Source: an uncultured Clostridia bacterium (lineage in GTDB: Bacteria > Bacillota > Clostridia > Christensenellales > UBA1242). Taken from it: a stretch of DNA of 64,000 nt. The stretch covers positions 64,422-128,421 of the forward strand of contig CALVJJ010000001.1 of NCBI GenBank assembly GCA_944332185.1, given 5' to 3'. The translations under genes and the position numbers were made by a program. Below the pieces are notes generated by a model that searched no databases, was not told the DNA's origin, and saw only the letters and a program-made list of their open reading frames with translations. This document shows, one piece after another, positions 1 through 64,000 of this stretch; position 1 is the stretch's first letter, and the number at the start of each line of letters is the position of its first letter.

Positions 1-660
1 TTCTATTTTTTCTTGTAGCACTTTTTCTTCAGTAGATTGTAATATATTAGATTGTGAATTATCTAAAGAAGTCTTTTCTCTTTGATCAGTTTTTGCATCA
101 GAAGAATTTTCTTTTTGATCAGATTTTACATCTTTTTTTATGCAAGATATTCCATAAGCCCATGCTCCTGCTATGCCAGTTAAAGCAAAAGATAGATAAC
201 AGAAAATTTGGAAAATGTTTTTTATGACAATAAATATAAATTCTGAACCACTCAATTTTGCAATTTGACTAGCAGTATTTTGTAAATTTGAATTAGAAGC
301 ATCATTGACTAAAGATAAATATTTTGCATTCCAACTAAAGTCTATAATTTGATAAATAAAATAAGACACAGCAATACAAAGTGCAAAAATTAGTGTCATA
401 ATAAAAATATGGATACAATTTTCTTCTTTAAAAATAGCCACTAATAATGATACACATATCACATAATAAATAGCTAAAAATTCTACATTGACTATCACTG
501 CCGAATATAACATACCCACATAATAATTATTTTCATACGAGTATTCCAATAATGAATATGATTGAGCTGCTCTTAAAACAGTAAATAATAACATACAAGT
601 CAACACACAAAAAGTTATCACTGTGAATACTTTTAAACTTATTTTTAGTTTTTTTGACAT
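1..660 (-). CDS. Membrane protein of unknown function, 3' end cut by the window
   Basis: The reading frame is open from an ATG at 660 to base 1 (220 codons, no stop), so the gene continues beyond the window. A GGAGGGG ribosome binding site lies a few bases before the ATG. The product has about four hydrophobic segments (near residues 8-28, 48-72, 80-102 and 140-165), then a hydrophilic tail from about residue 170 rich in Lys, Asp, Ser and Gln that runs off the edge. I do not recognise the family. It lies downstream of rpoC on the same strand but is separated from it by a strong terminator, so it is probably its own unit. Identity as a real gene is well supported by frame and ribosome binding site; function is unknown. 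Confidence 0.75.
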   Translation of the reverse strand, partial: MSKKLKISLKVFTVITFCVLTCMLLFTVLRAAQSYSLLEYSYENNYYVGMLYSAVIVNVEFLAIYYVICVSLLVAIFKEENCIHIFIMTLIFALCIAVSYFIYQIIDFSWNAKYLSLVNDASNSNLQNTASQIAKLSGSEFIFIVIKNIFQIFCYLSFALTGIAGAWAYGISCIKKDVKSDQKENSSDAKTDQREKTSLDNSQSNILQSTEEKVLQEKIE

Positions 661-761
661 AATCCCCTCCATTTTTCATATTATATAAAAGAATATTTCT
701 ACTGTCAATAAATACATCATAAAACTTTTCTACTATACTGATAAAAGAATTGTTACTTACA

Positions 762-797
762 AAAAAAGTGAATCGTTTGATTCACTTTTTCTTTTTT
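762..797 (-). terminator. Rho-independent terminator after rpoC
   Basis: The arms AAAAAGTGAATC and GATTCACTTTTT form a perfect stem with loop GTTT. On the minus strand a T-run follows immediately. It starts four bases after the rpoC stop codon, so it ends the rpoBC transcript. Confidence 0.9.
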
Positions 798-800
798 ACT

Positions 801-3800
801 TTATGCTTCTTGAGAATCCGCAAAGAATTGTGCCACACTATCATCTAGTGTAGATTGTTGTTCTGTTGCACTTCCCTCTTCTACATATTGTGTAGTTTTT
901 AACGTTTTGAATCCTGTACCTGCAGGAATTAGTTTTCCAACAATTACATTTTCTTTTAATCCGCTTAACGTATCTACTTTACCTTTTAAGGCAGCATCTG
1001 TGAGTACTCTTGTAGTTTCCTGGAAAGATGCAGCGCTTAAGAAACTTTCACTACGCAATGCAGCTTTCGTAATACCTAGTACTTGACGAGAAACGGTTGC
1101 AGGAATTCCACCCATAGCTAAGACTTTTTCATTTTCTTGCTCATAAGTATGCACATCTACAATTTCTCCAATAGGAAGACTGGTATCTCCACTATCTTCA
1201 ATTTTCACATGACGAAGCATTTGTCTAATGATAATTTCAATATGTTTTGGATTTAGATGCACACCTTGGGAAGAATAGGTAGAAAGAACTTCGGTAAGCA
1301 AATATTCTTGTACTGCTTTTACCCCACGAGTAATGAGTAAATCTTGTGGATAGATACTACCATCAGTCAAGACACTACCAGCTTCAATCACATCACCCGT
1401 AGCTACTTTTAGATTCATTCCAGATGGGATCATATATTTTCCATCACCGTCAGCATTCTTCACGGTCACTTCATAATACTTACCACCATCTTTGGTTTGG
1501 TTCACAATTTCTTTGACTGTTACTTTACCAGCTACTTCACTAATATAAGCCACACCTTTTGGTCGTCTTGCTTCAAAAATTTCAGCAACACGTGGCAAAC
1601 CTTGTGTAATATCGGCAGCATTGGCAATACCACCAGTATGGAAAGTTCTCATGGTCAACTGTGTACCTGGTTCACCAATAGATTGAGCAGCAATAATACC
1701 AACTGATTCTCCAATTGGAATAATATCATTATTAGCCATGTTACGACCATAACATTTTTGACAAATACCATGTTTACATTTGCATGTAAGAATGGTACGA
1801 ATCTCTACACTGGTGATACCAGCATCTTCGATTTCTTTTGCCATTTCTTTTGTAATCATCGTATTAGCTGGAACAATAACTTTCTTTGTTTTTGGATTGA
1901 TCACTTCCCCAACGGTAAAACGACCAACAATTCTTTGACTTAAAGATGCTACCAATGTTTGATCTCTGTAGATAGCAGATACATAAGCACCTTTTACCTT
2001 TTCTCCATTGCTAGCAAAGCAATCTTCTTCACTAATCACAACATCTTGAGCAACATCAACCAATCTTCTTGTCAAATAACCAGAGTCAGCAGTCTTCAAT
2101 ACCTTATCGGCAAGACCTTTACGAGCACCACGAGAAGAAATAAAGTATTCTAGTGGTGTCAAACCTTCACGGAAGTTACTCTTAACTGGAATATCGATCT
2201 TACGACCAGACGTTGTACCCATGATACCACGCATACCACAAAGTTGTTTGATTTGGTCCGTGCTACCACGAGCCCCTGAGTCAGCCATCATACGAATTGG
2301 ATTTTCTACAGACATGTTGTTGATAACAATATCTTGTAATCTGCTTGTAGCTTCATTCCACAATTCTATATTTCGGTCTATTTTTTCTTTTTCTGTGATC
2401 ATTCCACGATGGTAGAATTTTTCATTTTGTGCAACTTTTGCTTCTACTTCAGCAAGCAAATCTTTCTTTTCTGCCGGAATTAACATATCAAATACGTTAA
2501 TGGTAATCGCACCGATAGTAGAGTACTTGTATCCACATGCTTTAATATTATCTAGCATTTTAACAGTTTCTGTAGCACCATATCTATCAAAACAACGAGT
2601 AATAATATCACCCATTTGTTTCTTTCCTACAATAAAATTGATTTCAAATTTGTTGACATTTTCACGTTTTGTTCTATCTACAAATCCAAGATTTTGAGGA
2701 ATATTATGGTTGAAAATAATTTTACCAACAGTGGTGTTGATTCTATCTGTGACAAGTTCTCCGTTAAACATTGCACTACGTTTTAATTGAATCTTACTTT
2801 GCAAAGTCACAATACCGTTAAAATAAGCCATCAATGCTTCATCTTCATCAATAAAGCATTTACCTTCTCCTTTTACTCCTTCTTTTTCATACGTTAAGTA
2901 GTAAGATCCCAAGATCATATCTTGTGTAGGAGATAGAATAGGTTTTCCATCAGCTGGTTTTAATACGTTGTTAGATGCCAGCATCAATACTCTAGCTTCT
3001 GCTTGTGCTTCTAGAGATAGTGGTACGTGCACTGACATTTGGTCACCATCGAAGTCAGCATTGAATCCACCACAAACAAGAGGGTGTAATTTAATGGCTT
3101 TTCCTTCTACAAGCACTGGTTCAAAGGCTTGGATAGAAAGTCTGTGCAAAGATGGTGCACGGTTTAGTAGTACTGGGTGATTTTGAATTACTTCTTCTAG
3201 AATGTCCCATACTACTGGTTTTTTATAATCAATGGCTTTTTTAGCAGATTTAAAATTTAAACTAATATTTCGCTCAATCAGTTTTCTCATAATAAATGGC
3301 TTAAATAATTCTAGAGCCATTTCTTTTGGTAACCCACATTGATAAATTTTAAGTTCTGGTCCAACGACGATAACACTACGACCAGAGTAGTCAACACGTT
3401 TACCAAGTAAGTTTTGACGGAATCTACCTTGTTTTCCACGAAGACCAGCAGCAAGACTCTTTAATTCTCTTTGTTTTGGTCCTTGTACAGCCTTGGTACG
3501 TTTTCCATTATCAATAAGAGCATCTACTGCTTCTTGTAACATTCTTTTTTCGTTACGGATAATGACATCAGGAGCACCAATAGACATAAATTTTTTCAAA
3601 CGATTATTACGGTTAATGATTCTTCTATATAAGTCATTGATATCACTAGTAGCAAAACGACCACCATCTAGTTGAATCATTGGACGAATATCTGGTGGAA
3701 TGACTGGTAATACAGTCAAAACCATCCATTCTGGTCTATTACCAGCTTGAATCATTCCTTCTACCATTTCCAATTTTTGTGTTAGTTTTATTTTCTTTTG

Positions 3801-4403
3801 ACTTTTTGCTGTTTCTAGTTGTTTTAAAAGGCTTTCTTTTTCTTTTTCAAGATCAATTTCGGAAAGCAATTCTCTAACAGCTTCTCCACCCATACCAGCT
3901 CTAAAACTACCTTCACCGTATTTTTCAAGAGCTTCACGGTATTCAAAGTCATTCAAAATTTGTAATTTTTGAAGATCAGTTTTACCTGGATCAATGACAA
4001 CATAACTAACATAATACACAATTTTTTCTAATTGTTTTGAGTTTAGGCCTAGCAAAGTACCAATTCTAGATGGTATATTTTGCAAAAACCAAATATGTGT
4101 CACAGGAGTTGCAAGTGTAATGTGTCCCATTCTTTCTCTACGAACGATACTTTTGGTAACTTCTACACCACACTTATCACAAACAATCCCTTTATGACGC
4201 ACTCTTTTATATTTTCCACAGTGACATTCCCAGTTCTTTTTTGGCCCAAAAATACGTTCGCAAAGAAGACCATTTGGTTCTGGTTTGTGTGTACGATAAT
4301 TGATTGTTTCAGATTTGGTCACTTCCCCATGAGACCATTCTAGAATTTTTTCTGGGGAAGCAATGCTAATCTGTATTGAGGCTAAGTTATTTAATTCAAA
4401 CAT
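801..4403 (-). CDS. rpoC: DNA-directed RNA polymerase subunit beta'
   Basis: Largest subunit of RNA polymerase; it holds the catalytic magnesium. The catalytic motif NADFDGDQM starts at residue 448, placing the three aspartates at 450, 452 and 454. The N-terminal zinc site has Cys 60, 62, 75 and 78, and the second zinc site Cys 874, 876, 881 and 884. The trigger-loop/bridge region motif [19 protein letters not shown] is present. Length of about 1200 residues is normal for Firmicutes. I chose the ATG at 4403 because AGGAG lies eight bases before it; an in-frame GTG at 4412 touches that ribosome binding site and is less likely. The ribosome binding site overlaps the rpoB stop codon, so the two genes are tightly coupled. 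No break or insertion was seen. Confidence 0.98.
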
Positions 4404-4414
4404 TATATGCACTC

Positions 4415-7400
4415 CTAATCTTCAATATCATCAAACAATGCAGATTCATCAAAAATTTGATCATATTCATCATCTGTATTTTCGATGTTTTCAGTTTGTT
4501 CCAAGTTATCAAACTCAATGTCAATATCTTGTGTTTCTTGTTTTGGTTTTGTGACTTCACTAAATGTAGCAACATCATCAGCTTGTAATTCTGTAAGTTC
4601 AAAGACTTTATTGTCTTGGTTACGAAGTTTTACATCAAGTCCAAGTCCTTGTAATTCTTTTAGTAATACTTTGAAGGCTTGTGGAACACCTGGTTCTGGG
4701 AATGGTGTACCATACACAACAGAATTGTATGTTGCATATCTACCTTCCACATCATCAGATTTCACGGTCAACATTTCTTGTAGCAATTTACTTGCACCAT
4801 AAGCTTCTAGTGCCCATACTTCCATTTCCCCAAGTCTTTGACCACCAAACATAGATTTACCACCTAGTGGTTGTTGTGTGACGTAAGTTACTGGACCAGT
4901 AGATCTAGCATGCATCTTATCACTAACCATGTGTTCTAGTTTAATATAATACATATATCCAACCGTTACAGGATTTTCAAAAGGTTCCCCTGTTCTTCCA
5001 TCATATAGTTGGATCTTTCCGTTTGCTGGGAAATTGTTTTCAATCAAAAGTTGTTGAATATCAGATTCTTTGACTCCATCAAAAGCTGGAGTTGCGATCT
5101 TAATTCCTAGTGATTTTGCCACCAATCCCAAATGTGTTTCTAGTACTTGTCCGATATTCATACGAGATGGAATACCTAGTGGATTTAGGACAATATCTAC
5201 TGGTTGTCCATTAGCCATAAAAGGCATATCTTCTACTGGTAAAATACGAGAAACAATACCTTTGTTACCATGACGACCTGACATCTTGTCACCGACGCTA
5301 ATCTTACGTTTTTCAGCAATGGTGACTCTAACCATCATGTTGACACCAGTATCTAGTTCATCTTTATTCTTTCTAGAAAATACTTGAATATCTACGACTA
5401 CACCTTCTACTCCGTGAGGAACACGTAAAGAGGTATCTTTGACATCTCTTGCTTTTTCTCCAAAGATGACTCTAAGCAATCTTTCTTCAGGAGTTGGTTC
5501 TGTTTCACCTTTTGGTGTTACTTTCCCAACAAGAATGTCACCAGGTTTTACTTCAGCGCCTAGTCTAATGATACCACGTTCATCAAGATCTTTTAGGACA
5601 TCTTCCCCAAGATTTGGAATATCACGTGTAAACTCTTCATCTCCAAGTTTTGTTGTACGACATTCTACTTCACATTCTTTTAAGCAAATAGAAGTATATA
5701 TATCTTCTTTGACTAGTCTTTCACTAATCAAAATAGCATCTTCGTAGTTGTATCCTTCCCAGTTCATGTAAGCAATTAGCATATTTCTACCCAATGCCAA
5801 TTCCCCACCACTGGTACTGTATCCATCGATCAAACATTCACCTTTCTTGACTTTTTGACCAAGGGCAACAATAGGTTTTTGGTTAATACAGCTTTCTTGG
5901 TTGGTACGAGTGAATTTTGTTAATTCATGGTATTCTTGTGTACCATCATCATGCGTAATAGTAATGTGTCTTGCATCAACAGAAGTAACAACACCGTTTT
6001 CATCAGCGACAATGATAGAACCATTATCACGAGCAACCACACATTCCATACCTGTTGCCACAATAGGAGCTTCGGTACGAAGTAGTGGCACAGCTTGACG
6101 TTGCATGTTACAACCCATGAGCGCTCTAGCACCTTCCCCGTTTTCCAAGAAAGTAATCAAACTTGCAGGCACAGATACCAGTTGTTTTGGACTAACATCC
6201 ATATAATCTACTTTTGATTTGTGTACAGATACGATGGTATCTTGGTATCTACAAGCAATATAATCATTCACAAATGAACCATCTTCGTTAAGTGGTTCTA
6301 CAGCTTGTGCAATGTAGCAGTTTTCATCTTCATCAGCCATGAGGTAAACAACATCATTGGTGACGATACCTTTTTCTTTATCAATGATTCTATATGGAGC
6401 TTCAATAAATCCATATTCATTGATACGTGCGTACGTAGCAAGAGCATTGATCAGACCAATACTGCTACCTTCTGGTGTTTCAACAACACAAATACGACCA
6501 TAATGAGAATAGTGAATATCACGAACTTCATCAGTTGCTCTATCCTTTTTAATACCACCAGGGCCCACAGCAGACAATCTACGTTTTTGAGCAAGTCCAG
6601 ACAAAGGATTCATTTGATCCATCAGTTGACTTAATTGGTGATTAGCAAGGAAGTCTCTAAACGCACGATTGATAGGTCTAGCATTGATAACTTGGCTAGG
6701 TGTAATGTCTACCAAATCATGTGCTTGTAGACTTTCTTTGACAGCTGTAGAAAGTTTTAACATACCACTGTGGAATGCTTCTTGTAGTAATTCTCCACAA
6801 GCTCTAACACGGCGGTTAGCCAAATGGTCGATGACATCAATACTTCCCACACCCACATTAAGATCAAGGAAGTAACTTACAGTCGCAAGCATATCATCAA
6901 TGGTAAGTGTAGATCCGATCAAATCTTCTACACTAGAACGAATAGCTTCGATTTTTTCATCTTTTGTTTTGTTATCTTTCAAAAGTTCTTCTAAAACTGG
7001 ATAGTACACAAGAGCATCAATACCCAATTCTTTTTCATTGCATTTGATCACTTCGCTAAGTTTTACACGGTTGTTACCATACATTTTATGACGTTTGCCA
7101 TCAACTAAAACCCAAACTTCATTGATTCCTGCATTTTGAACTTTCCAAGCAGTCTCTTTTGTAAAGACATCACCAGCTTTGACAAGCACTTCTTTTTTGA
7201 CAGTGATGTCATCAGCACTGGTAAGTCCAACAAGACGATTGCCAAGACTTAATTTTTTATCTATTTTAAAACAGCCAACTTTACCAAGGTTGTAATATTG
7301 TGTACTAAAGAATTGTGAGAAAATGAATTGTTTTGTAGCTTCGACACTAGGGATTTCACTTGGTCTCGTTTTCTTACTAAGTTCGATCAAAGCTTCTGCT

Positions 7401-8101
7401 TGAGTATCAATACCATCTTTTTCAAGTGTAGCTTTCATCATTTCATTGTTTCCAAATATATCCAACAATTTTTCATTGGTAAACCCGAAACATTTTAAGA
7501 AAACACCAAGACCAATCTTGCCACCCTTGTCTAGAGCAACACGCATATAATTTGGTTCTTTTTCTCTTTGTTCAATTTCCAACCAACTACCACGAGTAGG
7601 CATCAACGTGCAGTTGTAAATTTTACGGCCTGTCTTATCAATATTATAAGAATAATATGCACTAGGGCTACGAACAATTTGGCTCACAATGACTCTTTCA
7701 ATACCATTAAAGATGAAGGTAGCCTCATCGGTCATGAAAGGAACATCTCCTAAGAAAATTTCTTGTTCAATCGCTTCACCTGTTTCACGAATGACCAATC
7801 TCACTTTTACTTTTAAAGCGACACTATAATGTCCGCCTTTACGTTTGGTTTCCTCTTTTGATAATTTTGGACGTGGTTCTAATTGATAATCAAGAAAATA
7901 AATATCAGCTTTGCCACTATAATCACTAATTGGTGAGAATTCTTTGAGTACTTCGCCAATTCCAGACTCAATGAATTTTTTATAACTATTTTTTTGGACT
8001 TCTAGCAAATATGGAACTTCGATGACTTCTTTTGCCTTAGAAAAAGTATAACGAACATTATTGCCATATTTCACTTTTTTGATATTCTTTGTGTTTAGCA
8101 T
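4415..8101 (-). CDS. rpoB: DNA-directed RNA polymerase subunit beta
   Basis: Second-largest RNA polymerase subunit, 1228 residues, cotranscribed with rpoC. Diagnostic stretches are present: the rifampicin pocket [35 protein letters not shown] and, near the C-terminus, [20 protein letters not shown]. The start is set by GGAGAAGG before the ATG. Two things are unusual. The residue matching E. coli His526 is Gln (residue 505), and residues just after the pocket ([24 protein letters not shown]) differ from the nearly invariant bacterial sequence. The C-terminus ends in an acidic tail of about 45 residues. The gene has its own promoter; rplJ and rplL, the usual upstream neighbours, are not next to it. 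Confidence 0.98.
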
Positions 8102-8156
8102 CTTAAAAGACCTTCTCCTTCAAACCTTTTCTTTCTATTCAGTTGTGTATAATAGC

Positions 8157-8199
8157 AAAAGAAAAACCCTAAAAAAAGCCATTTTTTTAGTTTTTCTCC
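8157..8199 (-). promoter_or_regulatory. Hairpin and possible short leader ORF in the rpoB 5' leader
   Basis: Between the rpoB promoter and start codon the minus strand can fold AGAAAAAC-TAAAAAAA against TTTTTTTA-GG-GTTTTTCT around a TGGC loop, followed by a T-rich stretch. The loop contains an ATG that opens a 15-codon frame, rich in Phe and Leu codons, with AGGAG 13 bases upstream. This could be an attenuator or leader peptide controlling rpoBC. The stem is almost all A-T, so it may also be only base composition. Weak support. Confidence 0.3.
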
Positions 8200-8250
8200 T
8201 TTCACTTATATAATTTTAGTGGTTTTTCCACACACTACTATGCATAAACG

Positions 8251-8279
8251 ATTTTACCATAAGGAGTCAAATTAGTCAA
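8251..8279 (-). promoter_or_regulatory. Vegetative-type promoter for rpoBC
   Basis: On the minus strand TTGACT (8279-8274) is followed after exactly 17 bases by TAAAAT (8256-8251). This predicts a leader of about 140 bases before the rpoB ATG and explains how rpoBC is transcribed without the ribosomal protein genes upstream. Confidence 0.7.
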
Positions 8280-8412
8280 CATATATTTTACAAAAAAAAT
8301 AAATTTTTTTCGTGCTTTTTTTACAATCAAATTTTTTATTTTTTTAGTAGATCATAGACTATTTTTTAGGCAAAATATACAAAAATATTTTTTTATCATT
8401 TTTGACAAAAAA

Positions 8413-8441
8413 GAAAGAGAGAAAACTGCATTTTTTCTCTC
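8413..8441 (-). terminator. Probable terminator downstream of the gerA operon
   Basis: GAGAGAAAA (8417-8425) pairs with TTTTCTCTC (8433-8441). On the minus strand the stem is followed by TTTCTTTCTTTTTT. It lies 420 bases after the gerAC-like stop codon and before the rpoB promoter, so it would separate the two units. Confidence 0.55.
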
Positions 8442-8860
8442 CAAAGTCACAAAAACCATATTGTAAGGATCATTATGACTAACACACATGATTTACATCT
8501 TGATACCATTACACTACTTATACAATAGATATACTTTTATGCCACAAGCATGTTTGCCCAATAGATCTTCCTTTATACTTTTTTAAAAAATTGATTTTTC
8601 CTATCCTAGTTTTATCATCTCTATAACGTTGTATAATCTCCATGATATGTGTATCGATTATATTTTATCAATCTGCCTACTATATATTTCATCTAAAAAT
8701 TATGATATATATAACATTATAATAATAGACTAAAAGGACACACCGACAATCACAAATACTGGTTCATAGATAGCATGATAAGACTGTCGTAATGATATAG
8801 TGCCCTGATATTCCACGATCGCCCCATATTGCTTATGTTTTTTATGATATTATAACAATA
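8442..8860. other. Long 3' intergenic stretch after the germination operon; no gene seen
   Basis: There is no open frame with a ribosome binding site in these 419 bases. On the minus strand, directly after the germination operon, a 32-codon open stretch ends with a TAG at 8745-8743; it has no good start and no recognisable family, and could be the remnant of a longer gene or chance. The rest is AT-rich with no convincing RNA structure. Confidence 0.4.
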
Positions 8861-10159
8861 CTATATTTTTGTATCAATCGTAATATCTATTGTATATAGC
8901 ATACTATCTAGATAATTTTCTTCCCCTACTTTCTTAAGATATTCTTTCCATTCTTGAGGGTGATAGGCTTCAAAATATCGGTAACTTTCCAAATAATCTA
9001 TCTTACTACTTTTACCATTATTAAAAAGCGTGCTAGCAATAGCAAAAATATGTTCTTTGATTTTATCTTCTAGAATACTGTCCAAATAACTCGTCGTTGC
9101 CTGATAATCACTGAGTTCGTACTCACCCATAACAATAGAATCTAGCGAACACACATAGTGGCAATCTAGATGAAACACAGGTTTTCCATCTAAAAATTTT
9201 GCCTGATATTGTACTTGACTATTTGTAATTTTCATAGTCACTTTGGCATTTTGTAATTGATCTGTGGTGACATCATAAGCCATCAAAATACCTTTGCTTG
9301 TGGTTTTGGCAAGAATATTCATAGCATACGATTCTTCTTGTGACAATTCTTTTACCAATTTCCCTTGATAGAGTACTAAAGATTTTCCTTCGCTTTTAAT
9401 GGTTTTTTGATTTTGCTCCCCAGAAGAAGATTGTCCCTGACTAGATTGTTGATTAGAAGAACTACCACTAGACGAAGTACTATCTTCTTCGCTAGTTGAT
9501 GCATTAGTTGATCCTGTTGCAAAAGTAGGTTCTTTACTATCTTTCACATCAATAATAGGCATAATATAAGACGGATTTTGTGAAAATAATTTTTCATAAT
9601 AATAACTTAAGGTCGCTTGTGTGGTAAACATATAATCATCTAAATGAAAAATAATACTGCGTAATGACAAGTTGTAATCATTTTTTTCACTCGTTGTCAC
9701 TTGCAACAATTCTTTTGCCCCACTTGGACAACAAATTAAAAAAGCATTACTAATTAGATTACTAGACCTAACAAAATAATCTAAATACGGTGTAATCCCT
9801 TCTTCTAATAATGTTTTATCTATCACAATACTGTCACAGTGAGCAATCCCCACTTCTTTTCCAATAGCAAGACTAAGTCGTAACATACATTGTGAAACAT
9901 CTTCTCCTACCGCCGAATATAGTTGTAAAGTTTGATTTTCTGGTGTGGCACTACCAGAAGGAGCAATGGTAAGCACTGACACCTCTAGTTGTCCTTGTTC
10001 ATTTTTATCTATACCAAGTGTGGTCACCACAGCTACCTTTTCTGTTTGAGCCGGCGTAAACATCGCAAACGGTGTCGCAACACCAAACAGAATCAAAAAC
10101 ACATAAACTGTCATATTTTTATATTTTGATCTAATAATATTCCACCATTTTGCTTTCAT
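8861..10159 (-). CDS. Ger(x)C-type germinant receptor subunit C without lipobox
   Basis: Third gene of a germinant receptor operon. GerAC-type proteins sit on the outer face of the spore inner membrane with the A and B subunits. The family start, a hydrophobic segment followed by VAVVTTLGIDKNEQGQLEVSV, is clear, and the length of 432 residues is near the family norm of about 370-400. About residues 215-255 form a Ser/Gln/Gly-rich low-complexity linker between the two halves. Oddity: subunit C is normally a lipoprotein with a lipobox Cys just after the signal segment; here the segment (residues 17-36) is followed by TPAQTEKV with no cysteine, so it must be held by an uncleaved membrane helix. 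Its start overlaps the stop of the B subunit (TAATG). Confidence 0.85.
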   Translation of the reverse strand: MKAKWWNIIRSKYKNMTVYVFLILFGVATPFAMFTPAQTEKVAVVTTLGIDKNEQGQLEVSVLTIAPSGSATPENQTLQLYSAVGEDVSQCMLRLSLAIGKEVGIAHCDSIVIDKTLLEEGITPYLDYFVRSSNLISNAFLICCPSGAKELLQVTTSEKNDYNLSLRSIIFHLDDYMFTTQATLSYYYEKLFSQNPSYIMPIIDVKDSKEPTFATGSTNASTSEEDSTSSSGSSSNQQSSQGQSSSGEQNQKTIKSEGKSLVLYQGKLVKELSQEESYAMNILAKTTSKGILMAYDVTTDQLQNAKVTMKITNSQVQYQAKFLDGKPVFHLDCHYVCSLDSIVMGEYELSDYQATTSYLDSILEDKIKEHIFAIASTLFNNGKSSKIDYLESYRYFEAYHPQEWKEYLKKVGEENYLDSMLYTIDITIDTKI

Positions 10160-11271
10160 TATGATTGCTCCTTTTGAAAACGAACTGGTTTTTCCATCAT
10201 CTTTCTATTCACTCTAACACTTGCCAACCAAACAACAAAAGGCATAAGTGTTTGTACAGCCAGACAAATAGCGCAAAACCAAGTACTTGTAATGAGTTGA
10301 ATAAAAGCCTCTAGATCAAAATATAGAATGGCCATGACCACAAATAACACTCCTACAATGATAAGCGAAGACCAATATTTGTTGCAAGGGATCACTTCCT
10401 CAAAACAACTTTTAACCAGCACAAACATAATAGCCATGATCATCAAAATCACAAACACCCAGCAAATGACACTCACCCAATCCAATCTACCAATCGTCGA
10501 TGGGTATACAGCAGACAAAGGTAAATCACTAATAGCCAATCCTTGATTGATGGCAATTTTGCCAAAAACTCCATAAAATACAAAATAAAATACCCATACC
10601 AAAACCACAGCAGATAAAGCATAACCAATTAGTGTTCTTTTTAATGAAGCATCTATCTTGACACGACCGACAAACACCAGCAACAGAAAATAATCTCCAA
10701 TGATAAAATTCACAAAAAACAAACCTTTTAATAAGGATCCCCAATCATTTTCCATTAAAGGCAAAATATTAGTTACCTTCCATTTCATGATAGGAATCAG
10801 TAAAGTAAAAGCAAAAGAGATCAGTACCATAAAGAATAAGAATTCAATAGTTCTAGCCAGCACCCTTCTGCCTTTGATCATGACATAGAATAAAAACAGC
10901 AACAACGGAATCGTGAATGCCAGCCAGTGCATTTCTTCTACCAAATTGTCTACCAAATAGATATGAGCTTGTTTTACAATAAAAACACATTTGATCCCAA
11001 AGAATAAAAATAAGATAGTAAAAAAGAGAATATGAGCAACTTTACCCAATCCTACTTTAAGAATTTCTCCCATTGTCATATTCGGGTACTTTTCCATACA
11101 GTTTACATAAATCAACATAGTCAAAAAATCTAGCATGGTAAGGATCATAATTCCTATTTTTCCATCAGTACCACAATATTTTGTCACTAATGCTGGTATT
11201 ATTGTCAATTTCATACTAATAATACTCAAAAACAGCATTTTACCAAGTTGAGATGATGTGACTTCTTTCAT
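10159..11271 (-). CDS. GerAB-type germinant receptor subunit B (spore permease family)
   Basis: 370 residues with about ten membrane helices, of the amino acid-polyamine-organocation transporter superfamily branch that forms GerAB. The start region (SSQLGKMLFLSIISMKL) and the early conserved stretch around residues 60-75 (EKYPNMTMGEILKVGLG) fit the family, whose members bind the small-molecule germinant. The start codon overlaps the stop of subunit A (ATGA), and its own stop overlaps the start of subunit C, so all three are translationally coupled. Which germinant is sensed cannot be told from sequence. Confidence 0.88.
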   Translation of the reverse strand: MKEVTSSQLGKMLFLSIISMKLTIIPALVTKYCGTDGKIGIMILTMLDFLTMLIYVNCMEKYPNMTMGEILKVGLGKVAHILFFTILFLFFGIKCVFIVKQAHIYLVDNLVEEMHWLAFTIPLLLFLFYVMIKGRRVLARTIEFLFFMVLISFAFTLLIPIMKWKVTNILPLMENDWGSLLKGLFFVNFIIGDYFLLLVFVGRVKIDASLKRTLIGYALSAVVLVWVFYFVFYGVFGKIAINQGLAISDLPLSAVYPSTIGRLDWVSVICWVFVILMIMAIMFVLVKSCFEEVIPCNKYWSSLIIVGVLFVVMAILYFDLEAFIQLITSTWFCAICLAVQTLMPFVVWLASVRVNRKMMEKPVRFQKEQS

Positions 11272-12743
11272 GATTTTCGCCCTCCTTTTCTTTGACGAAT
11301 TGGATTGTGATTGACTACACTTTTAGGACGAGTACGCATATGCACAATATCAATTTTGCTTAGTGCATCTTTTTTGTCCTCTTTAATATTTGGCGAAATT
11401 GGTGCCAAATATGGCGAACCATATCCATCAAAATCATTTAGATATAGAATCAAAAAGAAAGAGAGTAAAATAATACCATAGAATCCAAAGCACCCACCAG
11501 CGAACGTAAATACCCACCTTAAAATAGATAGTTGTCCCGATTGATTGGGTATGGTATATAGCGTAATCCCACTCATAGCCACAATCATGACTGCAGGAGG
11601 GCTCACAAGTCCAGCTTTGACAGCAGTATCCCCTAAAATCAATGCCCCTACAACAGATAAAGCCAAGCCCAAATACGTTGGCATTCTAAGACTGGCTTCA
11701 TATAGCACTTCAAATAGCAAAAGAATAAACACAATTTCTAAAAAAGGAGTCAGTGGCAATCCTTGTGTGGAATTCATAATGGTGATCAAGAATTTTAATG
11801 GCATGGTTTTGTAATGATACATTTGTACAGCCACATACATACCGGGAAAGAGAATGGTAATGAGCAAACTTGCCACACGTAACCATCTTAGGAATCTTGC
11901 ACGACTATGTTGATCATAATAATCTCCACTACTTTGCAAATCTTCAATAAATAAAAACGGTACAGTAAGTACGATTGGAGATCCATCTACAATGATCGCA
12001 ATACGACCTTCCAACATTTTTGCACAGACAATATCCGGCTTTTCTTCTGTGCCTACTTGTTTGAACATACTTTGGGGGTGATGTTCAAGATATGATGCAA
12101 TATAAAAACTATCTAATACCCCATCTATATTGATATTTTCTATTTTTTTGACAATATCTTGTACAATTTTGTCATCAGCAATAGAATCTATATACATAAC
12201 AGCTATTTGTGTCTTTGTGATTTTCCCTACTTCTAGTATCTTGGTACGAAGATGTGAAGTGGATAAAATTTTGCGAATACAACTAATATTGACTTTGTAA
12301 TTCTCAATGAATCCACTTCTTGGACCACGTAGTACACTACTGGTAGGAGGTTCGCTAATCGATCTTTCTTTGAATTTGTCTACATTGGCAATCATTGCTT
12401 CCTTAAGACTTTCTACAAAAACAACAGCTTTCCCTTTTGTGATCTCTGTCACAATTTTTTCCCAGTCTGCACAAACATCTAATTGTGGCAAAAAGAAAAC
12501 TTTTTGAATAAGATAGTCACTTGTAAGTGGTTGAGATATTTTTTCTACTCTTTGTGCTGGTTTTATTAAAAAATCTGTTAAGATTTCTACATCAATAAGT
12601 CCCACCATATAGACTAAAAAAGCATGATATTGCCCCAAGAAAAACTCTTTGATGATAAGTTCGTCCCCATTACAAAAACGTTGTTTTAAATAAGCAATAT
12701 TTTGTGCATTCTTTGTTGCAATTTTCTTATTCATATTAGACAC
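11268..12743 (-). CDS. GerAA-type germinant receptor subunit A
   Basis: First gene of the germinant receptor operon. A hydrophilic N-terminal half of about 240 residues carries family motifs (RGPRSGFIENYKVNISCIRK; KPDIVCAKMLEGRIAIIVDGSP) and is followed by about five membrane helices and the proline-rich stretch SPPAVMIVAMSGITLYTIPNQ. A basic tail ends the protein. Start choice: the frame is open up to an ATG at 12842 that overlaps the previous stop codon, but a strong terminator lies inside that stretch, so the long form is unlikely. A GTG at 12743 has AAAGGG nine bases upstream; an ATG at 12734 is the other candidate. The operon is normally expressed in the forespore; I could not identify a specific sporulation promoter with confidence. 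Confidence 0.9.
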   Translation of the reverse strand: MSNMNKKIATKNAQNIAYLKQRFCNGDELIIKEFFLGQYHAFLVYMVGLIDVEILTDFLIKPAQRVEKISQPLTSDYLIQKVFFLPQLDVCADWEKIVTEITKGKAVVFVESLKEAMIANVDKFKERSISEPPTSSVLRGPRSGFIENYKVNISCIRKILSTSHLRTKILEVGKITKTQIAVMYIDSIADDKIVQDIVKKIENINIDGVLDSFYIASYLEHHPQSMFKQVGTEEKPDIVCAKMLEGRIAIIVDGSPIVLTVPFLFIEDLQSSGDYYDQHSRARFLRWLRVASLLITILFPGMYVAVQMYHYKTMPLKFLITIMNSTQGLPLTPFLEIVFILLLFEVLYEASLRMPTYLGLALSVVGALILGDTAVKAGLVSPPAVMIVAMSGITLYTIPNQSGQLSILRWVFTFAGGCFGFYGIILLSFFLILYLNDFDGYGSPYLAPISPNIKEDKKDALSKIDIVHMRTRPKSVVNHNPIRQRKGGRKS

Positions 12744-12790
12744 CCAACTTTTCCCTTTATAATAGTTGTTTGTCTTTTTGCTAGAATTAT

Positions 12791-12820
12791 ACAAAAAAAA
12801 CAAGTCCCTTAAGACTTGTT
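12791..12820 (-). terminator. Terminator after the transglutaminase-like gene
   Basis: AACAAGTC (12799-12806) pairs with GACTTGTT (12813-12820), followed on the minus strand by eight Ts. It separates the surface-protein operon upstream from the germination operon downstream, and argues against the earliest possible gerAA-type start codon. Confidence 0.85.
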
Positions 12821-12841
12821 TTCCCTCTATATATTGATGCA

Positions 12842-14866
12842 TTATAACACAAAGATAATACGAGCATTAAGATATGGCACTTCAAAATATTGTTGATTTC
12901 CCTCTTGGTCTTTCCCTGGCACAATACATTGTAGTCCATTTTGATATAACAAATTCAAAACAGTTTGATAGCTACTAATCGATACCACAATTTCCAAATT
13001 GTTATCTTCATGACTATCTAAATAAGTTTTGATATTGGCTATATCTTGTGTTAAAAAGAAACCGAATCCACTAGTTAAGTATCTACTGTAAGATACCCCA
13101 TTGACTATATATGGTACAACAGAGTAGTAATTCAAACTTGTATCTGTTGCAGGCATAGTATAGTAAGTACTCATATCACTAGCAAAATGTGTACCACTCA
13201 TGTAATCTGTCCCACTAATATCATAATCAGAGATCATAAAATATTGATGAGAGCCAATTTCTATATTTGTCCCTTCCAAAGAGCAAGTGAAATTGGTCCA
13301 AGTAATATCTACTACGTACCACATAGTACCCATACGTACTTTATTCCAAGCATGACCACCATATCCACCATTAGAAGAAGCTACTACCCCTACAATACGA
13401 GCACAATCAATGCCTAGCATATTACACATAAGACTATAAGCTTTTGCATATCCATCGCATACAGACACGTGATCGTAGAATACCCCTTCTAGATAGAAGC
13501 AGTTGTATGCTGTTGTCGTAGATTGATTCTGTCCATCATTTTCAATCAAATCTAATACATTGGTATCATATTGTACATTGACGACCAACCAATCAAAGAT
13601 AGACAATGCTTTTTCATAGTCTGTCATCTCTTCACTAATGATGTCGTTTAGAATGGATTTTGCTTCTTGATAAATGAGATATGCATCACTTGTAGTTGAC
13701 AAAAACTTTGGTCTAGCCCCACTTTCTACCACATGATATAATTGATCTGTGGTTTGGACAGGATAGGTAATAGGTTGGCTATCTGATGCAAAACTATCTA
13801 CACCCATTTGTCCTGTGTAAGATTCATAATAAGGCTGGAATTCCATTGGATATGGATAAGTGTCCAGTGTCCCAGAATCAATAGAAGGTTCTTCTTGCCC
13901 AAAATAATTAAACGTCAGTACGAAAATTGGATTCCACATATCTAATTTTTGTATGATCATATCGTATGCATACGTTTCGTACAATCTATCTTTACTAATT
14001 TCCAATTTTTCTTGTAGTGTCACTCGATCATCTACAAAATTTTCTGCACATTGGAATTTGCATTCTTTTAATTTTTGCAAATAGCAAAAACGGAATAAAT
14101 GATCTAGATCATTTTGATCCGTAATATAATAGTCATAATATTCCCCATCTAGATAGAAAATATTTTCTGTATAACTTGCAAGTGCTTCACTATCATTTTC
14201 TGTACTGAAATATTTTTGATTGTTGTCATTTAGGTACAAAATATCATTTTCTTGCAGTCCTACATTGACCATGTAGACTTCATCTTCTTCTAGATATTTG
14301 TAGATATTAAGATAGGTAGAAGTTGTTGGTATATATTCTATATCTTCCCTTCCTGATGCAATGACGACCACATACGTATCCCCACTTTCTACTGCATTCC
14401 AACTAAGGACACAAGTAGAAAAGGTATACACTACCCCTCTTGGTGCTTTGGTATTGTCATACATGATAGAAGCTATCTCAATAGAAGGATCTGCCACTTG
14501 GTAGACAAAATCTTGACTTTTTCTATAATTACCGTTACTATCATACGATTTTACATAGAATCGGTAGATACTTTCATTACTTGTCATAGCCTGTGTAAAA
14601 TCATATTGTAAAGAAGTCTGTCCTACAAAACTTGCTTGTTCATACGTTTCCACAACAGCTTGATTCACGAGCACTTCATATTTGACAGCATTGCTATCAA
14701 TATTCCACGTTAGCAACATCGTGTTTTTATCAAAAGTTGCCGCAATGGTGCCTAATTGTACGGAAGAAAACCATTCCCAAAAAGGTGTACATGCTGTAAA
14801 AATAGGCATCGCAAAACAAAGTAGTCCCAAAGCAATCCATTTGATTGCCCATTTTTTCTTTTTCAT
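12842..14866 (-). CDS. Lipoprotein with fibronectin-III-like N-terminus and transglutaminase-like C-terminus
   Basis: 674 residues. The signal peptide ends in a lipobox (FTAC, Cys26), so the protein is lipid-anchored outside the cell. Residues about 35-215 look like two beta-sandwich modules of fibronectin-III type (LTWNIDSNAVKYEVLVN; LSWNAVESGDTYVVVI). Residues about 430-560 form a transglutaminase-core domain with the expected triad: Cys470 in VCDGYAKAY, His505 in GGHAWNKV and Asp520 in VVDITW. Such domains act as peptidases or cross-linking enzymes; which one cannot be told here. The GAGGG ribosome binding site overlaps the stop of the deaminase gene, so it is the last gene of a three-gene unit with TL1 and the deaminase. 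Cross-linking of surface subunits is an attractive but unproven role. Confidence 0.85.
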   Translation of the reverse strand: MKKKKWAIKWIALGLLCFAMPIFTACTPFWEWFSSVQLGTIAATFDKNTMLLTWNIDSNAVKYEVLVNQAVVETYEQASFVGQTSLQYDFTQAMTSNESIYRFYVKSYDSNGNYRKSQDFVYQVADPSIEIASIMYDNTKAPRGVVYTFSTCVLSWNAVESGDTYVVVIASGREDIEYIPTTSTYLNIYKYLEEDEVYMVNVGLQENDILYLNDNNQKYFSTENDSEALASYTENIFYLDGEYYDYYITDQNDLDHLFRFCYLQKLKECKFQCAENFVDDRVTLQEKLEISKDRLYETYAYDMIIQKLDMWNPIFVLTFNYFGQEEPSIDSGTLDTYPYPMEFQPYYESYTGQMGVDSFASDSQPITYPVQTTDQLYHVVESGARPKFLSTTSDAYLIYQEAKSILNDIISEEMTDYEKALSIFDWLVVNVQYDTNVLDLIENDGQNQSTTTAYNCFYLEGVFYDHVSVCDGYAKAYSLMCNMLGIDCARIVGVVASSNGGYGGHAWNKVRMGTMWYVVDITWTNFTCSLEGTNIEIGSHQYFMISDYDISGTDYMSGTHFASDMSTYYTMPATDTSLNYYSVVPYIVNGVSYSRYLTSGFGFFLTQDIANIKTYLDSHEDNNLEIVVSISSYQTVLNLLYQNGLQCIVPGKDQEGNQQYFEVPYLNARIIFVL

Positions 14867-14874
14867 ATTCCCTC

Positions 14875-15264
14875 CTATCTGTTGTGAATCTGATATGCTT
14901 GTGGCAACAATTCTTGTAAAGAAAACACCCCATCACTCGTAATAACTTCGATATTTGGTGCATATTCCACAAAGAATTGTCTGCAAGTCCCGCAAGGTGT
15001 TATGATCTGTGTACTGCCATCTTTATGGACACCTACACTGACAATGGTAGCAAAATCGGTATCTTTTGCTACCGTTGCAGTAGAGATAGCCACTTGCTCG
15101 GCACAAATACTATGAATGCCGTCCATATTGATCCCCACATAGATGACACCAGATTTGCTACGCAAAGCACACCCTACACAGTGATGTATTTCATCATAGT
15201 AGTCTTGTGCTACTTGTTGTGCCATAGCCACTAGTTCTTCATCTTTTTTTGTTGTCTTTCTCAT
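14875..15264 (-). CDS. Cytidine deaminase-family protein (blasticidin-S-deaminase-like branch)
   Basis: 129 residues when started at the ATG 15264, which has GGGGG six bases upstream. The zinc site of the cytidine deaminase fold is complete: CAE at 54-56 and PCGTC at 90-94 (zinc ligands Cys54, Cys91, Cys94; catalytic Glu56). The segment before it reads GINMDGIHSICAEQVAI where true cytidine deaminases have a conserved NVEN-type nucleoside-binding stretch and an Arg after the Glu, so it resembles the blasticidin-S deaminase branch or another substrate class. It is wedged between TL1 (2-base gap) and the transglutaminase-like gene, an odd position for a cytosolic salvage enzyme. Nucleoside deamination is likely, exact substrate unknown. 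Confidence 0.82.
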   Translation of the reverse strand: MRKTTKKDEELVAMAQQVAQDYYDEIHHCVGCALRSKSGVIYVGINMDGIHSICAEQVAISTATVAKDTDFATIVSVGVHKDGSTQIITPCGTCRQFFVEYAPNIEVITSDGVFSLQELLPQAYQIHNR

Positions 15265-15266
15265 GC

Positions 15267-16457
15267 TTAGCCCCCGTAAGCTTCTGTAATATGATTGATC
15301 CATGCTTGTGGACAAGTAGACCAATAGGTATATTCTTCTGTATCGTAGATACCATCTTGGTTCCCACCCCAAATGGTAATATCTTCATTCATGCCATTAT
15401 CGAATCTTGTAATAATAGATGCATGATTTGCTGTACTCATTGCTTGAATGGTGATCTTAATGGTAAGATTTTGTCCTGCGAATTCTGATCCTATGTTTTC
15501 ACCAACTAGTTCTATACTATCAAACAAACGATAGGTTTTCGTTTTTGGTTCTAGTTGGTAAGCATAATAGTACCAGCCATCATCTTCTTTACAATATGGT
15601 GTGCCGTCCCAAGAATTAACAAGACTATCTTCTACTTCCTTGTCATAATGATACCAATAATCACTATTAGCTGTGACATGAATAAGATTATTCATCAGTC
15701 TACCATCATAATAAGCATCGACTCTATATCTAATATAGACAGTTTCCCAATTCCCCTTATCTTGTGGTGTAAAGGAATTCTGTGCCACAATTTCATTCGT
15801 GATCTTGTCCCCTGGATCTAGATCAGATACACTATACTTAAAGTCTGTAATCTCTGCATCTGTATATGTCACACCATCAATGCTAACGCTCACACGTGTA
15901 GATCCATCACTAGGTGGATTGATCCATGTCACATATACCCAATACGTACCACCAGCAAGCAAGCCGATGAGTAATAGGAACAGTAGCAAAAGTATCAACA
16001 ATCGTCTTCTCTTTTTCTTTGGTTGTTCTTGGGTATTCTGTAATGTTTTTCCTTTTGCTTTGGCAAGTAATTCTTGATTACGTAGTTGGATCTTTTCTCT
16101 TTCTGTAAGTGGTCTTCTTGGTTGGGAAGAAGTGTCTGTCTCTTGCAATCTTGCTTGTTTTATTCTTTCTTGCAGATCACTAATCGACGTATCTTCTTTT
16201 GGTTGATTGTCTACATTGTTCGATTGCTGTTGTACTCTTTTTTCTCGTTCTGCACGAAGTCTCTCTTCTTCTTGTTGTTTTGCTAGTTGCTCTGCTCTAA
16301 TTCTTTGCGATTCAGCTAGTACCGAACGAAAATCAAAGTTATTCTTCTGCTCTTGTGTTGGTCCAGCATTGGCTTTGGACTGCTCTTGCATTCTTTGTTG
16401 CTGGAGTCTTCTCGCTTTTTCTAGCAGATCATTCGTGTTGTTCCCTTTTTCTTTCAT
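15267..16457 (-). CDS. TL1: membrane-anchored TasA-like protein with long cytosolic coiled-coil tail
   Basis: 396 residues from an ATG with GGGAAAG upstream (a GTG four codons earlier is possible). About residues 1-150 are highly charged, rich in Gln, Glu and Arg, and probably a coiled coil in the cytosol. KKKRRR then precedes one membrane helix (about 152-175). The outer domain has the signature seen in the other TL proteins: a PG/DPGDKI stretch, VYIRYRVDAY, an aromatic DDGWYYYAYQLEP segment, TIKITIQAM and a C-terminal WINHI. This is the layout of SipW-dependent TasA/camelysin-type domains, but here on a protein that seems to keep a large cytosolic part. First gene of a unit with the deaminase and the transglutaminase-like protein. 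Confidence 0.7.
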   Translation of the reverse strand: MKEKGNNTNDLLEKARRLQQQRMQEQSKANAGPTQEQKNNFDFRSVLAESQRIRAEQLAKQQEEERLRAEREKRVQQQSNNVDNQPKEDTSISDLQERIKQARLQETDTSSQPRRPLTEREKIQLRNQELLAKAKGKTLQNTQEQPKKKRRRLLILLLLFLLLIGLLAGGTYWVYVTWINPPSDGSTRVSVSIDGVTYTDAEITDFKYSVSDLDPGDKITNEIVAQNSFTPQDKGNWETVYIRYRVDAYYDGRLMNNLIHVTANSDYWYHYDKEVEDSLVNSWDGTPYCKEDDGWYYYAYQLEPKTKTYRLFDSIELVGENIGSEFAGQNLTIKITIQAMSTANHASIITRFDNGMNEDITIWGGNQDGIYDTEEYTYWSTCPQAWINHITEAYGG

Positions 16458-16528
16458 AATCTTTCCCACTTACATGCTCACTCTTTTCTATATAGTGTGT
16501 GCATTATTCCCATTTTATTTCTAGTTCT

Positions 16529-16557
16529 ATTGTATCAAATAGAATAAAAAACAGCAA
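16529..16557 (-). promoter_or_regulatory. Promoter for the TL1 operon
   Basis: On the minus strand TTGCTG (16557-16552), a 17-base spacer, and TACAAT (16534-16529). It lies about 70 bases before the TL1 start codon. The 313-base gap between the divergent TL1 and TL2 genes otherwise holds only AT-rich sequence and the TL2 promoter candidates. Confidence 0.6.
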
Positions 16558-16629
16558 ATTGTTTAGAAGAATATTTCCAATATTATACTGAAAATTTTGT
16601 GTAAATAACTTTTGCTTTTTTACATCATT

Positions 16630-16657
16630 TTGTATCTTGTATGTGTTGTGATATAGT
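16630..16657 (+). promoter_or_regulatory. Candidate promoter for TL2-TL3
   Basis: TTGTAT, a 16-base spacer and TATAGT give a vegetative-type match about 110 bases before TL2. A second candidate lies closer: CATATACTA at 16743-16751 matches the CATANNNTA -10 pattern of the late mother-cell sigma factor of sporulation, with an ATA 15 bases upstream. Sequence alone does not decide between them. Confidence 0.4.
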
Positions 16658-16770
16658 ACCCAATGATCTTGGTGTTTTTAAAAAAAATAGTCTCCCACAA
16701 TTCCAAATACATATTCCCTAAAGTATAGACTTTCTTGGACTGCATATACTAAGCAAAAGGAGTATTTTGC

Positions 16771-17367
16771 ATGCAACCAATCACAAAAAACGTGTTGTGG
16801 GTGGTGGGTATTGTTGTCCTATTGGGTATCATGATCGGTGGATCACTAGCCTATTTTAGCAGTATTCGTTCGCAACGTGGAGATATTCAATTCGCCGAAG
16901 TTTCTGGTATCACCATGGGAGATATTCACCCCCTTACGAGTGAGAATAGCCTTATTATTCCCGGCGACCAAATACAAAATCCGATCTCTTGGCAAAATAT
17001 CTCTCCCATCGATCATTCCATTACAAGACAAGCCGATGTGTTCGTACGAGTCAGGCTAGATGCCACTTTAGATACGGTAGATACCAATGCCATACAACTG
17101 ATTTTTCAAAAACCACAACAATGGATCTGGGGTAATCAAGGGTATTACTATTATACCGGTTATGTCGCACCAGCAGAAACCATTGCTATCATCAGTGGAC
17201 TATCTGTCAGCACAAAACTGACTAGAATGTATTCTGGCAAAGATGTGAATCTAACCATTCATATCGAGTGTCTGCAAGCTCCTTACCAAGCCTACCAATC
17301 TGTCTGGGCAGATGCCCCACAATATTGGATAGACAACTATGCCAGCACGTATGAGGTAACGACATGA
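16771..17367 (+). CDS. TL2: putative SipW-dependent TasA-like secreted protein
   Basis: 198 residues; AAAGGAG lies eight bases before the ATG. The N-terminus is one hydrophobic segment ending GGSLAYFSSIRSQRGDI, the pattern typical of SipW-processed signal peptides (small residues, then A-Y/W-F). The mature part contains PGDQIQNPI, DVFVRVRLDA, an aromatic GYYYYTGYVAPAET segment, LTIHIECLQA and WADAPQYWIDNY near the end, the same order of features as in the other TL proteins. TasA-type proteins are secreted and polymerise into fibres. The gene overlaps TL3 by four bases (ATGA), so both are made together. Confidence 0.72.
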   Translation: MQPITKNVLWVVGIVVLLGIMIGGSLAYFSSIRSQRGDIQFAEVSGITMGDIHPLTSENSLIIPGDQIQNPISWQNISPIDHSITRQADVFVRVRLDATLDTVDTNAIQLIFQKPQQWIWGNQGYYYYTGYVAPAETIAIISGLSVSTKLTRMYSGKDVNLTIHIECLQAPYQAYQSVWADAPQYWIDNYASTYEVTT

Positions 17368-17939
17368 GACAAGAAAAAAAGATAAAGGTACAACGTATCA
17401 TCTATAGCATCAGTGTGGCTATTCTATTCTTCCTATCTATACTAGTCCTTTTCTATGTGCCAAATACGTTGAGTTATTTTTCACAATCTGATCAAAAAGA
17501 CACAGAGACCAAAGTCGGTACAGTATCTACTTTGATCTTACCTAGTACCACCAGTGCTTTTGTCTATGATGGCTCCCCCATCATCTGTCCTATGACCATC
17601 ACCAACATTTCTGATCTAACAGTCTATACCAGAGTCATGCCGATGATTCGGTGGCAAGACTATCTTCCTAATCCTAGTACCATGACCATAGTAGAAAGTG
17701 AAGACTATGTATTAAGTACTGATGATTGGTACTATATTCCTTCCTCTATTGCACCCAATGAAAGTCACACTTTTACCATACAATTAGATCTTATTCCTAC
17801 AGAATATCTAGGCAAAACTGTCTATCTGGATCTCTATGTCGAAAGTGTACAAGCTAGTCACTTAGCCTACCAAGATACATTCCCTACTGCACCTGAACAA
17901 TGGATAAAACTCATTACCCCATCATCTACACAAGCATAG
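17364..17939 (+). CDS. TL3: putative SipW-dependent TasA-like secreted protein
   Basis: 191 residues, coupled to TL2 by an ATGA overlap. Basic start, one hydrophobic segment (about residues 11-33) ending NTLSYFSQSDQKDT, then a beta-rich domain: ICPMTITNISDLTVYTRV, DDWYYIPSSIAPNESHTFT, VYLDLYVESVQASHLA and APEQWIKL at the end. The layout matches TL2, though overall identity by eye is low, so the pair looks like two different subunits rather than a recent duplication. The signal motif is LSYF rather than LAYF. Followed by a terminator shared with TL4. Confidence 0.68.
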   Translation: MRQEKKIKVQRIIYSISVAILFFLSILVLFYVPNTLSYFSQSDQKDTETKVGTVSTLILPSTTSAFVYDGSPIICPMTITNISDLTVYTRVMPMIRWQDYLPNPSTMTIVESEDYVLSTDDWYYIPSSIAPNESHTFTIQLDLIPTEYLGKTVYLDLYVESVQASHLAYQDTFPTAPEQWIKLITPSSTQA

Positions 17940-17976
17940 ACTCCTACATCTTCATTCTCTTATCATGCGATAGCAC

Positions 17977-18007
17977 AAAAAAAATACGACCGAAGTCGTA
18001 TTTTTTT
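17977..18007. terminator. Bidirectional terminator between TL3 and TL4
   Basis: AAAAAAAATACGAC and GTCGTATTTTTTT form a stem with a CGAA tetraloop. T-runs follow on both strands, so it serves the convergent TL2-TL3 unit and TL4. Confidence 0.92.
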
Positions 18008-18016
18008 CATTTTAGA

Positions 18017-18721
18017 TTAAGCTCCGATACCAAATGCATCATCCATTACAGCAGCAACTGCAGAAATAGTATTTGCTGTACTTGCTGTGCTTGCATCCAA
18101 ATATGTACTTTGAATTGCCTCTGCTATGAATTTTACAGTAATAGATTTCAAAGCAACTGCATTTGTCCAGTCAGATGGAACGCTAACTTTACCATCCAAG
18201 AAGGCAACACTTGCAGCAACTGATGTAGCATCTACTTCTTTCATGACAGTTGAATCACTCTCAACAGTTGCAACATCACTATTATCAACTGTAGGTTTAG
18301 TACCAACATAGTAATAATATTGATCATCACCTAATTTCCAACCTTTAGCAGCAGCAGCTTCTTTGATTTGGTCATTGAATTCTGTTGTTAATGTTTCAGC
18401 CTCAGTACCAGTAATTTCAACTTTCAATCTAAAGAATGCTTTTGTACTGCTTTTAGCCATGTTAACAAAAACTTTAGAATCAATTGGTTGTCCTGGGACT
18501 AAGTTGGAACCACTGAAAGTCACTTCAGCTGCGTCTTTAGTGTATTCATCATCACTTTCCATAGCGATGTTAATAGCACCACCCATGGTTAATGTACCAC
18601 TTGCTTCTCTTTTATCCAAGAACCATGCCATGGTACCTCCGACAGCAACAGATGCAAGCAAGAGTACACTTAGCACTGCAATCATCAAAGTTTTCACATT
18701 GAATTTTTTGGCTTTTTCCAT
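18017..18721 (-). CDS. TL4: putative SipW-dependent TasA-like secreted protein
   Basis: 234 residues; the ribosome binding site is AGGAGG. The signal region is the clearest of the set: a basic start, a helix at about 12-28, then VGGTMAWFLDKREASGTLTM, which strongly resembles the camelysin/TasA signal. The mature domain has LVPGQPIDSKVFV, AFFRLKVEITG, DDQYYYYVGTKP, ITVKFIAEAIQSTYLD. It is rich in Ala, Ser, Thr, Val and Asp with no cysteine, and less aromatic than its relatives, as expected for an abundant structural subunit. Single-gene unit with a good promoter, so it could be the main fibre subunit; this is inference. Confidence 0.8.
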   Translation of the reverse strand: MEKAKKFNVKTLMIAVLSVLLLASVAVGGTMAWFLDKREASGTLTMGGAINIAMESDDEYTKDAAEVTFSGSNLVPGQPIDSKVFVNMAKSSTKAFFRLKVEITGTEAETLTTEFNDQIKEAAAAKGWKLGDDQYYYYVGTKPTVDNSDVATVESDSTVMKEVDATSVAASVAFLDGKVSVPSDWTNAVALKSITVKFIAEAIQSTYLDASTASTANTISAVAAVMDDAFGIGA

Positions 18722-18758
18722 TTTTTCCTCCTATAATATTTTTTCATCCGACACCTAT

Positions 18759-18787
18759 ATTATAGAATTTTTTTAAAAAGTTGTCTA
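18759..18787 (-). promoter_or_regulatory. Strong vegetative-type promoter for TL4
   Basis: On the minus strand TAGACA (18787-18782), 17 bases, TATAAT (18764-18759), with start codon about 38 bases further on. The perfect -10 and spacing suggest high expression. Confidence 0.7.
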
Positions 18788-18887
18788 ACAAAATTCGATA
18801 TATTTTTTAAAAAAATTGTTTCTCTTTTGCTGTCTATGTATTGTAGATACTTTTTGCTAGATTGTGCCTTTCCATTGTGCTTAAAGA

Positions 18888-18920
18888 CTTATAAAAAACA
18901 AGAGGTAGTATACACCTCTT
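18888..18920 (-). terminator. Terminator after TL5
   Basis: AAGAGGT (18900-18906) pairs with ACCTCTT (18914-18920); on the minus strand GTTTTTT follows the stem. It separates TL5 from the TL4 promoter. Confidence 0.8.
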
Positions 18921-18948
18921 ATTTTTATAACAATTTTCATGCTATTTC

Positions 18949-19626
18949 TTATGCATTGGCATAGTTGGACAACCAATCTTCTGGCGCTGTTGTCCACACT
19001 TCACTTGCTGCACCATTGGCTTTTTGAATAGCCTCGACAACTACTTCTATACTAAAAGTCTTTTTGGCATCATCATTGGTGAGATCCGTAGGAACAGTGA
19101 TAGATGTCACAAAGTCTTGACTAGATCCTGCAGTAAATGTACCTTTGTAATAATAGTAATCATCACTATCGCCTTTTTGCCACGTATTTACTGTCGTGGC
19201 TTTTACTGTTTTTGATGCTCCATCGGTATTGGTAATGGTCAATTTTGCTCGTACCAATGAGTCAGATGTATCATCTGGTTGGCTGACACCGATAGCTTGG
19301 TCATAGACTGTACCAGGCAGTGCATTGCCCGGGAAAGTAAGACTTGATGCAGAACTTCCGCCTTGGGTAATATTGATATTGACAGGATTCCCTAAAGTAA
19401 TGGTACCACTGGCACTAGCGTTAGCTAGGAAGTAAGCAAGTGTTCCCCCTACGGCAATACTGATGAGCAGTAGTGCAGAAAGCACTGTCACAGCGATCAT
19501 TCCCCCTCTTTTCCTTCTTCTAGGTGTAGAAGTAGAAGACTGTGCAATGGAACTAAGTTGTTCTACTTTTTCTTCTTGTGTAGTTGGTTTTTTTGTAACA
19601 GTTTTTGTTGTTTTTTTTGTCGCCAT
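18949..19626 (-). CDS. TL5: TasA-like protein with Lys/Thr-rich cytosolic tail
   Basis: 225 residues. A cytosolic N-terminal tail of about 42 residues, rich in Lys and Thr and ending RRRKRGG, precedes the membrane segment and the SipW-type motif VGGTLAYFLANASASGTITL. The outer domain contains LPGTVYDQAIGV, LVRAKLTITNTDG, DDYYYYKGTFTAGSS, FSIEVVVEAIQKAN and APEDWLSNY. TL4 and TL5 share the ASGT(L/I)T(M/L)G stretch after the helix and are the closest pair by eye. AGAGG precedes the ATG. The tail recalls TL1 and raises the question of whether the signal is cleaved or kept as an anchor. Confidence 0.78.
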   Translation of the reverse strand: MATKKTTKTVTKKPTTQEEKVEQLSSIAQSSTSTPRRRKRGGMIAVTVLSALLLISIAVGGTLAYFLANASASGTITLGNPVNINITQGGSSASSLTFPGNALPGTVYDQAIGVSQPDDTSDSLVRAKLTITNTDGASKTVKATTVNTWQKGDSDDYYYYKGTFTAGSSQDFVTSITVPTDLTNDDAKKTFSIEVVVEAIQKANGAASEVWTTAPEDWLSNYANA

Positions 19627-19806
19627 AATATACCTCTCTTACTAATAAATTGTGTGATTTTGCTGATTTCATACATGAATTACAATATTCTTTTGTTTTT
19701 ATTATCACCTATCTATACTGGGTAGTTGTTTACGCTTGCCTTATACAGTATTCTTACTTTTGGCTCTTAAGGGATCAAAATCATACAGTATTTCCTTTTT
19801 TGGGTA
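19627..19806. other. Upstream region of TL5, no gene seen
   Basis: AT-rich stretch between the divergent TL5 and the 333-residue protein gene (302 bases in all). No open frame with a ribosome binding site was found, and no -35/-10 pair for TL5 stood out. Confidence 0.4.
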
Positions 19807-19835
19807 TTTACAAATACTTGATCTCATGCTATACT
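19807..19835 (+). promoter_or_regulatory. Promoter of the 333-residue protein gene, followed by a structured leader
   Basis: TTTACA (19807-19812), 17 bases, TATACT (19830-19835). The predicted leader of about 85 bases holds two small inverted repeats: ATTGGTA/TACCAAT at 19856-19881 and TATCTTT/AAAGATA at about 19882-19903, so translation or transcription may be modulated there. Confidence 0.6.
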
Positions 19836-19928
19836 AAACAAAAATAAAAAGTATTATTGGTAGCCATTGTGCCATACCAATTATCTTTTACCCCATAAAG
19901 ATAGCACCATAAAAAAGGAGTACTACAG

Positions 19929-20930
19929 ATGAAATATTGTGATTTTAAAGAAATTGATCGAATCAAACAATTTTGTGAACAAAATCCTTACCTTTACACC
20001 ATTATTGATCCAGCCAGTGCACCTGATCAAAAAGAATGTGGACCATTTGATCTATCTCAACTGTACCACAACAAAATCCAGGGCAACTTGGACAAAGTAG
20101 ATGATGCAATGATCAATGATTGTTCTGCTTTTTGTCAACAGTCACTCATGAGAGATCTCCAATCCATGCCAACACTTCTAGAAGAAAACAAGCAATCTAG
20201 ATATATTCTAGATACAGACAGTGATTTTATCATAGACTATCAAGATGGAAAACCTGTATACTTTAATGAATTACGATTTTGTTACATGGGTGGTGTCGTG
20301 GTAGATATTCAGGCATTGATCAAAGATCTAAGTAATCCAACATATAGCAGATTACAAAAACAATTCATTATCTTCCAATATCATCATTTGTTGCAATTCG
20401 CTTGCACGACCAGTTTTTATACTTATGCCTGTACCAAAATACAAAAATATTTGCAATTACTATACCCTACCGAAGAATGCAATAGAGAACTCAATAATTG
20501 TTTTGGGTATATCTACCAAACACAAGTTGCACCTACTTTTAATTTTTTACAACAATATTTTTTACAATATGATCTATCTGTAGAAAAATTTTTACAAAAC
20601 AAACAACTTTATCATATCAATCGTGTTGTACCTCAGGATTACCAACTAGATCATCTAGAACTTCGGGCACTGTATAAGGCATTGAATTTGATAGACCATA
20701 CAGATACCACAGGTATTGTCAATAACGAAGTACGATTCGATCTACCAAAACAAACAAACGAACAAAAGATCAATAATTTGCTACGTATCTTGCATACTTA
20801 CAATCAAAGAATCAACAAAGCGTACAAAAAGAAAATATCTGTCCCAATGGAACCATACCAATCCATTGAACAAATTAGACAATCTGTGGAAAAAGTGAAA
20901 CAAGAAATGGAAGAATTGACCATGCTATAA
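19929..20930 (+). CDS. Protein of unknown function, 333 residues
   Basis: AGGAG lies eight bases before the ATG and the frame is long, so the gene is real. The product is soluble, with no signal peptide or membrane helix. It is rich in Gln, Tyr and Leu, probably mostly helical (for example KQFIIFQYHHLLQFACTTS and NFLQQYFLQYDLSVEKFL), and contains about nine cysteines. The last 35 residues (EQIRQSVEKVKQEMEELTML) look like a coiled coil. I recognise no family motif. It stands alone between TL5 and the 620-residue protein, inside the surface-protein region, with its own promoter and a bidirectional terminator. A cytosolic chaperone or regulator for the surface system is possible but unsupported. 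Confidence 0.75.
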   Translation: MKYCDFKEIDRIKQFCEQNPYLYTIIDPASAPDQKECGPFDLSQLYHNKIQGNLDKVDDAMINDCSAFCQQSLMRDLQSMPTLLEENKQSRYILDTDSDFIIDYQDGKPVYFNELRFCYMGGVVVDIQALIKDLSNPTYSRLQKQFIIFQYHHLLQFACTTSFYTYACTKIQKYLQLLYPTEECNRELNNCFGYIYQTQVAPTFNFLQQYFLQYDLSVEKFLQNKQLYHINRVVPQDYQLDHLELRALYKALNLIDHTDTTGIVNNEVRFDLPKQTNEQKINNLLRILHTYNQRINKAYKKKISVPMEPYQSIEQIRQSVEKVKQEMEELTML

Positions 20931-21054
20931 AAAGCATACTAGTATACGATACATGATAACAATATGATGGTGGCGATGGTAGGTAACTTACTCAAAATAT
21001 CACAAAATGATATACCATATACCACGATGACAGATGAAAATATCACTTGAGATG

Positions 21055-21083
21055 AAAAAAACCACTTGCAAAAGTGGTTTTTT
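21055..21083. terminator. Bidirectional terminator
   Basis: AAAAAACCACTT and AAGTGGTTTTTT pair around a GCAA loop. T-runs on both strands; it serves the 333-residue protein gene and the convergent 620-residue protein gene. Confidence 0.9.
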
Positions 21084-21180
21084 ATTTGGTTAAAATACAC
21101 GATAGACAATATGTTATGGAAGCATAAAACTTCATATTGATTTTCTACCCTATTTTTTCATACCATACTTTTTTATGATA

Positions 21181-23043
21181 CTACATACTTAAGTCTATAT
21201 TATTTTCTTCTTTTTCTTTTCCTTGATCTACGATTACTTTTGTACTTTGTGTTACACTTTTTTCTATAATTGCAACATGATTTTGTGGTGTAGACGTAGT
21301 TTGATTTGCTTCCTGGTGTAGTTCCATTCTTTGTTTTTCCACCATTTTTCTAGTCATTAAGAGAATCTTTTCCTCTATTGCTTTTTCTTTACTTATATTT
21401 TCTTCATTCTCTCGTGATGGATTTTGTTCCAAATTTTGATCCTTGGTATTTTCTTGAATCGCATTGATAATAATGACAGCATTGTCATCTTCTACAGATC
21501 TTGCTTTTGTAGATGATTTTTTCTCTACCGGCTTTTCTTGTCTTTCTTGGGTATTGGCACTGGCTTTACTTTCATAGATTTGACTGAGTCTATCAAAGAA
21601 TCCTGTAGATACTGTGCTCGTATTGGTTGTTGTTTTGTCTTTTCCCTTTTCTTTTTTCGTGTCTTTCCCAGGCTTTTTACTATCTTTTTTTGCTTCTTTT
21701 TTAGCTTCTTTCTTGGTTTCTTTCTTAGTCTCTTTTGGACTTTCTTTTTGTGTTTCTTTTGTTTTTTCTTTCTTCGTGGTTTGTTTTTTAAGTACATCTT
21801 CTTTGCCACTTACTTGGACTTCAGAACCATAACTAGATCTGTTGGCTAGATCTACTTTTGCTTTCCTTTCTACGATTGTAGCTGTTTTTTCTTTTTTATT
21901 CGCAACGAGTCCACTCACTGATGCTGATAAAAGGACCATTTTTTCTTGATTGGTTAGTTCTTTTTTATCTTTTTGTAGAATATTCTGTTGTCCATCTGCC
22001 ACCAGTTGTGTTCGCAATGCATCTTGTCTAACTTGTTGTTGTACTTTCATATTTTGCAAGGTATCATTTGCTTTTTGAGACAAATACTCTTCCAAATTGA
22101 CCGTTGTATCTTCTGTTTGGTTTTCTGCTTCCTTGATCACATTGACCATTTCAATCAAATTGGTTTTGTCATCTTTGGTGGCTGTTTTGATAATTTTTTC
22201 TTGAGCAGTTGTTTCTAATATTTTTGTTTCTTGTTTAAAATTCTCAAATTCTGTCTTTCTTAAATTCTGGAATTCTTCTATCACCGATTGACTCACTTGT
22301 TCGGAATCTTCAAAGGTAATATCTACTTTTTCAACAGCATTATTGATAATATCCATCATGTCTTTATCTTGGATATCTTCCATCGTTTTGCCTTCCAAAG
22401 TTTTGAGTGTTGCGTAGATCTCCATACCTGTTTCTATTTCATTTAGCACTGCTTCTGTATAGGCACATGGGTGAGATTTTAAGAATTGTAATTGTTTTAC
22501 ACATACTTGATTGCTCAATTTTTTAATCTGCTTGTCTGTAATCATTCTTACGGCAATATTATATTTTACAATTAGATCCATAAGAGCAGTTTTGTCTTCT
22601 TGATAGAGTTTTTTCTCTTCTCCACTATCTTCATCTTTTATATATACATTAAAATCTGCAAAAGCACGCAACAACACATCTTCTTTGTACTCATACGTAC
22701 TGCTACAAATATTCGTGACAAGTTGATTGGTTACCATGCCATCAGCAATCATTACTTCTTCTAGTAATGCAAAATTCACGATCACTGATTGTCCATCATT
22801 GATCAGTTGGTAATTCATGAGAATGGTTAGATCTTTTGCAACATTAGATAGATGACATGACAAATAGATAGTCTCTCCCACCATACTATCCAAATATTTT
22901 TTAGCTTTGATCAGTTCTTCAATCACAGCTGTTGGCAAGATATATTGCCCTTGTTCATTCATGCGACCTAATAAATTGTTGTCGTGAATTTTGACATTCA
23001 TGACAGATACAGTTGCATCATCTTTTGTGATTTCCTCTTGCAT
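21181..23043 (-). CDS. Large cytosolic protein with Lys-rich low-complexity middle, unknown function
   Basis: 620 residues from the ATG at 23043, chosen because AAGGAG lies six bases upstream; the frame is open further but without a ribosome binding site. No signal peptide or membrane helix. About residues 1-190 form a compact mixed alpha/beta domain, residues 190-390 are helical and coiled-coil-like, and residues about 410-475 are a Lys/Glu/Thr repeat (units of KETKKE and KEAKKE type). A charged, probably disordered tail ends in a helix. I do not recognise the family. It is the one large intracellular protein in the surface cluster and is divergent to the 590-residue lipoprotein; a scaffold role is a guess. 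Confidence 0.75.
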   Translation of the reverse strand: MQEEITKDDATVSVMNVKIHDNNLLGRMNEQGQYILPTAVIEELIKAKKYLDSMVGETIYLSCHLSNVAKDLTILMNYQLINDGQSVIVNFALLEEVMIADGMVTNQLVTNICSSTYEYKEDVLLRAFADFNVYIKDEDSGEEKKLYQEDKTALMDLIVKYNIAVRMITDKQIKKLSNQVCVKQLQFLKSHPCAYTEAVLNEIETGMEIYATLKTLEGKTMEDIQDKDMMDIINNAVEKVDITFEDSEQVSQSVIEEFQNLRKTEFENFKQETKILETTAQEKIIKTATKDDKTNLIEMVNVIKEAENQTEDTTVNLEEYLSQKANDTLQNMKVQQQVRQDALRTQLVADGQQNILQKDKKELTNQEKMVLLSASVSGLVANKKEKTATIVERKAKVDLANRSSYGSEVQVSGKEDVLKKQTTKKEKTKETQKESPKETKKETKKEAKKEAKKDSKKPGKDTKKEKGKDKTTTNTSTVSTGFFDRLSQIYESKASANTQERQEKPVEKKSSTKARSVEDDNAVIIINAIQENTKDQNLEQNPSRENEENISKEKAIEEKILLMTRKMVEKQRMELHQEANQTTSTPQNHVAIIEKSVTQSTKVIVDQGKEKEENNIDLSM

Positions 23044-23101
23044 AAGAAACTCCTTACTATGATATCCACAACATGATATCTTTCTTATCATTCTTATGTA
23101 T

Positions 23102-23130
23102 AGTATACCACAATCCTTACTATTCTACAA
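23102..23130 (-). promoter_or_regulatory. Promoter of the 620-residue protein gene
   Basis: On the minus strand TTGTAG (23130-23125), 17 bases, TATACT (23107-23102), about 60 bases before the start codon. The remaining sequence up to 23300 in this 358-base divergent gap holds no gene. Confidence 0.6.
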
Positions 23131-23313
23131 GTATCTACTATTGGATTTTCCTTTTTTATCATCTTAAAAAAGACCATATCATACCCCTTATCACAAAACT
23201 TTTTTTTTATTGGTTTAAAAAGTCATACTGCTAAAACATCAACAAAACCTATATTTTTGTGTACTTTTTGTCAGTTTATCATCTTTGTCCACAAAAAACT
23301 TACTTGTGAAGTA

Positions 23314-23342
23314 TTGCCAAGTAGAAAATATTTGAGTATAAT
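23314..23342 (+). promoter_or_regulatory. Promoter of the 590-residue lipoprotein gene
   Basis: TTGCCA (23314-23319), 17 bases, TATAAT (23337-23342). Start codon follows about 60 bases downstream with AGGAG before it. Confidence 0.72.
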
Positions 23343-23401
23343 ATAGTCAATAAAAGAATACTTCTACTTTTCTTTTATGAGACAAAAAAGGAGAAACAAA
23401 G

Positions 23402-25174
23402 ATGAATATAAAGAAATCTTTATTGGTTTTGTTGCTCTGCGGAGGATTTTTCATTAGTTCTATGGGATTGACGGCATGTAGTCCATCAGCTCCAACTACA
23501 GCAACAGCAACAAAACCAAACGGTGGAGATTTACCTGATCCACCAAAACCAGATCCAGATCCAGATCCAACACCTGATCCTGATCCAGATCCAACACCTG
23601 TATACGAATGGCGCTATGCAGACATCTTACAACCTACCATTATCGTGGGTGGTATTAGCGACACCGTATTAGATAAAAATGTACAAAAACCTTTCATAGA
23701 TATTGTTGATCGACAAATTGATATGCTTGCTGAAGAACTTGTATCTCGTATAGAATACATCTATGGTACGAACAATATCAACACCACACACAATATCAAA
23801 GATACCACTGATGGTAGCCTATTCTCTAGTTATTCTAGTATGAACATCTTCTCTGATACAATTACCGCAAATATGTCTGTGTACAATTACAAAGATGAAT
23901 ATGTAATGAGCGACGGTACCATTATGCTAGATAGTAATGGAGAAAAAGTGCTTTTTGATAGTACAAAACATAGTTATTATGTACAAGAAGATGGTGTAAA
24001 ATATGCAGCAGTGACATCACTGAATGTTGGTGGACTCTTTACAAGTGCTACAGCTTTTCAATACACCATGCAACAGATCGGTCGTCCAGCTTTTGATATG
24101 TCTTATCCTGATGGATACGAACTTGATAGTATCCTTACCTTATCTGGAGCCATCTACGGCACCCCAACATGGAAAAGAGAAACAATATCACTTTCTCAAG
24201 ATTATTATGAATACACTTACAATCAAAATGAATTCACTACCCCTTGGAATTGGGCTAATGATTTTGCCAATGGTACTATCAAAGATAAAGTAAAACACTA
24301 TCTTGCCTATATCATAGCCAACGATATTACAGATTATCAAGATCTACCAAATGAAAGTGTGATCTTATCTAGTGACTATGATACTTTACTTACCAATATT
24401 GGTGAAGTAAATAATTATATATCTACTTACCAAGATTTGATCTTTGATACCCTTACAAAACGTATGATTGGCACTGCCTATGAAGGAGATAGTCAGGCTG
24501 GACAAGATGGTGCTACCATTGCTTTAGCCATTGATCTAGCGATTAGAAAAATGGATCCAAATGTTGCTCAAACATTTTTCTACAATGGGAATTATCGTTC
24601 TTTATATGATGATTCTACTACTGAAGGTATCCTTAATATGATCAATGAAAAAAGCACTATGAATATTTATATTATACAATATGATCATGCTCGCAATTAC
24701 AAAGCATACGACGTGATTTTGAAAGGGATTTTAAGACAAATAGCCCAAGTAGATGATTACCAATCTTGTCTTCCTGTATCCTATGCTACCCAGTCTCTAT
24801 CACAAACACAAGTCTCTTCGGCTTATAAAGATACTACAGATGTCTATTTCTTCTTCAAACAATCTGTCAACTTAAATAGTTATAAAATAGCCCTTGGAGT
24901 ACCTTACGATACAGACATAAAACTCACAGATAAGAATGGCAATACGGTAAACTACACTAAAGAAAAAGATGATCAAAATCATCTTGTCATTACCATCAAG
25001 ACAACGGTCAATGGGACATCTAGTATTCCTACCAATCTAAAAAATATTCAAGGATATGGTGCGACATCTACTATACAACAACTTTTAGAGAATACCAATT
25101 ATCTATGTATTCATTTTGATACAGTAGAAAGTTTTACTTTATACCCTATGGTCTTAACACAAGTCAATGCATAG
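23402..25174 (+). CDS. Surface lipoprotein, paralogue of the 25249-27459 product
   Basis: 590 residues. Lipobox LTAC at Cys26, then a Pro-Asp repeat linker (about residues 43-66) that would lift the rest away from the membrane. The body starts with DILQPTIIVGG and contains IVDRQIDMLAEELVSRIEYIYGT, which can be aligned by eye with the same region of the neighbouring lipoprotein (IVDRQITAMAEDIASRL, then YGT). A second matching block is KVKHYLAYIIAND against VLKKYIASIIASN. No enzyme motif is visible. Both proteins have Tyr/Asp/Thr-rich beta-type sequence. Probably an extracellular structural or accessory component; family unknown. Confidence 0.8.
   Translation: MNIKKSLLVLLLCGGFFISSMGLTACSPSAPTTATATKPNGGDLPDPPKPDPDPDPTPDPDPDPTPVYEWRYADILQPTIIVGGISDTVLDKNVQKPFIDIVDRQIDMLAEELVSRIEYIYGTNNINTTHNIKDTTDGSLFSSYSSMNIFSDTITANMSVYNYKDEYVMSDGTIMLDSNGEKVLFDSTKHSYYVQEDGVKYAAVTSLNVGGLFTSATAFQYTMQQIGRPAFDMSYPDGYELDSILTLSGAIYGTPTWKRETISLSQDYYEYTYNQNEFTTPWNWANDFANGTIKDKVKHYLAYIIANDITDYQDLPNESVILSSDYDTLLTNIGEVNNYISTYQDLIFDTLTKRMIGTAYEGDSQAGQDGATIALAIDLAIRKMDPNVAQTFFYNGNYRSLYDDSTTEGILNMINEKSTMNIYIIQYDHARNYKAYDVILKGILRQIAQVDDYQSCLPVSYATQSLSQTQVSSAYKDTTDVYFFFKQSVNLNSYKIALGVPYDTDIKLTDKNGNTVNYTKEKDDQNHLVITIKTTVNGTSSIPTNLKNIQGYGATSTIQQLLENTNYLCIHFDTVESFTLYPMVLTQVNA
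23549..23600 (+). repeat. Short tandem repeat coding a Pro-Asp linker
   Basis: GATCCA-type hexamers and a 24-base unit (ccagatccagatccaacacctgat-like, imperfect) are repeated, encoding the PDPDPDPTP linker of the lipoprotein. Such repeats can vary in copy number between strains, changing linker length without a frameshift because the unit is a multiple of three. Confidence 0.7.
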
Positions 25175-25190
25175 CAAATAAGGCACAATA

Positions 25191-25227
25191 AAAAATACCA
25201 CAGTTATATACTTGTGGTATTTTTTTA
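25191..25227. terminator. Bidirectional terminator between the two lipoprotein genes
   Basis: ATACCACA and TGTGGTAT pair, flanked by five As and seven Ts. T-runs on both strands serve the convergent paralogous genes. Confidence 0.88.
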
Positions 25228-25248
25228 GGTTTATCATCGTGATATTCT

Positions 25249-27459
25249 TTAAGCATTCAGTACTTGAATACTAAATCCGAATGGAATATTCTCTTCTAAT
25301 GGTTGTCCCTCCAGATCAAATACTTCAAAACTGATTTGAATATAATTGACAGCATTCAAGATCGTGTCTATACTATCTTCTGTTCTAGATAGTACCCAAT
25401 CATTGTCCGCAATGGTAGAATTGGCTGTCGCATCATAGATACCAGCACTGGCAATACTACCTTTATGCAGTTCTAATTCAAATCCCGCATAGTCTTGTCC
25501 CATATCGGTGATATATTGATCATCAGTTTTGACGATGTATTGTCCTGTGGTACGATCTCCTCCAACAAAGTCACTATCACTTGCTGTCAGTTCGCTAATC
25601 GTATAGTCTTCCATTGTCAAAGTCGTTATTTCTTGCTCACTTGTTGTCCCACTGCAAATAGTAATAATAGGACGAACAGCGAATGCTTGGGATACATTCC
25701 CAAAGAAAAACCATATATTATAATCTTGTGTCAAGTCCACAGCTTCTTTGGCAAAGAATAGGACACTTTTATACTCTTTGGCAGGTAAGATCTCCATATC
25801 TTCGCCCGCAAAATCATCTTGACTATCATAGACCGTCACGGCACTTTTGCTGCTGACATACCATCTACTCTTTGTTTCACTCTCCATAGCATAAGTATGA
25901 TTGGCACCACTTCTTACCATGCTTGGTATTAGCAATTCATATCCTTGATAATTCCTGGCTTGGAGATATTGTGTAAGAAAATTCCATAGATCATCTGTAT
26001 AAGGATTGTTTGCTACGCGATCAGCATACACACTATCCATAATTTCTACCATTTCTGTTATATAAGTTGTATTTTGAATGGTGTAAATAAATGTTGGAGC
26101 ATTTTTTGTTTCATGATAATAATAATCCGGCAAACTAATGATTTGTGTTGTAACCATCTCATACAAATCATCAGATAATTGTTGTAGATATGTACCATAT
26201 TTTACATCATTGTTCCAAAGTGTAGGACCAATGACATTTTCTTTGATCACGTTTAGGATATCTTCATAGTATAGATCGATCCAATTAGCAGTATAATTGA
26301 TCGAGTCAATGGTTCTGTCATAGGCTGTATCACTTGCACTACTATAGACATCAAGATCTAGGTATACCTCTTCATCACCATTGGAAGCAATGATACTTGC
26401 AATATATTTTTTTAGGACTGTAGTAAGTATATTTTGATCAATAGTGGTAGGATAGTCTTGTACGATCTGCCATGCATCTTGACTAATAGTTATGATTTTA
26501 TCTTTTTCATTAGTTTTGGTTGGAATAGATCCAAAGGAAAATTCCAAAAGATAATAATCATCAAGAGTCACATCTTCGTCCCCTACGGGCTCACTTGTTC
26601 CATTATCATAGTATTTAGCAAGCACAGACCAACGATTACCACCTTCTATACTATTAGAAAAGTTGAGCACATTAGCTAGACTATATACATAATCATTATC
26701 TTCTTGATCAATATCCTGATGAATAATGGTTCCTTTTTGTCCATCAGACATGACTTCATTCATGGTATAGAGCAAATTACTAAGGTTATTAAACAAACTT
26801 GCTTGGTTGTTTTGTAATATGACACCATAATACTCTGATGGGGTCACATTGTTTTGTGCAACATAGTAATGATTATACTTTTCATAAGCACCTACAGTAT
26901 TGGTCACAGAATTGCTTAATACATTGCCTTTTTCATCTAGTGTCACATCTAGGTAAGCTGTCTGCAATCCACTTGTATCAATAGGCTCTTGTGGATTATT
27001 AGTTGCATAGACTGAATATGGACTTCCATCATTCAAAGGGATAGCAATAGATACTGGTTGTCTTACATCATTCGTATCAGTTGTTGACTGCATGACTTGG
27101 TTAACAACAAGATTCTTGACAGTTTCTGTTAAGAATACCCCACCATTCAATTTGTCTCCAATTGAGATATCTTGTCCATGTGTCGTTCCATAGACTGACC
27201 ACAATCTTGACGCAATATCTTCTGCCATAGCTGTAATCTGTCTATCTACGATCTGCCTATAAGTATATTGTTGTCCATTATAGTCCGTAAACAACGTATC
27301 TGGATTGGTATATTCGACAAGTGCTACTTTTCCAAAAGTGGTAGATATATCCGTTGTTGTACCATCATTATTCGTGAAAGATCCCGAACAAGCAGTCAAT
27401 CCTAGCACACTTACTAACCCACAAGAAAGTAAAATATTCCTCCACCATTTTCTTTTCAT
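25249..27459 (-). CDS. Large surface lipoprotein, paralogue of the 23402-25174 product
   Basis: 736 residues from the ATG at 27459, which has GGAGG six bases upstream. Lipobox LTAC at Cys24. The conserved block IVDRQITAMAEDIASRLWSVYGT lies near residue 70, as in the neighbour. It is about 150 residues longer than its paralogue, mostly from extra beta-rich sequence in the middle and C-terminal parts. It follows TL6 by 14 bases and is the last gene of a unit that starts with TL7 and may include TL8, which ties this lipoprotein family to the TasA-like proteins. Function unknown. Confidence 0.8.
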   Translation of the reverse strand: MKRKWWRNILLSCGLVSVLGLTACSGSFTNNDGTTTDISTTFGKVALVEYTNPDTLFTDYNGQQYTYRQIVDRQITAMAEDIASRLWSVYGTTHGQDISIGDKLNGGVFLTETVKNLVVNQVMQSTTDTNDVRQPVSIAIPLNDGSPYSVYATNNPQEPIDTSGLQTAYLDVTLDEKGNVLSNSVTNTVGAYEKYNHYYVAQNNVTPSEYYGVILQNNQASLFNNLSNLLYTMNEVMSDGQKGTIIHQDIDQEDNDYVYSLANVLNFSNSIEGGNRWSVLAKYYDNGTSEPVGDEDVTLDDYYLLEFSFGSIPTKTNEKDKIITISQDAWQIVQDYPTTIDQNILTTVLKKYIASIIASNGDEEVYLDLDVYSSASDTAYDRTIDSINYTANWIDLYYEDILNVIKENVIGPTLWNNDVKYGTYLQQLSDDLYEMVTTQIISLPDYYYHETKNAPTFIYTIQNTTYITEMVEIMDSVYADRVANNPYTDDLWNFLTQYLQARNYQGYELLIPSMVRSGANHTYAMESETKSRWYVSSKSAVTVYDSQDDFAGEDMEILPAKEYKSVLFFAKEAVDLTQDYNIWFFFGNVSQAFAVRPIITICSGTTSEQEITTLTMEDYTISELTASDSDFVGGDRTTGQYIVKTDDQYITDMGQDYAGFELELHKGSIASAGIYDATANSTIADNDWVLSRTEDSIDTILNAVNYIQISFEVFDLEGQPLEENIPFGFSIQVLNA

Positions 27460-27473
27460 ATTTTTCCTCCTTT

Positions 27474-28163
27474 TTAAGCCCACCATGGATTACCATTATT
27501 GCCAGTCAAAATGGTTTGTGCATCAATATTATTAGATTGTATAGCTTCTACAACGAATTTCATATCCAAAGTTTTGCTAGCAAGTTCATTGGTGACCGCT
27601 TTGTCAATAACAAGTGTCCCATCAACTAAAAAATCGATCACTTGATTGTTTTTGACAGCCATTGGCAAATCAGTTGTTTGCTCCATGAGTACCCACCAAT
27701 CTTCACTTGTACCAAGATCATTGGTAAAAGTTAATTTTTCCCAATAATAGGTATGGTCTCCATTCCCATTAGGATCTTGACCCAGATAAATTTTGTCTTG
27801 CATGGTTACTAAAATACCATCAATATAAATATTTTCAATTTCAAACTTTGCTCGTACATAAGCCACGGTATCAGTATCTGTACTTCCTTCTCTTGTCACA
27901 TACGTACGAAGAGTAAGTCCTGTAATAACTGATCCCGGTTGTACTTTAGCTGGTTCTATAGGTGCCACACCACTGATAGATTGTCCATTCATATCAAAAG
28001 AATTGGATACCACAATAGGTTTTCCAAAACTAATAGATCCACTAATAGATTTTTGTTGTACCATAATAGCCAGTGTTGCTCCAACGAACAAAATAGCGAC
28101 CAAAAAAACGGTTAGGCTAATAATCAAAATCTTATATTTAGGCAAAGGTCTATTTTGTTCCAT
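27474..28163 (-). CDS. TL6: putative SipW-dependent TasA-like protein
   Basis: 229 residues from the ATG at 28163 with GGAG upstream. One hydrophobic segment (about 13-35) ends VGATLAIMVQQKSISGSISFG; the usual aromatic pair after LA is replaced by IM, so cleavage by the SipW enzyme is less certain. The outer domain keeps the family order: VQPGSVITGLTLRTYV, VAYVRAKFEIEN, DHTYYWEKLTF, DMKFVVEAIQSNNID and a tryptophan pair at the very end (NPWWA). It lies between TL7 (50-base gap) and the 736-residue lipoprotein on one strand. Confidence 0.7.
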   Translation of the reverse strand: MEQNRPLPKYKILIISLTVFLVAILFVGATLAIMVQQKSISGSISFGKPIVVSNSFDMNGQSISGVAPIEPAKVQPGSVITGLTLRTYVTREGSTDTDTVAYVRAKFEIENIYIDGILVTMQDKIYLGQDPNGNGDHTYYWEKLTFTNDLGTSEDWWVLMEQTTDLPMAVKNNQVIDFLVDGTLVIDKAVTNELASKTLDMKFVVEAIQSNNIDAQTILTGNNGNPWWA

Positions 28164-28213
28164 ATTTTCTCCATTTTTATTTAGTATGTGTATATTTTTG
28201 ATAGATATGTTGG

Positions 28214-28840
28214 TTATGCTCCATATCCCAAATCTTGCATAGCTTGTACCCAATTACTTGGCAAATTTTCTTCTCCCCAAAGTTCCAGACAAGCTGTCCA
28301 ATTATCTTGTACTGCTTCAGCTTCGATATGAATAGATACAGCATCAATCTTGCTTCCTGTTGTGTCCACCACTTCCCCGTTGATAGAACCTGTCGAATAG
28401 GAAGTAATGAGTGTGCTTTCTTCATTCACATCTAATGCTCCTACATAGTAATAATAGGTGCCATCTGCAGTGTCTTGTGCAATCCAAGATAATGTATCTC
28501 CATTATAATAGGCAATATTTGGCATAATAAAAGAAGAACTAGTGCTTACTTTGACTCTAACAAACATAGCTATATGATCGAATACATTCGTATTGACAAT
28601 TTTTGTAGTACCACTATAGGTATTATTAGGCACAAGTGGCACTTTTGGATCTGGATAGGTAGACTCTACTTGTACCACTACTTGTCCCATGACCACTTCT
28701 TCTTCCCCACTATCTTTTCCTGCAAACCATGATAGTGTACTATAGATAAAGGATACCAACAAAGAAACACAAACTATGACTAATAAAGTTTGCAACAAAA
28801 TATTAGTTGGTTCTTTTTCTGCAACAATATGTCTTTTCAT
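28214..28840 (-). CDS. TL7: putative SipW-dependent TasA-like protein
   Basis: 208 residues; AGGAGG precedes the ATG. The hydrophobic segment ends FIYSTLSWFAGKDSGEEEV, an acceptable SipW-type signal. The mature domain shows NNTYSGTTKIVNTNVFDHIAMFVRVKV-like sequence, DGTYYYYVGALDVNEES, IHIEAEAVQDNW and LPSNWVQAM. Downstream genes TL6 and the 736-residue lipoprotein follow at short distances; TL8 is 157 bases upstream with no clear terminator between. Confidence 0.7.
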   Translation of the reverse strand: MKRHIVAEKEPTNILLQTLLVIVCVSLLVSFIYSTLSWFAGKDSGEEEVVMGQVVVQVESTYPDPKVPLVPNNTYSGTTKIVNTNVFDHIAMFVRVKVSTSSSFIMPNIAYYNGDTLSWIAQDTADGTYYYYVGALDVNEESTLITSYSTGSINGEVVDTTGSKIDAVSIHIEAEAVQDNWTACLELWGEENLPSNWVQAMQDLGYGA

Positions 28841-28997
28841 GGTATCCTCCTTTTACAATTTTTACGATAAAACTTTTAGTTTTTAACTTTTTTCTTCTTA
28901 ACCATCTAGAATAAGTGTTATTAAGATACATAAATCTTATATATTATATAAATATAATTTCATATTCTATTTACTAGTTGTCTATAAATTACTCTAA

Positions 28998-29690
28998 TTA
29001 TAGATAAGCTTTCCATGTATCTGGTATAGGTGACCAAGGCTTATTGATAGAAGATGTTTTATAAGGATTGTTGTCATACGCAATAGCCTCTGCCTCAAAA
29101 TTCACATATACAGGATCGCTCAAATCTAATTTTGTCGTATCTATGATGTCGATACTCGTAATAAAGGCAACTTCTCCATTGGCAGGAATCACAGCATTGT
29201 AGTAATAATCTCCTGCATAATGAGTAGGATCTTCTTCGTTTTCAAACAAATTAGAAAAGATCCAAAGTGTATCCATATTCAAAGACAATTCGTCAGCACC
29301 TAATTCTCTATAAAATACTGGATTGCCTTGACTATCAACAATAAAAGAGTCTGTCGCAATAGATACAGATGCAAGACGTAATAGCACACTGACTGAACTA
29401 GTATTCTTAATTTTGACAAGACCGGTACTTACCTGATCTCCATGATGAAAAGCCATAGATGTTTGGCCAGCACCATCTTCTATTTTTTGATAAGTAGAGG
29501 AATCTGTATCATAAGCATAGACTTCTAGTCCAATATTGGCAATAGGCAAATCTCCTGACGTATCTTCTTTTTTATCAGAAAACCATGCCAATGAAAAAGA
29601 ACAGCCTGTTAGTGACAACATAAGCATGACAAGAATCAAAGAAAAACAAACTCTTTTGATGATCCAACTATATGGTTTTTGCTTTGTCAA
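28998..29690 (-). CDS. TL8: TasA-like protein that also carries a lipobox
   Basis: 230 residues if started at the TTG 29690, which has GGAGGAGG nine bases upstream; in-frame ATGs further up have no ribosome binding site. The signal region reads LTGCSFSLAWFSDKKEDTSG: a perfect lipobox (Cys30) directly followed by the SLAWFSDKK pattern of SipW-type signals. The outer domain has HHGDQVSTGLVKIKNTSSVSV, a DYYYNAVIPANGE segment, VYVNFEAEAIAYD and a late PDTWKAYL, as in the other TL proteins. It could be lipidated and stay at the membrane, acting as an anchor or nucleator for the other subunits. Confidence 0.72.
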   Translation of the reverse strand: MTKQKPYSWIIKRVCFSLILVMLMLSLTGCSFSLAWFSDKKEDTSGDLPIANIGLEVYAYDTDSSTYQKIEDGAGQTSMAFHHGDQVSTGLVKIKNTSSVSVLLRLASVSIATDSFIVDSQGNPVFYRELGADELSLNMDTLWIFSNLFENEEDPTHYAGDYYYNAVIPANGEVAFITSIDIIDTTKLDLSDPVYVNFEAEAIAYDNNPYKTSSINKPWSPIPDTWKAYL

Positions 29691-29724
29691 AATGACACAC
29701 CTCCTCCATTGTACTTCCTTTTTT

Positions 29725-29753
29725 ATTGTAACATTTTCAAAAATGAGAGTAAA
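29725..29753 (-). promoter_or_regulatory. Promoter of TL8
   Basis: On the minus strand TTTACT (29753-29748), 17 bases, TACAAT (29730-29725), leaving a leader of about 30 bases before the TTG start. The remaining sequence up to the sipW terminator at 30001 is very AT-rich with no gene. Confidence 0.55.
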
Positions 29754-30001
29754 GTAAAATGACATAATATGTCGAAGCATTTTTATACTAAGTATAAAAA
29801 AATAAGATAAAAAAGATCGTAAAATTCAAAAATTATATCAAATATTATAGTAAAAATAATGAGATATATAGCCATTTTTACGCATTTTGACAAATAAAAA
29901 TAAAATCATTTTGCTAGATGTATCCATTTTTTAAAAATAAGTAAAATATACACTAATATCTTGCATTACTACTTACAACCACCCACACATTCCAAAGCAT
30001 A

Positions 30002-30033
30002 AAAAAACACTAACAAAATTGTTAGTGTTTTTT
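30002..30033 (-). terminator. Terminator after sipW
   Basis: AACACTAAC and GTTAGTGTT pair around AAAATT, with A- and T-runs on the flanks, directly after the sipW stop codon. Confidence 0.9.
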
Positions 30034-30035
30034 GT

Positions 30036-30533
30036 TTATAGCATTTGGACAACATAATATGTCAATCCTACTCCCACGATCAAAATCAAGATTTTGAAAG
30101 GATCTTTAAAGAAAGCTACAAGGTCTCCTAAAAAATTGGAATGAAAGATTACTTTTCCTTGGATTCTATCTTTACTGACTGGAGTAGGATCAGGATTATT
30201 GGAAGCATCACCTTGGGTAATCACATATCCATCTCCAATTTCTATGATTCTATGTGTTACAAAAACAGTTTCCTTACTGCCATAAGTCACAACATCTCCT
30301 ACTTTCAAATCTTCAAAATCTACTTTATGAATACAAATGATTGTCCCCACAGGCAAGTTAGGTTCCATAGAGCCTGTTAGAATTGTCAAATATTGATATC
30401 CAAATAGTAAAGATAGGACAAAGGTAGCCACAAGGCAGAATAGGATAGTTCCTATTGCCTTGATGATGCCTTTGTATATTTTTTCTCCTTTTGAAGTCGT
30501 ATCGATAACTTGTTTTTTTACAAATTGATTCAT
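30036..30533 (-). CDS. sipW: Signal peptidase I, SipW (ER-type) family
   Basis: 165 residues with a membrane helix at each end (about 24-46 and 145-163). The catalytic serine is Ser55 in TGSMEPNLPVGT. The general-base position is His94 in VTHRIIEI, not Lys, and QGDASNNPDP (Asp109, Asp115) follows; this Ser-His-Asp pattern defines the ER/archaeal-type enzymes to which Bacillus SipW belongs. SipW processes TasA-type subunits, so it is the natural processing enzyme for TL1-TL8; no second copy is visible. It starts one base after the stop of the 2897-residue lipoprotein gene, so the two are made together. Confidence 0.92.
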   Translation of the reverse strand: MNQFVKKQVIDTTSKGEKIYKGIIKAIGTILFCLVATFVLSLLFGYQYLTILTGSMEPNLPVGTIICIHKVDFEDLKVGDVVTYGSKETVFVTHRIIEIGDGYVITQGDASNNPDPTPVSKDRIQGKVIFHSNFLGDLVAFFKDPFKILILIVGVGLTYYVVQML

Positions 30534-30534
30534 A

Positions 30535-33500
30535 TTATGCCTGCCATTTTAGTTTTACATGGTCGCTAGAAGCGACAAATTCTAAAGTAAGTCCTGTCAT
30601 TTGACTTAGATCAGTATACACAGTCACCCCTGTAAGACTTAAGGTGTTATTACTCATCGTGATTTCGCTAGATTCGTATGTCTTGATCAAAGTTTGATTT
30701 TGACAATTACTATAGTAATACACGTTATTAAAGATTGAGTAACCATTTTGTTTTGCATTAGAACTATATGCAATTTGACCAAATTGATATCTATTATTCG
30801 TGCTTGTAATATCATGAATGACTACATAGCAATTCACAATAGAAGCGCTACTAACTGCCACAGCAGAATTGTTGTATGTTACCAGACCACCGACATAAGC
30901 AAAATTTTCTGTTAAAGAAGAGACATTACTATCTAGTACTAAATTGTCACTATTTATCAATACATAAGAGTTACTAATTCTTGGATCCATGTCTGCTCCC
31001 AAATATCTATTCAAGTTGTTTACCACTAAACCACCTACATAAATTGGAGATACTGAATTATTAGAATCTTTTGTCACTTGTACAGCACGAATAGAACCCG
31101 TAAAGTACGAAGTATTGAGTTGTGCATAGTTTTGATAAATAATACCAGCAATATTGCTACCACTTAGTACCCCTTCTACCCCACATTGTTCTACAAGTTG
31201 CTTATTTTCATACACAATACCAGCTAATTTTGAAGCATAACTAATAGATTGACTTTCGTTCGTGTTATTCGTCATATTCATAGTATTGACAACGTGTTTG
31301 ATTGTCTTGTCGTTGGTATAAGCAACACCTGCTACAATAATTTCTCCAGATGTTCCTGTATAAGTTGTGAGCGATCCACTTAGTGTAATATTCACAATGG
31401 TACCTTGGTTCCATTCGGTAATCATAAATACATGTAGTTCATTTGATGTACTTGCTGGCATAACGGTAAGAGCATTGGCGACAACAGAAATATTACTGAT
31501 AGTACCTGTATTAGTACCTGCTACAAATGCCAAATTGTTGACCGTATATGTTCCACTAATTGTAAGACTAAGTCCATCAATAGTTCCGTTATTCGTATCA
31601 GCAATTAAGCGATAGGTTGATTTAGATATATTATTATTCTTGGTGATTACCAAATTGGTTACACTGCCATCTTTGGTAATTGTCCCAAACAAACTTTCTG
31701 TATAGGTATTAGGAATAGTAAGAGTTTTTCCATTACCCAGAATGACACCATCTAATTTTTCCATCTTTGTATAACTATTCGATAGAGTAATGTTATCAGA
31801 AAGTTGGAAGTAATAATGAAGTGCAACTGTACCATCTACTGATTCATACGAAATGGTGTTACGTTCTCGAATAGCCAAGAATTGTTCGGCTGTACTAATG
31901 ATGTAAGGATCTTTTTGTGATCCACTACCACTCGCATAAATAGAGTAGTTAGCTGTAAAATCAAATGGTAATGACATCACACCTAAGTCATTCATTGCAT
32001 AAATTTTGACGGTATATTGTTGTGCAATCGTTGGAAGATAATAAGTTGTAGCAGATTTTGCAAGAACGATTGGACCAGAGGAAATCGTCTCTCCATTTCT
32101 CATGTAAGAGTATTCCAATACTGGATAAGCTGTGGTGGTTTTATTCGTCCATACAATCTTACCATTTTGTTGTAAAGATTGAACATCTACTACTGGAGTT
32201 TGAGGAAGTTCGATATCCATATAACTATCTTCGTCTATCAATAAGCTAGAAGCATACAAATGATCTTGTGTATTTTGATCAGCAGAAATAGTACTACCCA
32301 TTGCTTCTACATAAATTCGATATACACTTTGTTGAATATTGGCAATAGAGAATTTCCATACATTTTGCTCTGGATCATATTCAAAATCTTTTTGTTGATC
32401 GACTTGATCCACATATACAATGTATTCACTATCATATTCATACACACCATCTGTATTTGGTACATATACATATACTTTATATCCTAATGCATGATCAATA
32501 CTGTTCCATTTTATGAAATTACCTGCACTGGTATCTGCATCATCAGTGGATAAGGTAACATGCTGTAAAATAGTAAAGTTCATGCGAGCAATTTCACCAT
32601 CTACATAGGTTGTATTGCCTAGCACACTCTTAAATTGTACAGTAATGGTATATACAACATTTGGTTGTAAGTATTCCCCATTACCAAGTGTAATGGTATT
32701 TAGATCAAGATTGGTCGTAGTTCCTGTATAAGATTGTTTAAAGATAGCCAAATTGCCTTGTAAAATTTCAACAGCTATTTCTCCTACTTCTTCAAATCCA
32801 ACTGAGGAAGTATTCCATACAATCTTACCTTGTTCCAATCTCAAATCTGGAGCATTCAGTTTTGTGACAGTAATAGAATTAGAGAACACACTAGACAACT
32901 GCTGCGTGATGCTGTCAGCTAGATTTCTTAATTTGATTTCATAACTTCCAGCTTTGTAGTTGGCATCTAGACTAAATGTCTTACCAAAAACCTTTTCTTC
33001 TAGTATGGTTCCGTTCACCATGACTTCAAATTGATTACCTGTGCCGTCCCATGTGATCTTACCATTTTCAATTCTAAGTCCTGTTGGAGCAGACAATCTA
33101 CTATATCCTGTATCCATAGTGGTATAAGAACTTCTTAAATAAGCAAAATTGTCTTCTGTTGGTTGTTCATCATCTTCTACCATATTGGCAATCGCAATTT
33201 TATAATATTGCAATAATCCATCTACATATTGTAGATATTGATCTCCAATAGCCAAACGAGATTGTTCTCCTAATTGACTACTAACAATAGAGTATTCTTT
33301 ATCTGTTGTGTATCCGCCGTTTTGTTCAGCACTTTGATATACCATTGCTTTTGCTGCTGTTGGACTTGTCACGACTGCATCTACCCAATTTGGAGTCCAT
33401 ACAAAATCTCCATAATCAAGATCAATGGTATTGCCTCCTTGTAAAATTTCTGGCAAACGATATACTTTTACTTCTGGGCTCCATTCACCATTTAAGAAAG

Positions 33501-36500
33501 CAGTTCCATCGCCCAATGCTCTAACCTTAAAGGCATACCAGCCAGCGCCAAATTGATGTTCAGCAAAATCTACATCTAGATCTTCATACGTGATGATTTT
33601 ACTATCATAAATTCGAACAATATCTGCTTCTTGTTGTCCAATCACATCATCTTTTGACGTGATCTTATAGACGTGTACTTCGTATTGAAGCGCATTACTA
33701 ACAGCACCTGTACCCCACATCAATTCCCCATCTTTTACAAATGGTATAGCTTCCGTAAGGATTTGTGTTTTACTACTTGTCCCTACCCCACTACGAAGAA
33801 TAATGGTTTCATCTGGATCAACTGCTGTACTATCTTCTGTTCCTAGTACTCTAACACGAATGTAAAAATCTTTTCCTTGGTTAATTGGCGAAGTCGCATT
33901 TAATAATTCACGCACGTTTACTTCTCCATATTGTCCAGAAAGGTTCTTTTGTGGAACAATATATTCTTGATAAGTGATTGCCATATTCATATCATAAGAA
34001 CCATATTCCACTACATAAGTTGTATCTAAGGTTGTAACTTCTTCTTCACCTTGTTGTATGAAAGGTACTTTTTTGAAAATGATGGTTTCATTGTGGATAT
34101 AAGAAGAAATATATGTATCTCCTTCTCCCGTAGCAATAGATTGTGGAGCAATGGATCTATATACTGTCATCAAACTACTTGGGTAGTTCGCATTGACAAA
34201 TAAATCATATTGTGCTTCTGTATCTCCAGTATTACCCAAGCTACGAAGTTTGATTTGATAATACCCTGATGCTCTCATGATGGAAGTCTGGCTGTTATAG
34301 ATCATATCATCATAGGATAAAATCAATTTTTGATTCTCATCATCGCTGACGATAGTAGATACTACTAGTTTTTGATAAGCAAAAATTCCCACACTAGATC
34401 CATTCATACCTAAATTGGCTGCACCCAATTCAAAATACACTAATTGTGCGAGCGAATTAAAATAAGTTGTTTCTTGTGGTGTCATTTGTCCACCATGATA
34501 TTTTTTCACAAGGTTTGCTAATTCCACCCCTGCTTGATAATCAAAAGGTTGGATTTCACCTTCCATATTTTGATATTGCATCATAGAGTTAATGGTAGCA
34601 AAAGGCAAATCCCATGTCAAAATACCATTGATCACTCGTACATTTTGGAGTGGCGACAATTTTGTAACTGTAATCGTAGCTGGAATATCATTAGATAGAA
34701 CAGTTTTTCCATCACCTAATGGGTAAAGAGCTATAAAATACTTTCCACCTTGTCCTAATTCTTCTAATTCATAAGTCGTTTCATACATATTGTCTATGAC
34801 TTTTAGGGCATCTTTTTGCGTATAAGAAGTATCAATTCCTTCTTCATAATCATACATTTTGATCATGAACTTTGTGGCATTTCCTAAATCCCATGTTAAG
34901 ATCCCGTTACTAACTTGCAAACCAGTGATTTGGCCTAAAGTTGTATACGAAATTGGAGTAGATATAGCACTGGTCCAATATCCTATTGCGCCATCTGTAA
35001 GACTTACTTGATCACTCCCAACTGCCAAAACTACATATTGATGGGTTGTCCCTTCAATGTCAGTATTGACCATATAATATTGATTTTCTTCTGTTTGTGC
35101 AATCAAGGTAAGGGTAGGATCTTCATTACCTTCTTGACTCACTACTTCATAAATCATATACGATGTAGCACCATTCACAGCATTCCAAGTTAGCGTTGCT
35201 GTATTGGTTTGATCATTGAGTACCACTGCCAAGTTTTGTGGAGCTTGCATTCCTTGAATGACTGCATCTACTGTAGTTTCACTGGTAATGATATTCCCTG
35301 TTTCCTCATCATAACAAGCAATAGCAATATGATTTTGTTGTTCTGCAACAAACTGATTACCAGAGTAATATAACACGCCATCTTCTTCGTAAAATTCATA
35401 TCCTACTCTTTGTACAGTTTCAGCATCTTTGGCTTCTTCAAGTAGAATAGGTGCCCCGTTAAGATATAGAATATATTTTGTTGTAGGTGTTGCGTTGCTT
35501 GGGGCCTTCCATTGTAGCACCCCTTGTATTACACCAGAAATCACTGATGCTTTCTTTCCTACGATCAAGTTGGTTGCTGTACTTAATTTTGTCACAGCTA
35601 TCGTTTCTTTTTGTGTACTACTAATAGTACTACTACCATCACCAATCACTGTAATGGTTACTTGGTAATTGCCCACATATTTTTGTTGGTCAGTATCTTT
35701 AAAAGCAAAAGATTTTTGTAATTTATTATCTAATGTAGTACGAGTTTCTCCTTGCACTAACTCCAATTCAAATCGAACAGGTTGTTGTCTATCTACATAA
35801 TCATATACCAAAATTCCATCTTCTACTCTTACATTGCTGACGCCTGATAATTGATATGTACTTGTTGCTGTAGGCGCACTACTTACATATCGTACACTAT
35901 CCCCGATAGCCGTAAGAGAAAAATCGAATTCTCCTGCATTTGGTAATACTGGTAATGCGGTAGATAGTGTCAAAGCATCTAGATCTTGATGATATTCCAT
36001 GGTATTACTTGCATCAATAGCATAACCTGTTGCATGTTCTACTGTTTCCCACAAGAATTGATTATTTTGAATTCTAAACTGTGTAGGGCTTGGTAGTTTT
36101 TCTACTTCAAAGGCAGTTTTGTTTTTATTAGATGTCATATAATCATCATGTGTTACTTCTACAATCAGTTGGTAAGTTTTTCCTGCCACTAGCATAGATC
36201 CAATATTGGTACTACTATCTTTAATACCTGCTTGTATCGTTTCATACATCACACCTGTGTCACTTTTCACAACATGATAAATATTGTAAGATACTCCTTC
36301 AATTTGGCTATCCACAATTTGTAAAACGCCATTTTGTAAAGTAAGACTTCCCACAGCCAATTTGTCAAATTCCAATGCAATAGAATCTTCACTGCTGATA
36401 ATATTCACATCATCACCAATCGCTGTGACAGTGGCTGTATATTTTCCTGCATCAAGATCAGCATAATAGGATAATCCAGAAACTGTTTCTAATTTCCCAG

Positions 36501-39228
36501 TATTTAATTTGACTTGATACCCAGTAGCTGTAATACCATAACTAGTCAAATCTCCAGTAGACCAAGTTAATTTTCCTTGTGCCATAGCAAGTTGTGGAGT
36601 GTTTAATTTGTAAAACTCTTTTGCTTGTGTTTGTACTGATGTCAAATATCCTATTCCAGATGTAACACTGTTGCCTATTGCATACACGGTGGCCAAATAT
36701 GCACCAGATTCTGCTACTTGAATCGTATAAGTGTTGGCAGATACTTGTTGGGTGTATTTGACTTCATGATTTTGAGAGATAGTCACTTGATATGCTGTAG
36801 CACCTGTGACAGTATCCCAAGATAATGACACGACATTATCTTTTTTTGTCATAGACACAGCATTCATGCCTAAAAGTGTAATTTTCATTGCTGGACTATA
36901 TGCGCTACTTAATTTCCCATTTTGTTTGACTCTGACAGCAACTTCATAAGGTGTTTGCATTGTCAAATACGATCTAATATCCACTGTGATATCTTCTGTT
37001 GTAATGACTGTAGCCAAGGCTTGATCTTGATAGATGGCTAGTTCATAAGTAGCTTCTTCTAGTATTCCACTTTGCTCATTTTCTACAATGACAAGTTCGC
37101 CATTTACCGTTTTGACACCTTCTGGAGTATACAACATAGCAAAACTATATTCTGTCCCTTTACTCATGACAGTATTATAATTATTACCCCAAGCATAGAT
37201 GGTAATAGTATTTTGCCCTGCTACTGCATGACGTGGTGCATATTGTGTTTGATTTCCAATGTAATAATACTGCGCATTTTGTGATTCTTTGATGATATAC
37301 CCAGTGGACTTTGCCACACTAGAGAACGAAATGGTCTGTGTATCATCATGGAATTCTATATCTTCAAAATCTGTATTTGGTAATACTTCGAATGTAAAAC
37401 CGTAAGTCGTTGTATCTTGAAAATCTACTGTACTAGAGATGACAGCATTTTCCCCATTGGCTTGTACCCATACATGATAGATCGCTGGATCCATCACAAA
37501 ACCAAATGTGTAATTTGTATCAGTTGTTGTAGCCACTCTAGTTGCTTGTTCACTGCCTTTTTGCAGGTAAATGGTATAACTCGTAGCATTTTGAACAGCT
37601 TCCCATTCTACGGTTGGATTCACCCAATCCGTGATGATCTCTAGATTATCACTTTCTGGTACTGTTGTTTTTGTGCCTTGGTTGGTTACACAGGTAATAG
37701 TGGCATTATTGAGTTTTTCAATTTCGATTCCATCTATTAGTAATTTGTTACTATTGACTAGATTCAATCCGGTATTTTCTTTTGCAATCACTCGAATGGC
37801 AATGTGATATAGACCTGCATTTTCAATAATCAGTCCTACTTGACTACTGTTGCCTGTGACGATACTTGAGTAGGAATCAATTTCATTTTCATAATAGATT
37901 TGGTATTCTTCTACTCCAATCACACTTTCAAATGTCAAAAGATTGCCCGTTAGTTTTACACTAGATGGATTGATAGATCCGATCTTGGTAAAGGAAAGTA
38001 CTTCACTGATAGTTCCATCAATGGTATTATCTTCCCCATGTGCCATTACTTGTAAATGATACTCCCCTGCATTCAATTCTTCAGGGATTTTGTATTCATT
38101 CACATAGACATCTTCTTGTTTTACTTCTAGTCCATCTGTGGTTGTGATTTTGACCGTATAATAGGTCGCATATTCTACGGTATCCCAACGAATGATTGAC
38201 TGATCTTGTCCATTGTGAATGGTAAAATTCGCAACTTGAGAAAGTGGATAAATTGTCAAAGAATGGGACCACTCACTTTCCAAATACACATATTTTGTAT
38301 CTGTTGATGGGTGAATAGCTTTGACTCGAATAGAGTACTCATCATAAGAAGGAAATTCTTCTAATAAAGCATACGTTATTTCTTCTTCTCCATTACTAGG
38401 AATAGTTACTATCGTCGTAGTTGGTTGTCCATGATCTAGGTAGGTAATTTCTACTTGATAAGCATTGGCTCTAGCAACTGGATCAAAATAAATGACACCA
38501 TCTTCTTGACGAATATCTGTCACTGTTTCCAATGCTGTAAAGTATAACTCTTGTGAATAACTACCATCTGCTGTTGTGGTACCATTACCATTTGCTTTGA
38601 CTTTTACTGTATATTCATGTCCTATTGTAAAATCTACCACTTGGTATCGTACGATATTTTGATAAGTTGGATCATAATAGACAGTAATAGGATCCAAAGT
38701 TTCTGCATTGTCAGTCATCACCAATGTGTAATTCTTGGCATCATCGATCTTATCCCATATCACATATCCATCTTCATAGACTAGATGTGTTGGAGTAGGT
38801 AAAATGGTAGGATCTACTACTTGGAAAGTAAAGGTATCTGATCGAACAGGTAGACTTTTTGTCTCAATATGTACAGTCACTTCTCCACGATTGACAGCAT
38901 GAATCAACACACTACCCATGACTCCGTTTTGTGTTGTTTCCACAATTTCTGCTGCATCAGCAATTCCTGTAAAAAATACATTCACATCATTTTGTGTGGA
39001 AGTACCTGGTCGAATTTGGTAATCTATCTTAATGGTAGAACCGACATAGACAAAATTTTCACCATCAACAACATAATCTCCAATGGAATCTTTGTTGTTG
39101 ATCGTCAGTGAAATAGGCGTGGTCACAATGGTTGGTGTATCATTCTTACTAGAACAACTGCACCCCCCTAAAATAGCTACACAAAAGATAGCAAAATACA
39201 TTAAAATTAAAGATGTTTTCCTTTTCAT
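30535..39228 (-). CDS. Giant lipoprotein with >20 fibronectin-III-like modules and a GLUG-like C-terminus
   Basis: 2897 residues without interruption. Lipobox LGGC (Cys23) gives a membrane anchor. From about residue 140 to 2400 there are more than twenty beta-sandwich modules of about 90-120 residues, each opening with a pattern such as DG-x-I/L-x-W-D-x-V-x-x-A-x-x-Y-x-V (examples: EDGYVIWDKIDDAKNYTLV, NNQFLWETVEHATGY, VSNGILTWDLGNATKF). This is a fibronectin-III-like pattern. From about residue 2430 (GSGSQKDPYIIST) the sequence turns into repeats such as YVGGLVVNN and TISNI, like GLUG repeats of bacterial adhesins. No sortase motif is present. It precedes sipW in one unit. Likely a long stalk or adhesin tied to the fibre system. 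Confidence 0.85.
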   Translation of the reverse strand: MKRKTSLILMYFAIFCVAILGGCSCSSKNDTPTIVTTPISLTINNKDSIGDYVVDGENFVYVGSTIKIDYQIRPGTSTQNDVNVFFTGIADAAEIVETTQNGVMGSVLIHAVNRGEVTVHIETKSLPVRSDTFTFQVVDPTILPTPTHLVYEDGYVIWDKIDDAKNYTLVMTDNAETLDPITVYYDPTYQNIVRYQVVDFTIGHEYTVKVKANGNGTTTADGSYSQELYFTALETVTDIRQEDGVIYFDPVARANAYQVEITYLDHGQPTTTIVTIPSNGEEEITYALLEEFPSYDEYSIRVKAIHPSTDTKYVYLESEWSHSLTIYPLSQVANFTIHNGQDQSIIRWDTVEYATYYTVKITTTDGLEVKQEDVYVNEYKIPEELNAGEYHLQVMAHGEDNTIDGTISEVLSFTKIGSINPSSVKLTGNLLTFESVIGVEEYQIYYENEIDSYSSIVTGNSSQVGLIIENAGLYHIAIRVIAKENTGLNLVNSNKLLIDGIEIEKLNNATITCVTNQGTKTTVPESDNLEIITDWVNPTVEWEAVQNATSYTIYLQKGSEQATRVATTTDTNYTFGFVMDPAIYHVWVQANGENAVISSTVDFQDTTTYGFTFEVLPNTDFEDIEFHDDTQTISFSSVAKSTGYIIKESQNAQYYYIGNQTQYAPRHAVAGQNTITIYAWGNNYNTVMSKGTEYSFAMLYTPEGVKTVNGELVIVENEQSGILEEATYELAIYQDQALATVITTEDITVDIRSYLTMQTPYEVAVRVKQNGKLSSAYSPAMKITLLGMNAVSMTKKDNVVSLSWDTVTGATAYQVTISQNHEVKYTQQVSANTYTIQVAESGAYLATVYAIGNSVTSGIGYLTSVQTQAKEFYKLNTPQLAMAQGKLTWSTGDLTSYGITATGYQVKLNTGKLETVSGLSYYADLDAGKYTATVTAIGDDVNIISSEDSIALEFDKLAVGSLTLQNGVLQIVDSQIEGVSYNIYHVVKSDTGVMYETIQAGIKDSSTNIGSMLVAGKTYQLIVEVTHDDYMTSNKNKTAFEVEKLPSPTQFRIQNNQFLWETVEHATGYAIDASNTMEYHQDLDALTLSTALPVLPNAGEFDFSLTAIGDSVRYVSSAPTATSTYQLSGVSNVRVEDGILVYDYVDRQQPVRFELELVQGETRTTLDNKLQKSFAFKDTDQQKYVGNYQVTITVIGDGSSTISSTQKETIAVTKLSTATNLIVGKKASVISGVIQGVLQWKAPSNATPTTKYILYLNGAPILLEEAKDAETVQRVGYEFYEEDGVLYYSGNQFVAEQQNHIAIACYDEETGNIITSETTVDAVIQGMQAPQNLAVVLNDQTNTATLTWNAVNGATSYMIYEVVSQEGNEDPTLTLIAQTEENQYYMVNTDIEGTTHQYVVLAVGSDQVSLTDGAIGYWTSAISTPISYTTLGQITGLQVSNGILTWDLGNATKFMIKMYDYEEGIDTSYTQKDALKVIDNMYETTYELEELGQGGKYFIALYPLGDGKTVLSNDIPATITVTKLSPLQNVRVINGILTWDLPFATINSMMQYQNMEGEIQPFDYQAGVELANLVKKYHGGQMTPQETTYFNSLAQLVYFELGAANLGMNGSSVGIFAYQKLVVSTIVSDDENQKLILSYDDMIYNSQTSIMRASGYYQIKLRSLGNTGDTEAQYDLFVNANYPSSLMTVYRSIAPQSIATGEGDTYISSYIHNETIIFKKVPFIQQGEEEVTTLDTTYVVEYGSYDMNMAITYQEYIVPQKNLSGQYGEVNVRELLNATSPINQGKDFYIRVRVLGTEDSTAVDPDETIILRSGVGTSSKTQILTEAIPFVKDGELMWGTGAVSNALQYEVHVYKITSKDDVIGQQEADIVRIYDSKIITYEDLDVDFAEHQFGAGWYAFKVRALGDGTAFLNGEWSPEVKVYRLPEILQGGNTIDLDYGDFVWTPNWVDAVVTSPTAAKAMVYQSAEQNGGYTTDKEYSIVSSQLGEQSRLAIGDQYLQYVDGLLQYYKIAIANMVEDDEQPTEDNFAYLRSSYTTMDTGYSRLSAPTGLRIENGKITWDGTGNQFEVMVNGTILEEKVFGKTFSLDANYKAGSYEIKLRNLADSITQQLSSVFSNSITVTKLNAPDLRLEQGKIVWNTSSVGFEEVGEIAVEILQGNLAIFKQSYTGTTTNLDLNTITLGNGEYLQPNVVYTITVQFKSVLGNTTYVDGEIARMNFTILQHVTLSTDDADTSAGNFIKWNSIDHALGYKVYVYVPNTDGVYEYDSEYIVYVDQVDQQKDFEYDPEQNVWKFSIANIQQSVYRIYVEAMGSTISADQNTQDHLYASSLLIDEDSYMDIELPQTPVVDVQSLQQNGKIVWTNKTTTAYPVLEYSYMRNGETISSGPIVLAKSATTYYLPTIAQQYTVKIYAMNDLGVMSLPFDFTANYSIYASGSGSQKDPYIISTAEQFLAIRERNTISYESVDGTVALHYYFQLSDNITLSNSYTKMEKLDGVILGNGKTLTIPNTYTESLFGTITKDGSVTNLVITKNNNISKSTYRLIADTNNGTIDGLSLTISGTYTVNNLAFVAGTNTGTISNISVVANALTVMPASTSNELHVFMITEWNQGTIVNITLSGSLTTYTGTSGEIIVAGVAYTNDKTIKHVVNTMNMTNNTNESQSISYASKLAGIVYENKQLVEQCGVEGVLSGSNIAGIIYQNYAQLNTSYFTGSIRAVQVTKDSNNSVSPIYVGGLVVNNLNRYLGADMDPRISNSYVLINSDNLVLDSNVSSLTENFAYVGGLVTYNNSAVAVSSASIVNCYVVIHDITSTNNRYQFGQIAYSSNAKQNGYSIFNNVYYYSNCQNQTLIKTYESSEITMSNNTLSLTGVTVYTDLSQMTGLTLEFVASSDHVKLKWQA

Positions 39229-39704
39229 ATCTTATCCTCTATCTTTTTCCCGTTGACAGGAATCGACATATCTATGTTTATTCTACCAAAATTTTACACA
39301 AACGCAAAACAATTCAAACTATTTTATCTTATTTTATGTAAATATATATAAAATATAAAAAGAATATTTTTGTTTGTTTTTCTATCTACTTTTGTCTAAT
39401 TTTCCAAACTATTTTTTAGTTTTTAGTTGTTTTTGATCTATAGGCAGGGACAAACAATATTATAAAAAAAGAATAAATTGTAAAAAATATGTAATGATTT
39501 TAAGATAAAAAAATTATGAAAAATTTTTATGATTTTTCTCTTTATTTCGTGTGTTTCAGCTATCTATTCTCTTAAAAAATAAGTCTCTATAATTGTCTTA
39601 TGATACTATATTTTTTTATCTTGATTGCAAAAAATAATGAAAGTTTTTAATTATATTTTTTGTGTTTGATAAAACATATTTTTACAAAAGTCAAAAAAAA
39701 GCAT
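39229..39704. other. Upstream region of the giant lipoprotein gene
   Basis: About 475 bases, very AT-rich. On the minus strand a TAGAAT at 39285-39280 with a poor -35 (TTTGCG, 17 bases upstream) is the best promoter candidate for the giant lipoprotein-sipW unit. No open frame with a ribosome binding site and no clear RNA structure were found. Confidence 0.35.
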
Positions 39705-39737
39705 AAAAAAATCAAGCAAAATAATGCTTGATTTTTT
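39705..39737 (-). terminator. Terminator after the 1996-residue protein gene
   Basis: AAAAAAATCAAGCA pairs with TGCTTGATTTTTT around AAATAA. It overlaps the end of the stop codon. Confidence 0.9.
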
Positions 39738-42700
39738 ATAGATCTGCACCCCATGTTGCATATAGTGTCATATCACTTGTTACAACTATTTCCGTAAGCA
39801 CGGTATAGTCTTTGTTTTGTATGTTAGATATCAACACATTGCTAGCACCGGTCGTATTCCAAGTCACAACACGCATATCATAACTATCTGTAATCCATAC
39901 ACATTGATAGGTATAGGTACAATAACTTGTATATAAAGATGGATCAATCGTATCCCCTTCTAACACATAAATATTTTCTACTGTGTTTGGTGCTTTCACA
40001 CAAGTAATTTTTCCTTGGAATGCACTATTTTTATCTATCCATGCTGAAGGTTTTACCCAACCTAAATTAAAGGATACCACATACCAATTTTTACGTTCTT
40101 CTTCTACAACAGAAACAATATTTCTATCTGTATTGCTCATCACAAAATTGGTAAGGTACTGACCATTTTCTTGGTACCCTAAGAAATGGTAAATCATGCG
40201 ATATGCTAATTTTCCACCCTCTTGATAGTCAATACTATACTCTACCTGTTCTGGTAATTGAAAGGTTTCTCCTTGGTACAAATCAAGTGTTTTTGTATAT
40301 TGTGTATGCTGTTGATCTACCTTTTCATAATATGTATAAGTTACTCTATAACGATTGCGAATATGTAACACAAGATCTTGATCAGGCATAGTATCCTGAT
40401 ACGTTGTGGCTTGTGTGTATTCTGCATCTAGATACCATTTGGTAAATTTATCAATTTTGATCCTATCTGGCAACGAGATCACATCTCCTACTTTCCATAA
40501 CCCTTGATACACAATTTCATTTTGGTCTAGAATGGTCAAAGATCTTTCTTTGACAATACTTAAAACTTCCCATTGTGCATAGATCGTAAGATCGTGGCTT
40601 GGCATCATACCTGTAAATTCTTCACGATATTCTGGATCTACATACCACCCTAAGAAATGGTATGTAATGGTCGTACCATCTGTATTCTCTACGATCGTAT
40701 TCCATGATGGAAGTGATACAGTATCTTGTTCATAACACTGCATAGCTGGTAATGATTCCCCATGATCTGTAACAAATTGCAAGGTATAAGAAGTTTGAGT
40801 ATAGGTGGTAATGAATCTAGCATACAAATTTTGACTTACAGAAGGTATTAAGGTGATTTTATCTCCATTTTGATCTGCCCAACAATCAAATGTTTGAAAT
40901 AGTTTTTGATTGCCTTGAATAAGAATACGATCTTGTAAATAATTTTCTTTGATAGCAGTTCCGACCAATCCATAGTACTGATCTATGAGTTGGTCATCTA
41001 CATAGTAGAATATAGTACGATATGCCTCTTTCTCTACCCATTTTGCATATAGAGTTAGGTCCCCTCTGGTGATCACCGTTTTTGTATATTTTTCACCTTC
41101 AAAAGTTGGTGTTGTATACCAGCCATCAAAAGTATAGATAGTCTTATCTGTATCCGTTTCAACCACTTTATTTGGTAAAGTTGGCAAAGTATAGACAGTA
41201 TCAATAGCTCCTGTCACATTTTCAACTTCTTGCCCACCGTTTTCTTCAAAACTTACCGTATAGACAGTGGCACTAGCAAGTGTCCAATTCCCATTACTTG
41301 CGTGCCAATATTCGTCTACTTTATATGGATAACTATTGATATAATTTTCCATTTCTGCAAAATCAATTTCTTGCCCAATAGTATTTAGCGTAAGATCAGT
41401 ACTTGTAATATCTACCTTAAATGCACTAGAGATTGGCATATGTACTTCCAATGCCCCTTGCACAATGTACTCTTTTTGATCTACTGGACTCGTGGTAAGA
41501 CGAATGGTCATGGTATCTAAGTCACTATTGTTGGCTAACTCTGCAAGATTTAAGATCAATTCATAGGTGTTATCAGTCTTACCAAAACCTAGTAAAATAT
41601 TACTCATATCTAATGGAGTCGTTCGGTTCATAGCTTTATCGACTGCTACTTGAATCTCGTCCATGATAATGTCTTGGAATCCACAACCATAACTTAATAG
41701 CATCATAGGATCAGCCAAAAATTCTTCCAAAGTCATTTTTAATTTTTTCTCATATTTTCTATCAGAACTTGCAAATCTAGGAATATTTTCACTTCGATAA
41801 AAATACACATAGCCATCTGCAAAATATACTTTCAAGATTCTATCTTTTCCACAATTCACACCACTAATGGTATCACCAAAAACATAAGGAACATCATTAT
41901 CAATTGGTGCAATGACTGGAATTGGTCCAACAGTTAGCATGATTTCTGGTTTTTGATCACGCAGACGAATTGCAAGATCAACTGGTACACTCATAGAGAT
42001 GGCATCACTTAAACTCAAAACTTCCATGGTAATATCTAAAGTAGCTGTGATATGGAAATATTGCAAACTTGATGTATCTATAAAAGCTTTGACTAATGGT
42101 GCACAATCAGACAAATCCATATATTGTTCTTTATCTGGTAATTGTTGCACTCCTTGAAATTCATTGACAAAGATAGACAAATCGAATTTTTCAGTTGGTG
42201 TCACCCCTGAATAAAAGTCTTTAATTATAATACCACTTAATGCATGGTCATTGGTAATGATATCAATGGTGACATCTTGACTATTTTCCACCCCACTTAA
42301 TTTTGAACCATATAATGTAATGGTCAAAATGGAATCATGAAAACTTACCTTTTTAATATAGGTTAGTAGCATCAGTGGTTGTGTTGGATCAAACGATGGA
42401 ATCAGTTGTTGCAAATTCTCTAGATCTAGTTGCATATCTTGTGCGACATCTTGTAAGAAATCTAATTTTGAAGTATCAATACCCAAAACACTAGCGAGTA
42501 TATACGCTAATTCCTTGAGACAATCTTGTGACATTTTGACTTTTAATTTGTTGTAATTGACATACAGCATTTTGTCTTCATAAGCAAGATTAAATTCCAT
42601 ATCTTGCAATCCAGTCAGTTTTGCCTCGCCGAACAATGCAAAAGTGTTTTGCCAATCCATTTCTAATTGACAGTTGGCAACATATTGAATACTATTTTCT

Positions 42701-45700
42701 TCATAAACTGTTGCATTAGCAGACACACTGACTTGTTTTGTTTCTATGATACCCATGATACTGTCAATAAGTTGTGTGAGCATCGTATAATGTTGGAATT
42801 GTGTAGGATCAACTTCAATCATCACTGGCGACCATACTACCCCTGCTTTGATAGAAAGTTGTGGAGCAGATAGTTGTACTTGCCAACTTTCTTGTCTACT
42901 AAGTGTAAGCATAAACTGATCCAAGAAAGATAAGGAGATAGTATTATTCTTCGTTGTGATACTATCTAGACTATCTAAAGATAGATCACTGGTATAGACA
43001 CTAGGCAACTTAAAATCTGTACCAAAACGAGCATTGATCCACTCCAACAGCATTGGAATTTCGTCCAATCCCATTGCAATACGAAGCCCTGCTACTGTCA
43101 TATATACTGTCGCATGATCCAAGATTGCTTCTATATCTAATCCATAAAATTGTGTGACTACTTTTGCTTTTAAGTTTTCAATATCACTTAGACTTTTCAT
43201 TTGACGAGCATCTAGTTCAAAATCTACTTGCACTTCTAGATCTTGATACTGAATATCTAATGTGCCTTTTGCTTGTTTTTCTTGATAGAATTGTGCAAAA
43301 TCTTGTACGAATGGCAACACATCTTCTACCTGTACAGTAGATGGTAATGGAGTAATACTTGGTTGTTTTCCCCAATCTATCTGTATGGTAACATCAGCCA
43401 CTCCGTGATAGCTGATACTTTCCAATCCTTGTGCAGAATAGACAAGACGGATTTCCTGTCCCATGGCACTACCAGATAAACTATACTGATATTTTTCTTG
43501 TTGTAATTGTAGACTATCTATTGTAAGAGTTTGCAAAAATTGTACAATTTGATCAGTAGATATAGATAATTGTGGCAATACTATTTCCCCATTAGGTAGA
43601 TATGTTTCTAGTACTTTTTGAATATCTTCCACTGGGAGATGATAGTCATTAGATAGAATATCGAATAATTGTGTAAGAGTAGTGATCTTGGTGGATACGA
43701 CTATGTTGTTGATAGATAACGTAAGGAGTCCATTCTGCAACACGACACCTAGTTGATATCCTTGCATGGTAGTATGAATTTCTACATTTAGACCATTACG
43801 AAGATCTAAGGCAATATCGAATAGGTATGTATGGTCTTGTAGACATAGTTCTACTTGCCCTACTACTGTTTTTTGATCTATCACAGTCATTATATGTTGT
43901 GCTAGAATATCTATACTTTCCAAAGATAGATAAGCTTCTTTTTCTACCGTTGGTATTGTCATTGGTTGAAGATTTACTACAGCATGGATCTTGTCTAGAT
44001 AAGATACAGCAATGGTGGACAAAGATTGACTGTCTCTTGCGATATTAAGTTGTAGTCCTTGATACGATAATTGGAATTGTGTATCATTCCATACTATGAT
44101 ATGTAAACTATCTAAAATAGACAAAATATCCAATGTAGCAAAGTCAATTTTGTCAATAGATACCGTAGGTAATTCTATCTTCATTCCATATTTTGCTAGA
44201 TAAGATTGCACTTCTTTCCATGTAGTTTTGATATACACTCCATCTAGATGTAGATAGACAACTTCTTCTTGATACCATATCTCTATTGGTTGCCCAAATA
44301 GTGTAGTAGAAATATATAGTTGGATTCCTGCATTCCAATCTACCATCATATTCCCTGATACAGTAATATCTTGATAAGTTGCAGAGAATTGTCCTGCAAT
44401 TTGTTTTTCTTCCATGATATCCATGATAGTATCAAGATAAGAAACTACTGTTGTAATGGAAGTAAACGATCCTTGTGGTTGTTGAATAGGTGTATTCCAT
44501 GTCTCAAAGCCAATATGAATATGATGAGATTGCCATTGCCAGTCAATATCGTTTAATTTTCCATCTGCATCGCTTTGCAAAAGAATTGTTCCATAGTGTG
44601 CCAACGTGATCTTAATTCCACCATCTATTTGTTCAATGTTTTGAATGATCTCTTGAATAGCAAGAGTATCTAGCGAGATGGTAGGTAGGACAAGTTGTGG
44701 AAAATATGTTTGCATTATTTTTTGGATTTCTTCTATGGTAGCTTCTATATGTATGGATCCAATACTTACATAGATATGATCCTCTACCACGATGATTTCC
44801 ACAGTTTTACCATTGATTGTCCCCCGGAATTGCAAAGCAAACCCATTATCTGTTGTGATGGCTATAGATCCATCAATCATATATCCAAACAGCTCTCCTT
44901 CAAAGCAGAATTGGAAAGCATCATATCCTTGATATCCCAACAACATAGATATTAGATGATACGCATTACTAATATCCAAATAGGTATCTTGCTTGACAGC
45001 TGGTATGCTAAAATCTTCTGCATTGCATACCATATCGACATCTAACGAGAAGGTAATACCTGCAATAGTCGTTGGTTCTATGATGACTTTTTCCATGGTA
45101 TAAGTTTCATCTAGTAAGATGGTTGCATGGATCAAATCTTCTACCAAAAATTCTAATTGGTATCCTCCTTCTCTTTCACTGGTGTGTACATATTGCAATA
45201 AGGAAGTCAAACTGCTGATATCTAATTCCTCTAAATTCCCTAATCCTAATGCATCTAAAAAAGACAAATCTAAATTGTTGATATAAGGTTTTAAGATAGA
45301 CAAAAGTGGTTGCAAACTATCTAGTAAATGAGAAGTATTGATCTTGATATTTTGACCAAGTAAAGATAGATAAGCTGTCGATTCTTCATAATGTAAATAG
45401 ATTGGCAGTTGTTGATCTTGATAGACAACAAAAAGATTCGCATCTACTTTTAGCGTAGGTGTCACTTGTAATAACACATTCCCTGTTAAATCTATGGTTG
45501 TGCCCTGATATTCGCCACGAATGTGAATAGTAAGATTCATATTCTTGGTTGCAAGAGTTTTAGACACCATTCCATCTAGAATAGGATCGCTCGTATCTGT
45601 TTCTCCTCCTGCCAATAATCCATAACTATCCGAATCACCAGAGACTTTATATACCATAACCATCGTTCCTGCCGAAGCTAAGAATACGATGAGAAAAACC

Positions 45701-45726
45701 ATAAGGTATTGTAATAATCTTTTCAT
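39736..45726 (-). CDS. Giant surface protein with tandem ~190-residue repeats and InlB-type C-terminal repeats
   Basis: 1996 residues. One N-terminal membrane segment (about 5-25) with no lipobox. Residues about 55-1220 hold about seven repeats of 175-230 residues, beginning near 60, 255, 432, 605, 805, 982 and 1212. Each has a short helix, a beta-rich stretch with G-x-(I/L) strands (for example GQFSATYQDITVSGNMMVDW), a VYL-x-(L/V)-x-G-(V/I) strand, and a second helix around LPT. The alternating pattern recalls the LolA/LppX lipid-carrier fold; this is inference. From about residue 1485 four or five InlB-type (Listeria-Bacteroides) repeats follow, with YTFDGWYTTP, LTLYAKW, YHFLGWYVDP and LTIYAQW. 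No sortase motif. Third gene of an operon; GGGAG precedes the ATG. Confidence 0.82.
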   Translation of the reverse strand: MKRLLQYLMVFLIVFLASAGTMVMVYKVSGDSDSYGLLAGGETDTSDPILDGMVSKTLATKNMNLTIHIRGEYQGTTIDLTGNVLLQVTPTLKVDANLFVVYQDQQLPIYLHYEESTAYLSLLGQNIKINTSHLLDSLQPLLSILKPYINNLDLSFLDALGLGNLEELDISSLTSLLQYVHTSEREGGYQLEFLVEDLIHATILLDETYTMEKVIIEPTTIAGITFSLDVDMVCNAEDFSIPAVKQDTYLDISNAYHLISMLLGYQGYDAFQFCFEGELFGYMIDGSIAITTDNGFALQFRGTINGKTVEIIVVEDHIYVSIGSIHIEATIEEIQKIMQTYFPQLVLPTISLDTLAIQEIIQNIEQIDGGIKITLAHYGTILLQSDADGKLNDIDWQWQSHHIHIGFETWNTPIQQPQGSFTSITTVVSYLDTIMDIMEEKQIAGQFSATYQDITVSGNMMVDWNAGIQLYISTTLFGQPIEIWYQEEVVYLHLDGVYIKTTWKEVQSYLAKYGMKIELPTVSIDKIDFATLDILSILDSLHIIVWNDTQFQLSYQGLQLNIARDSQSLSTIAVSYLDKIHAVVNLQPMTIPTVEKEAYLSLESIDILAQHIMTVIDQKTVVGQVELCLQDHTYLFDIALDLRNGLNVEIHTTMQGYQLGVVLQNGLLTLSINNIVVSTKITTLTQLFDILSNDYHLPVEDIQKVLETYLPNGEIVLPQLSISTDQIVQFLQTLTIDSLQLQQEKYQYSLSGSAMGQEIRLVYSAQGLESISYHGVADVTIQIDWGKQPSITPLPSTVQVEDVLPFVQDFAQFYQEKQAKGTLDIQYQDLEVQVDFELDARQMKSLSDIENLKAKVVTQFYGLDIEAILDHATVYMTVAGLRIAMGLDEIPMLLEWINARFGTDFKLPSVYTSDLSLDSLDSITTKNNTISLSFLDQFMLTLSRQESWQVQLSAPQLSIKAGVVWSPVMIEVDPTQFQHYTMLTQLIDSIMGIIETKQVSVSANATVYEENSIQYVANCQLEMDWQNTFALFGEAKLTGLQDMEFNLAYEDKMLYVNYNKLKVKMSQDCLKELAYILASVLGIDTSKLDFLQDVAQDMQLDLENLQQLIPSFDPTQPLMLLTYIKKVSFHDSILTITLYGSKLSGVENSQDVTIDIITNDHALSGIIIKDFYSGVTPTEKFDLSIFVNEFQGVQQLPDKEQYMDLSDCAPLVKAFIDTSSLQYFHITATLDITMEVLSLSDAISMSVPVDLAIRLRDQKPEIMLTVGPIPVIAPIDNDVPYVFGDTISGVNCGKDRILKVYFADGYVYFYRSENIPRFASSDRKYEKKLKMTLEEFLADPMMLLSYGCGFQDIIMDEIQVAVDKAMNRTTPLDMSNILLGFGKTDNTYELILNLAELANNSDLDTMTIRLTTSPVDQKEYIVQGALEVHMPISSAFKVDITSTDLTLNTIGQEIDFAEMENYINSYPYKVDEYWHASNGNWTLASATVYTVSFEENGGQEVENVTGAIDTVYTLPTLPNKVVETDTDKTIYTFDGWYTTPTFEGEKYTKTVITRGDLTLYAKWVEKEAYRTIFYYVDDQLIDQYYGLVGTAIKENYLQDRILIQGNQKLFQTFDCWADQNGDKITLIPSVSQNLYARFITTYTQTSYTLQFVTDHGESLPAMQCYEQDTVSLPSWNTIVENTDGTTITYHFLGWYVDPEYREEFTGMMPSHDLTIYAQWEVLSIVKERSLTILDQNEIVYQGLWKVGDVISLPDRIKIDKFTKWYLDAEYTQATTYQDTMPDQDLVLHIRNRYRVTYTYYEKVDQQHTQYTKTLDLYQGETFQLPEQVEYSIDYQEGGKLAYRMIYHFLGYQENGQYLTNFVMSNTDRNIVSVVEEERKNWYVVSFNLGWVKPSAWIDKNSAFQGKITCVKAPNTVENIYVLEGDTIDPSLYTSYCTYTYQCVWITDSYDMRVVTWNTTGASNVLISNIQNKDYTVLTEIVVTSDMTLYATWGADL

Positions 45727-45736
45727 GTTCTCCCTT

Positions 45737-46711
45737 CTATAACAAAGTTACATTGTCATACTCAAACTGCATCAGCAAACTGCCACCACAAGTCACAGTC
45801 ATACCGTATGTTACTTTGTATTCTTCTTTAATTGTAATGGACAAAAATCTTCCATTTTGATCCACTGAAAATTGCACGGTCACATAATTAAATTTTGGGG
45901 AATCTAATCCACTCATTTTGCTCATTTGTTTGACATAATTGATAACGGAAGCTTGTGGGTGTAAGGAAATTTCACATTGATATACCCCTTCCACAAGATT
46001 CTTTGTCCCTTTACCTATGACTGTTCTAGTTCCCACAACATAAGGAATGACACCCGTTGGGCTAGTTCCCCATTGTTGTTTGTATTCTTCTGCACTTACC
46101 TTTTCTTCTGCGCCATTCCATGTTGCAGCCCCATCATTTTCTGGTTTCCCTGACTGCACAATGACATCACTATTTACAGTATAATGCATTTGATAGGCTA
46201 CATTTTTAATGCCTTTACTAATTTGGTTGTTGTAATACTGATCACCTTGTTTTTGAAATGTAGACCAAACCAACTGATCTGTCAGCGGATTGGTGACCTT
46301 CCCACTCGCATTCATTTGGTATTGATACTCTTGTGACAGTTTGTATTCTCCCACTACAAATATTTCTGCTGGAGTCAAAGAAGCAATATTCTTTTTTAGC
46401 AAACTTGGAATATTATCTCCTGCCCGTAACGATGTTTCATCATACATAGAATAATCCACTTTTGATAAAAATGCTTCTACAATATAATTCCCCACAAATA
46501 TTCCACTAAAGCAGCCCATCACAGCAAAGACACAGATGTTCAGCCAAAATCTTTTTTTTGTGATTTCTTTTTTTCTTTTTTTCTTCTTTTTTGTTTTACT
46601 TTCTTTTTCTTGAATAGATTGCAGTTGTTGTTTTTTATCATCTTCGATCAGCAAGGTCTGTGTCTCGACCGTTGTCGAAGTATCTTTTATATTTTTTTTC
46701 TTTTGTTTCAT
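45737..46711 (-). CDS. Membrane-anchored protein with Lys-rich cytosolic tail, unknown function
   Basis: 324 residues. About residues 1-52 are strongly basic (KTKKKKKRKKEITKKR near the end of the tail), followed by one membrane helix (about 55-80) and an outer domain of 240 residues. The outer domain has two cysteines near the end (QCEIS; TCGGS) that could form a disulphide. I recognise no family. The start overlaps the stop of the transposase-like gene (ATGA), and the giant protein gene follows after 10 bases, so all three are in one operon. The layout of basic tail, helix and outer domain resembles TL1 and TL5. It may be a membrane partner of the giant protein. Confidence 0.75.
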   Translation of the reverse strand: MKQKKKNIKDTSTTVETQTLLIEDDKKQQLQSIQEKESKTKKKKKRKKEITKKRFWLNICVFAVMGCFSGIFVGNYIVEAFLSKVDYSMYDETSLRAGDNIPSLLKKNIASLTPAEIFVVGEYKLSQEYQYQMNASGKVTNPLTDQLVWSTFQKQGDQYYNNQISKGIKNVAYQMHYTVNSDVIVQSGKPENDGAATWNGAEEKVSAEEYKQQWGTSPTGVIPYVVGTRTVIGKGTKNLVEGVYQCEISLHPQASVINYVKQMSKMSGLDSPKFNYVTVQFSVDQNGRFLSITIKEEYKVTYGMTVTCGGSLLMQFEYDNVTLL

Positions 46712-47442
46712 ACGTTACCCATCTCAACTTTTTTCATGGTTTGATAGACAAATCGAAACGAAAATCCAGTAATTTTCACAATTTGTCTAATACTAGCCCC
46801 ATATAAAGAGACCATTCTTTGAATCAGTTTTTTCTTTTTCTCTACATTCATAGACTGTATTGTTTCTGCTTGACTATCTAAAAATGCCTTGACTAATTGT
46901 GCTAATTCTACTTCAGTATATTTTTTCCCGATTTTACGCATCAGTTGTAAAACCTCTGGTTGTTGTGCTTGTAAAAACAAAGATTGTTCTATGGAAGGAG
47001 TCATCACTAGATAAGGTCTGCCTGTTTTATCTTGTAGATACCCATCTTCATTATAATGATATTTACTACAAAATTTGGTTTCTTCTTGCAAATAGTGAAG
47101 ACTAGCTATCATTTGGTACACTTCTGTCACCGTATGGGCACTGTAACTTGTAAAACGATCTTTAAAGATCTCCCCTTTTCTATGATGTTGTTTGTTGTAA
47201 GAATAGACAAAACGAATACAAATACTTTTCATGAGTTCGCTCATTTGGTCGCTTTGGACCACAAAACGAAAACAAGTATCTGCCAAATGGTAGGCAAAAA
47301 TTTTGCTATTCATCTGCCATACATAATGTTGTACCACATCTAATAGCATGGTTTTATCTGCATCATCTAGCATAATATCTTGCGTCTTTAAAACCACTAA
47401 ATAGGTATGAATTTCACTGGTTGATCTTGCCACTCTTGCCAT
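46708..47442 (-). CDS. Domesticated Y1/REP-type transposase-like DNA-binding protein, catalytic site degenerate
   Basis: 244 residues from the ATG at 47442 with GGAAGG upstream. The N-terminal half follows the IS200/REP-associated transposase pattern: RSTSEIHTYLVVLKTQDIML, FAYHLADTCFRFVVQ, MKSICIRFVYSYNKQHHRKG and EIFKDRFTSYSAHT. In active enzymes the segment after the AY(C/H)LM stretch is NHVH, the metal-binding HUH motif; here it is DTCF, so both histidines are lost. The C-terminal part (about 210-242: LYGASIRQIVKITGFSFRFV) looks like a helix-turn-helix. It heads the operon with the 324- and 1996-residue proteins under a near-perfect promoter. Regulation by a retired transposase is plausible; no terminal repeats flank it. 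Confidence 0.75.
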   Translation of the reverse strand: MARVARSTSEIHTYLVVLKTQDIMLDDADKTMLLDVVQHYVWQMNSKIFAYHLADTCFRFVVQSDQMSELMKSICIRFVYSYNKQHHRKGEIFKDRFTSYSAHTVTEVYQMIASLHYLQEETKFCSKYHYNEDGYLQDKTGRPYLVMTPSIEQSLFLQAQQPEVLQLMRKIGKKYTEVELAQLVKAFLDSQAETIQSMNVEKKKKLIQRMVSLYGASIRQIVKITGFSFRFVYQTMKKVEMGNV

Positions 47443-47474
47443 AATCTTTCCTTCCTTTTTTAAAAAACCAAGTA

Positions 47475-47503
47475 AGTATACCAAATTTTACAATACTTGT
47501 CAA
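47475..47503 (-). promoter_or_regulatory. Strong promoter of the transposase-like/giant protein operon
   Basis: On the minus strand TTGACA (47503-47498), 17 bases, TATACT (47480-47475): a perfect -35, ideal spacing. It lies about 30 bases before the start codon. Confidence 0.8.
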
Positions 47504-47574
47504 ACATTAGTGTCCCTTTTGTTACATTTTTATGATTTTACCTTCTTGTCCTATGCTAAAAATAGCAAAAAAAT

Positions 47575-47603
47575 AAAAAACAGTCTTTCCAACTGTCTTT
47601 TTT
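47575..47603 (-). terminator. Terminator after dinB
   Basis: ACAGT and ACTGT arms with flanking A- and T-runs; on the minus strand a run of Ts follows. The stem is short, but position (just after the dinB stop) and T-run support it. Confidence 0.65.
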
Positions 47604-47620
47604 TAAGTGTTTTATGTTTT

Positions 47621-48862
47621 TTATTTGTGTAATACAGTAGGGTGAACCACATGTCCCCCTTCTTCCATATTGATCGCATCAAAATCTGCATCTTTCATAA
47701 TGCTAGCCTGCTTAATAATGTGATGTCCATATTTTTTGCGTAACACTGTGACAACTTGCTCAAGTTTTTGACGTTTTTCCACTTGTTGTATATCATCAAA
47801 AATACTATACTGTTTTGGTTTTGGTGTTAATTTGAGAGCCCGTACACCTAAAGCTCTGACCGTATGCTCCCACGTATAATGTTGTTGAAACAATTCCAAT
47901 GCCCCTTCATGCAAATCTTTTGCCAAATCTGTTGGCATAAAGAATTGTTTTTGCCTATCAAAAGAGGCTAACGTATTATCTTTGACCCATAGTTGCACTT
48001 CTTTTGCATAAACGCCTTCTTTATTCATTCGTTTTGCAACATTTTCTGCCAGCAAATACAAAATATGAGACACTTCTTCTATAGTTTTTAGATCACGTGG
48101 ACAAGTGGTAGAATTGCCAATGCTTTTCATCTCTTCCCTGTACCCAGTTTTTCTCACTTCTCCATCATCTAATCCACAAGCAAATTTATACAACATGACA
48201 CCGTTTTTCCCAAGCAAAGTATGTAACAATTTTTCTTCTGTTTTTGCCAAATCTTCAATGGTTTTGATACACATTTTTTGCAATTTTTGATATGTGGCAC
48301 GACCAACATAAAGGAGCTGATCTACCGACAATGGCCATACTTTTTCTTTAAAATTATCTGGAGTAATGACTGTCACAGCATTTGGTTTTTTTAGATCACT
48401 GCCTAGTTTTGCAAATACTTTATTATAACTGACTCCAATGCTCACCGTGAGTCCTGTCTCTTGCAACACACGAACACGTATGGTATGAGCGAGTTGTTCT
48501 GCTTCTTGAAAAGAATGAACACTTTGGGTAATATCTATCCACGCTTCATCAATTCCAAATGACTCCACTCTATCAGAGTATTGTCTATAAATATCTTTGA
48601 CAATTCTAGATAGTCTTTGGTACCTGTCAAAATGTACCGGAACACAAACTAAATCTTGCCCACAACATTGTGTAGCTTCCCATACCGTAAAGCCTGTTTT
48701 TACCCCTTTCTTTTTCGCTATTTGATTTTTGGACAAAACCACACCATGTCTTTTTTCTACATCACCTACCACAACCATTGGTTTGTTGCGAATAGAAGGA
48801 TCGTAGAGACATTCACAACTAGCATAAAAATTATTTAGATCAGAATGTAAAATATATCTCAT
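47621..48862 (-). CDS. dinB: DNA polymerase IV (Y-family translesion polymerase)
   Basis: 413 residues from the ATG at 48862, with AAGGAAAG upstream. Y-family motifs are intact: HSDLNNFYASCE at 6-17 with metal ligand Asp8, the steric-gate region, and SFGIDEAWID with Asp105 and Glu106. The C-terminal part carries the little-finger domain. These polymerases copy damaged DNA with low fidelity. The upstream sequence has a LexA box just after a good promoter, so the gene is expected to be SOS-induced. The neighbouring 79-residue protein two genes upstream belongs to a family that I recall as often lying beside dinB in Clostridia. Confidence 0.93.
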   Translation of the reverse strand: MRYILHSDLNNFYASCECLYDPSIRNKPMVVVGDVEKRHGVVLSKNQIAKKKGVKTGFTVWEATQCCGQDLVCVPVHFDRYQRLSRIVKDIYRQYSDRVESFGIDEAWIDITQSVHSFQEAEQLAHTIRVRVLQETGLTVSIGVSYNKVFAKLGSDLKKPNAVTVITPDNFKEKVWPLSVDQLLYVGRATYQKLQKMCIKTIEDLAKTEEKLLHTLLGKNGVMLYKFACGLDDGEVRKTGYREEMKSIGNSTTCPRDLKTIEEVSHILYLLAENVAKRMNKEGVYAKEVQLWVKDNTLASFDRQKQFFMPTDLAKDLHEGALELFQQHYTWEHTVRALGVRALKLTPKPKQYSIFDDIQQVEKRQKLEQVVTVLRKKYGHHIIKQASIMKDADFDAINMEEGGHVVHPTVLHK

Positions 48863-48880
48863 GGCTTCTTTCCTTAAAGG

Positions 48881-48896
48881 TAGAACATTTGTTCTA
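48881..48896. promoter_or_regulatory. LexA (SOS) operator upstream of dinB
   Basis: TAGAACATTTGTTCTA is a near-perfect palindrome that fits the Firmicutes LexA core GAAC-N4-GTTC. It sits right downstream of the -10 box, over the expected transcription start, the classic position for repression. Confidence 0.85.
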
Positions 48897-48901
48897 TTGA
48901 T

Positions 48902-48930
48902 AGTGTACCATAGGGGGAAAAATTTGTAAA
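48902..48930 (-). promoter_or_regulatory. Promoter of dinB
   Basis: On the minus strand TTTACA (48930-48925), 17 bases, TACACT (48907-48902). The transcription start would fall inside the LexA box. Confidence 0.75.
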
Positions 48931-48940
48931 GAGTTTTACT

Positions 48941-48966
48941 AAAAAAAAGATGCAATGATGCATCTT
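48941..48966 (-). terminator. Terminator after the uridine-kinase-family gene
   Basis: AAGATGCA and TGCATCTT pair around TCAT (minus-strand sense), followed by eight Ts. The upstream arm begins at the stop codon. Confidence 0.85.
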
Positions 48967-49877
48967 TAGTCTTTGCTCACAAATTCCCACATCAGTGTGG
49001 TGTCTGGCAATAATTTTTTATCAATCTCTACACTTGCTCGAATCATCTCGACAAAAGGCAGATCTTTGCTTACGATTTCATGATTGTCCATAAATTCTAA
49101 GAATTTTTCTCTATAAAGCGCTAGTTCATAGGTATGCGTAGTATTGATCATAAAATCACATTGATCTTTGTATGGTGCAATATATAGATCTTCCCCAGCA
49201 CAAACGTTTGTCCATGTCTGTAAAGTTGTTTCTGGACTATTTCCACGTCTATCCACATCTCGAACCATACGTCTTACCAATCGTAATTGTCTAGCATCCA
49301 TATATTGATCCTGATACACAAACCCGCTAATGGTACTAGCATATACTTTGAAAAATGCTGTCGTTCCAAGGTGACAGGTCAGTTCTGGATTGATCACGTG
49401 TAATCCTTCAAAAATGATGATGGTATTCTCATCAATTTTTAAAAATTTTTTATGTGCATGATTGATCCCTGTTTTAAAATCATAAATTGGAAACCACGCC
49501 TTTTTTTGTTCCCATAACGTAGAAAAGCATTCTTCCATCTGCACTAAATTCAGTGATCGAACACTATCATAATCTTTCATGCCATTTGGCAAAAGTGGTG
49601 TATCTTCACGATTTAAGAAAAAATCGTCCATACTCACCGTCACGACATGATATCCTCTCTCCTCCAACACTCCTTTTAGCAATTTTGCAGATGTGGTTTT
49701 CCCGGCACAAGATGGTCCTGCTAGTAATACAATTTTAATATCTCCTCTTTCAATAATTTGACTAGCAAGAGTAGATAATTGACTACGGTATCGATCTTCG
49801 GCACGTCTAATCACATGATAGGTGTTTTTTTCTAATTGTTCATTGATAATTTCTACATTCAAAAATTCTTGATCCAT
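48966..49877 (-). CDS. Uridine kinase / phosphoribulokinase-family nucleoside kinase
   Basis: 303 residues. Walker A is GPSCAGKTT at 54-62, followed by a substrate-binding VSMDDFFLNRE stretch near residue 80 and IIIFEGLHVINPE near 155, as in the uridine kinase branch of the P-loop kinases. Many clostridial relatives are about 550 residues, with an extra N-terminal synthetase-like part; this copy has only about 45 residues before the kinase domain. Probable substrate is a nucleoside such as uridine or cytidine. Gene order is 79-residue protein, exchanger, kinase, in one direction with short gaps (63 and 9 bases), so probably one transcript. Confidence 0.85.
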   Translation of the reverse strand: MDQEFLNVEIINEQLEKNTYHVIRRAEDRYRSQLSTLASQIIERGDIKIVLLAGPSCAGKTTSAKLLKGVLEERGYHVVTVSMDDFFLNREDTPLLPNGMKDYDSVRSLNLVQMEECFSTLWEQKKAWFPIYDFKTGINHAHKKFLKIDENTIIIFEGLHVINPELTCHLGTTAFFKVYASTISGFVYQDQYMDARQLRLVRRMVRDVDRRGNSPETTLQTWTNVCAGEDLYIAPYKDQCDFMINTTHTYELALYREKFLEFMDNHEIVSKDLPFVEMIRASVEIDKKLLPDTTLMWEFVSKD

Positions 49878-49886
49878 ATTTTTCCT

Positions 49887-50858
49887 CTATACATTTGGTA
49901 AAATTAAAAAAACGAAATACATAGCGACTGGTATAGCACAAAGCACACTAGAAGCTATTTTAGATACCCAACCATGTCGTTTTTTGTATACTTTGACAAA
50001 TAACAACATAAGGATACTGATTGCACTAATAAGTCCACACCATAATAGATATTGCGATGTGGTATTGTTGACATAAATTGGTGACTTAAAATTCATAAAA
50101 TCAGCAATAGATAAAATTAAAAAATTAAAGGTATTACTTCCTAAAATATTACTTACCCCTGCATCAAAATTGCCTAACTTAAACAATCCAATCGTGGATA
50201 CTACCTCTGGTAAAGAAGTCGCAATACCTAGCAAAATCGCCCCTGCAAACGTTTTACCGAGTCCTAGCTGTGTTGATAATGCATCAGATAAATAGGTAAT
50301 ACCAATACTAGATGCTACAAGCAGAACACTAGCTAGCGAAAAACGAATCCAAATTTGCTTTGGTGTTAAAGCAACTTGTGCTCTTTGTTCTTTATCTGTT
50401 TCTTGTGCCACGCATTTGACTGAAATAAAGTATAAAATAATAAATAAAAAGGAAATGGTATTGATACCCCACAAGCATAATTGCCATCGTGCAATGGTTG
50501 CATAGATAGCAAACCCATAAAATAAGAGCAAAAAAATACTTGTCCAAATCAATCCGGCATTCATAGATTTTTTAGAAAATGATTTCATAAAGACTAAGAG
50601 CAACACTCCTAAGACTGCCACATTAAATATATCACTTCCCATGACATTGCCTAATACCAATTCACTTTGATCTAAAAATAATACGGCAGAAATAGAAGTA
50701 AACAATTCTGGTAAACTTGTCACTGCGGCTAAAAACACACCACCAATCAATGCCCCTGACATTTTTGTTGTCTTATCGAGCATATCTACATATTGAGATA
50801 GTTTGATAGATAAAATAACCACAACAATAGCTAATATAAAATACAAAAATATAGTCAT
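49887..50858 (-). CDS. Sodium/calcium exchanger-family (CaCA) membrane transporter
   Basis: 323 residues from the ATG at 50858, set by GGAG upstream. About ten membrane helices in two halves. Each half has the alpha-repeat signature: ALIGGVFLAAVTSLPELFTS with GNVMGSDIFN in the first, AGAILLGIATSLPEVVST with SNILGSNTFN in the second. These acidic and polar residues bind the cation. Members exchange Ca2+ (or another cation) against Na+ or H+; the exact ions cannot be read from sequence. The hydrophilic loop between the halves is short, typical of bacterial YrbG-like members. Confidence 0.9.
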   Translation of the reverse strand: MTIFLYFILAIVVVILSIKLSQYVDMLDKTTKMSGALIGGVFLAAVTSLPELFTSISAVLFLDQSELVLGNVMGSDIFNVAVLGVLLLVFMKSFSKKSMNAGLIWTSIFLLLFYGFAIYATIARWQLCLWGINTISFLFIILYFISVKCVAQETDKEQRAQVALTPKQIWIRFSLASVLLVASSIGITYLSDALSTQLGLGKTFAGAILLGIATSLPEVVSTIGLFKLGNFDAGVSNILGSNTFNFLILSIADFMNFKSPIYVNNTTSQYLLWCGLISAISILMLLFVKVYKKRHGWVSKIASSVLCAIPVAMYFVFLILPNV

Positions 50859-50922
50859 ACAGTACTCCAATACGAAAACATTGTACAAAAAAGTTCCTTT
50901 TTTTGTCAACTTATCTACCACA

Positions 50923-51162
50923 CTATTTTGGCAATTTTGCTTCTACAAACCATTTTCCTTCTTCTTCAAACAAGTAAGTAGTTTGTCCTAATACACGAAT
51001 GGTATATTTCATACCAACTCCCCCCACTAAAAGACTTACCCCTAGTCTACTATCTAACACCTTATCTACCTGATATACATGGTCATGATACGTAATCGAT
51101 AACGGAATGGTTTTTCCTTCCACTGTATGTTTTGCAACAACTTCTACATATACTTTTCTCAT
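50923..51162 (-). CDS. Small conserved protein of the dinB neighbourhood
   Basis: 79 residues starting MRKVYVEVVAKHT; an in-frame TTG two codons earlier is possible. All-beta pattern (VEVVAKHTVEGKTIPLSITY; YQVDKVLDSR; MKYTIRVLGQTTYLF; KWFVEAKLPK) and no membrane segment. From memory, proteins with this pattern (YVDVVAEF, IDRVLDVR, GIRYTCRIGG, WFVEAK) are common in Clostridia next to dinB-type polymerase genes and have no assigned function. AAGG lies before the start. It is the first gene of a presumed unit with the exchanger and the kinase. Confidence 0.78.
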   Translation of the reverse strand: MRKVYVEVVAKHTVEGKTIPLSITYHDHVYQVDKVLDSRLGVSLLVGGVGMKYTIRVLGQTTYLFEEEGKWFVEAKLPK

Positions 51163-51210
51163 ATCCAACCTTACTTGTAGTGTATGAAGTATTGCACGAT
51201 TTTACACATA

Positions 51211-51242
51211 AAAAAATACGACTTTTTTCTTGTCGTATTTTT
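51211..51242 (-). terminator. Terminator after the DUF5050-like lipoprotein gene
   Basis: AAAAATACGAC and GTCGTATTTTT pair around a nine-base loop; T-run follows on the minus strand. Confidence 0.88.
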
Positions 51243-51247
51243 CTTTG

Positions 51248-52600
51248 TTATTCTTCTTCCTCTTCTGTTAATACTGGTGCATCTCCATCTGCAAAAGTAC
51301 CAAACATTTCAAACACAGGACTAGATTTTTGCATATCCCAACGATTCAAATATTGATTTTCTTCACTACTTTCATTGGTATACGTACGGACAAAATAGAT
51401 ATTTCTTCCATCAATATCATATAACGTTGCATCATCTGGCATAGATACTTCACTATCTCCACAAATGGTTTTGTTGTTTAGTGTCAAAACATCAACACAA
51501 GACAATACTCCTTCTTTTACATAGTAGATAGTTGCACCTAACACATCAACAACGGTAGCGCCTGATAAGACACTAATTGTCTTTACATAACCATTGTTTG
51601 CAGCATACATTTCAAAGACACCATTGTTATTGAATACAACAGCATTCATATTCATATTGTCTAGAATATAAGTATCCGTTGCGTTTTGTAAAGAGAACAT
51701 AGATTCATCACTAATATTACTTACTTGATAACTTACCAATTTTGTCGTACCAAGTGTACTACTTGTGACATTGACATACACTTTGTCACTGACAATATCC
51801 ACCACACTATACGTATTGGTATCATTTTTAATCGTTTGTTCGTTCGTTGTACCCAAAGCACACCTAGCAAGAACATTCCCACTTTGACCTTGTTCATCTT
51901 CTTTTAAACTACGTGTATACCAAACATATCTTTCAGCATCTGTGGTTTGGTAATTACTAGCACTATAGGTATCATGATGTGCCATAGCAAAACTGGTAAC
52001 ACCAGTAGCAATGGTATTGGTTGTTGCTTTTTTACCATTAGCCACAACACTAACCAAACTATCTCCATTGTATACCACAAAATATACTGTTTGATCTACT
52101 TTGACCATTCCCCAATCGCCTTCTTCCATAGAGCCATTGGAAGTATAGAGTCTTTTTTCATCTGTTCCGTCTAATTTGACACGGTAAAAATCAATATAGT
52201 TTTTAAGGGTATTCCCTTCTTTGTCTTTTTCCATATTTGGTGTTGCATAATAGATATATCCATCAAATAGATAAATGCCACCCATTGCATACCCTACAAG
52301 TCTACTACTTACTTTTTCTGCATTAGTTAGATAGTTATTCTCATCAAGACTTGCATAATATTGATTATCTAATTTGGCACGATACAAAGCACCTTTTGTC
52401 ATATCTTTGCTTGCATTCTCATAGGTGTCATAGCCGTTGGCAAAATATACAAATTGTCCTTGTTGTACAACTAGTCCTCCATTGCCAATGACAGTATCAT
52501 TTCCATTAGGGTTTTCTTTAAATCCTTTTTGTCCACACCCTGTTAGTACAAGCGAACAAGCCATGAACACAAACACAAATAGTAACGCAATTCTTTTCAT
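51248..52600 (-). CDS. Lipoprotein with repeated beta-sheet units (DUF5050/propeller-like)
   Basis: 450 residues. Lipobox LTGC (Cys22). The mature part has repeated units such as GQFVYFANGYDT, DGYIYYATPN, KLDGTDEKRLYTSNG, DQTVYFVVYNGD and DKVYVNVTS, in which a strand ends Y-x-Y/F and is followed by a polar turn. This is the pattern of DUF5050-type beta-propeller lipoproteins of Clostridia. The C-terminus is acidic (EEEEE). No catalytic motif. Extracellular binding or sensing role likely but unknown. Single-gene unit with a moderate promoter and a good terminator. Confidence 0.8.
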   Translation of the reverse strand: MKRIALLFVFVFMACSLVLTGCGQKGFKENPNGNDTVIGNGGLVVQQGQFVYFANGYDTYENASKDMTKGALYRAKLDNQYYASLDENNYLTNAEKVSSRLVGYAMGGIYLFDGYIYYATPNMEKDKEGNTLKNYIDFYRVKLDGTDEKRLYTSNGSMEEGDWGMVKVDQTVYFVVYNGDSLVSVVANGKKATTNTIATGVTSFAMAHHDTYSASNYQTTDAERYVWYTRSLKEDEQGQSGNVLARCALGTTNEQTIKNDTNTYSVVDIVSDKVYVNVTSSTLGTTKLVSYQVSNISDESMFSLQNATDTYILDNMNMNAVVFNNNGVFEMYAANNGYVKTISVLSGATVVDVLGATIYYVKEGVLSCVDVLTLNNKTICGDSEVSMPDDATLYDIDGRNIYFVRTYTNESSEENQYLNRWDMQKSSPVFEMFGTFADGDAPVLTEEEEE

Positions 52601-52632
52601 GTAAACCTCATTTTTATACTATGCCACAACTT

Positions 52633-52660
52633 TTTATAGCACTTTACAATTATTTCCCAA
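52633..52660 (-). promoter_or_regulatory. Candidate promoter of the DUF5050-like lipoprotein gene
   Basis: On the minus strand TTGGGA (52660-52655), 16 bases, TATAAA (52638-52633), about 33 bases before the start codon. Confidence 0.45.
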
Positions 52661-52727
52661 CAGATAAGGAAACATACAGCACTATGCCTATTATGACATT
52701 TATAACAAATATGTTATACCAAAAAAT

Positions 52728-52761
52728 AAAAAGATAGTCAAACACAAAAGACTATCTTTTT
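52728..52761 (-). terminator. Terminator after the 342-residue protein gene
   Basis: AAAAAGATAGTC and GACTATCTTTTT pair around a ten-base loop. T-rich on the minus-strand side; the stem is 12 bp. Confidence 0.85.
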
Positions 52762-52777
52762 GTTAAATTTCCTCTTT

Positions 52778-53806
52778 TTAAGCTACATGATCCTCTATCA
52801 TACAATTATCACCCGTCAGTGCATCTTGATACATGACCCAATACCCTTGATCTTCCTCTCCATTACTTGTCAAAATAAATTGACTATATGCTCGAAATTC
52901 TTCTGGTGGCAACATATCTTTTTCTCCTTGCACCCCATAAGCAATATAACGTAACGTTTGATCTTGATATAATAGTCCTAGTACATATTGGCCACTGCCA
53001 TCTACCTGATCGACTAACACCCATTGAGAATGAGGCACAAGACTTTCAAGATTTCTTTCATGCTCATTGTGTGCAAAAAGATCTTCAATTTGATCTTTGA
53101 TCTGGTCATAAAAAGTATCTTGATCATGATCTAATTTTGCCATCTCTTGTGCAAACATATCCAATTTTCCCTCTTGACTCATAGCCTGATCAATGACTTG
53201 ATCCAATTCTTTTTCTTCTAATGGCTGAAAAAATGCTGTAGGATCTACTGTATCTTGAATATTGGTAACATCAGTCACGATCCTATCAACATCTTCTGGT
53301 GAATCTTGTCTCCCTTGAGATATGTGGTTATCAACGACACTTGCCTGAGAAAGGATAGAACTATCTTTACGGTGATCTTTTTTCTCTTGATCTACCGAAT
53401 TTTTGATCTCAACTACCCTATCTTCTACAGGTTGTTCCTTTTCTTTTTGTTGCATAGATTGTAGCAAATTCATTCTTGTATCATCTAATTTTTCCGTACT
53501 TCCCCAAACAATCGGTTTTTTATCTTCTTTCGTCACTAAAACACACGTGATTTTTTTTTGCAAATCCAAGTTGGCAACTGTGCGAATCACAGCCATACTT
53601 CCTCCTTGAAAGCATACCGGTACAATACACATCTGTTTGTCTTGACAAGCTATTCCCAAAAGATACTCTGCCTGTTTATCTTCAAAATAGTAAGATTTGA
53701 GTGTCCCTACCCATTCTTTTCCTTTCTTTTCCAACGTAAGTGTCAGCATAGACTTATGATCAAATTGATCGTTGGATAAAATCATTGTTTTTTTTGTCAT
53801 TCCCAT
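52778..53806 (-). CDS. Two-domain cytosolic protein of unknown function
   Basis: 342 residues, no signal peptide or membrane helix. The N-terminal domain (about 10-110) is beta-rich: LTLEKKGKEWVGTLKSYY, YLLGIACQDKQ, MAVIRTVANLDLQKK. A charged, probably disordered linker (about 115-255) follows. The C-terminal domain (about 258-335) has SQWVLVDQVDGSGQYVLGLLY, LRYIAYGVQGEKDMLPPEEF and GYWVMYQDALTGD. The last pattern is familiar to me from clostridial proteins of unknown function. AGGTG is eight bases before the ATG. Single gene unit. Confidence 0.72.
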   Translation of the reverse strand: MGMTKKTMILSNDQFDHKSMLTLTLEKKGKEWVGTLKSYYFEDKQAEYLLGIACQDKQMCIVPVCFQGGSMAVIRTVANLDLQKKITCVLVTKEDKKPIVWGSTEKLDDTRMNLLQSMQQKEKEQPVEDRVVEIKNSVDQEKKDHRKDSSILSQASVVDNHISQGRQDSPEDVDRIVTDVTNIQDTVDPTAFFQPLEEKELDQVIDQAMSQEGKLDMFAQEMAKLDHDQDTFYDQIKDQIEDLFAHNEHERNLESLVPHSQWVLVDQVDGSGQYVLGLLYQDQTLRYIAYGVQGEKDMLPPEEFRAYSQFILTSNGEEDQGYWVMYQDALTGDNCMIEDHVA

Positions 53807-53857
53807 ATTTTATACACCTACTTTTTCTTTACTTGTATTGTATATGAAAGCAGGAAA

Positions 53858-53913
53858 AAAAGTGTTATTTTGGCTTTGCTTTTTTTAGCAAAAAAAGTCG
53901 AAATAACACTTTT
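53858..53913 (-). terminator. Terminator of the pepF-to-radical-SAM operon
   Basis: A 13-bp stem (AAAAGTGTTATTT with AAATAACACTTTT) encloses a smaller stem; a T-run follows on the minus strand. It starts at the stop codon of the radical SAM gene. Confidence 0.85.
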
Positions 53914-54772
53914 ATTTTGTTTTATCGGATTTTACTTTATAGAATAGACAATGTTGACAAAGATCGTGTATTCTTTTCCCTTGCCAAAAAGATTGTTTGT
54001 ATGTTTGAGCAGTATCACTTTCTAAAATATTTTCTAAACTATCTTGTTTTAGATTGCCTAACACCATTTTCCCTTCGCTATCCAAACAACATGGCACAAC
54101 ACTTCCATCGACTAGAACAGCAATCTGTTTTGACAAAGCTGGACAATATCCTTGTATATGGGACACTTGTGATTGAATTGGCCACACAAAAGTGGTCCCA
54201 AACATAATATAAGCATTGTGATCCAACTTGATACTATTTTGATATTTGTTGTCCTTTATGATAGTGGGATAGATGGCTTCCTTACCGTATTGTTGTAGTA
54301 AAAATTGGACCTGCTCTTTTGCAAGCATAGAATGATCCCAATTCCAGAATCGATATTCCACAATAATAGAGGAAGGCAACCTATGGACAGCTGTTACGAT
54401 ATTTTCTAAATAGGTTTTCCAGTTGGTTTCTCCATTTTCTTCTAAAGATTGTACAGAGATGGTAATCTTTCTTAAAGCATTGGTTTTTGACAATATGTCT
54501 ATAGTATTAGACAATTTTGTACCGTTAGTTGTTAAGTTTACTTGCAAATGTATTTTTTCACACACTGCTAGGATTTGATCTAAATGTGGGTGCAGTAAAG
54601 GTTCTCCCATGACATGTAAATAAATATGATCACAGACTTTCTTGACTTGTTTTGCAATATTTTCAAAAAAATCCACAGCCATCACTTCTTTCTTTCGATG
54701 ATTTTTTGGACAAAATGCACACTGTAAGTTACACACATTCGTAATCTCAATATAGACTCGTTGGAATTTCAT
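53912..54772 (-). CDS. Radical SAM protein with SPASM-type C-terminus
   Basis: 286 residues from the ATG at 54772, which overlaps the stop of the small gene upstream (TAATG); there is no strong ribosome binding site of its own, so translation is probably coupled. The radical SAM cluster is C14NLQC18AFC21. GEPLLHP near residue 60 and LTTNGT near 90 fit the fold. The C-terminal cysteines (GYCPAL, PCCLDSEG, CQHC) are those of a SPASM/twitch auxiliary cluster. The family has members that modify peptides or proteins; the substrate of this subgroup is unknown to me. Last gene of a six-gene operon. Confidence 0.85.
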   Translation of the reverse strand: MKFQRVYIEITNVCNLQCAFCPKNHRKKEVMAVDFFENIAKQVKKVCDHIYLHVMGEPLLHPHLDQILAVCEKIHLQVNLTTNGTKLSNTIDILSKTNALRKITISVQSLEENGETNWKTYLENIVTAVHRLPSSIIVEYRFWNWDHSMLAKEQVQFLLQQYGKEAIYPTIIKDNKYQNSIKLDHNAYIMFGTTFVWPIQSQVSHIQGYCPALSKQIAVLVDGSVVPCCLDSEGKMVLGNLKQDSLENILESDTAQTYKQSFWQGKRIHDLCQHCLFYKVKSDKTK

Positions 54773-54933
54773 TACCAATCTACAACATCATGCGTATGAC
54801 TTTTGATATCATCATAATACGCAAAATACTTTTGTTTTTCTTTTTGTGTGTTCTTAATTGCTTGTTCTTTCTTTATTTGTGCATACGTTTTCTTTTTCTT
54901 ATTAGGATTGGCTAATTTAGTTTGTTGTTCCAT
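54772..54933 (-). CDS. 53-residue basic peptide between rlmD and the radical SAM gene
   Basis: ATG at 54933 with AAGGAAAAAG seven bases upstream inside the end of rlmD (17-base overlap), stop TAA overlapping the next start. The peptide begins MEQQTKLANPNKKKKTYAQ, is Lys- and Gln-rich in the middle and ends DDIKSHTHDVVDW. No signal peptide, no cysteine. Good ribosome binding site and overlaps on both sides support a real gene. Its coupling to a radical SAM/SPASM gene makes a substrate or partner possible, but it may also be an unrelated small protein. Confidence 0.65.
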   Translation of the reverse strand: MEQQTKLANPNKKKKTYAQIKKEQAIKNTQKEKQKYFAYYDDIKSHTHDVVDW

Positions 54934-56257
54934 AATCTTTTTCCTTCATGATTGCCAGTGTTTCTACGTGCTTTGTCTGTGGAAACATATCAAATGGTAT
55001 GATTTTTTCAATATGATACTCTAATGACAGTTGTCCCAAATCTCTTGCTAACGTACTAGGATTACAGGAAATATAGACAATAGTGCGTGGTTTTGCTTGT
55101 TTTAAAGCTTTGATAATACGTGGATCACACCCTTTTCTTGGTGGATCTAATACAACAGCACCTGTTTTTCCTTGCAATAACTCTGGTAAAATATCTGCAC
55201 AATCTCCACATATATTTTTTACATGTTCTAATCCATGTTTTTTTGCTAATTGATTAGCACTTTCTACTGCTTCTGGGACTATTTCTACCCCAATGACTTC
55301 TGTGGATACTTTTCCCAACATTGCTGTTAGCAATCCAGCTCCACTATAAGCATCGATCACAAAATCTTCTTTCTTAATATACTCCAATACTTTTTGGTAG
55401 ATGGCTTTTTTGATATCTTCATTTACTTGAAAAAAGCAAGCATTATCAATCGTATATTGTATGCCAAATTCTTCTACCTTAAGATATTGTGGCCCCATGA
55501 TTGGAATATATGTTTTTCCTAAAATAACATTAGAATTTTGTTGATTGATATTGTAATTTAATCCAAAGGAAGAAAATTTCTTTTGTAATAGTTCAATGAG
55601 TAGATGTTGATCAGGAAGAGTCTTTCCATTGATCACAAGGGTAATGAGTAATTGATCTCCTACAGATCTAGCTACTACATGGCGAAGCAATCCTTTTCCT
55701 GTTTTTTCATCATAGACACTAACTTGGCTATGTTGTAGATAGTTGTTGATGACTTCGATTAAGTCTGTACTCCATGGTTGTGCTATTTTACAAGAATCCA
55801 CATCAATCATGGTGTGACTATTACTTTTAAAAAAAGATACTTTTCGTGTCACAGGATTGATAGGTAAAGCAACTTTATTACGATATGCCCAAGGCAACGG
55901 ACTTGCTACACAAGGATCAACTACAGCATCAATTTTACCTACATGTTTTAAGGTATCTTCTACCATTTGTTGTTTGATGCGTAGTTGTTTTTCATATTGA
56001 ATATGTTGCAGATCGCAACCACCACATTGTTTAAAATATGGGCATAATGGTATTTGTCTATCTGGACTTTCTTGTATAATCTCTATGATTTTGCCAATTT
56101 TTATATTCTTTTTGACAAAAATAATATGTATTTTGACCGTTTCTCCAGTGATAGCAAAAGGGACGAAGATCACTTCCCCGTCTACTTTCGCTACCCCCGA
56201 ACCATTACAATCTTGACTCATGATGGTGACAATGAGTTCATCGTTTTTTGCAATCAT
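54917..56257 (-). CDS. rlmD: 23S rRNA (uracil-5-)-methyltransferase, RlmD/RlmCD family
   Basis: 446 residues. N-terminal TRAM domain (about 5-60), then the iron-sulphur cluster cysteines 72, 78 and 81 (CPYFKQCGGC) with the fourth in DSCKIAQPW. The Rossmann methyltransferase domain has DAYSGAGLLTAML, LDPPRKGCD and the catalytic ISCNPSTLARD. The family makes 5-methyluridine in 23S rRNA; in Firmicutes one enzyme often covers two positions. The stop of yqeY is one base before the ATG, with only a weak ribosome binding site, so translation is coupled. Confidence 0.93.
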   Translation of the reverse strand: MIAKNDELIVTIMSQDCNGSGVAKVDGEVIFVPFAITGETVKIHIIFVKKNIKIGKIIEIIQESPDRQIPLCPYFKQCGGCDLQHIQYEKQLRIKQQMVEDTLKHVGKIDAVVDPCVASPLPWAYRNKVALPINPVTRKVSFFKSNSHTMIDVDSCKIAQPWSTDLIEVINNYLQHSQVSVYDEKTGKGLLRHVVARSVGDQLLITLVINGKTLPDQHLLIELLQKKFSSFGLNYNINQQNSNVILGKTYIPIMGPQYLKVEEFGIQYTIDNACFFQVNEDIKKAIYQKVLEYIKKEDFVIDAYSGAGLLTAMLGKVSTEVIGVEIVPEAVESANQLAKKHGLEHVKNICGDCADILPELLQGKTGAVVLDPPRKGCDPRIIKALKQAKPRTIVYISCNPSTLARDLGQLSLEYHIEKIIPFDMFPQTKHVETLAIMKEKDYGTTN

Positions 56258-56258
56258 T

Positions 56259-56681
56259 TTAAAACTTTTTCAAAACTGCTTGGACAAGTTTCATATCACA
56301 AACAGCACCATAATTGGCTTTAAAATATTTCATCACTGTTGGAATAGATTTATCTTCCATTTTTTCAATAATTGCATAAATTTCAGCTTCACTCATCATT
56401 TGAGGCAAATATTTTGTCAAAGCATTCTTTTGCTTTTCAATATTTTCTACTTCTTGGCTATGTCCAGCTTTTTGATAATTGGCTTTTTCTTCTTCTAGTT
56501 CTTTAATTGTCTTTTGAATGATTCTAATCATCACTTCATCGTTTACTTCTTTCCCACTGGTACGAGATTCTACCGTTGCCTGCATATGTTTGTTCATCAG
56601 TACTGAATAGATAGCTCTTAAATTACTATCATGATTCTTCATCGCTTCCATATTTGCTTTTTTGATTTCGTCTATAATCAT
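56259..56681 (-). CDS. yqeY: GatB/YqeY domain protein
   Basis: 140 residues, the usual size for stand-alone YqeY. The helical domain pattern is clear: MIIDEIKKANMEAMKNHDS at the start, IRIIQKTIKELEEEKANYQK in the middle and LTKYLPQMMSEAEIYAIIEK towards the end. The fold resembles the tRNA-binding tail of the GatB subunit of tRNA amidotransferase; the cellular role of free YqeY is unclear. AAAGGAG precedes the ATG. Third gene of the pepF operon. Confidence 0.92.
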   Translation of the reverse strand: MIIDEIKKANMEAMKNHDSNLRAIYSVLMNKHMQATVESRTSGKEVNDEVMIRIIQKTIKELEEEKANYQKAGHSQEVENIEKQKNALTKYLPQMMSEAEIYAIIEKMEDKSIPTVMKYFKANYGAVCDMKLVQAVLKKF

Positions 56682-56694
56682 TGTTTTTCTCCTT

Positions 56695-57369
56695 TTACTT
56701 TTGTAACTGTCCTATGATATATGTCAGTAATTCACTTTGTATATCTTCAATACTACGAATGGCGTTATGTTTTACACACATAATAATATGATATTTTTCT
56801 CTTTTTGCTACTTCCAAATAGCTTCTTTCTGCATTCTCAAGATATGTGATATCTTTTTCTACTTCATCTAATTTTTCTTTTCGATTCACACGCAAAGCTT
56901 CTGCATTTTTTGTTGGCATATATAATAGAACTTTTATATCTGCTCTTGGTAATTGTAGCATACCATATTCTAATTTGTCAAACCAGTCATACATAGCATG
57001 ACGTTTTTTCTTATCGAGTACTTTTCCTCCTTGATGTGCCATATTGCTATCTACATAGCGATCTAGGACTACATGGGAAACTTCTAGTTGTTCTTGTACT
57101 TTCTTTTGATTGTACGCTCTATCAGCAGCATAATAAAGTCCCATAACTTTTGGATCTAATTCACTTACATGATCAAAGTAAGACTGTCCATATTGTTCTT
57201 TTCCTAGAATTGGTCCAGCAATAATTCTCCCTGTTGGACTATCATAATTGGGATATGCCATGCGCACACTTTTGATCCCTTTTTCTGCTAAATTTTTGAC
57301 AAGTAATTCGCTTTGTGTTTGTTTTCCACTGCAATCTGTTCCTTCTATGACAATCAGTTTGTTTTTCAT
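56695..57369 (-). CDS. tmk: Thymidylate kinase
   Basis: 224 residues. Walker A GTDCSGKQ at 10-17, the substrate-binding DRY motif in VVLDRYVDSN near residue 100, and a lid rich in Arg and Lys. Phosphorylates dTMP to dTDP for DNA synthesis. Compared with the common bacterial form, the P-loop has C-S-G-K-Q, as in the subgroup found in Clostridia and some eukaryote-like enzymes. GGGAGG lies 13 bases before the ATG. The stop is 13 bases upstream of yqeY. Confidence 0.9.
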   Translation of the reverse strand: MKNKLIVIEGTDCSGKQTQSELLVKNLAEKGIKSVRMAYPNYDSPTGRIIAGPILGKEQYGQSYFDHVSELDPKVMGLYYAADRAYNQKKVQEQLEVSHVVLDRYVDSNMAHQGGKVLDKKKRHAMYDWFDKLEYGMLQLPRADIKVLLYMPTKNAEALRVNRKEKLDEVEKDITYLENAERSYLEVAKREKYHIIMCVKHNAIRSIEDIQSELLTYIIGQLQK

Positions 57370-57390
57370 TTGTACTTTACTCCTCCCTTT

Positions 57391-59172
57391 TTATGCTTGA
57401 TAACTTTCTTTTAAAATCATGAAATATTTTTCCATTTCTTCTTTGACAACTTGATAAGGGTGATCTGTCGTAAGATCCACACCTGCTTGTTTTAAAAGTT
57501 CTACTGGCCAATCACTGCCACCTGATCTTAAAAGATTCAAATATTTATCTACGCCACCTTTTTCTTCGGTAATCATTTTCACAAGATTGATAGCTGTCAC
57601 AATACCTGTCGCATATTTATAAACATAGTAAGAAGAATAAAAATGTGGAATACGCAACCATTCATACTGAATATAAGGATTGTCTTTGACTGCTTTTCCA
57701 AAATACGTTTGGTTCAGTTCTTGATATTTTTTAAGCAAAATATCTTTGCTAATGGCTTGCCCTTGCTCTACTAATGTATGAGCATAATTTTCAAATTCAG
57801 AAAACATGGTTTGTCTAAATAGTGTAGATTTTAGACTTTGTAAAAATTCATTGGCATAATACGCTTTTTCTTGTTTTGTTTTTGCGTGTTTAATCAGATA
57901 CTGATTGAGAAGCATTTCATTGACTGTACTAGCTACTTCAGCAATAAAAATACTGTATCCAGCTTTTTGGTAAGGTTGTGTTTGGTTAGCAAGATAGGAA
58001 TGCATTGCATGTCCCATTTCATGAACGAAAGTACTAGTATAACTTTTCCTACCATCAAAATTAAGTAAAATATATGGGTGGACATTGTAGGCATCAGTCT
58101 GGTAAGCACCGGTTACTTTATTCTCATTAGGCATCACATCAATCCATTGATCTCGTACAGCGTTTTGCACAACACGACTATACTCTTTGCCTAACACTTG
58201 TAAGGCATCGACACCTAAAGCAACCATATCTTCATAACTGATCTTACTGTCCATACTTTTTACCGGGCTTACATACACATCATAATAGGTATAATTTTTC
58301 AATCCCAAGCATTTTTTTACAAAAGCATAATATTCATGCAAAATTGGTAACATGGTTTGTGTATTTTTTAACAACGTATAATAGACAGATTCTGGAATAT
58401 TATTACTATAAAGACTTGCTTGTAGACAACTTTTGAATTTTCTTGTTTTATCAAAATACCAATCCACATACACATTTTGAATATAATTGGTTGCAATGGT
58501 GTTGCTAAATTGTTGATAAGTCTTATACATACTTTCAAAAGTATTTTTACGTAAGACTCTATCTTTGTTTTCCATGAGCATTGCATAACTACTATGTGTG
58601 ACTTCGTGTGCTTTTCCTTTGCTATCAAGAGCCGGCGCAAACTTTAAATCCGAACTATCTAAACTATCAAACACTTGAGAAAATCCACCAGCAAAACTTC
58701 CTACCCCTGCTAATAGTTTTTCTTCTTTTTCACTAAGAAGCAAATGTTTGTTTCTTTTAATTTGCTCGATCATCATAGAATATTTTGCCATAGTAGGATC
58801 TTGTAAGAATGCATCTAATACACTGTCTTTGATCTTACTTTGCTCTACTTCTACAAAAACCGTTTCTTCTTGAAATTGTACTAAAAAAGTAGAAAACACA
58901 TCTTGCATTTCTTTGTATTTTGCCACAACTGTATCTTGATCATGACATCTTCCCAAATACAAAGATAATTTTTCTATTACCAAATCAAATTCTTCTTCTA
59001 ATTCAAAAAATTCTTTTAAGCAAGATCCTTTTTCTAACTTTCCTTGGTAAGCTTGGAATTTTGGCAAATAGGTCTTTGCTTGTTCAAAATCTTTCCACCA
59101 AGCATCATCATTTGCATAGATATCTGACACTTTCCATTTGTATTGATTCTCAATTTGGCTTCGTTTTTTCAT
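57391..59172 (-). CDS. pepF: Oligoendopeptidase F (M3 family metallopeptidase)
   Basis: 593 residues, normal for PepF. The zinc site is HEMGH at 384-388 (ligands His384 and His388, catalytic Glu385), with the third ligand expected in the FIAEVASTVNEML segment about 25 residues on. N-terminal oligoendopeptidase domain and C-terminal M3 domain are both complete. A cytosolic enzyme that cuts short peptides. AAGGAG precedes the ATG. First gene of a six-gene operon with a good promoter. Confidence 0.95.
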   Translation of the reverse strand: MKKRSQIENQYKWKVSDIYANDDAWWKDFEQAKTYLPKFQAYQGKLEKGSCLKEFFELEEEFDLVIEKLSLYLGRCHDQDTVVAKYKEMQDVFSTFLVQFQEETVFVEVEQSKIKDSVLDAFLQDPTMAKYSMMIEQIKRNKHLLLSEKEEKLLAGVGSFAGGFSQVFDSLDSSDLKFAPALDSKGKAHEVTHSSYAMLMENKDRVLRKNTFESMYKTYQQFSNTIATNYIQNVYVDWYFDKTRKFKSCLQASLYSNNIPESVYYTLLKNTQTMLPILHEYYAFVKKCLGLKNYTYYDVYVSPVKSMDSKISYEDMVALGVDALQVLGKEYSRVVQNAVRDQWIDVMPNENKVTGAYQTDAYNVHPYILLNFDGRKSYTSTFVHEMGHAMHSYLANQTQPYQKAGYSIFIAEVASTVNEMLLNQYLIKHAKTKQEKAYYANEFLQSLKSTLFRQTMFSEFENYAHTLVEQGQAISKDILLKKYQELNQTYFGKAVKDNPYIQYEWLRIPHFYSSYYVYKYATGIVTAINLVKMITEEKGGVDKYLNLLRSGGSDWPVELLKQAGVDLTTDHPYQVVKEEMEKYFMILKESYQA

Positions 59173-59238
59173 GATTACTCCTTATTGGTATTATTGTACA
59201 CCATTTACCTATTTTTTTAAAACAAAAATAGAATAAAA

Positions 59239-59268
59239 GTTATACTTTTTTCTCTCTTATTTTGTCAA
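59239..59268 (-). promoter_or_regulatory. Promoter of the pepF operon
   Basis: On the minus strand TTGACA (59268-59263), 18 bases, TATAAC (59244-59239). A second TTGACA lies 12 bases upstream as part of a short direct repeat (TTGTCAAAA twice on the plus strand). Confidence 0.65.
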
Positions 59269-59310
59269 AATATTGTCAAAACTTGAATGGTTTTTCCTCC
59301 TAAAAAGTCT

Positions 59311-59336
59311 AAAAAAAGAGAGAATATTCTCCCTTT
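59311..59336 (-). terminator. Terminator after the guanylate-kinase-like gene
   Basis: AAAGGGAGAAT and ATTCTCTCTTT (minus strand) pair with one G-T wobble, followed by seven Ts. Confidence 0.8.
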
Positions 59337-60168
59337 ATTTTTTATAGTTTTTCACAATTTTGCACCATTCATCGTTTTCTTCTTTAGATAGTGGTGTTAC
59401 ACTAACACAATGATCAACATATTTTGCCACAGGGACACCACATTTTAGACTTGCTAGATAAGTATGTCTTCCTTTGACAATATATAGTTTTCCGTCTTGC
59501 TCTGCAATCCATATTGGTTTTACTTTTTTACCTTTTACCAATTTTGATTCTATTTTTTCTACTTTACTATGTTTGATAGTTTGGCAAGACTGTATTGGAT
59601 ACAATGGTTTTTCTTTTTTCTCTTCCTTAATAATGGTACGCATGACTTCTACTGTGCGATCCATATTTTGATTGCGAATGACATAGTCATATCTATAAGC
59701 CTCTTTTTGTTCTTTCCCATAGACTTTGAGTCGTTGTTTTATGTTCTTTTCTCCACGTTGCACCAAGCGTTGTTTTAGTACTTTTTTACTTTCTGTCAAG
59801 AAAATAGTCATAATAGGATATTTGTCTCCGATGACTTCTTTGGCTTTGTCTACACCTGCAATCGTTAAGTCTTTCATAACCACATCAAATGTTTTAAAAT
59901 CTTCATCAATGGTAGTCAAAGCATGCCCCATATAATTACCATGAATGATATCATATTCTAAAATTTGATGATTCTCATGTAGTTGTTCAAATTCTTCTTT
60001 GGTTACAAAATGATATTGCACACCATTGGTTTCAAATGGTCTTTTCTCTCGAGTAGTATAGCTGACAATAAACTTAATACTTTTTTCTTTGGCTGTAAGT
60101 TGTGTAATAATGGTATTTTTCCCCACACCACTCGAACCAGAGATATAAACAATCATTTTTTTATTCAT
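59335..60168 (-). CDS. Guanylate-kinase-like protein with an extra C-terminal ParB-like domain
   Basis: 277 residues; true guanylate kinases have about 190-210. Residues 1-180 fit the fold: P-loop GSSGVGKN at 11-18, VSYTTREKRPFETNGVQYHF, EYDIIHGNYMGH, and a lid with QRGEKNIKQRL. The P-loop has Asn where Thr, Ser or Gly is usual after Lys, and the YGT of the GMP site is YMGH, so activity needs testing. Residues about 195-270 form an added domain with VEKIESKLVKGKKVKPIWI and YIVKGRHTYLASLKCGVPV, which resembles the start of ParB/sulfiredoxin-like domains (I-x-x-G-x-H-R/T-x-x-A). No other gmk is in the window. AAGGAAAC precedes the ATG. Confidence 0.75.
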   Translation of the reverse strand: MNKKMIVYISGSSGVGKNTIITQLTAKEKSIKFIVSYTTREKRPFETNGVQYHFVTKEEFEQLHENHQILEYDIIHGNYMGHALTTIDEDFKTFDVVMKDLTIAGVDKAKEVIGDKYPIMTIFLTESKKVLKQRLVQRGEKNIKQRLKVYGKEQKEAYRYDYVIRNQNMDRTVEVMRTIIKEEKKEKPLYPIQSCQTIKHSKVEKIESKLVKGKKVKPIWIAEQDGKLYIVKGRHTYLASLKCGVPVAKYVDHCVSVTPLSKEENDEWCKIVKNYKK

Positions 60169-60251
60169 ATAGTTTCCTTTTTCTTGGTTGTTGCTAGTAT
60201 TATACGAAAAATTACTATAGCTTGCAACTTTTTTTTAGCTTTTTTAAAAAA

Positions 60252-61049
60252 TTATGATGTAGTTTGGTTGCCTATCTCTTTTTCAAATTGTGTCTGATGG
60301 TCTACTCTATATTTTGCATACATACTTGCAAAAGCTCTTTTAGATTCTTTTGTCATGGTCTTATGATGTTCTTCCCAAGAAGTACGAAACTGTTCTACTC
60401 TATTTTCTTTGTCTTCTATTTGCTCTGGAGTAAGCGATATGGTTGTATTTTCATGCAACTGATTGATCTTGTCGATCAAGTCTTCATTGGATAATTTTTT
60501 TAATTGTTCAAAACTTGTTTGACTATCTTGTCTTAAGATAGATTGTATCAAATAGTATTTGTCCATATTGCTGATCTTATGTTCTTTTGCCTGACTTATG
60601 AGTACCTGATCTTTTTCGTTTTCCACAATCACACCCAGAATTTCATGATCTAACAAATAGTTTTGTATGGTTTGATACACGCGAACTTCTCTTCTATGGG
60701 TAAGCCCTGCCACCACTGTCATTTTAATCGCATTGGTATTATTCTCTGGTGTGGCATCTATGGATAGATATCCCATTTTTGTGGCAAGATCCATGACTTT
60801 TCCCACACCTTCTTCAATCGTCAATCCAGAAAATGATTCTCCCCATAACAATTCTTTACCTTCTTCGTTATGAGAGTATGCACTTTTTATTTTTCCTTTT
60901 TCAATGATAAACTCTACTTGAGGATTGATATCTAGCGCAACATAATCATAATTGCCATTACGAAATCCAGAATAATTGACTCCTACTGCCACCCCTACAG
61001 CTAATAACAATACCATTCCAATAACAATCCAACTACTATACTTTTTCAT
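60252..61049 (-). CDS. RsgI-like membrane protein lacking the anti-sigma domain
   Basis: 265 residues. A single N-terminal membrane helix (about 7-24) is followed by YDYVALDINPQVEFIIEKGK, the typical opening of the extracellular domain of RsgI-type anti-sigma factors, and by AYSHNEEGKELL and a helical segment with GYLSIDATPENN. The cytosolic N-terminal domain that binds the sigma factor in RsgI is missing: only six residues precede the helix. No sigI-type gene is near. The C-terminal third is charged and probably coiled coil. It may be a partner or decoy of an RsgI located elsewhere, or have its own role. Confidence 0.75.
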   Translation of the reverse strand: MKKYSSWIVIGMVLLLAVGVAVGVNYSGFRNGNYDYVALDINPQVEFIIEKGKIKSAYSHNEEGKELLWGESFSGLTIEEGVGKVMDLATKMGYLSIDATPENNTNAIKMTVVAGLTHRREVRVYQTIQNYLLDHEILGVIVENEKDQVLISQAKEHKISNMDKYYLIQSILRQDSQTSFEQLKKLSNEDLIDKINQLHENTTISLTPEQIEDKENRVEQFRTSWEEHHKTMTKESKRAFASMYAKYRVDHQTQFEKEIGNQTTS

Positions 61050-61123
61050 ACATTTCCTCTTGTACTAGTTTTTGAATAAAAAGATAATTTATACAAAAAA
61101 ACTTGATGCAATAGGTTTTGCAA

Positions 61124-61151
61124 TAAAAAAACTGTACAACTATGTACAGTT
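61124..61151 (-). terminator. Terminator after the cysS-linked small membrane protein gene
   Basis: AACTGTACA and TGTACAGTT form a perfect stem with an ACTA/TAGT loop, followed on the minus strand by TTTTTT. Confidence 0.9.
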
Positions 61152-61190
61152 CTTGTTTTATGAGTAATGTGTCTATATTTTATACTTTCT

Positions 61191-61409
61191 TTATTTCTTT
61201 GGTTCTTCCGATATGCCTACTAAAAAGTAAATAACCAATCCAAATCCCAACAAGATCTTTGGTAATTGAAGTAGTAAAAAACTCATAAATGAGTTATCTA
61301 ATGCCATCACACCTTGTTCGCCTTGGTATTTTAGCATAATAAATACTTGACTCAATAAATAAATCATTGTTGTGACTAATGCTAGCAAACTAGCTCCTTT
61401 TTTTGTCAT
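61191..61409 (-). CDS. Small two-helix membrane protein
   Basis: 72 residues with two hydrophobic segments (about 6-26 and 43-65) and a charged end (EEPKK). The ATG is preceded by GAGGAG within the last codons of cysS (20-base overlap), and the stop is followed by a perfect terminator, so the frame is very likely translated in a cysS transcript. I do not recognise a family. Confidence 0.7.
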   Translation of the reverse strand: MTKKGASLLALVTTMIYLLSQVFIMLKYQGEQGVMALDNSFMSFLLLQLPKILLGFGLVIYFLVGISEEPKK

Positions 61410-62805
61410 TTGTGTTCTCCTCTATTTTTTTCTCTATTTGATACCCATCTTTTTGATCCAAAATACTATATCCTAATTGTGCAATTTCTTGACGTATTGC
61501 ATCTGCCTTACTCCAATCTTTTGCTTGTTTTGCTAGCCATCTATCCTTTGCCAGTTGTTGTACTTTTTCTGGAATATCTTGGCTTACTTGACGACTTAAA
61601 AAGTCTGCTGGATTTTCTTGGAACAATCCAAGAATAGCATACAATTTTTTCATCGTCGCTACATCATTGGCTACGGTAGGATCTTGTTTTTGATACTTCT
61701 CTTGCATCTTTTTAAAATAAGTAAAGACATTCGCAATCACAACTGCAGTATTGAGGTCATCGTCCATAGCTGCTTCAAATTCTTTGATCATGCTTTCATT
61801 TTCCCCTGTAACGACATAATGACTATCTTCTATTTTTTGCAAAATAGTATAGATGTTGATTAAGTGTTGTTTTGCTTTAGGGAACAGATCATCAGTAATA
61901 TTGATATCGTTTTTATAATTGGTTTGTAAAAGTGCAAAACGAATGACTTCTTTATCGTATTCTTGTAATAAATCATGTAAAAGAATAGAATTTCCTAAAC
62001 TTTTACTCATTTTTTGCCCATTGACTTTCACTAATCCATTATGTGTCCAATATCTTACAAATGGTTTTCCAGTTAGACATTCACTTTGTGCGATTTCATT
62101 CTCGTGATGTGGGAAAATAAGATCTCTGCCTCCTCCGTGGATATCTACTGTACTTCCAAAATGGGCTAAATTCATGGCGCTACATTCTATATGCCACCCC
62201 GGTCTTCCTTTTCCCCATGGAGAATCCCAACTAATCTCTCCGGCTTTTGCCTTTTTCCATAGTGCAAAATCTAAAGGATTGTGCTTATTTTGTTCACTAT
62301 CGATACGCACACCGGTTAGCATATCTTCTACTTTACGATTGGATAACTTGCCATACTTAGGATCTTTTTCTACAGAAAAATAAACATCGCCTTCTGGTGT
62401 GGCATAGGCAAATCCTTTTTCAATCAGTCCTTTTGTCATAGCAATAATGTCTGGAATATGCTGAGTTGCTCTCAGTTCCATATCTGGTCTACGTACCCCT
62501 AGTGCGTCCATGTCTGCATCTATAGATTGAATTTTTTGATTGGCATATTCCATAGGATCAACATGTACTTCATGGGCACGAGCAATGATTTTGTCATCAA
62601 CATCAGTATAATTCCTAGCATACGTAACTTGGTATCCTTTGTACTCAAAATATCGACGCATAATATCATAAATCATAGCTTGAATAGCATGGCCAATGTG
62701 TGCATCTCCTGACACGGTAATCCCACAAGCATACATATTGATTTTACCTTTTTGTAAAGGAACAAATTCTTCTTTTTTATGTGTGAGTGTATTATATAAT
62801 TTCAT
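61390..62805 (-). CDS. cysS: Cysteinyl-tRNA synthetase
   Basis: 471 residues from the ATG at 62805 (the frame is open 13 codons further but without a ribosome binding site). Class I motifs: HIGH as AHIGHA at 35-40 and KMSKS at 265-269. Zinc ligand Cys27 in MYACGIT, with Cys, His and Glu later (HIECSAMNLAHF; HHENEIAQSE). It charges tRNA-Cys. No T-box leader is present, as the gap to the divergent pyruvate kinase gene is only about 135 bases. Confidence 0.96.
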   Translation of the reverse strand: MKLYNTLTHKKEEFVPLQKGKINMYACGITVSGDAHIGHAIQAMIYDIMRRYFEYKGYQVTYARNYTDVDDKIIARAHEVHVDPMEYANQKIQSIDADMDALGVRRPDMELRATQHIPDIIAMTKGLIEKGFAYATPEGDVYFSVEKDPKYGKLSNRKVEDMLTGVRIDSEQNKHNPLDFALWKKAKAGEISWDSPWGKGRPGWHIECSAMNLAHFGSTVDIHGGGRDLIFPHHENEIAQSECLTGKPFVRYWTHNGLVKVNGQKMSKSLGNSILLHDLLQEYDKEVIRFALLQTNYKNDINITDDLFPKAKQHLINIYTILQKIEDSHYVVTGENESMIKEFEAAMDDDLNTAVVIANVFTYFKKMQEKYQKQDPTVANDVATMKKLYAILGLFQENPADFLSRQVSQDIPEKVQQLAKDRWLAKQAKDWSKADAIRQEIAQLGYSILDQKDGYQIEKKIEENTNDKKRS

Positions 62806-62844
62806 AGTACTATATATTCCTTCGGTCTTAAATATGTTATACAT

Positions 62845-62873
62845 AGTATATAGGAAAGCAAAAAAAAATGCAA
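62845..62873 (-). promoter_or_regulatory. Promoter of cysS
   Basis: On the minus strand TTGCAT (62873-62868), 17 bases, TATACT (62850-62845), about 40 bases before the start codon. Confidence 0.65.
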
Positions 62874-62893
62874 ATATCTAATGATTATTTGCA
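62869..62893. promoter_or_regulatory. Inverted repeat spanning both divergent -35 boxes of cysS and pyk
   Basis: TGCAAATA (62869-62876) and TATTTGCA (62886-62893) are perfect inverted arms with a nine-base centre. Each arm contains the -35 box of one of the two divergent promoters. It could be an operator for both genes or simply reflect two similar -35 boxes placed back to back. Confidence 0.45.
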
Positions 62894-62917
62894 AAAAATA
62901 CATAAAATATGTACAAT
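62889..62917 (+). promoter_or_regulatory. Promoter of the pyruvate kinase gene
   Basis: TTGCAA (62889-62894), 17 bases, TACAAT (62912-62917). AAAGGAG lies ten bases before the ATG at 62942. Confidence 0.65.
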
Positions 62918-62941
62918 AAATAGCAAAGGAGTACCCCTTAT

Positions 62942-63958
62942 ATGAAAACTACAAAAATTATTGCAACACTAGGACCTAGTAGTGCCAATGAACAAGAAAT
63001 GATCCAGATGATTCAAAACGGAGTAAATATTTTTCGTGTGAATTTTAGTCATGGGACAAAAGAAGATCATGCATCTTTACTCCATCTCATTCATCATGTC
63101 AATACTTTAGTAGATACCCCTGCTTCTATTTTGATTGATACGAGAGGACCTGAAATTCGTATTGGCACATTTGAAAATGGCAGTGTCATGCTCAAAAAAG
63201 ATCAAACTTTCACTTTTTATAAAGAACAAAAAATTGGGAATCAAAACGGTGTCAGTTTATCTCAATCCACCATTCTAAACCATATTACCGTAGGCAAAGA
63301 GTTTTTAGCCAATGATGGTATGATGCGTTTTGAAGTACAAAGTGTAGATCACGAAAAAATGGTGGCCAAAGTCTTAACAGATGGCAAATTATCCAATCGA
63401 AAGAATTTGACTTTTTTAAAAGTCCCTATGGGATTGCCTTATATTAGTCAAGAAGACAAAGAAGATATTTTACAAGCCATATCCATTGGTTGTGATATGA
63501 TTGCTTGCAGTTTTATGTCCAATTTACAAGATATTATTGCGATAAAACAACTTTTGAATACCATACCCAATCATCTCAAAATCATTGCAAAAATTGAAGG
63601 CGAAGAAGCGATAACCAATCTTGATGATATCATTACACATACTGATGGTGTTATGGTCGCAAGAGGAGATTTGGGAGTAGAAATGCCTTATCAACAACTA
63701 CCTATTCTACAAGATAAGATTGTCTCCGCTGCTAAAAAACATCAAAAGCCTTGTATCATTGCTACAGAGATGCTAGAAAGCATGATTGTTGCTTTAAGAC
63801 CAACAAGAGCAGAAATTACCGATATTTATCAAGCTGTCAAACAACAAGCTTATGCAGTCATGTTGTCAGCAGAATCTGCTATGGGAAAACACCCTTCTTA
63901 TACGATACAAGTACTATCTTCTATTTTAGAAGAAGCAGAAAAATACTATGCACATTAA
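62942..63958 (+). CDS. pyk: Pyruvate kinase, catalytic domains only (C-terminal domain absent)
   Basis: 338 residues; full pyruvate kinases have about 470-590. The catalytic parts are intact: KIIATLGPSS, VNFSHGT, LIDTRGPEIR, the B-domain insert, the lysine in IIAKIEG, VARGDLGVEMP, ATEMLESM and PTRAE, then LSAESAMGKHP. The enzyme makes pyruvate and ATP from phosphoenolpyruvate. The frame ends with TAA at the point where the A domain finishes, so the C-terminal domain that carries allosteric sites and part of the tetramer contacts is missing. No frameshifted continuation is seen in the 42 remaining bases. Probably an unregulated or differently assembled enzyme. YQAVKQQAYAV replaces the usual NAVLDGTDAV, so it is a divergent member. 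Confidence 0.87.
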   Translation: MKTTKIIATLGPSSANEQEMIQMIQNGVNIFRVNFSHGTKEDHASLLHLIHHVNTLVDTPASILIDTRGPEIRIGTFENGSVMLKKDQTFTFYKEQKIGNQNGVSLSQSTILNHITVGKEFLANDGMMRFEVQSVDHEKMVAKVLTDGKLSNRKNLTFLKVPMGLPYISQEDKEDILQAISIGCDMIACSFMSNLQDIIAIKQLLNTIPNHLKIIAKIEGEEAITNLDDIITHTDGVMVARGDLGVEMPYQQLPILQDKIVSAAKKHQKPCIIATEMLESMIVALRPTRAEITDIYQAVKQQAYAVMLSAESAMGKHPSYTIQVLSSILEEAEKYYAH

Positions 63959-64000
63959 ACTTGCTTATGGGTGTATTGCCATTTTTTCCCTAATAGTTCA
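63948..64000 (+). CDS. Possible start of a further gene, cut by the window end
   Basis: An ATG overlapping the end of pyk opens a frame (MHIKLAYGCIAIFSLIV) that runs to the edge without a stop and looks like a signal or membrane segment. Upstream GAAGAAG is a weak ribosome binding site. Only 17 codons are visible, so this is tentative. Confidence 0.3.
   Translation, partial: MHIKLAYGCIAIFSLIV

Follow-up and report, generated by a model that had tools for sequence, protein, structure and literature searches.

Does a cluster of eight TasA-like genes beside a SipW-type signal peptidase specify a surface fibre system built from many different subunits? The question is raised by the 64,000-nucleotide stretch of an uncultured Clostridia genome analysed here (the window), in which a preliminary description had grouped eight TasA/camelysin-like proteins (TL1-TL8) with one SipW, two very large surface proteins, two paralogous lipoproteins and a transglutaminase-like lipoprotein. 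All eight TL open reading frames, sipW and the large open reading frames were confirmed at their positions. The host is a tiny-genome, spore-forming gut bacterium, genomes of this kind being ∼1 Mb. The locus probably encodes a multi-subunit, SipW-dependent extracellular fibre system of the TasA/BsaA type, either matrix or surface appendage, and looks like a many-part version of the Bacillus biofilm-fibre system.

By sequence, TL1-TL8 are divergent paralogs and distant relatives of TasA. The paralogy is far above chance: pairwise phmmer searches linked TL4 to TL5 (∼1e-21), TL2 to TL5 (about 1e-16), TL4 to TL6 (1e-12) and TL3 to TL2 (2e-9), and profiles built without the TL being tested recovered every TL at E<1e-7, including TL1 (3e-13) and TL8 (6e-10). 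After removal of the transmembrane segment the withheld profiles gave 1e-6 for TL1, 3e-5 for TL8 and 7e-4 for TL3. The order of features initially ascribed to all eight proteins was retained in part. The (A/S)(Y/W)F motif occurs in TL2, TL3, TL4, TL5, TL7 and TL8 but not in TL1 or TL6, which has LAIM at this position, while the EA(I/V)Q strand is exact in TL4-TL7 but not in the others. The test for SipW-type signal peptides (TIGR04088) gave 17.3 and 16.3 bits against a cut-off of 19, the motif being found in six of the eight TLs. A further, ninth TL paralog, on contig 12 of the same genome, adjoins spoIIE. Eight TLs are not put forward as unprecedented: locus L113 of a Clostridiaceae metagenome-assembled genome has seven genes for TL-like proteins close to one of SipW type.

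The relationship to TasA emerged from a profile of the mature parts of the TLs, whose top two matches among 177,635 PDB sequences were the TasA entries 8aur (E=2.3e-4) and 5of1 (8e-4), the match covering the SG..PG(D) and EA.Q segments. Among 50 family members, 17 matched the BsaA model TIGR04090 (E≤0.01, best 6e-37) and 11 the camelysin model PF12389 (best 3e-12). No TL of the window exceeded the curated TasA, camelysin or BsaA cut-offs; the mature part of TL5 scored 26.9 bits against TIGR04090 (E=3.7e-6; cut-off 60 bits), and TL4 19 bits against PF12389 (cut-off 22.5), the other TLs scoring less or not at all. The TL5 model is a confident β-sandwich (pLDDT 83) in which the N-terminal stretch after the helix, residues ∼68-84, is unpaired. 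A Foldseek search with this model returned no match at E≤0.001, with TasA outside the top 50, and its neighbours, all weaker than E=0.001, favour other fimbrial or adhesin β-sandwiches over TasA; the TL8 model was poor and unreliable. At the level of sequence profiles the TasA relationship of the TLs is supported; the fold comparison is weak.

The TLs fall into separate orthologous groups, and distinct subunit roles are therefore likely, as had been proposed. Clades that span genera were resolved for TL1, TL6 and TL7, and less firmly for TL8. TL1 (15267..16469, minus strand; clade support 99/95) displays, in an alignment of eight orthologs, a long, basic N-terminal segment in the cytoplasm, then a transmembrane helix that lacks the SipW-type motif and, behind it, a TasA-like domain; it is probably a membrane anchor or base. 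TL2 (16771..17367, plus) and TL3 (17364..17939, plus), TasA-like subunits whose phmmer links are given above, are encoded by genes overlapping by 4 bp, and in genus g35 (L165) the TL2 ortholog adjoins both TL1 and TL3. TL4 (18017..18721, minus), TasA/camelysin-like, is preceded by a near-consensus sigma-A promoter (18759-18787; TAGACA-17-TATAAT, 11/12) and is a candidate abundant subunit. The most conserved TL is the TasA-like TL5 (18949..19626, minus), with orthologs to E=3e-85. The TasA-like TL6 (27474..28163, minus; 99/95, start most likely the ATG at about 28163) and TL7 (28214..28840, minus; 97/94) hold fixed places across genera, TL6 after TL7 and TL7 after TL8, and three other genera have orthologs of the TasA-like TL8 (28998..29690, minus) flanked by sipW and TL7. 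The TL8 clade has a 100/97 core, falling to 87/85 once the window protein is included. TL8 most likely starts at the TTG at about 29690, preceded by a GGAGGAGGT ribosome site and, further, by an extended −10 sigma-A-like promoter. In the window genome only, a lipobox (LTGC) lies directly before its AWF, and TL8 is possibly membrane-held through it.

SipW (30036..30533, minus) is an ER-type (S26B) signal peptidase scoring 86.3 bits against TIGR02228 (cut-off 51.85). Its Ser55 and His94, a Ser-His pair in place of Ser-Lys, are invariant in both ortholog alignments. Against the Bacillus SipW equivalog model NF046067 it reached 75.1 bits, below the cut-off of 190; as judged from these scores it is a relative of that equivalog rather than the same protein. 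The window holds one such enzyme, as claimed, but elsewhere in the genome, on a different contig, there is a second S26B peptidase that also exceeds the TIGR02228 cut-off and has a small SipW-type protein of its own close by. A terminator-like hairpin (30002-30033) lies directly 3′ of sipW, and 1 bp before sipW ends the gene for the giant lipoprotein (30535..39228, minus; 2,897 residues), which has an LGGC lipobox and repeated Ig/Fn3-like modules. Homologous lipoproteins adjoin sipW in 16 of the 18 genomes of the same sipW class, in line with the membership first proposed, and those of relatives match fn3/Ig-like Pfam models; the protein is probably a membrane-tethered scaffold or adhesin. The 1,996-residue protein, also listed as a component, was rejected as a member: its homologs occur in the sipW-less relatives G001, G008, G012 and G070, are missing from most system-bearing genomes and do not adjoin the system. 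In the window, 507 bp and a terminator-like hairpin separate the two large genes. The lipoproteins LP745 (25249..27486, minus) and LP590 (23402..25174, plus) are indeed distant paralogs, their similarity being weak but real (E=4e-7, 22% identity). LP745 is next to TL6-TL8 both in the window and in genus g35 (L167, L168), a homolog of LP590 lies beside TL6 in L167, and each is a possible accessory part.

Across genera, sipW, the giant lipoprotein, TL6-TL8, TL1 and the transglutaminase gene, which is also part of the core set, are conserved together. Genera g9 and g14 share the fixed order giant-sipW-TL8-TL7-TL6-(TL5/TL4)-TL1-transglutaminase, g5, g6 and g8 have a shorter form, and in g35 the blocks are split, with TL blocks apart from sipW-giant and TL5 on its own. 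Between 5 and 12 TL genes were found in 14 of the 15 genomes with the same sipW class and 0-1 in genomes without it (14/15 versus 0/13; Fisher p=7e-7, with kinship ignored). In the exception, G170 (87% complete), the search found sipW and the giant gene but no TL. Single TLs conserved apart from sipW or the giant gene, the outcome that would have spoken against a set, were not seen, sipW-less relatives having 0-1 TL matches.

The transglutaminase-like lipoprotein (12842..14866, minus) scores 50.8 bits against PF01841 (cut-off 23), and its Cys-His-Asp triad, C470/H505/D520, is invariant among five aligned orthologs. The transglutaminase-like superfamily includes proteases as well, and the protein is probably a cross-linking or processing enzyme. 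Its gene adjoins TL1 in other genera too. In the window TL1, the transglutaminase gene and the gerAA-gerAB-gerAC germinant-receptor operon (8861..12842, minus; TIGR02887, TIGR00912, NF052514) form one packed same-strand run, with gaps of ≤8 bp after correction of the cdd start. Such linkage to gerA is seen in at least four genera, and gerA-transglutaminase linkage recurs in g6, g8, g9 and G170; the operon is a linked neighbour rather than a fibre part.

In the proposed mechanism, TL pre-proteins would be exported by the general secretion route and most would be cut by SipW, through its Ser-His pair, where the signal helix ends in T-x-(A/S)-(W/Y)-F. The N-terminal segment released in this way would then act as a donor strand completing the β-sandwich of the next subunit, as in TasA, whose fibres assemble by donor strand (PMC9674648). 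Different TLs would take up different positions: TL4, TL5 or both would supply the abundant subunits, TL6-TL8 the conserved minor ones, and TL1 a base anchored in the membrane. The giant lipoprotein with its Ig/Fn3-like modules may tether the structure to the membrane or present it there, and cross-linking or trimming may be the task of the transglutaminase-like lipoprotein. All of these parts may assemble into one fibre.

The same genes could instead specify separate homopolymeric fibres, each made by a TL or TL pair under its own promoter, with only SipW and the anchor in common. The predicted promoters of TL4 (strong sigma-A) and TL8 (extended −10), the separability of TL blocks in g35, where TL5 stands alone, and the polymerization of BsaA without BsaB or BsaC (PMC7395162) are consistent with such an arrangement, which we consider unlikely, as TL8-TL7-TL6 are co-directional in constant order across genera and most system genomes keep many TLs together. 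That the TLs are individual β-sandwich adhesins or binding proteins near the giant lipoprotein, rather than polymers, is quite unlikely: the mature profile has TasA, a polymerizing protein, as its top sequence match, even though single-domain adhesins and Ig-like modules appear among the Foldseek neighbours of TL5, and TL1, and possibly TL8, look membrane-held. Indeed, in the studied cases known to us, SipW-type peptidases with such substrates make fibres or polymers.

The gerA run also invites the view that the fibres, or a layer, lie on or inside the spore and are made with the adjacent receptor. The recurrence of gerA-transglutaminase linkage, the position of the ninth TL beside spoIIE, the finding that all four gerA-less genomes tested also have no sipW and 0-1 TL matches, and the first description of TasA as spore-coat associated (PMC9674648) argue for this view. 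Conversely, patterns for sigma E, F, G and K, which are crude and Bacillus-type, were not enriched upstream of system genes relative to shuffled or other upstream regions, and the promoter evidence, with sigma-A-like TL4 and TL8 promoters, does not demonstrate sporulation control. SpoIVA, moreover, is encoded in nearly all genomes of the family whether or not the system is present, and in g14 and g35 the system lies apart from gerA; a spore or germination structure is thus unlikely. The fullest version, a composite TasA-type appendage of at least six non-interchangeable subunits that is transglutaminase-cross-linked, tethered by the giant lipoprotein, co-expressed with the germinant receptor and active on spores or just-germinated cells, is, taken as a whole, decidedly unlikely.

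The multi-subunit TasA/BsaA-type system remains the preferred reading. To our knowledge, TasA-type fibres of Gram-positive bacteria consist of a single main subunit with no more than a few helpers. Here distinct TasA-like subunit types are conserved together in ∼1 Mb genomes, where little is kept without use, and their retention suggests that a TasA-type fibre can be constructed in the manner of a composite pilus, from a base, a shaft and minor components. The locus offers a candidate means by which uncultured gut Clostridia could make a surface matrix, and it points to a possible connection of such fibres with genes for spore germination. New here is that the TL1 and transglutaminase genes run directly into the gerA operon; in the literature on SipW with transglutaminase and spores, and on SipW-dependent signal peptides, most subscription journals being outside coverage, no such locus was described.

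Among known systems, archaeal bundling pili (AbpX) are likewise TasA-related donor-strand fibres, matched weakly in sequence (9rhp, E=1.6, TL mature profile) and fold (7ueg, rank 43 in the TL5 Foldseek search), but they are archaeal and this gene set is not shown there. Several substrates per peptidase are not new in themselves, since Clostridium perfringens pairs a single SipW, on which BsaA polymers depend, with BsaA and another three putative secreted proteins (PMC7395162). That locus, sipW-bsaABCRSD, is also clostridial, with a main polymer-forming protein whose model is matched by TL5 and the 17 relatives; in contrast to the window, it has a two-component system, fewer secreted subunits and no giant lipoprotein, transglutaminase or gerA linkage. 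The one or two substrates first taken as the Bacillus baseline are about right, B. subtilis having TasA and TapA and B. cereus two camelysins (PMC10151520, PMC9674648). The B. cereus locus sipW-calY1-bc_1280-calY2 similarly has more than one TasA paralog per SipW, although only two, with no giant lipoprotein or transglutaminase described, and the window TLs fall below the camelysin cut-off. With tapA-sipW-tasA of B. subtilis the window shares a SipW-type peptidase whose neighbours are distantly homologous substrates of TasA type and, possibly, a separate initiator or anchor subunit; where B. subtilis has one TasA plus TapA, however, the window has eight paralogs, a giant lipoprotein, a transglutaminase-like lipoprotein and linkage to gerA.

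The sipW gene (30036–30533, minus strand), the giant lipoprotein gene beside it (2,897 residues) and the genes for TasA/camelysin-like secreted proteins (TL1 to TL8) form a set that a search of relatives showed to be conserved across several genera of the family. The window derives from a metagenome-assembled genome (MAG) of 962 kb in 20 contigs, ∼97% complete, and its family relatives are MAGs of 0.5–2 Mb. When a SipW alignment was searched against 147 family genomes, 18 carried the same sipW class, defined by our own cut-off as a score >100 bits. A giant lipoprotein-type gene adjoins sipW in 16 of these; one of the remaining two is at a contig end and the other has no giant. The giants of the same-class genomes fall into one connected homology group. 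TL matches number 5–12 in 14 of 15 genomes with this sipW class and 0–1 in all 13 sipW-less genomes (Fisher p=7e-7, genomes being counted as independent despite their kinship). Genus g9 is split, as the set is complete in G093 and G113, whereas G008 and G070 lack sipW and the transglutaminase-like lipoprotein gene and have one TL match each. In the 87% complete genome G170 (L068) the giant lipoprotein and sipW are present and no TL gene was found.

Gene order provides a second view of this conservation. In g9 (L065, L069) a single strand encodes the giant, sipW, TL8, TL7, TL6, a TL5/TL2-like protein, a TL4-like protein, TL1, the transglutaminase and gerAA, followed in L069 by gerAB. The order in g14 (L052, L063, L064, L067) is giant, sipW, TL8, TL7, TL6, TL1 and transglutaminase; L070, also from g14, displays this order minus the giant because the contig ends there. 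In g8 (L045) sipW is inverted with its position unchanged. In g5 and g6 two TLs accompany the giant and sipW, and a separate second block contains a TL5 ortholog and further TLs; in g6 this second block runs on into the transglutaminase and then gerAA. The system genes of g35 are spread over separate blocks, of which transglutaminase, cdd, TL1, TL2, TL3 and LP745-like, LP590-like, TL6, TL7, TL8 (LP745 and LP590 are two further lipoproteins of the window) copy the window arrangement. In the tree, window TL1 (support 99/95), TL6 (99/95) and TL7 (97/94) cluster with their positional counterparts in other genera; TL8 does so with less certainty (87/85), and support for the TL4 group is weak (84/66).

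The preliminary description gave correct positions for sipW, the large ORFs and all eight TL ORFs, and the TLs are true paralogs. Pairwise matches link TL2–TL7 (6/8), and profiles built without the tested protein recover all eight, including the most divergent, TL1 and TL8, which are still recovered after removal of the membrane helix. The shared motif order that had been proposed holds in outline and not strictly, six of the eight TLs having the (A/S)(W/Y)F end and four having EA(I/V)Q. For TL6 and TL8 the start codon needs to be placed further inward. TL8 (28998–29690) has a lipobox, LTGC, immediately N-terminal to its SipW-type AWF motif that is missing in TL8 orthologs; the protein may be lipidated in this genome only. 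An isolated ninth TL paralog (L001:898–1674, contig 12) is flanked by spoIIE-like and tilS-like genes. Between two TL blocks, 21181–23091 encodes a 636-residue Lys/Glu-rich protein with no family match.

No single TL of the window reached the curated cut-offs for camelysin, TasA or BsaA. A profile of the mature portions of proteins from 40 members of the family, signal helix excluded, ranked the two TasA sequences of solved structure above every other PDB sequence (E=2.3e-4 and 8e-4). In both cases the match adds up two stretches that lie apart, one being the N-terminal SG...PGD region and the other the EA.Q strand. In a 50-member alignment of TL relatives, which takes in a few Bacillaceae proteins, 17 members matched BsaA (best 6e-37) and 11 camelysin (best 3e-12). 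TL5 is confidently predicted to be a β-sandwich; Foldseek matches to the model are weak and favour chaperone-usher pilins, RbmA and adhesin modules, an archaeal bundling pilus first appearing at rank 43. The TL8 model is of poor quality. The suggested kinship with TasA is upheld by the mature-part profile, the fold evidence being less decisive. We conclude from sequence that the TLs are distant TasA homologs, with a predicted fold that is consistent with TasA, short of proof.

Two parts of the preliminary description did not survive. The 1,996-residue surface protein (39736–45726), considered a system member, is present in system-less relatives and absent from most genomes with the system, and it does not belong to the set. 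It contains Listeria-Bacteroides repeats, has family-wide homologs independent of the TL system and ends at a terminator-like hairpin. The ORF at 46708–47484, beside the 1,996/324-residue gene pair, is IS200/REP-type transposase-like by eye. The claim of one SipW fails at the genome level; contig 2 encodes a second ER-type peptidase (L041:6987–9754), fused to several membrane helices. The gene two places upstream encodes a small secreted protein of SipW type, and the pair makes up a second, smaller system.

The organism is probably a spore-former, as its genome contains spoIVA, a spoIIE-like gene and a gerA operon, the last (8861–12842, minus strand) inside the window. TL1, cdd, the transglutaminase (12842–14866, minus strand), gerAA, gerAB and gerAC follow one another closely on one strand (8861–16469), with gaps of ≤8 bp when the cdd start is shifted to ∼15264. 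The germinant-receptor operon adjoins the transglutaminase in g1, g6, g8, g9 and G170, and lies within a few kb of it in g29 and g24. In the four gerA-less genomes tested (G008, G070, G024, G031) sipW is missing too, and none has more than one TL match. All four contain SpoIVA, with no match to gerA and no transglutaminase. A role for the system solely in spores is opposed, however, by the lack of enrichment of sporulation promoter patterns and by the occurrence of sporulation genes in genomes with and without the system. Also speaking against such a role, the TL4 and TL8 promoters are σA-like, although such matches are overall no commoner than in shuffled sequence, and the weight of these two lies solely in the strength and place of the match. 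We read the linkage to gerA as real.

The mature N-terminus of TasA is the donor strand for the following subunit (PMC9674648), TapA initiates filaments through strand complementation (PMC10151520), and the BsaA protein of C. perfringens, whose secretion is SipW-dependent, forms polymers (PMC7395162). TL cleavage and polymerisation would by analogy follow the TasA/BsaA pattern. TL1 would be the natural base of the structure, because it has a long cytoplasmic N-terminus and a cleavage motif occurs in none of eight orthologs. Candidates for the abundant subunit are TL4, which has the best promoter of its block (11/12), and TL5, the most conserved TL. The giant lipoprotein may tether the structure or serve as an adhesin. 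Because its Cys-His-Asp triad is retained, the transglutaminase-like lipoprotein probably acts enzymatically, by cross-linking or by trimming. These proposals for TL processing, subunit roles, tether and enzyme go beyond homology and gene order.

A survey of 80 SipW-type loci throughout the bacteria found ≤2 TL-like genes within ∼10 kb in 72 of them, a count that is too low for distant loci because the profile is tuned to the window's own family. The highest count outside the family, seven, was near a SipW-type gene of an uncultured Clostridiaceae MAG (L113:10521–18469). The window locus is a real, conserved multi-subunit version of SipW/TasA/BsaA systems. Compared with those in the literature searched, it adds three features undescribed there: the giant lipoprotein, the transglutaminase-like lipoprotein and the linkage to gerA.
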